Origin: Clostridia bacterium
GTDB taxonomy: Bacteria > Bacillota > Clostridia > Oscillospirales > CAG-272
Reading direction: 5' to 3'
DNA: 46,987 nucleotides
Assembly (NCBI GenBank): GCA_017454525.1
Contig: JAFTCT010000063.1
Span: 1-46,987 of the forward strand
Shown: piece after piece, positions 1-46,987 of the stretch
Position numbering within the stretch: the stretch's first letter is position 1
Layout: each line of letters starts with the position of its first letter
Made by a program: the position numbers and the translations under genes
Notes under the pieces: generated by a model
What the model was told of the DNA's origin: nothing
What the model saw: the letters and a program-made list of their open reading frames with translations, nothing else
Database searches by the model: none

Positions 1-560
1 CCTTAGCCACCCTTTCCGAAAGGGTGGCGCCTAAAGGGCGCGCTCCGCTGCTTCGCGCTCCGCGCGCGATTGTTCCGGTTAAGCAGTAATGCGCCGTTTG
101 TTTCGTCGGCGTTGCCGACACCTTTGCCCAACGGTAGTGTTCGGCCTCATCCGTCGGCAAGCGCCACCTTCCCCCATCGGGGAAGGCTCCTCTGCCACCC
201 TTTAGCAAAGGGTGGCGCCTAAAGGAGCGCTCCGCGGCTTCGCGCTCCGCGCGCAATTATTCCGGTGAAACAGTAATTCTTTGTGCGTTTTGTCGGCTTT
301 GCCGACGCCATAGCCCAATGAAAGTGTTCAGCCTCATCCGTCGGCAAGCGCCACCTTCTCCCGCCGGAGAAGGCTCCTCAGCCACCCTTTAGCAAAGGGT
401 GGCGCCTAAAGGAGTGCTCCGCGCTCCCTGCGCTCCGCGCTCCCCGCGCCTCCCGCGCTCCCCTGCGCTCCGCGCTCCCCGCGCCTCCCGCGCTCCCCTG
501 CGCTCCGCGCTCCCTGCGCTCCGCGCTCTCCGCGCTCCGCGCGCAAAATGTGTTCGCTTT
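1..560. repeat. Tandem 187-188 bp hairpin repeats plus GC minisatellite
   Basis: Two and a fraction head-to-tail units begin at 6, 194 and 381. Each opens with a 10-bp stem hairpin (GCCACCCTTT, 3-base loop, AAAGGGTGGC). The two complete units also carry a GTCGGC/GCCGAC hairpin and close with an 8-bp stem hairpin (167-186 and 354-373). In that last hairpin CCTTCCCC/GGGGAAGG of unit 1 becomes CCTTCTCC/GGAGAAGG in unit 2, so the paired base changed on both sides. The third unit breaks down at about 416 into a run of GCGCTCC-type short repeats to about 545. I see no credible gene; open frames here are low-complexity Arg/Ala/Gly/Pro translations. Confidence 0.85.
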
Positions 561-633
561 ATCCTTTCTCCCCCTGTTTCGCCGCGCCGCGGCAGATTTT
601 TTTTCCAATTTCTGAATTTTTTTTGCGAAACCC

Positions 634-662
634 TTGACAAAGGCGGGGAACGTGAGTATAAT
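634..662 (+). promoter_or_regulatory. Strong sigma-70/SigA-type promoter
   Basis: A perfect TTGACA (634-639) and a perfect TATAAT (657-662) are separated by 17 bp. Transcription should start near 669, which places the start just before the riboswitch aptamer and makes this the promoter of the riboswitch-EAL-fibre operon. It is the best promoter in the window. Confidence 0.9.
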
Positions 663-669
663 GTAGGTA

Positions 670-812
670 CAAGTGAACATGTGAAAGGGCAAAACAGCCG
701 AAAGGTTGCGACGCAAAACTATAGGGTCTTCAAACTAAGACAGCCAGTTGCACGATATCGACCGTCATTGAGGGGTCCGGTAGGTGTAAACAGGGCTGTC
801 CGATTTTTTTAG
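670..812 (+). promoter_or_regulatory. c-di-GMP-I (GEMM) riboswitch with terminator-like expression platform
   Basis: The leader has the GEMM-I hallmarks in order: GGGCAAA, a short stem closed by a GAAA tetraloop (700-703), the conserved GACGCAAA (710-717), TAGGGTCT, a short loop, then GACAGCCAGTTGC. Downstream, GGCTGTC (794-800) followed by a T7 run (804-810) can pair with GACAGCC (739-745), which lies in the 3' half of the aptamer. Ligand binding that holds 739-745 inside the aptamer should prevent the terminator, so I infer an ON switch; in-line probing would decide. The family (Rfam Cyclic-di-GMP-I) commonly controls motility, adhesion and surface-protein genes in Clostridia, which fits the fibre genes downstream. 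Confidence 0.88.
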
Positions 813-824
813 GGGGTGACGGGC

Positions 825-1712
825 TTGACCACAAAAAAACTGATCAAAGAAGCGCTTTTGTCGGGTCTTGAGCCGATCACGATCTTAAAAAGGAACGTCT
901 ATTCCTGCAACGGCAACCCCGAGCCGATCGCCTACCGCACGGAACTGGTCATCAACAGCACGATCTTAGGTATGCTGACGCAAGAGCAGTATCAGGTCAC
1001 GGCGGACAGAAGCGAACGCGGGATCCTGCTCGCAGACAAAGCGCTGTCCTGGGTCACCGAAGCGATCGAAGCGAAGCTTGCCGCGGGCGAGCGGTTTGAA
1101 TGGATGTCGCTCTACTGCCCGATCCCCATGCTCACAAAGACAGACCTTCTGCAGAAACTGCAGGAACTCTTCGGCGGCAATAAACAGAAGCGGCAGAAAC
1201 TCATGCTGGAGTTTCCCGCGCATACATTATATGAAGAGCCCGAAACGCTGCGCACCGCGCTGTTGGACCTCAAGGTCCTGGGCGTCAAATCCGCGCTGAC
1301 CGGATACGGCAGCGAATACTGCCCGATGATGCGTCTGGCGTCCTTCCCGTTTGATTATGTGATCTTAGAGCCGGCGGTCAACGAGCTCATGAAGAATGAG
1401 AGCACCGTGAAAGCCGCGGACACGCTGATCTCCTATGCGAGACATCTGCGCGTCGAAGTGCTCGCGACAGACTTGGAAGGGGAAGCCGATCAGGGAAACT
1501 TCTTTCGCGCCGACTGCTTCGGCTGCACGATGAAAGAAGAACCGGAGCGCCTGTACCCCTTTACGGAATTCACCCCCGACGCCTCGGTGCTGGATCCGAA
1601 GCCGCAGGAGGAAGAAAAGAAGCCGGCGGAGCAGGGAAGCGAAGACGGGCAGGCATTACAAGAGGAACAACCGGCAAAGGTGCCTCCGAAAACCGAGGGA
1701 GGAGCCGACTAA
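825..1712 (+). CDS. Degenerate EAL-domain protein (probably enzymatically dead c-di-GMP phosphodiesterase homologue)
   Basis: About 295 aa, cytoplasmic, no signal peptide. The overall EAL fold pattern is recognisable: a region corresponding to the EAL motif near residues 38-42 (RTELV), the 'lelEiTEs' strand (LMLEFPAHTL), the 'LGv..alDDFG' turn (LGVKSALTGYGSEY), the 'lKID' strand (VILEP) and the AEGVE loop (VLATDLEG). Most metal and catalytic positions are replaced: DDFG reads LTGYG, the second Glu of EITE is Ala, and the KID Lys is gone. Hydrolysis of c-di-GMP is therefore unlikely; a binding, scaffold or sensor role is possible. The C-terminal ~50 residues are a Glu/Lys/Gln/Pro-rich, probably disordered tail. 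I prefer the TTG at 825 because AGGGGGTGA (811-819) is the ribosome-binding site and overlaps the alternative GTG at 816. The next gene starts directly after the stop codon, suggesting translational coupling. Confidence 0.75.
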   Translation: MTTKKLIKEALLSGLEPITILKRNVYSCNGNPEPIAYRTELVINSTILGMLTQEQYQVTADRSERGILLADKALSWVTEAIEAKLAAGERFEWMSLYCPIPMLTKTDLLQKLQELFGGNKQKRQKLMLEFPAHTLYEEPETLRTALLDLKVLGVKSALTGYGSEYCPMMRLASFPFDYVILEPAVNELMKNESTVKAADTLISYARHLRVEVLATDLEGEADQGNFFRADCFGCTMKEEPERLYPFTEFTPDASVLDPKPQEEEKKPAEQGSEDGQALQEEQPAKVPPKTEGGAD

Positions 1713-2504
1713 ATGGCAACAACGTCTGAAAAACGCGGTCTCCGACGCACTGCCAGGGAGATCAAGAATTACAGGATCCTGATGAAGATCCTTCCGGCGG
1801 TCGCCGCGATCCTGGCGCTGCTGATCGTGATCGTCTACATCATCACGGTGCTGTATAACAAATACGGCTCCTTCACGGTGATGGTCAACAAATACGACGG
1901 CGCGGAATACGGATTGACCCTGTCGGAGAACAGAGACTTCTTCAACCGCACGTCCCGCCTGAATTCCAAGGCGAGCGAAGAGATCACCAACATCTGCGGT
2001 TACAACCTTCCCGAGAACTTCGATACCGACGTCGGCGGCGTCAAGCACCACGACGGCGACGACTTCGTCGCATATACCTTCTTTGTCATGAACGCCGGCA
2101 CCAAGATCATAGACGTCGATTATCAGATGATCATCGTCAACATGACCAAGGACATCGAGGAAGCGGTCAGAGTGCGCGTCTACATCGACGGTGTGAAAAC
2201 CGACTACGCCCGTCCGCGTCTCACGCCGCGCCGCGATTCGCAGGGCAACGTGATCTACAACAGCAAAGGCGAGCCCGACTTCAAGGAAGAACACATCTGC
2301 GACGAGATGTTCTACAGCGACCACGTCGTTCTGGAAGGTCTCTGGGAACAGTACCAGCCCGGCGCGATCAAGCGCGTCACCGTCGTGATCTGGCTCGAAG
2401 GCGACGACGACCAGTGCAAGGACAACATCATCGGCGGCGAATTCAAAGTCGATATGAACTTCAGCGTCCACCGCGAAAACGACGCCGCGGAAGTCACCGA
2501 CTGA
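1713..2504 (+). CDS. Membrane-anchored TasA/camelysin-like surface protein
   Basis: 263 aa. A basic cytoplasmic N-terminus (residues 1-25) is followed by one strong hydrophobic segment (about 27-50) and an extracellular domain rich in predicted beta strands. Its C-terminal strands include the run VVIWLEGDDDQC, and the same W-L-E-G-(D/E)-D-x-x-C motif occurs in the silent fibre cassette at 37956-38840. I therefore group both with TasA-like/camelysin-like biofilm-fibre proteins. There is no WFS signal ending, so the helix is probably retained as an anchor. The ATG directly follows the EAL stop codon, and the main fibre gene begins 92 bp downstream. A base or anchor role for the fibre is inference from context. 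Confidence 0.6.
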   Translation: MATTSEKRGLRRTAREIKNYRILMKILPAVAAILALLIVIVYIITVLYNKYGSFTVMVNKYDGAEYGLTLSENRDFFNRTSRLNSKASEEITNICGYNLPENFDTDVGGVKHHDGDDFVAYTFFVMNAGTKIIDVDYQMIIVNMTKDIEEAVRVRVYIDGVKTDYARPRLTPRRDSQGNVIYNSKGEPDFKEEHICDEMFYSDHVVLEGLWEQYQPGAIKRVTVVIWLEGDDDQCKDNIIGGEFKVDMNFSVHRENDAAEVTD

Positions 2505-2596
2505 CCCAACATCGTTTCAATAGCCCGCAAGGACTTTGAAAACCGCGCAAGCGGTCATAAATTCCGTAAAAAATTTTTGTAAAGGAGAAAACAAAA

Positions 2597-3517
2597 ATGA
2601 AAAAGCTCATCCCCGCAATCGTCCTCTTACTCATTTCTGCGATCGTGATGTCGACTGCTTCCTATGCATGGTTCTCCATGAATACGCAGGTTACGGCAAC
2701 CGGCATGCAGGTTAAAGCAAAATCCAATAGCACGTTCCTGTTAATTGGTAATGAAAACATTACTGCTGAAAAAACCGCTGCAGGAATTCAGGCTCAAACA
2801 GGTGCTGATTTAACAAGTGAAGACCTTACTGTTGCTCTTGCAGATGCAGCAAAATATCCTTCTAAAGTTTGGCTTGGCGATACAGCAGACGGTTATACAA
2901 CCCTTAGTTTGAATGCTGTTGATACTAAAGCCAAAGCGGCGACAGAAGGTAACTGGTACACCGCTAACTCTGATGATCCTACTTTGTGGGGCGGTTCCGG
3001 TCATGTAAAGAATGCAGCTGCGCTGACCAGCACGAACTTTGACAACTATGTCATTAAGAAGAGCGTTAACCTCACTCTTGCTGTCGGTTCTACTAAAGCA
3101 AACAAGCTCACCGTAACTCCTACAATTACAATTGTTGACGATTACTTCAAAACAACCGATACAGCGGTTGACGACAACAAAACGTATTATACGGAATCCG
3201 CCGGAACCTATACAGCAGTTGCTTCCCCTGTTGATGCTGACATTGCCACATATTACGAGAAGGCTCTTGACTATTCTGCAGTAAAGGTCCTTGTTGTTTC
3301 CGATAACAACATCGTTGTTATCATGGATAAAGACACTACTGGTGCGCAGAATCTTTATGATGCCTCTAACAATGCAGACCTGACTGATACCACTGTTCAC
3401 CATGTTGATATCTATATCTACTATGACGGCACCGATACAACAGTTTTCACGAACAATGCTATTAATCTTGCAGGTGCAACGATTGACCTCGAATTTGCGG
3501 TTATGGTCAACGAATAA
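2597..3517 (+). CDS. Expressed TasA-like major fibre subunit (variable cassette behind a fixed signal peptide)
   Basis: 306 aa. Signal peptide MKKLIPAIVLLLISAIVMST is followed by ASYAWFSMNTQVTATGMQV, the 'W-F-S' ending typical of SipW-type substrates such as TasA and camelysin. The ribosome-binding site is AAAGGAG just upstream. The rest is Thr/Asn/Asp-rich and beta-rich, with a segment YYTESAGTYTAVASPV (about residue 198) of a type also met in phage structural and surface proteins. Codons 1-27 have the neighbourhood's composition, whereas the part after WFSMNT is visibly richer in A+T. The fixed/variable boundary coincides with inverted repeats shared with two promoterless cassettes (3839-4534, 37956-38840). 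I infer this is the currently expressed member of a switching set. No SipW-like peptidase is in the window. Confidence 0.72.
   Translation: MKKLIPAIVLLLISAIVMSTASYAWFSMNTQVTATGMQVKAKSNSTFLLIGNENITAEKTAAGIQAQTGADLTSEDLTVALADAAKYPSKVWLGDTADGYTTLSLNAVDTKAKAATEGNWYTANSDDPTLWGGSGHVKNAAALTSTNFDNYVIKKSVNLTLAVGSTKANKLTVTPTITIVDDYFKTTDTAVDDNKTYYTESAGTYTAVASPVDADIATYYEKALDYSAVKVLVVSDNNIVVIMDKDTTGAQNLYDASNNADLTDTTVHHVDIYIYYDGTDTTVFTNNAINLAGATIDLEFAVMVNE
2665..2691 (+). repeat. Proposed inversion site in the expressed fibre gene
   Basis: This encodes the end of the signal peptide and the first mature residues (A-W-F-S-M-N-T-Q). Positions 2671-2691 match 4521-4541 perfectly in inverted orientation (21 bp), and 2665-2686 match 38814-38835 perfectly in inverted orientation (22 bp). 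The core common to all three is GTTCTCCATGAATACG (16 bp). A crossover within the core keeps the reading frame. Confidence 0.75.
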
Positions 3518-3528
3518 TCTTTGCTTTC

Positions 3529-3811
3529 CGGGAGGGGTCCTCGCGATCCCTCCCGGGGAATCCGTTTTGATGATCTGCGCAGATGATCAAAAGAACAAAT
3601 ACGCCCGGTTTTAAGAGGACGACGGGCTGATTGTCCGATAAAAGTCCTTGGCGGACCTCGCCGGGGACTTTTTTCGTACAATTCCGGTGAACCCTCTTAA
3701 TACAAAACGACCAGTCGTCCTCTTAATGCCGGTCGTTTTGTTTCAAGATTTTAATAGTTCGCGAATTATTAAAATACCGGGGATCCAAGAGGGAGTGTTG
3801 GTCCCTCTTGG
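3529..3811 (+). repeat. Left copy of ~283-bp inverted repeat between the arms
   Basis: Matches the reverse complement of 37656-37937. The first ~95 bp differ by one base; the remainder differs by small indels and scattered bases. Internal structures: a CGGGAGGG/CCCTCCCG hairpin after the fibre stop codon; a near-palindrome centred on ATCTGCGCAGAT (~3580); 13-bp inverted TTAAGAGGACGAC (3611-3623) and its complement (3714-3726) flanking a terminator; an 11-bp stem ACAAAACGACC (3702-3712)/GGTCGTTTTGT (3731-3741); a near-palindrome centred on TTCGCGAA (3751-3772); and a hairpin CCAAGAGGG/CCCTCTTGG (3785-3811). No gene is credible in 3518-3838. Confidence 0.9.
3640..3674 (+). terminator. Intrinsic terminator behind the expressed fibre gene
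   Basis: Stem AAAAGTCC/GGACTTTT encloses an inner GGCG/CGCC stem and ends in TTTTTT (3669-3674). It should end the riboswitch-EAL-fibre transcript, so operon A-D needs its own promoter or readthrough. Confidence 0.75.
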
Positions 3812-3838
3812 ATAGAAAAATACTTAACTTATAATAAA

Positions 3839-4534
3839 TTAAGCAAGATCGAATTGGACAGAGAGATTGCCCGTCAACGTGTTCGGAGTGTTGACATAAT
3901 CGGAGTTAACGTTCGTGGTAGTACCGTCGATATAAACATAGAACGTAACCGCTACAGAAGAAGTTGCAGTGATGGAAAAGTTGTTCGTCGTCGTCGCTTG
4001 CGTTCCGTTGGTGAGTTTCAAAGTCTCGGTAGTAGTGCCGTCATTCAGAACGATTACAACAGAAGTGCCTGCATCGCCAGACGCAACGGAAGAGGTGAGT
4101 TTAATCTTGCCGGTGTATGCTTCGGAATCCTGAGAAAGCGTCAGCCATGCATTATAAGTGACAACATAGTTCACAGGCGCAGAAGTTCCCAAATCACGAA
4201 CATTCTTCGTGGCATTGTTTGCATTGTCGCTGTTTCTGTTGTTTGCGGTGTACCAGTGTCCTGCAGTAACACTTAAGTTGGTGGTGCCGTCAGCAGTGCC
4301 GGGCATCGTACCGTTCGCAGCAGCGTAATACGTCGGATATACAATCTTATCGGTGTTTCCGTCACCAGCACCAACGCTTGTTTCGGCATTCGTACCACCG
4401 CTGACAAACGCTGCAGCTTTGGTATCAGCAGAGGTCGACTTGTCGGTCGCATTATCGATGTTGTCGATTAACAGATACGTGGAGTTGGATTTTGCGGTGA
4501 CCTGTAATCCGGTTGCCGTGACCTGCGTATTCAT
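3839..4534 (-). CDS. Silent TasA-like fibre-subunit cassette 1 (no signal peptide, no promoter)
   Basis: 231 aa from the ATG in the shared site, reading toward the expressed fibre gene. It starts MNTQVTATGLQVTAKSNSTY, closely matching the mature start of the product of 2597 (MNTQVTATGMQVKAKSNSTF), then diverges into a different Thr/Asn/Ala-rich beta domain ending in QFDLA. Upstream, beyond 4541, homology to the expressed gene stops abruptly: no signal-peptide codons, ribosome-binding site or promoter. If the 1.87-kb segment between 2671-2691 and 4521-4541 were inverted, the product would be the fixed 27-residue signal peptide plus this domain (about 258 aa), in frame. On its own it is probably not expressed. 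A decayed duplicate is the alternative, but the frame is intact. Confidence 0.75.
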   Translation of the reverse strand: MNTQVTATGLQVTAKSNSTYLLIDNIDNATDKSTSADTKAAAFVSGGTNAETSVGAGDGNTDKIVYPTYYAAANGTMPGTADGTTNLSVTAGHWYTANNRNSDNANNATKNVRDLGTSAPVNYVVTYNAWLTLSQDSEAYTGKIKLTSSVASGDAGTSVVIVLNDGTTTETLKLTNGTQATTTNNFSITATSSVAVTFYVYIDGTTTNVNSDYVNTPNTLTGNLSVQFDLA

Positions 4535-4541
4535 GGAGAAC
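4521..4541 (-). repeat. Proposed inversion site at the head of silent cassette 1
   Basis: Perfect 21-bp reverse complement of 2671-2691. Sequence to the right of 4541 has no similarity to the signal-peptide coding region of the expressed gene. Confidence 0.75.
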
Positions 4542-4624
4542 TGTCAACAGCAGGATTTCAATGAAATACTTTCCGGGCGGTTTTTCATCGCCCGAACGAG
4601 GACCGTTTGATCCTCTTTTGCGCT

Positions 4625-4658
4625 TTTTTTCTATCGCGCGCGCGTATACGCGTACGCA
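4625..4658 (+). repeat. Left copy of perfect 34-bp inverted repeat upstream of gene A
   Basis: Positions 4625-4658 equal the reverse complement of 37447-37480 without mismatch. The element is a T6 run, CTAT, then an alternating CG tract with the palindrome CGCGTATACGCG. It sits about 85-115 bp before both A and A' in sequence that is otherwise not conserved between the arms, so it is likely a regulatory or recombination element. I see no clear -35/-10 promoter beside it. Confidence 0.85.
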
Positions 4659-4741
4659 ATCCCAACAATGAACGAAACGGGGTTTCCCCGAAACGATATA
4701 TTCAAAACGATCGAACAAAACGATTGAAAGGAGGACAACGT

Positions 4742-5773
4742 ATGAACGCCGAAACGAAGAACGCGCTATTCAGTAAAAAGATGATCGGCAGTTTCATTAT
4801 GCTCGTCTTCCTTTTTGCGCTCCTGCTCATCGCCCTCTTCATCGTCTTCAATTCCTCGCTTGGATGGTTTTCGCAAAGTACCGAAGGCGCCACGGCGACC
4901 GGTATGCTGGTTACCGTATCCGACACGCCCGACTACACGCTTCTGATCGAACGGACCGACGAATTCGATGCGGTCGATCCGTTGAACGGGAACGCGGCGC
5001 GCTATCCGGGAATTGCCGGACTGAAAAGCATGCTGGATTACAGCAATACCGGAGATCCGGCGTATAATTCGAGTTACAGATACAGTCTTACGGATCTGTC
5101 AACGTCCGATTACGAAAGACTGGCGTACGAACTCATCAATGAGAACGTTTCCGGCAGGGAAGACTCGGACGACAATTACGATTATCATTTTTTGCGGCCG
5201 GGCAGCTGCGGTACGCTGACTTTCTATCTCAAGCCGCGCGGATCGAACGCGGTGACCGCGGAATTCAATCTGACGGTATGCGGATTCAATAGGTTGTATG
5301 GAGAAATCACGGAAGACAATAACGCCGAGATCATCGATCTGCTGAGCGGTCACATCCTCTTCTTTGAAACGAGAACGGGAAACAGCATCAATACGTACAA
5401 GTATGACGATCTGATCGTCGATCACACGTTCACCTATACGACAGAAGGGAAGACGCCGGTCACCCTCAGAGGGGAAACCTGCTACAAGATCGAACTGTAC
5501 TGGGAATGGCCGATAAACTACGGTTCGATCCGCAGCAACACCGCCGCCAATGAGAACGATACGACGCAGAAATACCCCTGGGTGCTGCACGAGTTCGTGA
5601 AGAATGAGCCCGAATGCTTCTTCGCGGGCGTGGACAACGTCGATTTCACGCAAATCGACAGTCTGAGCCCGGAAGACGTCGAAAAACTGATTGACGGTTA
5701 TAACGACGGCGACCAGGAGATCGGCGACTATGCGAGTTTCCTCATCGCATTCGTCAGCCCGCTGAATTCATAA
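4742..5773 (+). CDS. Accessory TasA-like fibre protein A (left arm)
   Basis: 343 aa. The ATG at 4742 follows a near-ideal GAAAGGAGG; upstream in-frame codons are ignored for that reason. N-terminus MNAETKNALFSKKMIGSFIM leads into a long hydrophobic helix (about residues 14-38) ending in LGWFSQSTEG...ATGM, the same WF(S/A)...GM signature as the fibre subunit. The rest is a large Asp/Asn/Tyr-rich extracellular domain. The homologue A' (36275-37357) shares MNAETK, the helix, NSSLGWF, the 'LYWEWP' stretch, 'DGYNDGD' and the C-terminal 'FL(I/V)AF(V/I)SPL'. First gene of the A-B-C-D operon. Function is unknown; a minor pilin-like or anchoring component of the fibre is inference. Confidence 0.6.
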   Translation: MNAETKNALFSKKMIGSFIMLVFLFALLLIALFIVFNSSLGWFSQSTEGATATGMLVTVSDTPDYTLLIERTDEFDAVDPLNGNAARYPGIAGLKSMLDYSNTGDPAYNSSYRYSLTDLSTSDYERLAYELINENVSGREDSDDNYDYHFLRPGSCGTLTFYLKPRGSNAVTAEFNLTVCGFNRLYGEITEDNNAEIIDLLSGHILFFETRTGNSINTYKYDDLIVDHTFTYTTEGKTPVTLRGETCYKIELYWEWPINYGSIRSNTAANENDTTQKYPWVLHEFVKNEPECFFAGVDNVDFTQIDSLSPEDVEKLIDGYNDGDQEIGDYASFLIAFVSPLNS

Positions 5774-5819
5774 GATTTAAAGGCGACCTGAAAGAAAAAA
5801 CGGAAAGGATGGCGCTTTC

Positions 5820-6608
5820 ATGGAACATAAACAAAAGAGACGTGCGATCGTCAGACTTTTCCTTGCGGCGCTCGGACTTCTGCTCGCGGCGACGCTGCTG
5901 TCGCTCCAGGTGACCGCCTGGTTCTCTTTGAGAAGAACGCTTGCCGCGTACGCGCCGATCGACAATCCGGAATCGATCTACATCGGCGCGGGACACCGGA
6001 ACATCAACGCGTCCGGCTTCACGGATAACCATTTTGAGGATATCCGCTATCTCTATTTCGAAGGCATCGACGTGGATAAGGGCAAGGACTATTACGATTA
6101 CGTCTTCTGCGTCTTCGGGACCGGCGTGGAGTTTTTCAAACTGCAGCTCTCCTTTACGACGAACAATCAATTCACCTACGACGTTTTTCTCGCCGATGAA
6201 TGGGACGGCACGGAGCCGGGCTACGACGGAAGCGCCGAGCAGGTCGATTATAAAATGAGTATCAAATATGAAGGGGATGCGGATTACCGGATCTACCACT
6301 ATACGATCAACGGCAGCGCTCTTGCGGGATCGTATCTGAACGACAAGTCCGTCACTCCTCTGCTCGCGCACTCGACGGAAGCGGCGAATAACAACCCCGC
6401 AAATCTGCACGATGATACGTACGGCAGCTATGAACGCGTTCAGAAGTACGCCGAGCCGATCTATTGGCAGACGACGAACTCGATCAGCGGCAACGCCGCG
6501 GGAGATTTCATCCGCTATTTCATTCTTCGGGTCAATCTGAACGGCAAGGCGACCAACGACCGCGAGACCGACGTGATCTGCATCGCGGCGAAATCGTCGT
6601 CCGTTTAA
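5820..6608 (+). CDS. Accessory surface protein B (left arm), WFS-type signal
   Basis: 262 aa. Basic N-terminus, one hydrophobic segment (about 10-30), then VTAWFSLRRTLAAYAPIDNP. Best conserved with B' (35419-36237) are AWFSL.RTL.AYAPI, IGAGHR, IRYLYFEGIDV.KG, YYDYVFCVFG, TTNNQF, YGSYERVQKYAEP.YWQ and the C-terminal NDRETDVICIAAKS. I do not recognise a named family beyond the WFS-type signal ending. GGAAAGGA precedes the ATG by about 10 bp, and 46 bp separate it from gene A. Its constant place between A and C in both arms suggests a structural part of the same complex. Confidence 0.6.
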   Translation: MEHKQKRRAIVRLFLAALGLLLAATLLSLQVTAWFSLRRTLAAYAPIDNPESIYIGAGHRNINASGFTDNHFEDIRYLYFEGIDVDKGKDYYDYVFCVFGTGVEFFKLQLSFTTNNQFTYDVFLADEWDGTEPGYDGSAEQVDYKMSIKYEGDADYRIYHYTINGSALAGSYLNDKSVTPLLAHSTEAANNNPANLHDDTYGSYERVQKYAEPIYWQTTNSISGNAAGDFIRYFILRVNLNGKATNDRETDVICIAAKSSSV

Positions 6609-6671
6609 AAAAGGTTTTATATACAAGGCAAACGCTCTGTTACGTGCACAGCGAACGGTTGAGGGATGCAC

Positions 6672-7694
6672 ATGAGAAATGACAAAGATCAAAAATCGAA
6701 TATCAAACGGCTGTTGATGATCACCGCGATCCTTCTTTGCTGCACCGCGTCGATCGCGGCGTGCGTCGTGTCCTTCGCGGAATTCACCAACAGTAAGCAT
6801 GCGCAGCGTACCATCGCGGTGTACGACACCGGCGGCGTCCGCTTTTCGTCGAACCACTTGACGAACCTGACCGGCGGAGGCGTCAAGACCGACGTCCGCA
6901 CGATCTATACCGCCGGCGAGGAAGCGATCGCATACGTGACGGTCTGCAACTATCCGCAGGGCGCGAAAACGCTCTTAAGCAACGAGGACCTGACCTATAC
7001 CGTGCGCGTCCGGCTCGTGTCGGACAGCGGAAGCGGCTACGACGACGCCGTACCGGACAACAGCGCCGTATTGCCGGGAGACGATCATTATTTCGTTGAT
7101 GTTTACTATAACGATCAGGCGTCGCCTGTCGCGACGCTGACGACGAGCGGATCCGTGACGATCCCCTCCTCCGGCTCCTATACACTTGATCACAGCGCGG
7201 CGCAGACGGATGAGTTTACCGTTGTTTTCAGTTCCGTCAAGGACTCCGGCGGTAACGAGATCTGCCTTGAAATGGTCGCCGTGCCGAGCGTGCCGGGATA
7301 TCCGACGCTTGCCGCGATCTTCAAACCGGCGTCCCGTCTGGCGGAAGCGGCCAGTAGCTGGGAGGGCGAGTTCCGTGACAATCACGCTTCGCTTCCGTCC
7401 GCGTACGACGGCTTCAACTATCTGATCACCGGCTCCGGTTCCGGGACCGTTACGCTGACCTGGGATACGACGCATCTTGCGCTCAGCGCCGTTTCACAGA
7501 AAACGTTACAGTCGATCACCGGAGCGACCGTGTCGTCCGGCAGCGCCGTGTTCCCGGTGAATTCCGACGAGGAAAACCGCTATGATCTGCAGTTCTATAA
7601 GACGGACGTCTCAACGGCGGCCGATTGGGACAGCTGGGCCGATCTGGAAGCGGCTTCAACGGGCTACTTGCAATTCACTTTCAGCATTACTTGA
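6672..7694 (+). CDS. Accessory surface protein C (left arm)
   Basis: 340 aa from the ATG at 6672; GAGGG overlaps the alternative ATG at 6666, so the second ATG has the proper spacing. Hydrophobic segment about residues 14-36, then SFAEFTNSKHAQRTIAVYD. The C' homologue (34351-35361) reads SLAAFTNSLHAQRTIAAYD at the same place. Shared later motifs are GVRFSSN, VTVCNYPQG, YDGFNYL(I/V)TG.GSGTVTLTWD and NRYDLQFYK. Extracellular beta-rich protein of unknown function; the (W/A)-x-F-T/S ending after the helix loosely matches TasA/camelysin-type signals. Confidence 0.6.
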   Translation: MRNDKDQKSNIKRLLMITAILLCCTASIAACVVSFAEFTNSKHAQRTIAVYDTGGVRFSSNHLTNLTGGGVKTDVRTIYTAGEEAIAYVTVCNYPQGAKTLLSNEDLTYTVRVRLVSDSGSGYDDAVPDNSAVLPGDDHYFVDVYYNDQASPVATLTTSGSVTIPSSGSYTLDHSAAQTDEFTVVFSSVKDSGGNEICLEMVAVPSVPGYPTLAAIFKPASRLAEAASSWEGEFRDNHASLPSAYDGFNYLITGSGSGTVTLTWDTTHLALSAVSQKTLQSITGATVSSGSAVFPVNSDEENRYDLQFYKTDVSTAADWDSWADLEAASTGYLQFTFSIT

Positions 7695-7742
7695 TCAATA
7701 CCGACCGGAAATGAACCGGCGGATCGATTTTTTGGTGAGAAT

Positions 7743-10700
7743 ATGAAGGGTCATGACAAATTGAAAAAAAGAAATAAAAGGAATAAGAAACTGCTGCTCA
7801 TCGTGACGCTTACGGCGGTCCTTTTGACCGCCGCGGTCGTCACGCTTTTATCGGGATCGGCGGTGAATATACGGCCCGCGCGGCGGAAGCGTCCGTACAT
7901 GAATTCTACAGTGTGGATGATTTTATCAACTATATCAATGATTATAACAGCGGCGCTGAATGGACGCATCCGCAGGATACGTTGAAATTCAATTACAACA
8001 GCGGTACGATGCTGTCCGATGAACGTTGCGCCAGCCTCGGAAGCAACGCCGAGCGCGCGTTTGCGGGAACGATCATCATCCCGAGACAGGGCGTCACGGT
8101 TTTCGAACAGACCGACCGTCCTCTTTTCAACTACGTGACGACCGATCTGAAGATCAGAGACTTTGACAATCAGCCCAACACGCTGAGCATCAAGCGCGTC
8201 GGCGGAGAGTCGACCGGCGGTGCTCTGTTTGCCAACCACGTGATCGTCAAGGAAGGTTCTGCCGCGGCGAACTGGAGCATCGAGATCGACAGCGCTTCGA
8301 CGGCGACCTACGAAGGCCTGATCGGCGATATCGCCGCGTCCGCCAACGTCACGGTCGAATTCACGAACAACGCGACCGTCAACGCCGTCGGCAGCGGCAA
8401 TATCGGATTGATCTGCGGCACGCTGAACAGCGGCGCGACGCTGAACGTGACGACTGTTGCCGGCAGCGGTTCGACCACGGTCCAGTCCACGGCGGGCAAC
8501 GCCGGCGGACTTGTCGGCGAAATGAAGAGAGGTTCGACTTTGACCCTGTCGTCCGCCAACAACAGCTGCGTGGGCGCCGTGATCTCCGGCGGCGGATACG
8601 CCGGCGGGATCGTCGGAAAAGTCGATCAGGCGACCGTGACGCCCGCCGTTACCGATTACGCCGTTTCGGGTACCGTCACGGGCTCGATGGGCGCGGGCGG
8701 TCTGTTCGGATCCTATAAAACGAAAACAGGAGAAACGTCGTTCACACTCGAAGACACCTATGCCATCGGCGCCGGATTGACGATCGACGGCAACGGCAAT
8801 ACCGGCGGCGTTTTCGGCATGCTTGAGACTGTGGAATCCTTCGAATTTGACGGCAATAACGAGACGGTCAACGTCAACGTCACCGGCGGATCGTACCGGG
8901 GCGGCGTCTGCGGAAAATATCTGGCAAGCCAACTGGCGGACACGTTTGAGATCAAGAAAACCGTCACGTCCGTCAATTCTTCGATCACGAACTGCACGTC
9001 CGGCGGACTGATCGGCGTCGTCACCGACAGCCCCGCCTATATCAGGATCCATGACGTATCCTGCACGTCGCGATCCGGCGCGCTCAGCGGCGGATTGATC
9101 GGCAGCATCGGCAAGGGCGGCACCTTCGTGGACGCGACCGGCGGCACGAACGGGATCACGGTCTCAACGGATTCAGGAACGCTTGACGCAGGGCTGATCG
9201 GCAGCATGCCAGAGGGCGTCCTGCGTATGCAGGGCACGTTCGATCTCAGCGGCTTTGTCCAGAACAGCGCTTCCAGTGGCTATCTTGTGAAGAACAGGGA
9301 TCACGCGCTGGTCTATGCGCTCGGCGACGGCAAGGGAACGACCGGAAACTGGACCTTCAAGCGCAACAATGACGCCAGAGTGGACGATATCCATTCCTGG
9401 GGCGAAGTGATCAGGGCTGACGGCAGCAAACTGTCTGAAACGGATCTCTTTACGGTCGAGATGTCGGCGCATACCGTCACAGTCAAGGCGGCGGAAACGA
9501 CGATGAACACGTTGACGAAGTTCGCCAAGACCGCGCTGAATATGAAATTAAACAATACGACCGGCACTTCCACGGGCGTGGGTGCATTGAAGTTCACGTC
9601 AGGCGACGCGAACCGAAGCGCCACCCTTGCAGCTCCAGCCGGGACGCTGACGCTCGGCGACGATATCGATCTTTCCGGTACCGGTCTTCTCGGCATGCAG
9701 CGCGACGACGGAAAGAATCCCGCCTTTTCCGGGACCTTTGACGGCGGCAGCCATACGATCACCTTTGCGACCGGCGAAAACTACGGTACGACGGCAAACG
9801 GCTCCGCGCTGAACGGCGCTCAGGGCAATATCTATCAGCATACCCATAACGGTCTGTTCGCCATAACGAAGAACGCGACCGTGAAGGACGTGACGCTTGT
9901 CGGCACGTATAAGATGCGCCCCACTGCAAAGGATCTCTGCACGGGCTGCGTCACAGCCTATGCGACGAACAGTCTGACGCTCGATCACGTGAACGTATCC
10001 GTTTCGCTTGGCGTGACGGCTTCGAACGTTGAGAACGTCCGTTACGGCGGCGCCGTCGGCGAGGCGTCCGGGGACGGATTGAATATTTCGGTAAGCGATT
10101 GTGATCTTGAACCGGAATACAGCGATTCTTCCTCCGCGAGCGGCAACGCCGTACTGTTCGGAGGCGCGATCGCCGTCGTCAACGCGGATGAGGGCGCGTC
10201 TCCCGCACAAAGCGTTTCTTTCTCCGGCAGTACGCTCGGGATCACGCTGTCCAGAACTTCGTCGATCGACCGTCTGTCCTGCTTCGGAGGTGCGATCGCG
10301 CGCGTTGCGAACTGCATCTACGTGAAGGACAACAGGCAAATCGATTTTTCAAACGTCGACGTGAACGTCAACGTGACGAACGCCAATACGAAAAACCGCG
10401 AGATCGGCGGGATCCTCGGCATGAACTGGTTCGCCGCGGACGTGATGCTCGACGACGTGAATATTGATTCGACGATCACCGTCGCGGGCGGCGGCAACGC
10501 AGATTTCGGCGGGCTTGTGCGCGAGGCGACCGGGCACTGGGACGTGGAAGATATCGCGGTGACCAAAGCCGACTATACGATCCCCACGTCGTATTCCGGT
10601 TCCTCGTTCGGCTTCGTTGCCAATAAGACCTTCGTCAACGGTACGGGCGACGCGCAGAGCGCGCTCTATCTGGACGTGGACAACGCCGAATATGATATCG

Positions 10701-13700
10701 GCGCGCTGAACTTCGTCACCGGTCCGACCTTCACCGTTTTTGACGAGATCGTCGCCGACAGCCGTTTTGACGGTCAGGATATCGTTGGTCAGGATATCGT
10801 TGCAAACGGTCATTCGGTCATATCGATCACGACCGCCGATAACGCTGTCGCCGGGCTGGTCAATACGAGCGGTGCAACGTACAATACCTATCTCAATAAA
10901 ACGACGTACGGCCAAAACGCCGAGGATGCGCATAAGATCAATCCCAATACGCGGTACTATTACAATTTGAAATATGCGCGCGAACATACTGCGACCGAGA
11001 AATTCCGGTTCTTGGTTTTCTCGGCGAATACCTATGCGCATACGTCGATTGCAAACTGGTTTGATTACGGTGACATCAGAACGTTCACGGGCGATCTCGA
11101 TATGCGCGGACTGTCCTACTATCCTATCGACCTGAAATCCGACGTGACGTTCAGCAACGCGAACGTGGTCCTTGACAACGTGCTCATGGAGAATAACGTG
11201 AAATACGCCTACGGCAACGGGTCTATGGTCGGCGGCAGAACCACGCGCAGCAATACCAATCAGCACTATCTGATGCACACGGCGCTCTTCCGCAACAATC
11301 CGGCGTCCACGATCTCGGTCACGGGCGGCAACGGGCTGAAGATCGCCGGCAACGTGCCCCGACTTTCCGACAGTTTCTGCGGATTCCTTGTCGCCGGAAC
11401 GATGGGCACGTCGGATACGTATACCGCGCGTCTGAACGCGTCCAAGATCCTCTTTGACGTCATTGATACGGCGGACGCGCCGCATATCGTCACGAATACC
11501 GGCGAGGATCTGACGGATACCTCCTACGCGCCGCTGCTCATCAACAGGATCGAAAAGAACACTTCGATCGATATTCGCGATGCGGAACAGTCGACGACAG
11601 GTTACAGTGCTTACGCCGGCGGCGGCAAATATGCCGCGTCGTCCCTCATCGGCGACGTCGGCTCGGCGACGGCGCGCGGCATCTATCTGAAATTTGCCGG
11701 GTTGAAGTTCGACGGACGTTCGACCGCCGCGTCGATCGGAAATCTTGATACCGCGTACGGCACCTACAGGTCGATTTTCAGCAGAGCGACGATCTTGAAC
11801 AGCTTCCTGTACGCCGGCGAGAGCAGAGGTACCTATAACTATGAAGTGGGGGAAGACTGGGGCGATCCCGCCAACCCGACGCCGGTACATCACGTAACTT
11901 ACGGTAAAGAGATCACGAATTCTTCAGCGGAGTTTTATAATGATCAATATCGGTACTATCCGACCGAAGGCCTTGCGACGCGCTATGAGACGAACCCTGT
12001 GTCTCTGGGCAGTTCGTATGATTTCAGCAGTTTCCTGCCGCACGTTTACGTCTCCTACGATCTCCCCAACAAAAAGCATGAGATCGCTGTCAACGTGTCG
12101 TTTGAAAGTGCGATCGAAGGCTGCGGGAAGTATAACGATCCCTACATCATCACGTCGGGCGATGATTTGAATATTATTGCGAATATCATCAACGGCGTGG
12201 ACGTCGGCGCTTCAAACGTTCTGTATTTTCCGTTTAACATTGATAGTTTAAATCAAGTCAAGACGTCTTTGGATTATAATTATACGTCAATGAATTATAA
12301 AAAACTGGCGTATAAATGCACGAATGACGGAGATACGAATTTCGCTTCAGATCCGTCGAAGACCGTCTATTTATATAACGGAACGTCAACGTTAGTCAAC
12401 AACAGTCCGACGCTGTCGAAAGCCTCGGCGCGTCAGTGGCTTGCGGGCGCGTATTACGTTTTATCCAGTTCCGAGAATATCACGCTCCCCTCAACGTTCA
12501 AAGGACTCGGTCTGACAGACGCGGAGGGTTCAACGCAATACGCTTTCCGCGGCGTTCTGATCGGCCGCGGCGGCGTGAAGATCGTCAATCAATCGGATAA
12601 GCCGCTGATCCATACGTCGCTCGGCAGTGTGATCCAGAATATCAAAGTGTCGGTTGAAACCGATAAGGAAGGGGCTCATACGATCGATCTGGTTGCGCCC
12701 GGCGGGAGCAACGCATTCCAGTATACCGGCGGTGTGCAGTCCTACGGCGCGTTGATCGGGCAGATCCTCGGCGGAGACAATATCATCGATAACGTAGAGG
12801 TTTCATTTGCCTCGAACGTCGGTTTTAAAATTACGGAGGATACCGCTTCAAATTATGAGCGCCTCAATCCGATCGGCGGCTACGTCGGCGCGCTGGTCAA
12901 CGGGGGGTTGATCTTCCGCAACATGACCTACGTGGATGCCGAGGATGGTAATACAGTCAAGACCTTCCCCGGTTTGACGGCTTCCACCTCGTCTACGGTC
13001 GTTCATTCGGATTCAACGACGACGACGTTTGCAGCGGTGGTCGCGGATTCCGGACATCTTTACGTCAATCCCTATATCGGGCGCGTGATCGCGGGCTATG
13101 CGTTCTATGAAACGACCGCCTATCATTCGACGGAAGAGACCTCGACGATGAAGAACGGTACGAAGAACTATTCGATTTCCGATCTGTCGACTTCCGGCGG
13201 GAAACTCAAGATCACAAACAGCAGCGGTCAACTCACGATCGAGGTGCCAGACGGTCAGGCAATGTACGTTCTCGGCGCTATTGTCAACAGCGGCGCTGGC
13301 GCGGCGGATATTTATAACGATGCCAATTTTGAGTATGATAAGTTGACTCTTTTCTGGCAGGCGTACCGTAAGGACACAACGACCAGGGCGAATTCGCTTT
13401 ATTCGACTGTCGGAAGCAGCGAAGCCGATGAATATTCTGATGCGTCGGGAGACTATCTGAAAGCGTGCAAGGATTATTACGCAACGTCCGAGAATAATAC
13501 CGTGAATTCGATCCCTCACGTTATAAGTGAGTATACGACGTCCTATGACTCAGGCAGCGATACTCCGATTGAGAAGTATTACGCACGCAGTATATCAAAA
13601 CAGACGAATAGTATAATAAAAATCACCGGAGATTGCGACGTCGCCGCGGGTTTCCGAGGGATCGGCAGTATCTATCTTGACAACGACAACGTCCGTCTGC

Positions 13701-16700
13701 GCATTCAGAAAATGGGCGGAGATAACGGATCCGGCACTGCGACGAACCGGACGATCACGCTGAATATGCGGTTTTTGGAATATGACCCGACGATCACGAG
13801 CTATAAAGCCGTTCAGGATGCGGCTGGCTTTGGTTTGTTCAACGTGTTGCTGATGAATAACGCATCGTCTAGTAACTCTATATACAATTTGACTTTGTCA
13901 GGCAGTGTTTTCTATGATATCATCAATATAACGAACGGATCATCGAGTTTGTATAAATTCTTGATAACCGGCAACGATGGTATCGGCGAAGTGACGGTTC
14001 TTAACGTCGGCGGAATCGCCGGATGTGTATATGCTGTAAAAAACAGTGATGGCAAAACTTATAAAAATGTCTATAAATACTATCTCAAAAATATAACTAT
14101 GAACGGTTTATCTGTTGAAGGTGCAAAATATGCAGGCGGACTGATCGGCTATACCGCTTGGGGTACAGGAACAAGCACGATAGAAAATTGCGGTACGGAT
14201 ACGACGAACGGTATTTCCGTTATAGCAGGCGCGTCGGCAGGCGGACTGATAGGTTATCTCAGATCTTATGTCGAAATCAAAGGAAACAACAGCACCAAAA
14301 CTACTTTGCTGATTGATTCGATTCAGAGCAAGGGACAATACACAGGTGACACATCGATAAATAATTACGCGTCCGATGACAGACATGCTGTTAAATGGGT
14401 TTATAACTATATGTTCTATTCCGCCGGCGGAATTATAGGTTTGGTTTTGCCGCAAGGAACAACTGTTTCAAAAGTTCAAGATTATATAATCAAAGGCAAA
14501 GGAACAGGAAATACTGATCACGTGTTCAGTATAACAAAAGATAATACTAACGCCGGTGGAGTGGTCGGAGTTATTAAAAACCGTAGGTTTACAATTCAAA
14601 ACGTCGAGGTCGAAAACCTCAATGTTTCCGCGACGAATGCCGGAGGTATTATAGGAGAGGTTTTCAGCGACAAGGCAATTACTAACAACGATACTCTTAC
14701 TATTGTATTGAATAACGTAACACTTGACGGAAAAAAGAACGGGAGCGGAAAAGAAAGCAACTCAAGTATTAACGGATATCTTTCTGCCGGTGGATATATC
14801 GGATGTATGTATAATGCTTCCGATAATAACGGCGGCGGAAAAATAACACTCGAAACCGGAGAAATAAAGAATTATAATATTTCTTCGACGACTGTGGGCG
14901 ACAAGGGATATCAAGCCGCAGGAGGGTTTATTGGCTATTCGAATCCCGGCAGCAACACAAATGCTTATCTGACTGCTTCGATTCACAATCTTCTTGTTGA
15001 CAGTTGCGCTATTTCGAATTTGGCAACGGGCACAAAAGCCACGAACGGTACAGGCGGTTTGTTCGGCAGGGCTTCAAGATCAAAAATCGACGGATATAAC
15101 GTTATGATTCGCAGCACGTCTGTCACAAGCACAACTGCTGACGTAAGAACGTCGTCTGTAATTGGAAATTACGATGCGGGATCCGTATCGTGGATTAAAC
15201 TTGTCGGCGTTCACGTGGATCTTGATTCTCCTACCACGGATGAAACGATTTCAAGAGCTGTCGGCTATAATTCTGCACAATCGGCTACGTCAGTTGATAA
15301 CTACAACACGAATGATTACATCGTCTTCGCTGACTTTAGCGGTTTGCAGACCAACGAGACGTTTTCCGGTTTGATGGCGGACCCTGAGCATCCAGACGTT
15401 GTGTCCACATTTCCTTTTGTGACGGCAAATCCTTCGATCACGATTCCCGGAAACGTTCTGCTCACTGGTGATGGCGTATCGTACACGGTAGCCGGCCTGC
15501 CGATCAAAGATATCATGAACAGTATCTCCGAGTCCGGCGGCACGTACAGCGGACGTTATGGATATGCGGCAAATGCTTACTATAATAACGGTTCTTCGGG
15601 CAACAAGAACTATCAGAAAGTCAACGATTTCCTGAACAGTAAGTTTGCGATGTTCAGCACAAAAGCGACCGGCTATTATGAAGAAATCGATTTCCCAGTA
15701 TTGGTATGGGACAGCGCCGGATCTCACGATATGCTCAACAGTTATATCCGCATGCTGACCAATACGACCGGCAGTAAGTTCGACTATAAAACCAACCAGA
15801 ACAAAGTGTTCAGCATCCACGTAATGAACGTGGCGTATGCCAACGGCGCGTTCACCGTGGGAGGGACGCCGAGTTTGAAATACACGAACGGAAGCGGATT
15901 CTCCATTACGAATTCAGCGTTCGACAACGGCAAAGCGCAATTCTCACTGGTCGACGTGCGGTATTACGATCCGGCGGATACGTCGGCGACACCCGCTGTT
16001 GCTTACCATCTCTATATTCCGGTATTCGTTGAAAAGGTCCTGTCCTTCAACTTCGATATCGCCACGCAGAGCGGCACAACCTATCTTTCGAGCGAGTATA
16101 CGTCGCGTTTCGGCAAGGCGCTGATCGAGAACGTCGGCATGCCGGTCACCACCTATTTCCGCTATTCCTACGACCGCACGACAGCGGAATGGGAAGACGC
16201 TCTGGAGTCGGGAGAGACCGTCAATTTCAATTACACGAAGAAACTGCTGCTCTCCAAGCAGAGCGAGGACCATTTGCCGGCAGACACCGTTCTGGTGCTG
16301 ATCGATCCGAACAGGGGCGGGAAACCCTATTACGCGACATTCGGGACCGCCAGAGTCGGTTCCACGCTCGACCTTGGCAGATTCAAGGAGACGATGACCT
16401 ACAGCGGCGGCACGTATACGTTCTCCGGTGAGAGCTTCACCCCGGTCGACCTTGAAGATATGATGGATCTGACCGTGACGCAAAACTCGAAGGGCAAGTT
16501 TATGACCTGCGACGCCGAGAATGCGACGGTCGTCGTGGACGGTCAGGGTTACTGTCCCGTATCGGGTTCGCCTAGTCAGAAATACAACATTACTGTCGGA
16601 AATACACCGGTCGAGGAATACTATATCTCGATCTATTCCGAAAGCGATCACGTCGAATCGTCGGCAGGCGGCGACTACGTGCAAAAGACGCCCGCCGCCG

Positions 16701-18262
16701 GAGAGGGCTTCCGTCCGGCGACCGACGCGGAACTCGCGGACGATACGGTGAAGAAATACGTCGTTTCAACAGGCGGCGTCGTATATGAATACAGAAGCGG
16801 CACGTACGTGAAGGATACGACCGACGTTGAAATCACCGTGAGCGAATACTATGCGCTCGCCACGCCGGCGGATTCTGCGTTAACGCACTATACGTATTCC
16901 GACCTTCTGTTCCACTATTACATTCTTCAGACGATGGAGATGCTGACCGAGGAGGGACACCCGCCCGCAAAGATCATCTACTCGGAGGATCATCCTCTTT
17001 CCAACGCGTCCGCGCATTTGATCATGGGAAAGATCTTCGAGCACGAGATGAAGAAAACGAGCACCGTGGATTCTCCGATCAACGGGGTCATGACGGAAGC
17101 CAACAATACGCTGAATATCGACCTCTGCGCGCAGTTCGGCTTGTCCGAGGATCTTTCAAACGAACTGAAAGCGAACCTGAGGGGTAAATTCAACGATACG
17201 GATATCAAGGTGTTCCAGAGCTTCGTCGTATCGCTCAACAAGAGAGAACAGGGAGCGGAATCCAAAGCGATCATCGGTACTCCGCTCGTTTCCGGCAACT
17301 ATTATATCGATACGACGCTGGACGAGACGGCCTCCGGCTCCCCGACCGCTTATACCAGCGGAAACAATATCTCCTGGCGGGCTTCCGGCAACTTCGTCGA
17401 ATTCGTCACGACGGACCTCAGCGCAAGTTTTTCATACGGAGCGCCGTTTGAGATCAACGCCGACGTGTCCGTGGTGTACGACGTGGACGGCTCCGTTCCC
17501 GCGCAGTTCCCCGGACAGAGTGAAGATCCCGATTCGCCCTTTGCACACGACGGCGTCACGGTGTCCGCATCGTCCAATATCGCGTTCCAGCAATCGGCGA
17601 CGACCTACAGCAAGAACACCGAGAGCTCCGATGACGTGACGACCAGGATCTATCATACGGCGACCGAACCCGTACAGGCGAAATTGAACCTCATCCCGCT
17701 CGGCGATAAGGTCGGCGACTTCACGCCGCTCGGCATCAACGCCCTGAATAACGGGAGCGCAAATGAAGCTCTGTTTGACCTGCTGGCGTCTCTGAACGTG
17801 ACGGGTCTGGAAGAGCGTATTGCGGATTATACCACCATGAAAGTTACGATCACGCTGGAGCAGAAGTATGAGGGCGGTACCTACGGATCGCTGAAGAAGT
17901 GGTCCGGTTCCGCCGACGTCAGCGCCGACATCGACGAGTTCCTTACCTGCCGGTTCGAAGGCGGGAGCGTTTTGACGGCGAGCGCCGACGGCAGCCATTA
18001 TGAAACCGTTCTGAGCAGGACCGCGGATCTCGGGAACAGCGGCGGACCGGAGATCGATCTGCCTATGCTGCACTGCACCGTGGTCACGGGCGCCGCTCTT
18101 GAAAGCGCAGGTCAGTATTACGCGAACTACAGGATCACGATCTCCGTCGTGCTGAGCAACGTCGACGGCGTAGAGTATGCGATCTCGAGAGCGTCGAACT
18201 TCGTGGTATATACCAACGCAAAGATCATTCCCAACTTCGTCACGCCCGTCACCTCTCCGTGA
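7743..18262 (+). CDS. Giant GLUG-repeat surface adhesin D (left arm), frameshifted after its signal peptide
   Basis: About 3,500 codons. A start at 7743 (GGTGAG upstream) gives a signal peptide (KKLLLIVTLTAVLLTAAVV) in one frame. The remaining ~3,449 codons are open in the -1 frame, and mature-like sequence (GGEYTARAAEAS...VDDFINYIND) begins there at about 7860, matching the start of mature D'. One base is missing, or two extra, between about 7845 and 7865. The body has many GLUG-like 'AGG(L/I)(V/I)G' repeats in two clusters (8.5-9.2 kb and 14.1-15.1 kb), typical of beta-helical adhesins, and a conserved C-terminal region ending VVYTNAKIIPNFVTP. No LPXTG sortase signal is present. The segment at about 13.85-15.25 kb is strikingly A+T-rich. 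Either the gene is switched off or decaying, it uses recoding, or this is a base-call error. Confidence 0.75.
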
Positions 18263-18291
18263 GGACCGCTGATCGGGATACGAAGATCTGC

Positions 18292-18337
18292 AAAAAAGTC
18301 AAGTACGATTTTACAAAGGATCGTACTTGACTTTTTT
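18292..18337. terminator. Bidirectional terminator after D
   Basis: An 18-bp perfect stem, AAAAAAGTCAAGTACGAT (18292-18309) and its complement (18320-18337), with a 10-base loop; A6 and T6 tails make it functional on both strands, for D (+) and the recombinase (-). Confidence 0.92.
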
Positions 18338-18359
18338 CATGCATTTGTTATCCGCTCTG

Positions 18360-18408
18360 AAAAGTTTATGTAATTCACAGCAAAACTTTAAAAATATAAA
18401 AGTTTATG
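18360..18408. repeat. Short direct and inverted repeats beside the recombinase gene
   Basis: AAAAGTTTATG occurs at 18360-18370 and again at 18398-18408; an inverted AAAACTTT lies between them (about 18383-18390). The block is A+T-rich and abuts the 3' end of the serine recombinase gene. It could hold recombinase half-sites or an old attachment site; nothing proves this. Confidence 0.4.
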
Positions 18409-18442
18409 CTATACACCAAACCGGCTGCAGGGAAGCACATCG

Positions 18443-19936
18443 TCAGTTTTCTCGCCTTTCTGCGGTGACGGGAAGCGCAAGCGGTTCTTCGCTCCCGTCG
18501 ATATAATGCACGGCGATATCGTTCTTTGCGCGCACGGAGATATAGTCCACAAGGCGGCGGGGAAGGTCGGGCGGAAGGGAAGAAAGAACGCCGGGGGCCG
18601 AAATGCGGTCGATACAAGCGTTGGTTTCTTCTGCGGACAAGATCGCGGTATGCAGTTCCGCCAGGCGCGGCGAGAGGACGCCCGGACGGGGGAAGCGCTC
18701 GATCTCGGCTTTTTCAAGGAGCATCATTTCAAGGGTCCGTTCCTTCGTACGCAAAAACGGAAGGAGTTTCAAAAAGAGCGCTTTGTCTTCGCACAGCGTC
18801 CGCTCGGCGCGCTCTAAAAGTTCTCCGAGCTCCTCCTCCGAAAACCGTGGCGCGCTGCAGGCGCCGTTTTTTCTTTTATTGCCGCATTTCCACACCCTCT
18901 TTTCGTTCTTCGTCCCGGGGTGCCAGACCGTTTCATGATACCAACTTCCGCAGTATCCGCAGCGGAACATTTTGGAAAAGGGCTTGTCGTTTTTCCTCCG
19001 GCGCGGCGTGACGTAGTTTTCAAGCGCGCTTTGCGCTTCTTCAAACAGTTCCTTTGACACGATCGCGGGGTGTCCGTTTCTGACGTAATACTGTTTGATC
19101 TCGCCGTTGTTCTTCTGCCGCTTCTTGGTGAGAAAACTGGTGGAATAGGTCTTCTGGAGCAGAGCGTCGCCGTAGTATTTCTCGTTATGAAGAATGCTTC
19201 TGACGACGGAATAACTCCAGAGATCCTTTCCCATCGGGGTCATGATCCCGTCCCTTGTGAGGATCTGCGCGATCGAAAAGGGCCCCAAGCCCGCGATGCA
19301 CATATAAAAAATACGCCTGACGACCGACGCTTCCTTTTCGTCGATCTCCGGCGCTCCGTTTTCCCCTTGGCGGTACCCGATGAACTCGCTGTAATGGATG
19401 GTATATTTGCCGTCTGCAAAGCGCTTGCGCGCCCCCCAGGTGACGTTCTCGGAGAGCGAGCGGCTCTCCTCCTGCGCAAGACTGGAAAGGATGGTGATAA
19501 GCAGTTCGCCTTTGGGATCGAAGGTATAGATATTCTCCTTCTCAAAATAACATTCGCAGCCCGCTTCCTTGAGCGCGCGGATCGTCGTCAGACTGTCCAC
19601 GGTATTGCGCGCGAAACGGCTGATGCTCTTGGTGACGATGAGATCGATCCTGCCCGCGAGGGCGTCGCCGATCATTTCTCTGAAACTCTTGCGCAGTCTG
19701 GTGCTCGTGCCCGACAGTCCTTCGTCCGCATAGACCTTCACGAATTCCCAGTTCTCATTCTGACCGATCAGCCGTGTGAAGTAGTCGATCTGCGCCTCAA
19801 AACTCCCTTGCTGCTCGTCTTTTTCCGTCGATACGCGCGCATACGCCGCGACTCTTCTTTTCTCTCTTCTGACCGGTTCAGGCGCTGCGCGCGAAGCGCT
19901 CGGCTCGATCACGGATACTGTTTTCTGATGATCCAT
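18443..19936 (-). CDS. Large serine recombinase
   Basis: 497 aa. Resolvase domain (about 28-180) with catalytic Ser36 in AAYARVST, then DEGLSGTS and SISRFARNTVDSL. The recombinase domain (about 185-300) includes GYRQGENGAPEIDEKEA and SILHNEKYYGD. A zinc ribbon (about 335-370) has Cys pairs C-x2-C (CGYCGSW) and C-x6-C (CGNKRKNGAC). A C-terminal coiled-coil-like region follows. Length and domain order are those of phage/ICE integrases and of some dedicated invertases. AAAGGAAAG precedes the ATG. It lies between the two mirrored arms, so it would be inside the large invertible segment. It may invert the fibre sites or be a leftover of an integrated element; I saw no other element genes (relaxase, phage) nearby. 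Confidence 0.9.
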   Translation of the reverse strand: MDHQKTVSVIEPSASRAAPEPVRREKRRVAAYARVSTEKDEQQGSFEAQIDYFTRLIGQNENWEFVKVYADEGLSGTSTRLRKSFREMIGDALAGRIDLIVTKSISRFARNTVDSLTTIRALKEAGCECYFEKENIYTFDPKGELLITILSSLAQEESRSLSENVTWGARKRFADGKYTIHYSEFIGYRQGENGAPEIDEKEASVVRRIFYMCIAGLGPFSIAQILTRDGIMTPMGKDLWSYSVVRSILHNEKYYGDALLQKTYSTSFLTKKRQKNNGEIKQYYVRNGHPAIVSKELFEEAQSALENYVTPRRRKNDKPFSKMFRCGYCGSWYHETVWHPGTKNEKRVWKCGNKRKNGACSAPRFSEEELGELLERAERTLCEDKALFLKLLPFLRTKERTLEMMLLEKAEIERFPRPGVLSPRLAELHTAILSAEETNACIDRISAPGVLSSLPPDLPRRLVDYISVRAKNDIAVHYIDGSEEPLALPVTAERREN

Positions 19937-19972
19937 ACTCTTTCCTTTCGTTGTTTAGGGGTCCCCTTTAAT

Positions 19973-20021
19973 AAAAAGGGGCTGTTCATTTGCAGGCAAA
20001 TGAAACAGCCCCCTGTTTTTT
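19973..20021. terminator. Terminator of the Dabb-to-LRR operon; copy of a dispersed hairpin
   Basis: Stem GGGGCTGTT (19978-19986) and AACAGCCCC (20004-20012), with further pairing of CATTTGC/GCAAATG inside; A5/T tracts on both sides. It shares AATGAAACAGCCCCCTGTTT with the hairpin at 44263-44293, where it again follows the 3' end of a minus-strand gene. Confidence 0.85.
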
Positions 20022-20033
20022 GTTTCCGGTCGG

Positions 20034-21041
20034 CTATACGTCGTCTTCCGCGCGGCAGTAAACTCTGACGTTCGCGGGCAGGTCGACGTGGAGCGCGTTG
20101 AATTCCTCTTCCGTTCCCTCAAACTGCACGTCAAGGGACGAACAGCCGTCGAACGCTTCGCCGGACAGGTATCTGACCGAACCGGGCAGCGAAACGCTGA
20201 CGAGTTTCCCGCAGTTTCGAAAGGAACCGCGCTCGACGTTGGTCAGCGACGGCGGCAGTACGATCCGCTCGATCTGACAGTCCTTGAAGGCGTCGGTCGC
20301 GACGGTCTGGAGTTTTATGGAGAAGAGGGCGACCGCGGGATCGTCCGCGTACTCCGCCGTCGCCTCATAATAGAGCTCCTTCGCTCCGGCGCCCGCCGGA
20401 CAGAGGATCAGGGTCCTCATATCCTTCGTATAGAGCATACCGCCGTAATCGGCGTAAACGGGATTGTCTTCGTCCACCGTGACCGACCGGATATACGGAC
20501 TGTGGAGCAGTCCTGCGTTCACGCTCCTGACGTCGGGACCGATATGGAATTCGACCTTGCGGTCCTCGGGCAGCGTCAGTTTTTCAAGTTCCCCGCCGTT
20601 ATAGCAGACGCGCGAAACGCGATCCGCTTCCATTTCAGAGAGAATCAGATGCGTGACGAAGGAGCCGCCGATCTTCTCGGGCAGAACGATCTCCTCTTCG
20701 CTGCCGAGGTACCCGCGGATCTCAACGTGGTCGCCGAAGAGGGCGTAGACCAGACCGTTTTCATCGCTGCGCACCTCGGGCGTCGGGATCGCGACCGTTT
20801 CCAGCGCCGCTTCGGGCGTCGGCGCCGCGGCGGGATCCGCCGCCTGCTCCGCAAAGGGCGCGGGGGCGCCGAGGGGGATGAAGATCATCGCCGTCGCGGC
20901 GATCAGCAGCGCCATGGCGGCGGCGGGCAGAAGGATCGAAAGGATCCTCGCCGCGCTCATACGCGGGCGTGCGTTTTCCGCTTCCTCGAGATACGACGGC
21001 TTCACGGCGTCAAGCGCCGTGAAAACGTTTTTTCCTTTCAT
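20034..21041 (-). CDS. Membrane protein with BspA-type leucine-rich repeats, partner of the ECF sigma factor
   Basis: 335 aa. A cytoplasmic N-terminus (FTALDAVKPSYLEEA, about residues 7-21) resembles the short 'AL.x.(V/I)...(Y/I)(L/I)EEA' segment seen in membrane proteins encoded beside Clostridia ECF sigma factors. One TM helix (about 31-57) and an Ala/Pro linker follow. The extracytoplasmic LRR_5-type domain has strands such as IVLPEKIGGSFVTHLIL, IERIVLPPSLTNVERGSF and LVSVSLPGSVRYLSGEAF. The start has AAGGAGGAAG and lies 13 bp after the sigma factor stop. An anti-sigma or signal-input role is inference; a plain surface LRR protein is the alternative. Confidence 0.65.
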   Translation of the reverse strand: MKGKNVFTALDAVKPSYLEEAENARPRMSAARILSILLPAAAMALLIAATAMIFIPLGAPAPFAEQAADPAAAPTPEAALETVAIPTPEVRSDENGLVYALFGDHVEIRGYLGSEEEIVLPEKIGGSFVTHLILSEMEADRVSRVCYNGGELEKLTLPEDRKVEFHIGPDVRSVNAGLLHSPYIRSVTVDEDNPVYADYGGMLYTKDMRTLILCPAGAGAKELYYEATAEYADDPAVALFSIKLQTVATDAFKDCQIERIVLPPSLTNVERGSFRNCGKLVSVSLPGSVRYLSGEAFDGCSSLDVQFEGTEEEFNALHVDLPANVRVYCRAEDDV

Positions 21042-21054
21042 CGGTCTTCCTCCT

Positions 21055-21612
21055 TCATACCGCCGTTCCGCGGTCGCCCAGCCATTTTTTCAGCGCCGCG
21101 CGGGTCTTTGACAGCAGCGCCGTCACGGCGTGGGGCGATTTGCCGGTCTTTTCTGCGATCGCTTCGATCGGAAACGCGTAGTAGTAGCGCAGAACGAAGC
21201 AGACGCGCGTATCGCGCCGGAGCGTGAAAAGAAACTCGTTGATCTCTTTTTCAAGCGCCTTTGCAAGCAGTTCGCCCTCGGGATCTCCGTCGCCCGCGAC
21301 GCTGACAAGCTCCTCGAGCAGTTCCTCGGTGCGTTCGCCGCCGCGCTTGGCGGCGCGGCGTTTCTCATACCGGTTGATGCCGACGTTGCGCGCGACGGCG
21401 CCGACATAACTCTTGAGCGACTCCGGCTTCTGCGGCGGGATCGAAGACCATACCGCCATCCATACGTCGCTCTCGCATTCCTCTTCGTCCCGCGGATCGC
21501 GCAGGATGTTTTTCAAGATCATACGGACGTAGGCGCCGTAGCGTTCGCTGAGCGCGGCGAGTCCGTCTTCATTTCTTTCGAAGAGCAAGGATACGATTTT
21601 TTCGTCTTCGAT
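21055..21612 (-). CDS. ECF-type RNA polymerase sigma factor (start codon apparently ATC)
   Basis: About 185 aa. Sigma-2 region: EDEKIVSLLFERNEDGLAAL through KSYVGAVARNVGINRYEKRR. Sigma-4 region: FLFTLRRDTRVCFVLRYYYA with a helix-turn-helix around AIAEKTGKSPHAVTALLSKT. The usual family start falls at IEDEKIV, where AAGGGAGG is followed after 8 nt by ATC (21612-21610), not ATG/GTG/TTG. The open frame continues upstream to 21789 inside mutY, but with un-sigma-like sequence and no ribosome-binding site. CTG codons just upstream (L46, L49 of the long frame) are further options. I list the ATC because of the spacing; a base-call error or rare initiation would both explain it. Fourth gene of the operon from 23786. 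Confidence 0.75.
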   Translation of the reverse strand: MEDEKIVSLLFERNEDGLAALSERYGAYVRMILKNILRDPRDEEECESDVWMAVWSSIPPQKPESLKSYVGAVARNVGINRYEKRRAAKRGGERTEELLEELVSVAGDGDPEGELLAKALEKEINEFLFTLRRDTRVCFVLRYYYAFPIEAIAEKTGKSPHAVTALLSKTRAALKKWLGDRGTAV

Positions 21613-21700
21613 GACCGCCGCCTCCCTTCGCGGCTGCCGGTTCAGAAGAGGGCGCAGTCCTGCGCTTCCGTAATGAACAGACAGTTTTTTTATACAAAAA

Positions 21701-22732
21701 TCAACGTTTCGGCAAAAGATCGGCAAAAAACGGCTTGAACGCCGACGGAAGGGCGCGTTTTTCGTACTCTTCTCTGCCGTAAAAATCAAATTCGCCCGCC
21801 GAGAGCGCTTCGACCTTATATCCCTTCATCTCCCACACGATATGCGTGAAGATATGCCGCGCGGGCGGCAGGGACGTCACGGCTTGGACGCGGACGCCGC
21901 GCGCCGTAAGATACGCGCGCACCTCATTTTCGCTTTTGGCGCCCTCGAGCGTCGGCGGCTCCCAAAGCCCGGAGAGCAGTCCCTTTCCGGGGCGCTTGCA
22001 AAGCGCCGTTTTTCCGTTAAAGACGACGCACAGTACGGTGCGTTCTTCGGTTTTTCGCTCTTTTTTCTCTTTTCTGACCGGCAGGCAGGTTGTTTTTCCG
22101 TCTCTGAACGCCGCGCAGCCGTCCACCAGCGGACAGCCGCCGCAGAGCGCCTCCCTGTCGGGACCGCAGACCGTGGCGCCCAGTTCGATGAGCGCCTGAT
22201 CGAACGCCGCCGCGCGGTCCGGGGGGATCTGCGCATACAGAAAATCGCGCGCGCGGCGGTCAAACGCCGGCTCCTCCACAGGTGTTGCGTCGCCGAGATA
22301 GCGCGAAACGACCCTCTTGACGTTTCCGTCGACCGCCGGATGCGCTTCTCCGTAGGCGAACGCCGCGATCGCCGCCGCCGTGTAGGCGCCGACGCCCGGA
22401 AGGGTCAGCAATTCTTTATACGTTCCGGGCAGACGCCCGCCGTAGTCCTTTACGCAGATCTGCGCAGCCTTTTTCATATTGCGCACGCGCGCATAGTACC
22501 CCAGTCCCTGCCAGAGTTTGTTTAGCAGTTCGTCGTCCGCGCCGGCGAGCGCCGTCACGTCGGGGAGCGCCGAAAGAAAGCGCTCGTAGTAGGGCTTGAC
22601 CGCCTCGACGCGCGTCTGCTGCAGCATGATCTCCGAGACCCAGATGCGGTAGGGATCGTCGGTATGCCGCCAGGGCAGGTCGCGCCTGTTCTCGGCGTAC
22701 CAGCAAATCAGTTTCCTTGCAAAATCCGTCAT
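21701..22732 (-). CDS. mutY: A/G-specific adenine glycosylase MutY
   Basis: 343 aa, normal length. Removes adenine mispaired with 8-oxoguanine. Visible: catalytic Glu34 in SEIMLQQTRVE; helix-hairpin-helix LPGVGAYTAAAIAAF (110-124) with catalytic Asp134 in AVDGNV; four Cys of the [4Fe-4S] loop (C188, C196, C199, C205), with the first spacing seven residues, one more than the usual six; and a C-terminal NUDIX-like 8-oxoG recognition domain (about 225-343). The start overlaps the HAD gene by 4 bp (ATGA), so the two are co-translated. A housekeeping gene sitting between the mirrored arms. Confidence 0.95.
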   Translation of the reverse strand: MTDFARKLICWYAENRRDLPWRHTDDPYRIWVSEIMLQQTRVEAVKPYYERFLSALPDVTALAGADDELLNKLWQGLGYYARVRNMKKAAQICVKDYGGRLPGTYKELLTLPGVGAYTAAAIAAFAYGEAHPAVDGNVKRVVSRYLGDATPVEEPAFDRRARDFLYAQIPPDRAAAFDQALIELGATVCGPDREALCGGCPLVDGCAAFRDGKTTCLPVRKEKKERKTEERTVLCVVFNGKTALCKRPGKGLLSGLWEPPTLEGAKSENEVRAYLTARGVRVQAVTSLPPARHIFTHIVWEMKGYKVEALSAGEFDFYGREEYEKRALPSAFKPFFADLLPKR

Positions 22733-23487
22733 AGAGACTCCAGATATTCTTTGAACTGCGCGAAATCCGACCGCCGTCCGTCATAGGGCAGTTCGCCGTG
22801 CAGCAGGCAGTCGGTGACAAGATAGGTCTGCATCCCCGCTTTGACGGCGGGGATCATATCGTCGGAAACGTCGTTGCCGACCATAAGACAGCGGGCGGGA
22901 TCGAGCGCGAAGCGCCGTGCGATCTCAAGATAATACGCGGGATTCGGCTTGCTGTAATGCGAAAAGGCGTAATCGGTGACGAGATCGAACCGCTCTTTGC
23001 ATAAGCCCACCCACGACAGCCGTTCCTCCTGCGCGCAGAGCGGAAAGATCGGCAGGGTCGCAAGGATCACGCGGGAAGCGAGCCGGCGCGCCTGCGCGAC
23101 CGCCGCCGAAGCGTTCGCGTTGAAGGTGCCAATCAAAGCAAGCGATCTGAAATCGCTTGCGTAATAGTCGTTGAAGGGCGCTTCGAGCGCGCCGTCGTCA
23201 AGATGAAACAGGGGGTCGAGTTTCTTCATCGCCGCCCTGAAATACGACAAAAAAACGAAGCGGTTGTCGTTTTTTCCGTCGTTTCGGATCATCGCGCCGA
23301 TCCCGGCGTTCAGTTCCCTCAAGAAGTCCTTTTCGCAAACGCCCAGACGCGGCGCGGCGTACGCCGTCAGCCCGAGGGTCGCCTCCCGTGCGAAGCGCTC
23401 CTGCGGCAGATGTACGAGCGTGCCGTCAAGATCGAAAAGGATCGCGTCAAAGGGTTTTTTGTCCACGGTCAACGTCTCTCTTCTCAT
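22729..23487 (-). CDS. HAD-superfamily hydrolase
   Basis: 252 aa. Motif I FDAILFDLDGTLVHLP (nucleophile and acid/base Asp), a helical cap, a motif II region IGTFNANA/LATLPIF, Lys of motif III in HYSKPNPAYY and motif IV in CLMVGNDVSDDMIPAVKAGM. Probably a small-molecule phosphatase; the substrate cannot be told. The start codon overlaps the preceding Dabb stop (ATGA) and its stop overlaps the mutY start. A GTG eight codons in is an alternative start with AGAAGAGAG before it. Confidence 0.85.
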   Translation of the reverse strand: MRRETLTVDKKPFDAILFDLDGTLVHLPQERFAREATLGLTAYAAPRLGVCEKDFLRELNAGIGAMIRNDGKNDNRFVFLSYFRAAMKKLDPLFHLDDGALEAPFNDYYASDFRSLALIGTFNANASAAVAQARRLASRVILATLPIFPLCAQEERLSWVGLCKERFDLVTDYAFSHYSKPNPAYYLEIARRFALDPARCLMVGNDVSDDMIPAVKAGMQTYLVTDCLLHGELPYDGRRSDFAQFKEYLESL

Positions 23488-23786
23488 TCTTTGAAATCAA
23501 AGCACTTCCGCTCGGCGGTATAGGGGCGAACACAGGCGTTCGCCGCCGCGACGTGCGCGGGATGCGAAGCGTATTCGGCAAGTCCCTCTTCGTCTTCAAA
23601 AAGACTGTCGAGCATCATGTCGCAGTTGGAGGTCTCCAGCGGACCGGTATGCACTTCAATGCGCACAAGCGACGGCACCGTGCCGTACAGCGCCTCCAGC
23701 CGCTCCTTCGCCGCGCGCTTCACCGCGCTCTTTTCTTCATTCGTCAGGTCGCTTTTCAGCGTCCAGAGGATCACGTGTCTGACCAT
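23484..23786 (-). CDS. Dabb-family (stress-responsive A/B barrel) protein
   Basis: 100 aa. MVRHVILWTLKSDLTNEEKS at the N-terminus, the HTGPLETSNCDMML strand and YASHPAHVAAANACVRPYT at the end are the recognisable Dabb ferredoxin-like pattern. These proteins form dimeric barrels; the bacterial role is mostly unknown. The ATG at 23786 has GGGAGGAAG; the longer frame from 23807 would overlap that site. First gene of a tight five-gene operon (Dabb, HAD, mutY, ECF sigma, LRR). Confidence 0.8.
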   Translation of the reverse strand: MVRHVILWTLKSDLTNEEKSAVKRAAKERLEALYGTVPSLVRIEVHTGPLETSNCDMMLDSLFEDEEGLAEYASHPAHVAAANACVRPYTAERKCFDFKE

Positions 23787-23841
23787 TGCTTCCTCCCGTA
23801 TCTGCAAAATTCTTCATAAGATGACTAAAGATACCGATCAT

Positions 23842-23870
23842 ATTTTACCATATCCGCAAAGAATTTGCAA
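23842..23870 (-). promoter_or_regulatory. Promoter of the Dabb-HAD-mutY-ECF-LRR operon
   Basis: On the minus strand TTGCAA (23870-23865), 17 bp, TAAAAT (23847-23842); the expected start is about 50 bp before the Dabb ATG. Confidence 0.75.
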
Positions 23871-23914
23871 TAGAAAAACGCGGTTTTTTCCCTTGTGCGG
23901 GCGCCACGGAAAAG

Positions 23915-23963
23915 AAAAAGGACCGTACGTACTCCGGGGCACGGAGCGCATACAGCCCTTTTT
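23915..23963. terminator. Terminator after D'
   Basis: Imperfect long stem between AAAAAGGACCGTACGTACTC and GAGCGCATACAGCCCTTTTT with a GC loop; A and T tails on both sides, so it can act on both strands. It lies 28 bp beyond the stop codon of D'. Confidence 0.75.
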
Positions 23964-23990
23964 GATTTGATTTTTTACCTGCGCCTGAAC

Positions 23991-26900
23991 TTACGGGGTT
24001 ACGGGCGGCACGTAGAAGTACGGAATGATCTTTGCGTTGGTATAGATCACGTAGTTGTACGCGCTTGAGACGTTGATATCTCTTCCGCTTTCCTGCAGTA
24101 CCACGGTCACTGTGATCTTGTAATTCGCGAAAAACTGATGCGCGTTTTCAAGATCCGATCCCGTCTTCACCGTAAAGTTGAGAAGCGGGAAGAAGATATC
24201 GCCGCCGCGGTCGTCGAGCGCCGCTTTCGGAAGCGTTACGGCGTACGCTTTTCCGGCCGCGTCCACGGATATCGCAGTTGCCGTTGAAAGGTCGTTGCCC
24301 CAGAACAAACTCTTGATGAAATCGTCTATCCCGTAGGCGTAACTTCCGTCGCTTGTGAAGGGCTCCACATATCCGGAATCGGTCTTCTGCGTCAGCGTCA
24401 CCGTGACCTTCGCGTGATCGTAATCCCGGACGCGGTCCTGGATCAGCGTCACGTCGAGTTCGGGCAGCAGACTGAACGTTTCTTCAACGTATGCGGATCT
24501 CTCGACGTTGTCCGGCGGGTTGAGCGAGTTGATACCGAGCGGCGTGAAGTCGCCGACCTTGTCGCCGATAGGCGTCAGCTCCAGTTCCGCATGCTCCGAC
24601 GCACGGGCAGTATGATAATTGTGCCTGAAAGCAGCGGATCCGTCTGCCTTATCGTCCGCCTCGATCGTATTCTTGCTGTACGGCGTCGACTCCTGCTGGA
24701 AAGCGATATTCGAGTGTCCGGTAACCGTCACACCGTCCTGATTGTAAGGCGGCTCGTCTCCGCGTCCCGGGAACTGCGTATCGATCGCGGAATCGTCGTA
24801 TGTCAGCTTCACGTTCGAAACGATCTCAAAATATTGAGGCGCAGGTCCGCTTCCGCCGTCCGTATAAGTGAACATATTGCTCACGTCAAAGGTCACGAAT
24901 TCCACGTAGTCCTGCTTTGAATGGATCGCGCTGACGGTACCGGTAACAGAATCGGTATCTCCGTATGCCGACGGACTGCTGTCCGCCGAGGCGTTGATCG
25001 TTCTGTCGATGCTGAAACTGCCGGTCGCCGTCGGATCTCCGAGGATCTCTTTCTTCATCACGCCGCCTTCCGTGCGGTTGAGTTGAATAAGGAAGCTCTG
25101 GAAAACCTGAACGGTGTCGGAAGTGACGATATCGCTGATCTCGTTGACGATATTGACGCCGCCGTTCGCGGTATCGTCAAGATCGCTCGACAGGCCGAAG
25201 GTCGCTGAAAGCGACACGTTGATCTCGTTGTTGGTGCTGTCCATGGTATCGCCCTTCGCCGGATCCTTCGGAGAACTGGTGACCGCGATATCGCTGTGGT
25301 CGAAGATCTTCCCCATGATCAGATGCGCAAGACGCTTGTCGTCGGTCGTGTTGAACAACTTGGACGGATAGTCGTTGTTGTCGAAAGCGCTCTGCGGCTG
25401 CAGCGTATAGTGGTAGAAATAATCGGGATTCACCGAGGCGTCGGTGTAGATCGAGAGGTAGTACCGCTCGGAGCAGACGTCGGCGGTATACTTCTTGACG
25501 CTGTTGTCAGCAAGCTCCGCATCCGTTGCGGCACGGTAGCCCTGACCGTTCACCGTCAGCGTCGCGGTCTCTCCGCCCGTACACCGGACGTACGTACCGT
25601 TTTTCTGATCCTCGACCATCGTCGTGCCGACGCTGACCGTATATTTCGTCTTTGCGCTGTCGTCCACGCCGTCGATCGAGTCTGCAAGCCGGTAGCCCTG
25701 ACCTCCTACGGTCACGGACGCGGTCTCGCCATCACCGCATTCTACGAGCGTTCCGGCAGGATCCTCCGTTACCGTCAGCTTCATCAGCTCGCTGAGCTTC
25801 TTCTGCGTGAATCCGGTGAACGAGGACAGACTGAGCTGGTTTCCGCTCACCGCGCTGAAATCGGCGTAATAGGCGGCGCCTCCGCTGTTCGGATCGACCA
25901 GAACAAGCTTCGTACTTGACGGGAAGTCCTTGAGTAACTCATTGGTATTCGCTTTGATGAACAGCAGTTTCTTATCGTACACGCGATCGACCACTTCGCC
26001 CGCGTTGATCGCCGTCGCCCATTCCTCCGCCGTTCTTGTGAAACTGTATTCGAAGAAGGAGGTCACGGGCATACCGACGTTTTCAATCAGCAGCTCGCCG
26101 AAACGGTCGCGGTAAGGATCCTGCAGATACGTGGTCCCGCTGAGCAGACCGACGCGGAACTCATACGACAGCACCTTCTTCACGAATACCGGCACGTAAA
26201 GGTGATATGCGGTATCCGAAGTTTTGACCGGGTCGGAATACCGGACGTCGATCAGCGAAAACTGCGATTTACCGCTGTCGAACACCGTGCTGCGCATAAA
26301 GAATTTCCCGTCGTACCGCCTGAGGCTTGCGCCCGCCGCCGAAACCGAATAACTGTTCGATGCCGCGTTGTACACGACGTTATAGATTTTCACGTCATAA
26401 ACGTTTTCGATATCAATTCCATAGTCGTAAGTCGTATTGGTCAGCAACCGCAGATAACTGTTGATCATTTCGGTTGCATGGTCCTTGTTGATATCGTCCA
26501 GGATCAAAACCGGGAAGTCGGTACCGAGATAGCCGGCTACTTCAGCGCTGAACGTTGAAAATCTGCTGCCGTCGTTGTATCTGCTGAACACCTGAACGTT
26601 GGTCTCTCCGCTGCTGTCGGTATAATATGCGTTTTTCGAATGCTCATACCGCGCTCCCGACGTTCCGTCCAGGATCAGATTGATCGGCAGATCGCTCACT
26701 GTCGCCGCCGTTCCGTCGCCGGTGATCTTCAAAGTACCGAGCGTGAGCAGCGGGTTTGACGTAACGTACGGAGACGCGTACTCGACGTTGGTATAATCGT
26801 CTTCGGCCGTAGAACCGTCTTCGATATTCGCAAAACCGTCCTGATTGTCGGTGGTATTGCCGCGGAAATCCGCAAAGACCGCGAAACCGGTGCCGAAGCC

Positions 26901-29900
26901 TGTGCCGCCGTCGCCGTAGTTATCCGAGGTACTGTTGTAATACCCGGCGTGCTTGCCGATATAGTCCATATTGGAGGTGGTGACGCCGACAAGCTTGATC
27001 TCGGCGGACGCGGAGTTGTTGCCGATGATATCGCCGATTTTACTGTTGGTTGATGCAGTAGACTGGTCGGTGTCGCCGCCGGCGAGGTGAATCAGCTCCA
27101 GATTATCCAGCAGGATGTTGTAGCCGGCGATCTTGACCGTATTCGTGTAGCTGAGGTAATTCGCCTCCTTATCTTTTGTACTGCCGGGCGTTGCGGAACC
27201 GATCAGACCGCCGGTACCGCAGAAGTTGCTTCCGTCAGTGTAATTGGTCTTGATGATACAGTTGGAAACTGCGGCGTTGCGGAACTCGAAGGGCTTCATG
27301 GAGGTGTCCGTTTTGGGTTTGTTGTCGCCGTTCGCTTCTCCCAAAATACCGCCCGCCGCACAAACGGCGTTGTTCACGGTGGACAGGGATTCGATGGTGT
27401 AATTGGTGACCGTAACGCCGTTGATATCGGACGCCACGCCGTCGCGGGCGCGGAAGCGTCCGAAGACGCCCCCCGCCACGGCGTTGCCCTGAATGGCGTG
27501 GCTCTTGTCCGTGCCGTCCACCAGGATATCCTGCAGGTGCATAGCCACCTTCTGGGTGGAGAATCCGATGATACCGCCGGCGATGTTCGCCTTGACGTTC
27601 ACGTTCTGAAGCTTGCAGCGGATGATCTTCAACACGGTGTTCTGCGTGGTGCCGATGAAGCCGCCTGCAACGTTAATGTCGGACACGTTGGAGGTGTCGT
27701 TCTGCACCCGGATGGTGGCGGGGGTGCTCCCCGCGACCACGTTGATGTCATAAATATAGGTGCGTTTACTGCTGATGGTGGACGTTTCGCCGTTCCGGAG
27801 GACGTCCTGCTCATTGCCACTATTTCCTTTGTGATACGGAAAGTTGCTTCCGATGACGCCGCCGGCGCCGGTGGTGAGGTTGTTGATCCAGTTGCCGCTG
27901 ATGACCGAGCCGGTATCGTTCAGGGACTGCGCCTTGAGGCTGATATCCTTGACCACAATGTCCGTACCGCCGTCGGCGCCGTAGATCTCCACCCGGCACT
28001 CATAGACTCTGCCGATGAGACCGCCCGCGGTATGACCGCCGATAACGGTGACGGAGCCGGCGCTTGAGACGCCGTCGGTGTACTTGATGAAGGAGCTGGT
28101 ACCGATGTTTCTCATGCAGGCGTAGCCCACAAGACCGCCGGCGTTCTTGGCGCCCTCCACGCGGAAGTCGTTGAAGGTCACGTCCTTGATGCCGAAGGAG
28201 CCGGTGGTGGCAATGCCCGCGATGCCGCCTACGGAGCAGTAGGTGTCGAGAGAGACCTGTTTGGAGCCGGTACCGTAGTTGTACTGGCTCTTTTCGCCGC
28301 CGATGGTATACACGTCGTAGAAGATGCTCCCGGAAAGCTCCAGATTCTGCACATAATTATCGCCGTCCTTCGTTACGCCGGTCATTTTCAGGTTATTGAA
28401 CAGGCCCAAACCGCCCGTGGTGGGGAAAGTATAGTCGCCGTTTTTCTCGGTAAGACAAATGTACTTGGATACGTTGTTGGTCTCGTAGCTCCGCACGTCC
28501 ATGTGGAAGGTGAGGGTCTTGGTAACCGGCGAAGCGGTGGTTCCGCCGGTGACCCGCGCCACTCTGAGGCGCAGATAGTCGTTATTGAGATAATGGCTGC
28601 CGATGCCCCTGAAGCCCGCGGAGATATCGCAGTCGCCCGTGATCTGCAGGATGTTGTTTGTCCGTCTGGCGAGGGAGCGCATATAGAGACGGCTGTTATC
28701 GTCCGCAGTATACGCCCGGAGGATATAGGGGACTCTAGCGAGGCTGTTCACGACCTTATCTTTTTTCGCCAGTTCAAAGTCGTCGCCGGAGGCGGTACCC
28801 ACGTCGTCGTAGGTGGCGCCGGCGCGGCTGGCGGTATAGGCGCGGAAGCCCGCCCAGAAATCGGAGAGGTCCTGATAGGTTTTGATATCGCCCGTCAGGT
28901 TGCCGCCGGTCGCCGCGCTGCAGGCGCCGCTGTTGATCGCCGCGGAGAGCAGGAACAGACTCTGACCGTCCGGCACGGAGATCGTAAACTGACTGCTGCT
29001 GTCAGTAACGGTGATCTTGCCGCCGGAGCGTGAAACGTCCGCCAGGGTGTAGTTCTTGGAGCCGTTGTCCATGGTGGCGGAAACCGCGGAGGCAGTACTC
29101 GCCTCATGGAAGGCGTAGCCCGCGATGACGCGCCCGATGATGGGATTCACGTACAGATAGCCCGCGTCGTTGACCGCGGAGAAGGTACTTGCGGTCAATC
29201 CCTTGTAGGATGCGGGCATATTCCGGAAGACGAGCCCGCCGTTCACGATGACGCCCACGTAACCCCCAACGGGCACCAGGCGCGGATAGTAGGAGGAACC
29301 CGCCGAGGTGATGTTGAAGGTGGCGCTGGTGAAGGTGACGTTCACGTTGTCGATGATATTGTCGCCGCCTAAGATCTGCCGGATCACGGCGCCGTAGGCG
29401 TTGTTGCCGCCGGAGAGAGCGTAGGTGCCGTTGCCCTGGGGCGCGGCGATGGTGATGTCAGAGGTGCCGTTGTAATCCACGTCCACTTTCACCGTAAGAT
29501 CCTTGATCACGCAGCCGAGACTGGTGTAGATCAAGGGCTGACGGGAGTTGTTGGTGATGACGGGATTACCGCGTCCCACGATGACGCCGCGGAAGGCGTA
29601 TTGAGCGTCGGAGACCTCGCCTAAGCTCACGTACTCCGTGGAGACGCCGCCGGACAAGGTGATGTCACGGGTGACCACGTAGTAGGCGCCCGCCAGCCAA
29701 CGGCGCGCGTTGGTGTTGGACACCGTGCCGGAGCCGGTGACCCGGGTGAAGTTGGTGGTTCCGAAGGCGTACTGATACTTGGTGTAGTTGGTCTTGGCGT
29801 AAATAGCCGCATTGGCGTCGTTTTCATTGGAATCCACGGCGCTGGACATATCGTTGGGGAAATAGATCTTAACGTCGCTGCCTACGTCGTCGCCACGGAT

Positions 29901-32900
29901 GATCTTGGAGATGATACCAAGTTTTTCATCGTCGTCTATAACGTAGGGATCGCCGTATTTACCGCAGCCTTCGATCTCGGAAACGAACGCCACGTTCACG
30001 GACAGTTCGTGCTGATACAGCGCCAGGTTGTAGGGCACGTACACGTGCGGCAGCCAGCCGGAGCTGAAGTCGTAGGCGCTTCCCGCGTGGTTAGTAGTAG
30101 GATTGGTGTAGTATTCGGAGCTCAAATACCTGCTCTGCAGGTCGTAAAACTCAGCGGCGGGGGAGGTGATCTCACGGCCATAGGTGACGTTGTGTGCGGG
30201 GTTGGCTGAACTCGTCCAGTCTTCGTCCACCATATAGTTGTAGGTACCGGAACTCTCGGAGGTGTATTTGAAACTGTTGAGAATGGTGGCGCGGCTGAAG
30301 ATGGACTTGGTCGTGCCGTAGGCGGTGTCCAAATTGCCGATAGAAGAAGCGGAGGAACGACCGTCGAATTTCAGCCCGGTGAAGGTCAGATAGATGGCGC
30401 GGGCGGTGGTCTCACCCACATCGCCGATCAGAGAGGACGCGGCGAAATTGGGCACCAGAGAACTGTACGCGGAGGTAGATTGCGCCGCGCCGGCGATGGT
30501 AAGGTCGGTGTTCTTCCCGATGTTGTTGATCAGCAGCGGCGCGTACGTCGTGTCGGTAAAGTATGCGCCGGCGTTGGTGATATACGCGCCGTCAAAGACC
30601 AGGTTCGAGCCGTTGAAGGTCACTTTATCCTTTTCGGCGCCGCCGAGCGTCCCGGCGACCAGAAAGCCGCAGAAGCCGTCGGAGAGTTTGGGCACGTTGC
30701 CCTGAATAGTGAGGCCGGAAATGTTGATGGACGCCGTGGGATCGTTGCGGAAAACGGCGGTGTGCATAAGATAGTGCTGGTTGTCGTTTGCGCGGGTGCT
30801 GCGGGTCCCGGCGGTTTCCGGATTCACCCACGTCTCCATAAGATTGTTATCGAGCTTGAGCGTGGCGGAGGAGAAGGTTACGCCCTCATTGAGATCCACG
30901 GGATAATAGGACAGTCCCGTCATATCGAGATCTCCCGTGAAGGTAGTATCATCGGTTGCAAACCACGCGTCAAGCGAATTGTGCGCGTAGGCCTTGGCGG
31001 ACCAGGTCAGGAATTTATACTTCGGAGTCTCGGTATGCGTACGCGCGTACGCCATATTGTAGTAGTAGCGTGTATACGCGTTGATCGCCCCCGCGGCGGT
31101 CTTGCCGTACGCGGTCTTGTTCTGATAGACGTTGACCGTACCGGAGGTGTTGATCAGGCTGCCGGAGTCGTTGGTGATCGAAATGATCGACTGCCCGTTT
31201 GTCGTGATATCCGTCCCGTTGAAGCGGCTGTCCGCGCAGACCTCGTCAAAAACGGAGAAGGAAGGACTGCCGGTAAAGGTAAGAGAGCCGATATCGTAGC
31301 CGGCGTCATTCACGTCCATATACAGGGCGCCTTCCACCTCACCGTCGACCAGATAAGCCTTATTGACGCCCACACCGAAGGTGGAGCCGCCGGAAGGCAC
31401 GTTGTAGTTTACGGTGCCGAAGGAGATGTCCTGCACGTCCCAGTGCCCGGTGGCGGAGCGGACCAGACCGGCGTAATCCGCCGCGGAACCGGTGGCGGTG
31501 ATGCTCGCGTCCATGGTAACGCCGTTCATGGTCACGTCCGCGGCGTACCACTGGGCGCCCAAAATGGCGCCGAACTTGCGGTCCCGGGCATGGCCCGTGA
31601 CGTTCACGTCCACGGTCACGTTGTCAAAGGACACCGTGCGGCGGTCCTTCACGTAGGTGCCCGTGGAAATATTGGCGATGGCGCCGCCGAAGACGGAAGC
31701 GCGATCGGAAGAGCCGGTCTTGTTGAAGGTCAGCCCCAGCGCGGTGTCGGTAAAGCTCACGTTCTGCGTGTTGGAGGACGTAGCGGTCTCATAGACGCTG
31801 CCGATGGCGCCGCCCACATAGGTGGAGATATTGCCCGCGGCGTTGCCTTCATCGGAGGTATCGGTATAGGTAGGCGTGAACGAACAGTCGGTAATGCTGA
31901 CGTCCAGATTGTTGTCTTGGGCAATGCCGATGGCGCCGCCGATGTGAGCGGTGTAATTGCCCCTGGCACGATGACGGATCCCCACGGTAGAGGTAACGTG
32001 GGAGAGAGTCAATCCCTGGGTGGCGCAAGCCGTCACGCCGCCGAAGTTCATTCCGCCGATCCGCTGTTCCAGCATAGCGGTGCCGGAAACGGTCAGATTG
32101 TTAACGGAAGCGGTGCCGCCGGTGCGGGCGAAAAGCCCGTTATACAGGTGCTGATGGATATTGCCCTGCTTACTGGTGGCGTCCAGCGCGGTGCCGTTCC
32201 CCTGCAAACCGTAGTTTTCACCGGTGGCAAGGGTGATGGCGTGGTTGTTGCCGTTGAGAGTTCCGGTAAATTTAGCGGTGTTGGAAGTGCCGCTCCAATT
32301 TTTCAGGTAACCGTCGTCCCGCTGGAAACCGGTAAGTCCGGTGCCCGCCAGGTCGATATCAGCGCCAATGTTCAGAGTCGCCGCGTTCAGGGTGGACGCA
32401 AGATTGGCGTCGCCGGAGGTGAACAGCAGCGCGCCAAAACCGTCGCCGGTATTGAGTTTCATGTTGAGCGCGGTTTTGGCAAATTTAGTCACGTTGTCAA
32501 TGGTTGTGTGCGCTTCCTTCACCGTGACGGTGTGTTCGGTCATATCCACCGTAAAGAGGTCTCCCTCTTTCAGGATGACGCCGTCGGTGCGGATGACCTC
32601 ACCCCAGGAGTGAACGTCGTCGATAGACTGGGTGACGTTGCGCTTAAACGTCCAGCTGCCGTTAGTTCCCTTCCCGTCGCCGAGCGCATAGATCAGCGCA
32701 CGGTCGCGGTTCTTTACGATGAATGCGCTGTCGGCGTTGATCGCAGTGTATCCCGACAGATCGAGAACGCCCTGCATTCTCAGTACGCCGGTCTGCGCGT
32801 CGCCGATCACACCCGCGTCAAAAGTACCGGTGACCGTAACGCTGCCCGAGACGTCTACGAACGGCGCCTTACTGCCCAGATTGCCGATCAGACCGCCTGC

Positions 32901-34295
32901 AGGCTGACTGGCGGACTGACTGGTCACGCCGCTGATCGAGATATAAGCGGCTTCAGCGCCGGTTTCGTCGTCGACGACTTTGCCGATCAGACCGCCGCTG
33001 CTCACGCCGGAAGCGCTGACCGTCGTGCGCGTGTTTGTGACGGTCAGCGTGTTCTTCAGCCGGTTCGTTTTATAGCCGCCGCAAATGCCGCCCGCGCCTT
33101 TCTTGCCGGTAACGCCGACGTTGACGGTCTCGGGGCCGCTCGCGTTTCCGTTAAAGGAGAAGGTCTGCGCGCCGCTCTCTATAGCCGTTTCAAGAACGCC
33201 GAAGATCCCGCCGGCATATTCGTCGGTACTGGAAACGCTCATGCCCGCGGTCGTATTGTAACTGTCTGCAAGCGTGAAAGTTTCAGCCGCTTCCACGCTC
33301 TTATAGTAACCGAACACGCCGCCGGCGCTCTTTTTGCCCGATACCGGTCCGTCCACGGTGATATCTCCGGTATACTGCGCCGTATCGACGGTCGCGTCGT
33401 TACATTTGCCGACCAGACCGCCGGCGTATCCGTTTGAGGACGTCACGCCCTTGACGGGATAGGTATTGTTCTTCAGATTCAGCACGGAACCGGGCTGCAT
33501 TTCTCCGACCATACCGCCGGCGTCGCCGTCCGAAGAGGATACGGTAACGTTTGAAGCGCTGCCCGAAAGGGTCGCCGTCAGCGTGGCGCCCGAACCGAGA
33601 TTTCCGCAGATATAGCCCGCGTCCGAGGAAGAGGAAACGTTGAGCGACGTATTGTTGGTGAAGCCCACGGTCACATTGCAGTCGTCGGCAATATCGCCGA
33701 TCAGACTCTCAAAAGACACCGAAGGCATTTCTTCTCCCGATACGGGATAGAGCTCGACGTTCCAGGATGCGCTCGCATTATCGCCTTTCACCACATGATT
33801 CGCAAAAAGAGAGCCGTGCGTCAAAACGCCCGCCGCAGGCGTATCGTTCGCCTGTTCGCGGACGATCTTGACGACGCCGGTGATCTTTGTATCAGTGGAA
33901 ATATAATCGAACAACGGGCAATCGAAAAGATGGAAGGTATCTGTTCCCGAAGCAGGAATCTGGATCGTTCCCGCAAAGGGTCTTGACGACGTGCCGAGAC
34001 TGATAAAACCGTCGCCGGAAACGATATCGCCGCCGGTGATCGAAATATTCAGAACGTCCTTCGGGTTTCTTCCGCCGGCGGCGTACGCAGTCGAATAATC
34101 GATGAAATCCAGTTTGGACCTGATATAATACGTCTGCGCCGGATCTTCAGCGCGCACGGTCAACAATCCGCCGAAAACGAGAAAAAGCGCGCCCGTCACG
34201 AAGGCGAGGACGAGCACCCCCGCGATCACAAGGATCGCGCGGCGCCGTCTCGGACGATCATTCATTTTTGTTACGGTTTTTTTCTTCATATTCAT
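23991..34295 (-). CDS. Giant GLUG-repeat surface adhesin D' (right arm, intact)
   Basis: 3,434 aa from ATG 34295 (AGGTGAG upstream; a GTG at 34304 overlaps that site). Basic N-terminus MNMKKKTVTKMNDRPRRRR, signal/anchor helix (AILVIAGVLVLAFVTGALFL), then LTVRAEDP as likely cleavage region. Many GLUG-like repeats (AGGMVGEM, YAGGLVGKC, AGGVFGYYK, AGGLIGNLG, AGGLVGYAC, AGGIIGFST) in the same two clusters as in D. The C-terminal third is conserved with D: LLIENVGMPVT, AHLIMGKIFDH, GDKVGDFTPLGIN, VIYTNAKIIP. Two tandem VGGQGYR/VNGQGYR units lie near 25.5-25.7 kb. No sortase motif. The part at about 27.3-32.6 kb has much higher GC than the same part of D. Last gene of A'-B'-C'-D'. Adhesion is inferred from fold type and size. 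Confidence 0.8.
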   Translation of the reverse strand: MNMKKKTVTKMNDRPRRRRAILVIAGVLVLAFVTGALFLVFGGLLTVRAEDPAQTYYIRSKLDFIDYSTAYAAGGRNPKDVLNISITGGDIVSGDGFISLGTSSRPFAGTIQIPASGTDTFHLFDCPLFDYISTDTKITGVVKIVREQANDTPAAGVLTHGSLFANHVVKGDNASASWNVELYPVSGEEMPSVSFESLIGDIADDCNVTVGFTNNTSLNVSSSSDAGYICGNLGSGATLTATLSGSASNVTVSSSDGDAGGMVGEMQPGSVLNLKNNTYPVKGVTSSNGYAGGLVGKCNDATVDTAQYTGDITVDGPVSGKKSAGGVFGYYKSVEAAETFTLADSYNTTAGMSVSSTDEYAGGIFGVLETAIESGAQTFSFNGNASGPETVNVGVTGKKGAGGICGGYKTNRLKNTLTVTNTRTTVSASGVSSGGLIGKVVDDETGAEAAYISISGVTSQSASQPAGGLIGNLGSKAPFVDVSGSVTVTGTFDAGVIGDAQTGVLRMQGVLDLSGYTAINADSAFIVKNRDRALIYALGDGKGTNGSWTFKRNVTQSIDDVHSWGEVIRTDGVILKEGDLFTVDMTEHTVTVKEAHTTIDNVTKFAKTALNMKLNTGDGFGALLFTSGDANLASTLNAATLNIGADIDLAGTGLTGFQRDDGYLKNWSGTSNTAKFTGTLNGNNHAITLATGENYGLQGNGTALDATSKQGNIHQHLYNGLFARTGGTASVNNLTVSGTAMLEQRIGGMNFGGVTACATQGLTLSHVTSTVGIRHRARGNYTAHIGGAIGIAQDNNLDVSITDCSFTPTYTDTSDEGNAAGNISTYVGGAIGSVYETATSSNTQNVSFTDTALGLTFNKTGSSDRASVFGGAIANISTGTYVKDRRTVSFDNVTVDVNVTGHARDRKFGAILGAQWYAADVTMNGVTMDASITATGSAADYAGLVRSATGHWDVQDISFGTVNYNVPSGGSTFGVGVNKAYLVDGEVEGALYMDVNDAGYDIGSLTFTGSPSFSVFDEVCADSRFNGTDITTNGQSIISITNDSGSLINTSGTVNVYQNKTAYGKTAAGAINAYTRYYYNMAYARTHTETPKYKFLTWSAKAYAHNSLDAWFATDDTTFTGDLDMTGLSYYPVDLNEGVTFSSATLKLDNNLMETWVNPETAGTRSTRANDNQHYLMHTAVFRNDPTASINISGLTIQGNVPKLSDGFCGFLVAGTLGGAEKDKVTFNGSNLVFDGAYITNAGAYFTDTTYAPLLINNIGKNTDLTIAGAAQSTSAYSSLVPNFAASSLIGDVGETTARAIYLTFTGLKFDGRSSASSIGNLDTAYGTTKSIFSRATILNSFKYTSESSGTYNYMVDEDWTSSANPAHNVTYGREITSPAAEFYDLQSRYLSSEYYTNPTTNHAGSAYDFSSGWLPHVYVPYNLALYQHELSVNVAFVSEIEGCGKYGDPYVIDDDEKLGIISKIIRGDDVGSDVKIYFPNDMSSAVDSNENDANAAIYAKTNYTKYQYAFGTTNFTRVTGSGTVSNTNARRWLAGAYYVVTRDITLSGGVSTEYVSLGEVSDAQYAFRGVIVGRGNPVITNNSRQPLIYTSLGCVIKDLTVKVDVDYNGTSDITIAAPQGNGTYALSGGNNAYGAVIRQILGGDNIIDNVNVTFTSATFNITSAGSSYYPRLVPVGGYVGVIVNGGLVFRNMPASYKGLTASTFSAVNDAGYLYVNPIIGRVIAGYAFHEASTASAVSATMDNGSKNYTLADVSRSGGKITVTDSSSQFTISVPDGQSLFLLSAAINSGACSAATGGNLTGDIKTYQDLSDFWAGFRAYTASRAGATYDDVGTASGDDFELAKKDKVVNSLARVPYILRAYTADDNSRLYMRSLARRTNNILQITGDCDISAGFRGIGSHYLNNDYLRLRVARVTGGTTASPVTKTLTFHMDVRSYETNNVSKYICLTEKNGDYTFPTTGGLGLFNNLKMTGVTKDGDNYVQNLELSGSIFYDVYTIGGEKSQYNYGTGSKQVSLDTYCSVGGIAGIATTGSFGIKDVTFNDFRVEGAKNAGGLVGYACMRNIGTSSFIKYTDGVSSAGSVTVIGGHTAGGLIGRVYECRVEIYGADGGTDIVVKDISLKAQSLNDTGSVISGNWINNLTTGAGGVIGSNFPYHKGNSGNEQDVLRNGETSTISSKRTYIYDINVVAGSTPATIRVQNDTSNVSDINVAGGFIGTTQNTVLKIIRCKLQNVNVKANIAGGIIGFSTQKVAMHLQDILVDGTDKSHAIQGNAVAGGVFGRFRARDGVASDINGVTVTNYTIESLSTVNNAVCAAGGILGEANGDNKPKTDTSMKPFEFRNAAVSNCIIKTNYTDGSNFCGTGGLIGSATPGSTKDKEANYLSYTNTVKIAGYNILLDNLELIHLAGGDTDQSTASTNSKIGDIIGNNSASAEIKLVGVTTSNMDYIGKHAGYYNSTSDNYGDGGTGFGTGFAVFADFRGNTTDNQDGFANIEDGSTAEDDYTNVEYASPYVTSNPLLTLGTLKITGDGTAATVSDLPINLILDGTSGARYEHSKNAYYTDSSGETNVQVFSRYNDGSRFSTFSAEVAGYLGTDFPVLILDDINKDHATEMINSYLRLLTNTTYDYGIDIENVYDVKIYNVVYNAASNSYSVSAAGASLRRYDGKFFMRSTVFDSGKSQFSLIDVRYSDPVKTSDTAYHLYVPVFVKKVLSYEFRVGLLSGTTYLQDPYRDRFGELLIENVGMPVTSFFEYSFTRTAEEWATAINAGEVVDRVYDKKLLFIKANTNELLKDFPSSTKLVLVDPNSGGAAYYADFSAVSGNQLSLSSFTGFTQKKLSELMKLTVTEDPAGTLVECGDGETASVTVGGQGYRLADSIDGVDDSAKTKYTVSVGTTMVEDQKNGTYVRCTGGETATLTVNGQGYRAATDAELADNSVKKYTADVCSERYYLSIYTDASVNPDYFYHYTLQPQSAFDNNDYPSKLFNTTDDKRLAHLIMGKIFDHSDIAVTSSPKDPAKGDTMDSTNNEINVSLSATFGLSSDLDDTANGGVNIVNEISDIVTSDTVQVFQSFLIQLNRTEGGVMKKEILGDPTATGSFSIDRTINASADSSPSAYGDTDSVTGTVSAIHSKQDYVEFVTFDVSNMFTYTDGGSGPAPQYFEIVSNVKLTYDDSAIDTQFPGRGDEPPYNQDGVTVTGHSNIAFQQESTPYSKNTIEADDKADGSAAFRHNYHTARASEHAELELTPIGDKVGDFTPLGINSLNPPDNVERSAYVEETFSLLPELDVTLIQDRVRDYDHAKVTVTLTQKTDSGYVEPFTSDGSYAYGIDDFIKSLFWGNDLSTATAISVDAAGKAYAVTLPKAALDDRGGDIFFPLLNFTVKTGSDLENAHQFFANYKITVTVVLQESGRDINVSSAYNYVIYTNAKIIPYFYVPPVTP

Positions 34296-34350
34296 CACAC
34301 TCACCTGAAATCGGCGCAGCCGTACTGCCGCCGTAAAAGAAACAAAACGT

Positions 34351-35361
34351 TTATGCGAAGCTGAACGTCACAACGTCGGTCGTCATTGCCGACCATGTCA
34401 TCGCAGAAACCGGAGGTTCCGCAAAACTGTTCCCGGACCATACGTCGGCGCTGCCGTTGACCTTGTAAAACTGCAGATCGTATCGGTTGGCAGCGTCCGA
34501 GTCGACGGAGAACACAACGGTTTTGACGCTGCCGGAAGACGTCGGCGTCGGTGAGCCGGGCAGGAGCGCCAACGAAACGGCGCTCATCTCCACGATCCCG
34601 GAATCCCACGTCAGCGTCACGGTTCCGCTGCCTACGCCGGTCACAAGATAATTGAAGCCGTCGTAATCCTTGGGGGCAACGCTCTTGTCGTCACGGAAAT
34701 CGCCCGACCATGCGTTGGAAGCGCCGGCGGCGCGCAGTTCGGGTTTCAGAACGCCCTTAAGTGTGGGAAGTCCCGGCGCAGAGGCTTCCACCTTCACATA
34801 CAGGTTCGGATCTTCAGACGCAAAGGACGAGGAAAAAGAGAAGGAATACGTATCGGCGATCGCGCTGCCGCCGGCAATACTTTCGCTGATCGTCGTTGTC
34901 AGCACCTGCCCCGAACCGCCGCCGAGCGTTACGGTCGAACTTTCGCCGTAACTGATCGTGACCGTATGCGCGCCGGCTTCCGCCGCCGATGCGGCGACGT
35001 AATCATTTTCCGTCTGATCAAATTTCACAAGCGTCGCCGTCAACGTATAGTTGACGTCTTTCTCGTTCGGGAAAAGGATCTTTCCCTGCGGATAGTTGCA
35101 TACCGTGATAGGGAGCGTCGTCGGGTACGCGCTGTTCGTGGTATAGATCGTCATGTCGTTTCCGTCCGCGGTCAGATAGTTCGAAGAAAAACGTACGCCG
35201 ATATCGTCATACGCCGCGATGGTGCGCTGCGCGTGCAGACTGTTCGTAAACGCAGCCAGAGAGACCGTCACGGAGGCCATTGACAGCACACAGATCGCCA
35301 AAAAGACCGCGATCATCGCAATTTGCGGTTTATTCAGTTTTCCGACGCCGTTTTTCCTCAT
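34351..35361 (-). CDS. Accessory surface protein C' (right arm)
   Basis: 336 aa; homologue of C (6672-7694) with the same hydrophobic segment and SLAAFTNSLHAQRTIAAYDD, GVRFSSNYL, ITVCNYPQGK, PGLPTLKGVLKP, YDGFNYLVTGVGSGTVTLTWD, VFSVDSDAANRYDLQFYK. AAGGGAAG precedes the ATG. Role unknown; parallel position in both arms argues for one structural slot filled by alternative versions. Confidence 0.6.
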   Translation of the reverse strand: MRKNGVGKLNKPQIAMIAVFLAICVLSMASVTVSLAAFTNSLHAQRTIAAYDDIGVRFSSNYLTADGNDMTIYTTNSAYPTTLPITVCNYPQGKILFPNEKDVNYTLTATLVKFDQTENDYVAASAAEAGAHTVTISYGESSTVTLGGGSGQVLTTTISESIAGGSAIADTYSFSFSSSFASEDPNLYVKVEASAPGLPTLKGVLKPELRAAGASNAWSGDFRDDKSVAPKDYDGFNYLVTGVGSGTVTLTWDSGIVEMSAVSLALLPGSPTPTSSGSVKTVVFSVDSDAANRYDLQFYKVNGSADVWSGNSFAEPPVSAMTWSAMTTDVVTFSFA

Positions 35362-35418
35362 GTCGTCTTTCTTCCCTTTCGGTTTGATCGTAACTCCGGT
35401 TGAATCATACCGTAAAAC

Positions 35419-36237
35419 TCACGCGGATTTTGCCGCGATACAGATCACGTCGGTCTCACGGTCGTTCTCGGTTTTTCCGTTCATATAGACGCGCAGGATG
35501 TAGTAGTTGATGAAATCCTTCTGCGCATGTCCGACCTCTTTGGTCACGGAAGAACTCTGCCAGTAAAGCGGTTCGGCGTACTTCTGAACGTTCACATAAG
35601 CGCCGTAGGTCGCTTCGTGCAGATTCGTCATGCCCGCGCCCGCGGTATCGCCGACCGTCAAGCCGAGTTTTTCGCCGTTTTCCTCTTTCAGATTCAGAAA
35701 GCTGCCCGTCAGAGCGCTCCCCGTCGCTTTATAATAATAGGTTTCGGGCGTTTCCGTGTGCGTGACGTATTCTATGCATCCGCTCTTGCCCGCGTCATCC
35801 AGACTGCCGTATTCCGTCGCGGTATATTCCGCTGCGTGGAAGATCTCATAGTCAAACTGATTGTTGGTCGTGTAGGCGAGCTGCAGTTTGTAATAGGGGA
35901 TCGCCTTGCCGAAAACGCAGAATACGTAATCGTAATAATTGCTGCCTTTTACCGCGTCGTACGCGCCCTTGCCCACGTCGATCCCCTCAAAATAGAGGTA
36001 TCGGATATTTTCGAAATAGTCGCCGGTGAAAACGTGATTCACCGCGTCAAAATCGCGGTGTCCGGCGCCGATGAAGAGCGCTTCGGGCTTGGCGATCGGT
36101 GCGTATGCGCCGAGCGTTCTGCTCAGCGAGAACCACGCCATGACCGGGACCGTCACAACCGACGCGAGCGCAAGCAGAAAAGCGATCACGCCGAACAGCC
36201 AGTGAAGGCGTTTGTACAGAATGATCTTCCGTTCCAT
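35419..36237 (-). CDS. Accessory surface protein B' (right arm), WFS-type signal
   Basis: 272 aa; homologue of B (5820-6608). Helix (about 14-34) followed by VMAWFSLSRTLGAYAPIAKP; shares IGAGHR, IRYLYFEGIDVGKG, YYDYVFCVFGK, TTNNQFDYE, YGAYVNVQKYAEPLYWQ and NDRETDVICIAAKS with B. GAAAGGAGG lies before the ATG. It differs from B mainly in the middle (residues ~130-200). Confidence 0.6.
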   Translation of the reverse strand: MERKIILYKRLHWLFGVIAFLLALASVVTVPVMAWFSLSRTLGAYAPIAKPEALFIGAGHRDFDAVNHVFTGDYFENIRYLYFEGIDVGKGAYDAVKGSNYYDYVFCVFGKAIPYYKLQLAYTTNNQFDYEIFHAAEYTATEYGSLDDAGKSGCIEYVTHTETPETYYYKATGSALTGSFLNLKEENGEKLGLTVGDTAGAGMTNLHEATYGAYVNVQKYAEPLYWQSSSVTKEVGHAQKDFINYYILRVYMNGKTENDRETDVICIAAKSA

Positions 36238-36274
36238 ATCCGTCCTCCTTTCAGATCGTTTTTTCTTCGCCCGT

Positions 36275-37357
36275 TCAGAGCGGGCTGATGAAAGCGACTA
36301 AGAAATTCGCGTTTTCACCGATCAACTGGTCGCCGTCGTTATACCCGTCGCTTAACAGTTCCGGGTCGCTGCTGTTCTGATTTGTCAGGAAAAAAAAGTC
36401 TCTGTGGTCGTCCATATACGTCCGCAGCGATGCGGGATAGCGCTTTGTCTGTGAGGCGGCGACGCCGATGTTATCATTGATCTCGCCGTACGTCAGCGGC
36501 CATTCCCAGTAAAGGGTGATCTGATAGCAGGTCACGTCTTCGCCCTTCAGATTCTTGGTCACCGTCGGGAGCGTGATATTGCCGTCGTCGTCCAGAAGAA
36601 CGCCGCTGTCGATCTGAAGCAGCTCATTGTCAACGAGTCCGCCGTAAACGTAAGGATCAGCCACGGTGCCCGATCCGGTCCTGCTCTTGAAGAAGAGCAT
36701 ATGTCCTCTGAGCAGCGCGTTGACCGTATCGTTTATGACTTCTTCCACGTGCGGGATCTCCTGTGAAGAATCCTCCGGATCGGGGATCATCGTATAATAG
36801 AAACTGTTGGTCGTCAGTGCAAGATCCGCGACGGTCGAGCCGGTCCTGTCCCTCAGATAGAAGGTCAGCGTTCCGTGCGCGCCGGGCATCAGATACCTGT
36901 AATGGACAGAATCTATCGTCGTTTGCGTCTCGTTTACGAGCTCGAACGCAAGTTTGCTCGCGTCGTTCGTCGACCATTCGGCGAAACTGTAACTGTAAGG
37001 CGAGGCGGCGAGGGTGCTCTTGAAGGGCGAAACGCCCGGATAAACCGGATCGGAATTGCTGTCAATTCTGTCGAACTCACCGTCGCCGACGGAAGGATTC
37101 GCGCCCGCAACAGGCGCGCCCGGATTGTCAAAGGCGGTCGTGCTCGCGATGCGGTCGACAAGCAGTTCATAGTCGAAACGATTAACGATGATCTGCATAT
37201 CCGTAACGGAAGCGCTGCCCGATACAGCGAACCAGCCGAGCGAAGAATTGAAGACGATGAAGAGCGATATGAGCAGAAGCGCAAAAAGAAGGCACAGCAT
37301 AATGAAGCTGCCGACGAACTTTTTGTTTTTCAGCATACTTTTCGTTTCAGCGTTCAT
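36275..37357 (-). CDS. Accessory TasA-like fibre protein A' (right arm)
   Basis: 360 aa from the ATG at 37357 (GAAAGGAGG upstream, the same start context as A). MNAETKSMLKNKKFVGSFIM, a helix, NSSLGWFAVSGSASVTDMQI, then a large extracellular domain; the C-terminus DGYNDGDQLIGENANFLVAF matches A. The Ser of the WFS signature is Ala here. First gene of the right-arm operon; the perfect 34-bp element 37447-37480 lies 90 bp upstream. Confidence 0.6.
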   Translation of the reverse strand: MNAETKSMLKNKKFVGSFIMLCLLFALLLISLFIVFNSSLGWFAVSGSASVTDMQIIVNRFDYELLVDRIASTTAFDNPGAPVAGANPSVGDGEFDRIDSNSDPVYPGVSPFKSTLAASPYSYSFAEWSTNDASKLAFELVNETQTTIDSVHYRYLMPGAHGTLTFYLRDRTGSTVADLALTTNSFYYTMIPDPEDSSQEIPHVEEVINDTVNALLRGHMLFFKSRTGSGTVADPYVYGGLVDNELLQIDSGVLLDDDGNITLPTVTKNLKGEDVTCYQITLYWEWPLTYGEINDNIGVAASQTKRYPASLRTYMDDHRDFFFLTNQNSSDPELLSDGYNDGDQLIGENANFLVAFISPL

Positions 37358-37446
37358 GAGCGGTCCTCCTTTCAAAAGTTTTTTATTGGAAACGGGCGCT
37401 GCCCGGAGTTTTCAATACTCGGTTGTTCCCTTTGCGGGAACGGTTA

Positions 37447-37480
37447 TGCGTACGCGTATACGCGCGCGCGATAGAAAAAA
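37447..37480 (-). repeat. Right copy of perfect 34-bp inverted repeat upstream of gene A'
   Basis: Exact reverse complement of 4625-4658; contains CGCGTATACGCG. Neighbouring bases on both sides do not match the left arm. Confidence 0.85.
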
Positions 37481-37655
37481 TGCGGCTTTGGCGCCGGGCG
37501 ACCGCGCGCAAAGCGCGCGAAGTTACGGAAAGGCGCGGGAGAAGAAAATCCTCCCTCAAAGCCTTCCGTGTGGATCGTTCACCACCGATAATGGCAACAT
37601 CTACAGGACGAACGTCATTTCTCTCGACGCTGCTTGATTGAACGCTAATCTTTCT
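37481..37655. other. Gene-free spacer, possible remnant of a fourth cassette
   Basis: Between the 34-bp element and the long inverted repeat the left arm holds silent cassette 1, whereas the right arm has only 175 bp. The mirrored position would be the plus strand, and a plus-strand frame there ends FTTDNGNIYRTNVISLDAA just before the terminal hairpin (stop at 37635-37637). It might be the tail of a deleted cassette, but similarity to the known cassettes is too weak to claim. Otherwise I see only a GCGCG-rich stretch. Confidence 0.3.
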
Positions 37656-37937
37656 CAAAAGAGGGCTTCTCCGCCCTCTTGGAGCCCAGTTTTTAATATT
37701 TCGCGAATTATTAAAATTTTGAAACAAAACGACCGGCATTAAGAGGACGACTAGTCGTTTTGTTTTAAGAGGCGCGGCGATTGAACGAAAAAAGTCCCCG
37801 GCAGTTTGGTCCGCCAAGGACTTTTATCGGACAATTCAGCCCGTCGTCCTCTTAAAACCGGGCGTATTTGTTCTTTTGATCATCTGCGCAGATCATCAAA
37901 ACGGATTCCCCGGGAAGGATCGCGAGGACCCCTCCCG
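37656..37937 (-). repeat. Right copy of ~283-bp inverted repeat
   Basis: Reverse-complement partner of 3529-3811, with the same internal structures in mirror order: hairpin 37659-37680, TTCGCGAA near-palindrome 37693-37714, 12-bp stem around 37717-37764, TTAAGAGGACGAC pair (37739-37751 and complement 37843-37855), terminator, and a near-palindrome centred on ATCTGCGCAGAT. It lies directly behind silent cassette 2, just as the left copy lies behind the expressed fibre gene. Confidence 0.9.
37788..37825 (-). terminator. Intrinsic terminator behind silent cassette 2
   Basis: Mirror copy of 3640-3674: on the minus strand AAAAGTCC (37825-37818), an inner weak stem, GGAC, then TTTTTT (37793-37788). 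Confidence 0.7.
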
Positions 37938-37955
37938 AAGAATAATAAACCATAA

Positions 37956-38840
37956 TTAAGGTGTAGCAGTAATTTTGGTAATATTTGCAACTCCGGTAGC
38001 AGTACTTCCAAGTTCCATTTCGAGATCAAGTGCCCATTGACCGGTCAAAAGCATAAAGGTTTCATTATTGCAAGTATTGTCTTCGCCTTCAAGCCACAGT
38101 CTCACGACCACTTTGTAGTATTTGGTAGTCGTAGCGGGAACGGATGCAAGATCCACTGCCGCCGTCGCATAAGCAGTAGAAAGATCATCTACGGTGGTAG
38201 CATCTTTTACCGCTTTTCCGGAGGTAAAGTTATCAGCGCCGGAAACCGTGTAGATTGCATTGATCGTGCCGGGTGCTGCAGTAGCAGTACCGTCGGTAAT
38301 GTCTTCAACGAAAAATGCTACACGATATGCTTTTGTGTTCTCAACCTCAGAACCAGTCTGCGTGTAGGTGAAATCAAGTTTTGTCAATTTGATCGGAGCA
38401 GCGGAACCCTGAGTATTTGTCGCTTTGAGCTGGAAGACGTAATCAACATAGCCAACCGCTTTATCTTGTCCTGTAATTCTTGCATTCGCAATAGATTTGG
38501 AAACGCCGTAGTTTTGCGAGAAAGCGTTGGTGTAATTGGTCGTATCAGTAGCATCACCTAAGCCGGTAGTGGCATAAGGAAGGTAGGTGTCAGCAATCGC
38601 ATCGCCGTTTGCATAAACGTTATTTGTTGCGGTGTAGAAGAAAGTGGTACCGTTGATAGTGGAAACGGGTTCAAGAATACCCTTCACTTCCTGAGTAAGA
38701 CTATTGCTGAAAAGATTATCAGCCTTTTTTGCGGTGCTGTCAAGCGTATCGCCTGCGATCAGCAGGTTATCGTTCACAACCGCTTTGACCTGCATGCCGG
38801 TCACAGTAACTTTCGTATTCATGGAGAACCATGCACACAA
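37956..38840 (-). CDS. Silent TasA-like fibre-subunit cassette 2 (no signal peptide)
   Basis: About 294 codons; the frame can only begin at a TTG (38840) giving a CAWFSMNTKVTVTGMQVKA start, with no hydrophobic signal peptide and no ribosome-binding site. From WFSMNT it aligns with the mature start of the expressed fibre gene, then diverges. The C-terminal strands VVRLWLEGEDNTC and LEMELG resemble the protein of 1713-2504. Inversion between 2665-2686 and 38814-38835 would join it in frame to the fixed signal peptide (about 315 aa) and place A'-B'-C'-D' behind it on the same strand. Visibly richer in A+T than the flanking lipoprotein gene. Presumably not translated in the sequenced orientation. 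Confidence 0.75.
   Translation of the reverse strand: MCAWFSMNTKVTVTGMQVKAVVNDNLLIAGDTLDSTAKKADNLFSNSLTQEVKGILEPVSTINGTTFFYTATNNVYANGDAIADTYLPYATTGLGDATDTTNYTNAFSQNYGVSKSIANARITGQDKAVGYVDYVFQLKATNTQGSAAPIKLTKLDFTYTQTGSEVENTKAYRVAFFVEDITDGTATAAPGTINAIYTVSGADNFTSGKAVKDATTVDDLSTAYATAAVDLASVPATTTKYYKVVVRLWLEGEDNTCNNETFMLLTGQWALDLEMELGSTATGVANITKITATP
38814..38835 (-). repeat. Proposed inversion site at the head of silent cassette 2
   Basis: Perfect 22-bp reverse complement of 2665-2686, including the Trp-Phe-Ser-Met-Asn-Thr codons. Farther upstream (beyond 38836) no similarity to the signal-peptide codons remains. Confidence 0.75.
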
Positions 38841-38950
38841 TGATTACTGCACCCTTATTTTGAGTATAAAAAAACGCGCGAAAAACGCATCGCGCACTAC
38901 TGAAAATCGGGGGCCGGGCGGGGAAGAGCCCCTATGATTTTTTGCCGCCT

Positions 38951-38994
38951 AAAAAAACAGGAACGCCTCACTTCCGTTTGAAAGTGAGGCGTTT
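38951..38994 (-). terminator. Terminator of the lipoprotein gene at 39038
   Basis: On the minus strand AAACGCCTCACTTTC, a short loop, AAGTGAGGCGTT, CCTG and a T7 run (38957-38951). Confidence 0.9.
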
Positions 38995-39037
38995 GCTCGT
39001 TATAAAACGGGAACGGTTTTGCGCGGCGGGTCAGACG

Positions 39038-40654
39038 TCAAAATTCATAATCGACGTCACCGCCGGCGGAGGCGCCGCCAAAGCCCGAAAGGAGCATGGG
39101 GATCGAACTGAGGATATTCTCGGGGACGCCCGCTTCCTTGAGTTTTTCGGAGAGGGTGTTCAGAAGCGCCTGCGGGTCAAGATTCTTCGTGACGTCCTCA
39201 AGACTCTTCTTTTCGGTCACCGCTTCGATCGGATCCGCGGGACCCTGCTTGATATTCGCGACGACCGTGATCAGTTCTCCGTCGGAGGTCGAGAGCGCGC
39301 AGCGCAGCGTCCGGTTTTCCTTTGTGCCGGTGCCTTCCGCGGTCAGCGTCATGCCGCCGAGGAGCAGGGAGGCGAGCGCCATTTCATCGCCGCTCATGCC
39401 GGCCTTCTTTGCGAGATTCAGCACGTCGCCGACGCCGAGGGAGATCTTGCCGTTGAATACGCCGTTCTTGATCGCTTCGGTATCAAAGTTCTCGACCTTG
39501 AGCGTCAGCACCTTTTCGCCGTTGTAACTGACGACGAAATCGGAGGTGAGTTTGCCGTTCGACTTTTTGCCGTCTGCGACGACCGAGACCGTCTGGGAAC
39601 TGTTTTCGCTTTCCCTCTCCGTGAAGTCGGCGTTCATCAGAAATCTGTCGTTCTTTTCGGTGCAGAGAATCGAGAATTCCGTGGTTCTGCCGTCGTTCTT
39701 TACGGCGAGCGCGGCGCCCTTGATGGCGTTTTCCTTGTCGGTGTAGATCTTGACGGCGGCGGTAAAGGGCTTTTCGTCCTTGTCTTCCTTTTCACCGTCA
39801 AGTTTTTTGAGGGCTTTGTCGAGTTCTTCGGTGAACTGCTTGTAGGGGTCTTCCGTCAGAGTTTCGCCCTTTGCGGCGCCTTCGACGATCTTCTTGACGT
39901 CTTCGTCGGTCTTGAGGGTCGTAAGGACCTTCTTTGCGATCGCCGTGACCGCCGCTTTGTCAAGCTCGAAGGATACGGTGACGAATTTCACCGTCTCGTC
40001 GCTCATCTGGCGTTCCTCTTCGCCTTCGACGACGTTCTTGATCTCGCCGAGAACTGCGCCGACGTAACGGTCGATGAGTTTTTCAAGCGTTTCCTTGTCG
40101 GGAAGGGTCACGTTCACGTTTTCGAAACCGGTCGGAAGCTGGATGCGGCTGTTTCCGCCGAGAATATCCGAGATCTTATCCGTCGGGAGTTCGATCCAGT
40201 CGGACGCGAGCATCGGAATGCGCGCCGCGATCTCGTTCTTCACAAGATCCGCGAAAAGGTCTGCGGAGACGAGCTCCACGTCGTTGAAGGAAAGTGCATA
40301 CTTCTCACCGAGCTGCTTTTCCTTGACGTTCAGCTGGCTCTTCAGACCGAGCGACTTGACAAAAGAGAGATCCAGGCCGCCCATATCGAAGTTCGGGATC
40401 CGGGAGAGCAGGGAAATGAGGGAGGATCCGACCGAGATCTTGACGTCCGCCTCGACCTTCCGGTCGAATTCCTCAATGGTCTTGTAGTCCTTCAGCGCCT
40501 CGGCGTTGAGCTTCTTGACTTCCTTATTGGCGACGTATTCGAGATGCGCCTCGCCCGACTCGAACTTTGTGGGTTCCTTCGAGCCGCAGGAGGTGAGCAT
40601 CACGACCGAGAACAGCATCGTCACCGCAAGAATGAGTGAAATGATTTTTTTCAT
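39038..40654 (-). CDS. Large secreted lipoprotein of unknown function
   Basis: 538 aa from ATG 40654. Signal peptide MKKIISLILAVTMLFSVVML with lipobox LTSC (lipidated Cys23). The mature part is Lys/Glu/Leu-rich with alternating helices and strands: residues ~30-100 helical, ~110-330 mixed, ~350-500 beta-like (VSVVADGKKSNGKLTSDFVV). No catalytic motif recognised. The general look is that of large Clostridia lipoproteins of LolA-like/beta-rich build, but I cannot place it in a family. AAAGGA is about 25 bp before the ATG; between them GCCGT-AAA-ACGGC can form a hairpin that would shorten the effective distance. Confidence 0.7.
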   Translation of the reverse strand: MKKIISLILAVTMLFSVVMLTSCGSKEPTKFESGEAHLEYVANKEVKKLNAEALKDYKTIEEFDRKVEADVKISVGSSLISLLSRIPNFDMGGLDLSFVKSLGLKSQLNVKEKQLGEKYALSFNDVELVSADLFADLVKNEIAARIPMLASDWIELPTDKISDILGGNSRIQLPTGFENVNVTLPDKETLEKLIDRYVGAVLGEIKNVVEGEEERQMSDETVKFVTVSFELDKAAVTAIAKKVLTTLKTDEDVKKIVEGAAKGETLTEDPYKQFTEELDKALKKLDGEKEDKDEKPFTAAVKIYTDKENAIKGAALAVKNDGRTTEFSILCTEKNDRFLMNADFTERESENSSQTVSVVADGKKSNGKLTSDFVVSYNGEKVLTLKVENFDTEAIKNGVFNGKISLGVGDVLNLAKKAGMSGDEMALASLLLGGMTLTAEGTGTKENRTLRCALSTSDGELITVVANIKQGPADPIEAVTEKKSLEDVTKNLDPQALLNTLSEKLKEAGVPENILSSIPMLLSGFGGASAGGDVDYEF

Positions 40655-40732
40655 GATCGTTTTTTGCCGTTTTACGGCATCCTTTCTGTATATTTCAATA
40701 TTTCGATCGTTTTTTTTGATCTTACTGACGGT

Positions 40733-40761
40733 ATTATACCACACGCGCGCGCAAAAAGCAA
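40733..40761 (-). promoter_or_regulatory. Promoter of the lipoprotein gene at 40654
   Basis: Minus strand TTGCTT (40761-40756), 17 bp, TATAAT (40738-40733). The rest of 40762-40890 holds three CCCGCGGC-containing short repeats and no gene. Confidence 0.8.
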
Positions 40762-40897
40762 TATCATTTTTTTGGCTGCCGCCCGCGGCATGTCTGACTG
40801 CGCCCGCGGCTTTTTTGGCTGCGCCCGCGGCTTTTTCAGACGTTCACCTATATAGACCGTTTTTTTCTCGCGTTTGTCACCGGAAAACCGGATTTTT

Positions 40898-41047
40898 TTA
40901 CGTCTGCGCTTCTCCGTACAGGCGCAGTTCGGACAACTGCATCGTCGAGCCGCCGTCTGCGGTCGCGTGGACCGACAGAACGAAATAACTGCAGGCGGGC
41001 GAAGCGTCGGTAACGTAGATGCTTTCGCTGTAGTTCGCCGTTTTCAT
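40898..41047 (-). pseudogene. C-terminal remnant of a discoidin/F5-8-type-C-like domain protein
   Basis: A 49-codon tail from the only ATG (41047), with in-frame similarity-like sequence continuing upstream to about 41095 (YSDKKNRFEKVDSGR). It reads YVTDASPACSYFVLSVHATA then MQLSELRLYGEAQT and stops at 40898. The ending 'f.l...a..gg..mqlsElrlyG' is the typical last strand pair of galactose-binding-like carbohydrate-binding domains. No signal peptide, ribosome-binding site or promoter; it is sandwiched between the promoters of its neighbours. Most likely the end of a larger surface gene whose front was deleted. Confidence 0.55.
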
Positions 41048-41103
41048 CCTGCCGCTGTCAACTTTCTCAAAGCGGTTTTTTTGTCGGAATAAGGGATTTT
41101 TCG

Positions 41104-41132
41104 TTGCAAAAAAAGAAGGTCTGTGCTATAAT
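41104..41132 (+). promoter_or_regulatory. Promoter of the nucleotidase-like gene
   Basis: TTGCAA (41104-41109), 17 bp, TATAAT (41127-41132), about 54 bp before the ATG at 41186. Confidence 0.8.
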
Positions 41133-41185
41133 CGTTATATACGGTAAAACGGATGCCCGGAATGAACGGCTCCGGAAGGAGTATT

Positions 41186-42976
41186 ATGAAAAAAGCAGTT
41201 TTGCGGACGACCCTGATCCTGATGCTCGCGGGGATCCTGACGATTCTCGCGGCTTGCGCCGACGGCGGGGTGCAGACCCCGGCTTCCGGCGCGCAGACCC
41301 CGGACGGGGAAACGACGGACGGCTCGGGATGCGTGCATCAGTACGTTTTTGAAGGGTTTGAATGGAAGAGCGCCGACGAAGCCGACGCGGTCTACGTCTG
41401 TCAGAAGGACGCGTCGCATATATCGCGCCGCCGGGCGGAGGTGACGACCGGCGTACTGTCCGAAGCGACAAGCGTGAAAACGGGCGTGAAACGCTCGGTC
41501 GCGCGCGAGGGCGGCCGCGAGGAAACGCGCGAAATGACCTACATGGCGCCCGAGGTGACGCTGACTGTCTATTCGGTCAACGATTTTCACGGCGCGGTCT
41601 CCGCGGACGACAGTCAGACGGGGCTGGGGCGCTTTGCCTCCTTTTTCAAGGCGAAGGGCGAGGACGGCAACACGCTGCTCGTCGACGTGGGCGACACCTG
41701 GCAGGGAAGCATCCTTTCCAATTATAACAGCGGCAGGATGATCTGCGACGTCTACAATTACGTCGGATTTGACGCCAAGGTCGTGGGGAACCATGATTTC
41801 GACTGGGGACCGGAGGTGCTGGAGGAGAACGCCGCCTTTACGTCCTACGGCAGGAAAACGCCGTTTCTGGCGGCGAACGTCTACGATTTCGATTTTCAGA
41901 CCAAAAAGCAGGGCAGGATCCAGCAGGAGCAGTTCGGCGCAAAAAGCGTGACCTATACCATGGCGTCGGGTCTGAAGGTCGGGATCGTGGGGCTGATCGG
42001 AGAGGATCAGATCACCTCGATCAACTCGCTGTATACGCAGGATATCTGCTTTACCGACCACGTGAAGGTCATCAAGGAGGAGGCGCGCGCCTTGCGGAGC
42101 GCGGGATGCGACGTGGTGATCTGCGCGATCCACGCGGCGCAGGACGAGGTGCTCGGTAAACGCCTGGGCGATTACGTCGATCTGGTGCTCTGCGCGCACA
42201 GCCATCAACTGGAGCATACGTACGAGGGCGACCTGCTCTTTGCGCAGTTCCGCTCGAACGGAGAATACTTCGGCGAGATCACGCTGACGTTCGATACCGA
42301 AAAGAAGAGGGCGACAAGCGCTCTTAAAAACCTTTCCGCCGCGGACGTCGCGCGCGAGACGCCCTTTGCGGATCTCGAACTGCTGGCGCTCATCGACCGC
42401 TACGGGGAGGAGTGCCGTGCGGAAGCCGGCGTCGTCGTCGCAAACAACGTCAAGAATTCCTTTTCCTCTCCGGAACTGCCCGATCTCATGTGCCGCGCGA
42501 TGTACGACGCCTGCAGAAAAGCGGGCTACGACGTCTGCCTGACCTACGTCAACAAGGGACGCAAACGGCTGAGCGCCGGAACGTGGACCTATGAGGATCT
42601 CTACGAGGCGTTCCCCTTCGACGACCTTGTTTATATCGCGGAAGTCACCGGCAGGGAGATCCTCGATCAGATCGGGAACTACAATTATATGTACCGCTCG
42701 CCCGAAATGGAGGACGGGATCGACCCGGACGCGACCTATCTCATCGGCGTGGCGGATTATCTCCTCTTTCACACCGACACCGCGCGGCGGTTCAACTATT
42801 TCCCGAAGAGCGCCGCGAACGTGCGCGGACTGTTGAACGACAACTACCGCGTGATCCTGCGCGACTGGCTGTTGGAGAACGGATACGCCGACGGAAAAGA
42901 ACTGTCCGCCGCCGATTTCGGCGACAGTCTGCGGCAGCACGACCGGAACGCGTTCTACGAAAAACCGCAGAATTGA
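41186..42976 (+). CDS. Lipoprotein 5'-nucleotidase/2',3'-cyclic phosphodiesterase family (UshA-like)
   Basis: 596 aa from ATG 41186 (GGAAGGAG upstream). Signal peptide with lipobox LAAC (Cys24). A small Cys/His-bearing region (residues ~49-78: C49, H51, C72, H78) follows. The metallophosphatase domain (about 124-390) has the dinuclear-metal motifs SVNDFHG (D133, H135), VDVGDTWQG (D170), VVGNHDFDW (N202, H203), ICAIHAAQD and CAHSHQLE. The 5'-nucleotidase C-terminal domain (about 400-585) forms the substrate pocket, including NNVKNSF and YVNKGRKRL/YEDLYEAFPFDD. Expected to hydrolyse extracellular nucleotides for phosphate or nucleoside salvage on the outer face of the membrane. Confidence 0.9.
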   Translation: MKKAVLRTTLILMLAGILTILAACADGGVQTPASGAQTPDGETTDGSGCVHQYVFEGFEWKSADEADAVYVCQKDASHISRRRAEVTTGVLSEATSVKTGVKRSVAREGGREETREMTYMAPEVTLTVYSVNDFHGAVSADDSQTGLGRFASFFKAKGEDGNTLLVDVGDTWQGSILSNYNSGRMICDVYNYVGFDAKVVGNHDFDWGPEVLEENAAFTSYGRKTPFLAANVYDFDFQTKKQGRIQQEQFGAKSVTYTMASGLKVGIVGLIGEDQITSINSLYTQDICFTDHVKVIKEEARALRSAGCDVVICAIHAAQDEVLGKRLGDYVDLVLCAHSHQLEHTYEGDLLFAQFRSNGEYFGEITLTFDTEKKRATSALKNLSAADVARETPFADLELLALIDRYGEECRAEAGVVVANNVKNSFSSPELPDLMCRAMYDACRKAGYDVCLTYVNKGRKRLSAGTWTYEDLYEAFPFDDLVYIAEVTGREILDQIGNYNYMYRSPEMEDGIDPDATYLIGVADYLLFHTDTARRFNYFPKSAANVRGLLNDNYRVILRDWLLENGYADGKELSAADFGDSLRQHDRNAFYEKPQN

Positions 42977-43027
42977 ACGTTCTTTTGCAAAAACAAATAG
43001 AAAAGCGAAGATTTCTTTTTCAAACTA

Positions 43028-43056
43028 TTGCATTTTCGCCCCGTCCGTGCTATAAT
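43028..43056 (+). promoter_or_regulatory. Promoter of the lipoprotein gene at 43122
   Basis: TTGCAT (43028-43033), 17 bp, TATAAT (43051-43056). Transcription would start near 43063, too close for the ATG at 43065 to have a leader, which supports the start at 43122. Confidence 0.8.
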
Positions 43057-43121
43057 CATGACGTATGATTGTTCATGCGATGAACTTTTCAGAAAGGATC
43101 GCTTTTACAGCGCACACGAAC

Positions 43122-43985
43122 ATGAAAAAATCACTTTCTCTCATTCTTGCCGTTATGACGGTCCTTGCGGCTCTGACGCTTGCCGCCTGCTCCGGAAATA
43201 CCGTCGATCCGACGTCGGCGCCCGAAAAAACGGAAACCGCCGTTTCCACCGGCGAAGGCGCGCCTACCGCCGCCCCGACGACCGAGACCGCGGCGCCTAC
43301 GCAGTCCGACGTTCCGACCGAAACGCCTACGCCCGTTCCCGCAAAGAAGAGCGTCAACGACGCGATCGGCGCGACCTCGGCGCTGACCTCCTGCGCGGCG
43401 AAGATCACGATGCTCGTCACGACCGGCGGCGACGAACCGGTCGACACCAAAGCCGAATATGAGATCGCGGTGGACGGCGTGACCGCGAAGGGCAGCCGTA
43501 CCGTTACCGCCGCGGGACACAGCGCGACGGTCAACGTCTATTCCAACGGCGACGGCGTGTACGTGAAGGGCGCGCCCGACGGCGCGAAAGCGTCCGATTA
43601 CGATCTGAAAGCGCAGATCGCGGCGTTCACGTGCAAACTGCCCGAAAGCGCGATCGCGGATGAGAAGACGACCGAAGCGGACGGCAGGTTCACACTGAAG
43701 ACCGCGCTCACCGACGAAGAGGTGAAAGCGGCGTTTGCGCAGCTTCTTCTCTCCTTCGACAAGGCGGCGGGGAACTACGGCGTCGGCGCCGCGGTCAGCG
43801 ACGCGGCGGTCGAAATCGAATACGGCGACTATGTATTCAGCTATAAGATCTCCTTCAAACTCGAGATCAAAGGAACCGATTCCTCAAGCTTCAGTACCGT
43901 GGAAGCAACGGTGCTGTTCACGAATCCCGGCGCCGATCTGACGGTGACCGCTCCCGACGATCTTGACAGCTACACAAAGCTCTGA
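43122..43985 (+). CDS. Secreted lipoprotein of unknown function
   Basis: 287 aa. Signal peptide MKKSLSLILAVMTVLAALTL with lipobox LAAC (Cys23), very like the signal peptide of the protein at 40654. A Thr/Pro/Ala/Glu-rich flexible linker (about 25-78) is followed by a compact beta-rich domain (VNVYSNGDGVYVKGAP, FSYKISFKLEIKGTD). The pattern resembles small LolA/LppX-like lipoproteins, but I see no decisive motif. GAAAGGA lies 25 bp upstream, so ribosome binding is not ideal; a longer start at 43065 would bury the signal peptide. Confidence 0.65.
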   Translation: MKKSLSLILAVMTVLAALTLAACSGNTVDPTSAPEKTETAVSTGEGAPTAAPTTETAAPTQSDVPTETPTPVPAKKSVNDAIGATSALTSCAAKITMLVTTGGDEPVDTKAEYEIAVDGVTAKGSRTVTAAGHSATVNVYSNGDGVYVKGAPDGAKASDYDLKAQIAAFTCKLPESAIADEKTTEADGRFTLKTALTDEEVKAAFAQLLLSFDKAAGNYGVGAAVSDAAVEIEYGDYVFSYKISFKLEIKGTDSSSFSTVEATVLFTNPGADLTVTAPDDLDSYTKL

Positions 43986-44098
43986 TCGCATTACATACCG
44001 GTAATAAAAGATCCACAGACGCCCGAACCGCTCTTCGGAGGGGCAGAGGGATATAGCCGTTCCGGCGCGCCGCGATCGCGGTATGCCGGGAGCAGAAC

Positions 44099-44146
44099 AA
44101 GGGATCGCTTCATTCCGCGCAGCCGCGCGGAATAAGCGGTCCCTTT
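44099..44146 (+). terminator. Terminator after the lipoprotein gene at 43122
   Basis: Long stem: AAGGGATCGCTT and ATTCCGCGC pair with GCGCGGAAT and AAGCGGTCCCTT, followed by TTTT. The 113 bp between the stop codon and this hairpin hold nothing I recognise. Confidence 0.85.
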
Positions 44147-44226
44147 TCTGTCAGCAGTCGGGGAAAAAACGTTTCTTTGGCGTTCGCAAAAGCCGGTAAA
44201 GGCATTCTCCCGCGTATTCTGCGCGC

Positions 44227-44260
44227 ATAAAAAAGGACCTCATCGCTGAGATCCTTTTTC
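44227..44260. terminator. Bidirectional terminator
   Basis: AAAAAGGACCTCA (44228-44240) / TGAGATCCTTTTT (44245-44257), loop TCGC. It serves the minus-strand wall-binding protein and any plus-strand readthrough. Confidence 0.85.
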
Positions 44261-44262
44261 TT

Positions 44263-44303
44263 TCGGGGGCTGTTCTCATAAATGAAACAGCCCCCTGTTT
44301 TGT
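44263..44303. terminator. Second copy of the dispersed GGGGCTGTT hairpin
   Basis: Stem GGGGGCTGTT (44263-44272) / AACAGCCCCC (44284-44293), then TGTTTTGTTTGTCCGG. It shares about 25 bp with the hairpin at 19973-20021, including the bases running toward the neighbouring minus-strand gene. Confidence 0.8.
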
Positions 44304-44337
44304 TTGTCCGGTGTGTTCCGCGGTACGACGTACCGCA

Positions 44338-46987
44338 TTACGCTTCTTTCCAGAGCTTCACGCCTTCGAAGGTGTCGTATGCCGTGAAGTTGTACGTCAC
44401 GCCGCCGATGATGATGACAGCGTAGCGGTTCATCAGACCGTTGCTCGCTTTGAAGTAGAGGCGGTTGCCGTCGATCTCGACCCATCCGGTCTTCATGACG
44501 CCGTTCTCATAGCAGCGAACGCCGTCCGGCTCCTTGACGAGTCCGTTCTTGACGACGGGCGTCTCGACTTTTTCGGTCCCGGCGAAAAGCGTCAGTCCTT
44601 CGTAGGTGAACGCCTCGAAGGTGTAGGTCTTGCCGCCGATCTTCGCGGTGGCGTACTTGTTCATAAGGCCCGTGGATTTGAAGAAGTAGACCTGCTTGCC
44701 GCCGATCTCTTTCCAGCCGGTGAAGGCGACGCCGTCTTCATAGAAGCGGATGCCGTCGTTTTCTTTGTAAAGACCGTTCTTCACGGGAGGAACGTTCTCG
44801 GTCGCCGCGTAGAGGGTCAGTCCTTCATATTCGAACGCTTCGAAGGTGTAGGACTTGCCGTCGATGTCTGCCGCCGGATATACGTTCATCACGCCGGTCG
44901 AAACGAAGAAGTAGACCTGCTTGCCGCCGATCTCTTTCCATCCCTTGACCATCTGACCGTTCTCGTACATGAAGGTCTGTTTCTTCTCAACGAAGATCTC
45001 GGTGAGGTAGGGCAGGATCTCGGTTCTGGAGACGCCGCACTTCGTGCAGGCGTAGACGGTCTCGCCCTGCTCGGTGCGGGTCGCGGGCGTGCTCTCGACG
45101 ACTTCCCAGACGTGTGCGTCGGGCACAGCGGGCGTGGTATCGAACTGTTTTACACCGCAGGCGGTGCAGACTCTCGTTGCAACACCCGCCTCGGTGCAGT
45201 TCGCCGCCTCGGTGACGGTCCATTCGCCCCAGGTGTGCGCGTCGGCGGGCGCGTTCTTCGTCGCTTTGACTGAAATGTCAGCCAGGCACGCCCAGCCGGG
45301 TCCTTCCCAGGAGGCGACGACGACCTTGATGCCCGTTGCGGGAACGGGACGGTCGAGTTTCAGCGTGCAGCCGCCGTCCGCCGCGATGATCGCGGGAACG
45401 CCCTCGGCGATCAGCGCTTCCTCGCCGTTGAGGAGGTCATACACGTTATAGGTGCCGTACTGTCCGTCGGTATTCTGCTCGCGTTTGCACTGGAGATAGA
45501 TCTCGCTCACTTCTTCGGCTTTTTTGAAGTTGACGATGAAGGTCTGTCCGCTCGTGCCCGCGCCGCCGCTGCCGCAGACGGTGTTCTGATCGTTGTCGAG
45601 AATGTTCTCGGCTTTGTTGATGTCGCCGAAGCTCGAAACGTTCGCGCAGGTCGCGCCCGCGGGAATGATATAGCCGTTATCGTCGTAGTACTGTTCGACC
45701 ACGGGCTCGTCGTTGTAGTACAGACCCATGTCGAAGACCGAGCCGCCGGCGTTCACTTTGTTTCTGAAGTAGACGCAGACGGTATTCTCGCCGGCTTTGA
45801 GAGAAGGAATGGCGTCGTTGATCTTGATCGTCTGATAGCCGCTGTCCTTATATCCGACAGCGCTCCAGACCTCGGTGCCGTTGATGTAGATCACCGGATC
45901 TTCGTCATAGATCACTTCCAGGTAGAGCGACTGTACCTTGCTCAGATCCTTGATCTTGAAGGTCGTGCGCAGGTAGGCGTCGAAATATCCGTAGGGCAGA
46001 ACGGTCTGTGCGCGCGTGTTCGTCCAGGCGGTTCCGGAGAAGGGCGCGGGTCCCGTGGACCACGAGGCGGTGTCGGTGCCGTCGAGCCAGCCTTCGGGCG
46101 CGGGCGTCTCAACGCCGCTGCCGCTTTCGACGCGCTCGTAGCTGATGTAGGACCATTCGGAAACGGTGGGAAGCACGGTGAAGTCGTGGACTTCTTTCAC
46201 GTCCGCGTCATAGTACAGACCCATGTCGAAGACCGAGCCGCCGCCGCCCGGTTTATTTCTGAAGTAGACGCAGAGGATGTTCTCGCCTTCCTTCAGAAGA
46301 TCGATCTTATCGTTCAGATAGATCATCTGGTAGCCGCTGTCCTTGTGTCCGTTCACTTTGTAGATCTGGGTGCCGTTCAGGTAGACCACCGGATCCTCGT
46401 CGTAGATGATCTGCATGAACATCGAATTGATGCCGTCGACGCTGTCGAGCGTGAAGGTCGTGCGCAGATAAGCGTCAAAATATCCGACGGAGAAATGTGT
46501 GGCGGAGATCGCGTTCGGCCACGCCGAGCCGGCGAAGGGTGCGGGACCGACTTCCCAGTCGGCGCTGTCGCTGCCGTCGAGCCAGCCGTCGGGCGCGGGC
46601 GTTTCAACGCCGCTGCCGATCTCAGTGTCGACGCGCTCGTAATAAATATACTCCCAATCCGAGCAAATGGGAAGAATTGCCGTGAAAGCGTCCAGACAGA
46701 TCAGCGCCATATCGAAGATCGCGCCGCCGTAAACATTGCTGATCTGGACCTGCACGGTGTTCTTGCCCGCGTTCAGCAGTCCGACCTTGTCGGTCAGATC
46801 GATTTCCACGTATCTGCTGTCGATATACCCCTCGGCGCTCCAGACTTCGGTGCCGTTGATGTAAACGGTCGGGTTCTCGTCGTACTTGATGTACATCGTC
46901 AGACTTGTGATTTTGGAAATGTCGCTGATCGTGAAGTCGTGACGGAAGAAGGCGATGTAGTACTGCACGGGCAGGCGTGACGCCGGA
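44338..46987 (-). CDS. Modular surface protein with jelly-roll repeats, F5/8-type-C-like domain and cell-wall-binding repeats (5' end outside the window)
   Basis: At least 883 codons; the frame is still open at the right edge, so signal peptide and start are missing. From the N-terminal side: three beta-sandwich repeats of about 165 aa, the first cut by the window edge (shared motifs GSGVETPAPEGWLDG, GPAPFSGTAW, YFDAYLRTTF, YDEDPV(I/V)Y(I/L)NGT, VFDMGLYY); an F5/8-type-C-like domain (ANVSSFGDINKAENILDNDQ); two small Cys-containing HTWGEWTV/C-T-A-C-G modules of the kind common in Clostridia surface proteins; and three ~60-aa wall-binding repeats (YENGVMKTGW, YFKASNGLMNRY). The DNA of two jelly-roll units is a near-identical direct repeat about 490 bp apart. 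A carbohydrate-binding or wall-attached role follows from the domains; an enzyme may lie in the missing part. Confidence 0.8.
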   Translation of the reverse strand, partial: PASRLPVQYYIAFFRHDFTISDISKITSLTMYIKYDENPTVYINGTEVWSAEGYIDSRYVEIDLTDKVGLLNAGKNTVQVQISNVYGGAIFDMALICLDAFTAILPICSDWEYIYYERVDTEIGSGVETPAPDGWLDGSDSADWEVGPAPFAGSAWPNAISATHFSVGYFDAYLRTTFTLDSVDGINSMFMQIIYDEDPVVYLNGTQIYKVNGHKDSGYQMIYLNDKIDLLKEGENILCVYFRNKPGGGGSVFDMGLYYDADVKEVHDFTVLPTVSEWSYISYERVESGSGVETPAPEGWLDGTDTASWSTGPAPFSGTAWTNTRAQTVLPYGYFDAYLRTTFKIKDLSKVQSLYLEVIYDEDPVIYINGTEVWSAVGYKDSGYQTIKINDAIPSLKAGENTVCVYFRNKVNAGGSVFDMGLYYNDEPVVEQYYDDNGYIIPAGATCANVSSFGDINKAENILDNDQNTVCGSGGAGTSGQTFIVNFKKAEEVSEIYLQCKREQNTDGQYGTYNVYDLLNGEEALIAEGVPAIIAADGGCTLKLDRPVPATGIKVVVASWEGPGWACLADISVKATKNAPADAHTWGEWTVTEAANCTEAGVATRVCTACGVKQFDTTPAVPDAHVWEVVESTPATRTEQGETVYACTKCGVSRTEILPYLTEIFVEKKQTFMYENGQMVKGWKEIGGKQVYFFVSTGVMNVYPAADIDGKSYTFEAFEYEGLTLYAATENVPPVKNGLYKENDGIRFYEDGVAFTGWKEIGGKQVYFFKSTGLMNKYATAKIGGKTYTFEAFTYEGLTLFAGTEKVETPVVKNGLVKEPDGVRCYENGVMKTGWVEIDGNRLYFKASNGLMNRYAVIIIGGVTYNFTAYDTFEGVKLWKEA

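What the first reader, a model, noticed from the sequence alone, without database searches (positions are those of the whole stretch)
2597..38840. One expressed fibre gene and two signal-less cassettes joined by inverted sites: a likely fibre-switching locus
Seen: one TasA-like gene (2597) has a ribosome-binding site and signal peptide. Two other fibre coding regions on the opposite strand lack both and start at the WFSMNT codons. Perfect inverted matches join them: 21 bp (2671-2691 / 4521-4541) and 22 bp (2665-2686 / 38814-38835), with a 16-bp common core. Either inversion keeps the frame and yields signal peptide plus a new mature domain (about 258 or 315 aa). Homology stops just upstream of the core in both cassettes, as expected of a recombinational boundary. 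Known: invertible pilin and flagellin cassettes exist (shufflon PilV, Hin/FljB), but I know of none described for TasA-like fibres. Inference: antigenic or phase variation of a matrix fibre.
Basis: partly seen in the sequence, partly recalled or inferred. Interest (0 to 1): 0.93.

Follow-up and report, generated by a model that had tools for sequence, protein, structure and literature searches.

The report
Invertible switch for surface-fibre bodies
Next to one complete gene for a predicted secreted fibre protein, this bacterium carries two spare fibre bodies that lack an export signal and face the other way, joined to it by matching inverted sequences at which DNA inversion would likely swap the body of the fibre; a protein from a natural sample, with exactly this gene's export signal fused to a body 92% identical to one spare, suggests that such swaps have happened.

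Summary
Fibre gene A (2597-3517) has a ribosome-binding site and signal peptide; cassettes B and C on the other strand have neither and share the 16-bp core GTTCTCCATGAATACG with A, inverted and in frame. The tools add: (1) a natural metagenomic protein, P0002, with A's exact 30-residue signal and core fused to a mature domain 92% identical to C, the predicted swapped product; (2) a large serine recombinase (18443-19936) in the locus; (3) the same anatomy, with homology starting at the same GTTCTC and a recombinase beside the cassette, in two other genera; (4) A and C each head a paralogous operon ending in a giant protein, in mirror image, so A/C inversion would likely swap whole fibre units; (5) signal peptides and mature domains are largely decoupled across relatives. 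Not shown: inversion within one population, or that the recombinase does it. A 265-bp repeat behind A and C, and a direct-repeat version in Ruminococcus flavefaciens with no related recombinase nearby, leave homologous exchange open. It works like Mu-G or Moraxella pilin inversion, with a new cargo (TasA-like fibre) and probably a different enzyme class.

The parts
678..755 (+). c-di-GMP-I riboswitch aptamer (RF01051) upstream of the EAL gene and fibre gene A
   Evidence: Rfam 57.7 bits, gathering 35
816..1712 (+). EAL-domain gene; an EAL gene also precedes the fibre in G009 and G397
   Evidence: Pfam PF00563 E 1.3e-14
1713..2504 (+). gene of unknown function between the EAL gene and the fibre (263 aa); a gene of similar size and place in G009 and G397
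   Evidence: ORF list; no Pfam family over its cut-off
2597..3517 (+). expressed-form fibre gene A: RBS, signal peptide, mature domain from the WFSMNT codons
   Evidence: predicted beta-sandwich
2665..2691 (+). core of A: 16-bp GTTCTCCATGAATACG at 2671-2686, extended to 21 bp shared with B and 22 bp shared with C
3529..3774 (.). IR-L, repeat starting 11 bp after the stop of A, inverted copy behind C
   Evidence: 269 aligned bp at 91.5%, first 102 bp 99%; nowhere else in the genome as a long match
3839..4541 (-). cassette B: open mature domain without start or signal
4621..4658 (.). 38-bp element before operon A, inverted copy before operon B (97%)
4742..7694 (+). operon A, three small genes (4742-5773, 5820-6608, 6666-7694)
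   Evidence: ORF list; 38-48% identical to the operon B genes; same gene order behind fibres in relatives
7913..18262 (+). giant protein of operon A (3,449-aa open frame; its likely signal lies in another frame at 7743-7985)
18443..19936 (-). large serine recombinase, 497 aa
   Evidence: Resolvase 6e-33, Recombinase 4.4e-24, Zn_ribbon_recom 3.7e-11
23991..37375 (-). operon B, mirror image of operon A: 36275-37375, 35419-36237, 34351-35361 and a 3,437-aa giant protein (23991-34304)
37447..37484 (.). 38-bp element before operon B
37691..37937 (.). IR-R, inverted copy of IR-L, starting 18 bp after the stop of C
37956..38835 (-). cassette C: open mature domain without start or signal, core at 38814-38835

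Best explanation
One fibre gene and two signal-less fibre cassettes share an in-frame inverted core at the first codons of the mature domain, and DNA inversion there, likely by the large serine recombinase encoded in the same locus, would put a different mature domain behind the single signal peptide. Shown: the inverted core with its sharp 5' edge; open cassettes without start or signal; the recombinase gene; mirrored paralogous operons; a natural protein equal to the predicted A-signal/C-domain product at 92%; signal-less cassettes next to recombinase genes in two other genera. Inferred: that the recombinase acts at the core, that the flip is reversible, and that A/B inversion (1.9 kb) swaps the fibre body alone while A/C inversion (36 kb) also brings operon B behind the expressed fibre in place of operon A. 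The core codes for the place that corresponds to TasA's donor strand, the N-terminal strand that plugs into the next subunit, so each swap would keep the polymerisation plug and change the exposed body (inference from predicted fold and from TasA). The c-di-GMP riboswitch and EAL gene upstream suggest control of the fibre by c-di-GMP (inference).
For: Exact inverted core in frame, sharp 5' edge. P0002: A's 30-residue signal and core, letter for letter, plus a C-type domain at 92%; among the 266 listed hits only A and P0002 have that 30-mer. Recombinase with all three domains in the locus. G009: signal-less C-like cassette followed by two large serine recombinases, the only two PF07508 matches in that genome; G397 (another family): fibre, inverted cassette 3.85 kb away, and a recombinase 52% identical to the window's whose open frame ends 15 nt before the cassette core. 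Homology between fibre and cassette begins at GTTCTC in window B, G009 and G397. Recombinase in the locus in 3 of 3 genomes with inverted cassettes against 0 of 9 other fibre genomes tested, p 0.0045. Signal and mature-domain distances are weakly or not correlated. The cassettes are open over 231 to about 290 codons.
Against: No flipped junction in this genome, and the database entries for A, B and C (4, 3 and 3 contigs) are all in the reference form; their member contigs were not inspected. R. flavefaciens has a signal-less cassette on the same strand, with a 606-bp repeat and no match to this recombinase in 30 kb; with it the association is 3 of 4 against 0 of 9, p 0.014. The window's recombinase lies about 15 kb from A, and in one of the nine (G032) a PF07508 match is on the fibre contig 30 kb away, so the distance limit was set after the fact; short contigs limit the nine. 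The nearest recombinase relatives found (64% in G002, 56% in G106) are not beside a fibre, and the fibre-linked enzymes are not one exclusive clade. The DNA left of the core is different at each site, so a shared full-length recognition site is not evident.
Confidence: 0.62

Rival explanations
1. The bodies are exchanged by homologous recombination or gene conversion, using the core and the conserved codons behind it on the 5' side and the 265-bp repeat after the stop codon on the 3' side, like pilE/pilS or yeast mating-type cassettes; the serine recombinase is a bystander.
For: Between A and C, DNA homology is confined to 54 bp at the core (89%) and 269 bp starting just after the stops (91.5%), while the bodies between are unlike. 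R. flavefaciens shows the same box pattern (conserved N-terminal codons, 606-bp repeat at 98.7% starting 26 bp after each stop) with no related recombinase in 30 kb.
Against: B has no such repeat in the same orientation and G397 has only short scattered matches downstream of the bodies, yet both have the sharp core edge. In G009 and G397 a large serine recombinase stands right beside the cassette.
Confidence: 0.22
2. The cassettes are dead-end relics of duplicated fibre genes that lost their 5' ends; nothing switches.
For: All copies seen in this genome and in the database entries for A, B and C are in one arrangement. Most of the relatives with a fibre have no inverted cassette in this core form.
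Against: The cassettes have stayed open over 231 to about 290 codons; P0002 puts a C-type body behind A's exact signal; independent loss of 5' ends at the same base in three genera is unlikely; signal and body are decoupled in relatives.
Confidence: 0.11
3. The locus is a scar of a prophage or mobile element whose integrase used the fibre core as attachment site; the cassettes are displaced or element-borne fibre ends.
For: The recombinase groups with paired enzymes from contigs without a fibre, and in G397 its open frame ends 15 nt before the cassette core, as an integrase gene beside an attachment site would.
Against: Simple integration leaves directly oriented half-genes; B, C and the G397 cassette are inverted. 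Between the two operons lie a MutY-like and a HAD hydrolase gene, an LRR gene and the recombinase. It could still be how the system arose.
Confidence: 0.05

Closest known systems
Phage Mu G segment / Gin-type tail-fibre inversion (recalled); PinQ inversion in E. coli (PMC12529663, search listing and start of abstract only)
   Same: A constant N-terminal coding part outside, alternative C-terminal parts facing each other inside the invertible segment, crossover inside the reading frame, recombinase gene nearby
   Different: Enzyme here is a large, integrase-type serine recombinase, not a small invertase with an enhancer; cargo is a predicted secreted bacterial fibre; the A/C segment would be 36 kb and carries two operons
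Moraxella pilin inversion with Piv (recalled; the 1988 M. bovis report is listed in PMC11868660, passages read)
   Same: A surface fibre subunit with constant start and exchangeable bodies
   Different: Piv is of another recombinase family (recalled); type IV pilin, not a TasA-like subunit
R64 shufflon PilV (recalled)
   Same: More than two alternative C-terminal bodies at one expression site
   Different: Tyrosine recombinase Rci and several short segments; here two cassettes and a serine recombinase
Neisseria pilE/pilS gene conversion (recalled)
   Same: Silent bodies without promoter and 5' end, with homology on both sides for A-C
   Different: Cassettes are inverted, a recombinase gene is in the locus, and B lacks the 3' homology
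TasA fibres of Bacillus subtilis (PMC9674648, passages read)
   Same: Predicted fold resembles TasA; in TasA the donor strand is residues 28-38, directly after the signal
   Different: No Pfam sequence match; the TasA operon is tapA-sipW-tasA; no switching is described in the passages read

Membership tests
C-terminal-cassette inversion systems (Mu G, Moraxella pilin) | Constant 5' coding part outside the invertible segment, bodies inverted to each other inside | tested here: met
   Window A/B and A/C, and G397
C-terminal-cassette inversion systems (Mu G, Moraxella pilin) | Crossover site inside the reading frame, product in frame | tested here: met
   Core in the same frame in A, B, C; natural product P0002
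C-terminal-cassette inversion systems (Mu G, Moraxella pilin) | Both orientations found in one population | not testable with these tools
   No reads available; no flipped junction in this assembly
C-terminal-cassette inversion systems (Mu G, Moraxella pilin) | Recombinase of the known invertase families (small serine invertase, Piv, Rci) | tested here: not met
   The enzyme in the locus is a large serine recombinase; the Mpi invertase model scores 15.6 against a cut-off of 272
Large serine recombinases | Resolvase, Recombinase and zinc-ribbon domains in one protein of about 500 aa | tested here: met
   All three over their cut-offs, 497 aa
Large serine recombinases | Recombination at the core sites | not testable with these tools
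   Needs a reporter assay
TasA-like donor-strand fibres | Sequence match to the Pfam family of TasA | tested here: not met
   No Pfam family for A or C at E up to 1; B has only a sub-threshold match to DUF7402
TasA-like donor-strand fibres | TasA fold | tested here: inconclusive
TasA-like donor-strand fibres | N-terminal donor strand inserted into the next subunit | not testable with these tools
   Inferred from position and conservation only
Silent-cassette gene conversion (pilE/pilS type) | Silent copies bounded on both sides by homology to the expressed gene | tested here: inconclusive
   Met for A-C and for R. flavefaciens; not for B in the same orientation; only short matches in G397
Silent-cassette gene conversion (pilE/pilS type) | RecA dependence, donor unchanged | not testable with these tools
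   Needs strains

The most novel reading that the evidence does not exclude
A whole-unit fibre switch: an integrase-type serine recombinase turned invertase flips a 36-kb mirror-image segment so that one c-di-GMP-controlled promoter and signal peptide drives either of two complete fibre systems (major subunit, minor subunits and a giant protein of about 3,440 residues), while nested inverted sites (core, 265-bp repeat, 38-bp element) and the small A/B flip let bodies and operons reassort. The crossover lies in the donor-strand codons, so variants stay able to polymerise with each other.
Probability: 0.33. Interest if true: 0.92.

Novelty: new variant of a known kind. Interest (0 to 1): 0.8.

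Why it matters
If right, TasA-like matrix fibres, usually treated as fixed structural proteins, have a built-in way to change their exposed bodies, with the same inverted anatomy in three genera of one bacterial order and, in another geometry, in Ruminococcus flavefaciens. It would likely be a new job for integrase-type serine recombinases (inversion of chromosomal surface genes) and suggests why the donor-strand codons are so conserved: they may serve both as polymer plug and as crossover site. It also makes testable whether gut and rumen Clostridia vary their fibres to follow substrates, phages or host immunity.

Tried and rejected
Flipped junctions elsewhere in the same genome: none. Silent cassettes in 27 handles (24 different genomes by contig coordinates: G032/G749, G393/G755 and G613/G762 are pairs): among the matches whose loci were read, only G000, G009 and G397 have them in this core form; not every listed match returned a locus. 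Of 15 family genomes with a fibre match, eight entered the recombinase count, with four more found by the core pattern; G015, G019, G027, G035, G051, G114 and G125 (weaker matches) were not tested, and G129's fibre is cut by its contig end. Among 125 genomes of the genus around G757, 24 matched a C-family profile; of the loci read, one (G782) has a signal-less cassette. G002, the same-genus genome with the closest recombinase (64%), has no fibre match, and its contig ends inside the recombinase gene. G024's contigs C12 and C121 share 1,501 bp at 95.5% up to just past the core and then differ in the mature domain; this fits body replacement but may be two strains in one bin, so it is not counted. 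Signal-less database hits (23 of 266; 14 start exactly at the MN of the core, two of them the window's own) may include cut contigs and are support only. Promoter-like sites were not above shuffles. Pfam and NCBIfam give no function for the fibre, small operon or giant proteins that were scanned. The plain Foldseek search of A had no match at E below 0.001. Literature: ten searches, on large serine recombinase and inversion, TasA and phase variation, intragenic inversion, Piv pilin, invertible serine-recombinase loci in the gut, TasA/camelysin, c-di-GMP riboswitch with phase variation, Ruminococcus with TasA/SipW, and invertible pilin with serine integrase; listings were capped in some (8 of 78, 10 of 15, 6 of 7). 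I saw no title or abstract start that describes TasA-type fibre switching. Only passages of PMC9674648 and PMC11868660 were read.
Full report
Check of the observation. Reading the sequence confirms every coordinate. Fibre gene A (2597-3517, +) has a ribosome-binding site, a signal peptide (MKKLIPAIVLLLISAIVMSTASYA) and then WFSMNTQVTATGMQ. Cassette B (3839-4541, -) and cassette C (37956-38835, -) encode mature domains that begin with the same motif, open for 231 and 288 codons, but a stop lies shortly before the core and there is no start or signal. The 16-bp core GTTCTCCATGAATACG is at 2671(+), 4541(-) and 38829(-); a search of the whole genome (2.35 Mb, 140 contigs) with a 17-bp version and up to 2 mismatches finds these three and one further 2-mismatch site. 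A matches B over 21 bp with no matching base directly upstream, and C over 22 bp (6 upstream). Beyond that 9-13 of 30 upstream positions match, against 23-24 of 30 just downstream of the core.

What lies around it. Behind A stands operon A (+): three small genes and a 3,449-aa giant open frame. Behind C, in mirror image, stands operon B (-): three paralogous genes and a 3,437-aa giant. The four pairs are 38-48% identical as proteins. Against that divergence three stretches are nearly identical and inverted: the core; a repeat that begins 11 bp after the stop of A and 18 bp after the stop of C (269 aligned bp at 91.5%, its first 102 bp at 99%); and a 38-bp element before each operon (97%). The repeat has no other long match in the genome. 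Between the operons lie a MutY-like gene, a HAD hydrolase gene, an LRR gene and, at 18443-19936 (-), a 497-aa large serine recombinase with Resolvase, Recombinase and zinc-ribbon domains; the genome has three PF07508 matches in all. Upstream of A are an EAL gene and a c-di-GMP-I riboswitch at 678-755.

Evidence that bodies are exchanged. A search of about 5.8 billion proteins with C returned, besides the window's own entry (P0001), P0002: a 317-aa protein on a 1,944-bp metagenomic contig with A's signal peptide and WFSMNT letter for letter (30 of 30 residues) followed by C's mature domain at 92%. Of the 266 proteins listed by three searches only A and P0002 have that 30-mer; 174 distinct signal variants were counted. 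This is the product predicted for A/C exchange, found in a relative. Among 241 signal-bearing hits, 242 pairs have an identical 26-residue signal/core stretch, and in 21 of them the mature domains are under 45% identical. Distances between signal peptides follow distances between mature domains weakly or not at all (Spearman 0.27, -0.02 and 0.07 for the A, B and C families), while mature segments of equal length follow the rest of the domain at 0.39-0.58, 0.50-0.70 and 0.07-0.32. The C family is the weak case, since some of its own segments also track poorly. Mean signal distances (0.45-0.56) lie within or below the range of the segments.

Recurrence. The core pattern occurs in 7 of 395 genomes of the family and 7 of 394 of the order (the sets overlap). 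In G009 (another genus) one contig ends inside a fibre gene with signal, and another begins with a signal-less C-like cassette on the minus strand followed by two large serine recombinases, the only PF07508 matches in that genome; that the two contigs abut is inference. In G397 (another family) one stretch holds the fibre with signal (-), an inverted signal-less cassette (+) 3.85 kb away, and a recombinase 52% identical to the window's, whose open frame ends 15 nt before the cassette core. In both, as in B, homology between fibre and cassette begins at the G of GTTCTC. EAL genes precede the fibre in both; c-di-GMP-I riboswitches occur in 7 of 8 related stretches scanned, G009:C83 being the exception. 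A recombinase in the locus: 3 of 3 genomes with inverted cassettes, 0 of 9 other fibre genomes tested (p 0.0045). Limits: the window's recombinase lies about 15 kb from A; in G032, one of the nine, a PF07508 match is on the fibre contig 30 kb away; several contigs are short; seven further genomes with weaker fibre matches were not tested.

A case against a simple story. In Ruminococcus flavefaciens (G782:C7; its fibre is identical to P0009, so named by its source) a full unit with signal is followed on the same strand, 16 kb on, by a signal-less fibre cassette; a 606-bp repeat (98.7%) starts 26 bp after the stop of each. No match to the window's recombinase lies in the 30 kb fetched, and a relaxase gene lies nearby. 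With it the association is 3 of 4 against 0 of 9 (p 0.014). So the recurring part is a signal-less body that begins at conserved N-terminal codons and, in two systems, ends at a downstream repeat. Homologous exchange stays a serious rival for A-C, less so for B or G397. A tree of 14 recombinase rows joins G009 and G397 (100/100); the window's enzyme sits in a group with them and with enzymes from contigs without a fibre (93/96), so descent from integrase-type enzymes is likely and recruitment may have happened more than once.

Mechanism and limits. I commit to DNA inversion at the core, likely by the resident large serine recombinase (0.62), with homologous exchange (0.22), relics (0.11) and an integration scar (0.05) as rivals. 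Shown: the anatomy, its recurrence, the swapped product in a relative. Not shown: the reaction, its reversibility and rate, whether the operons follow the flip (each may have its own promoter; the scans were uninformative), and any benefit.

Comparison. It works like the Mu G segment or Moraxella pilin inversion (recalled); it differs in enzyme class (tested) and in cargo. Ten literature searches (named under Tried and rejected) showed no description of such a switch for TasA-like fibres or of a large serine recombinase as invertase of chromosomal surface genes; the library lacks most subscription papers, so this is no proof of absence.

Noticed in passing
7743-7985 and 7913-18262: The open frame of giant A starts with GTG and has no signal; an 80-aa frame just before and overlapping it (7743-7985, different frame) has a signal-like helix. 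Giant B carries its signal-like helix in frame. This may be a real frameshift or an assembly error.
   Followed up: partly
678-1712: c-di-GMP-I riboswitch directly upstream of an EAL gene and the fibre; riboswitches of this family in 7 of 8 related fibre stretches scanned, often in pairs.
   Followed up: partly
L169 and L170 (G782:C7:28001-58000): Ruminococcus flavefaciens: two fibre units in direct orientation, the second without signal, with 606-bp repeats at 98.7% and a relaxase gene nearby.
   Followed up: partly
G024:C12 and G024:C121 (L082, L081): Two contigs of one bin share 1,501 bp at 95.5% up to just past the fibre core, then have different mature domains, and are alike again downstream.
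   Followed up: no
19998-20030 and 44280-44312: A 33-bp direct repeat (91%), one copy just upstream of the recombinase gene; looks like a hairpin.
   Followed up: no
1-553: 187-bp tandem units and a G+C-rich run of short repeats at the contig start.
   Followed up: no
L107:12866-13207: A small ORF between fibre and cassette of G397 that looks like a HicB-type antitoxin (by eye, not scanned), among many inverted repeats.
   Followed up: no
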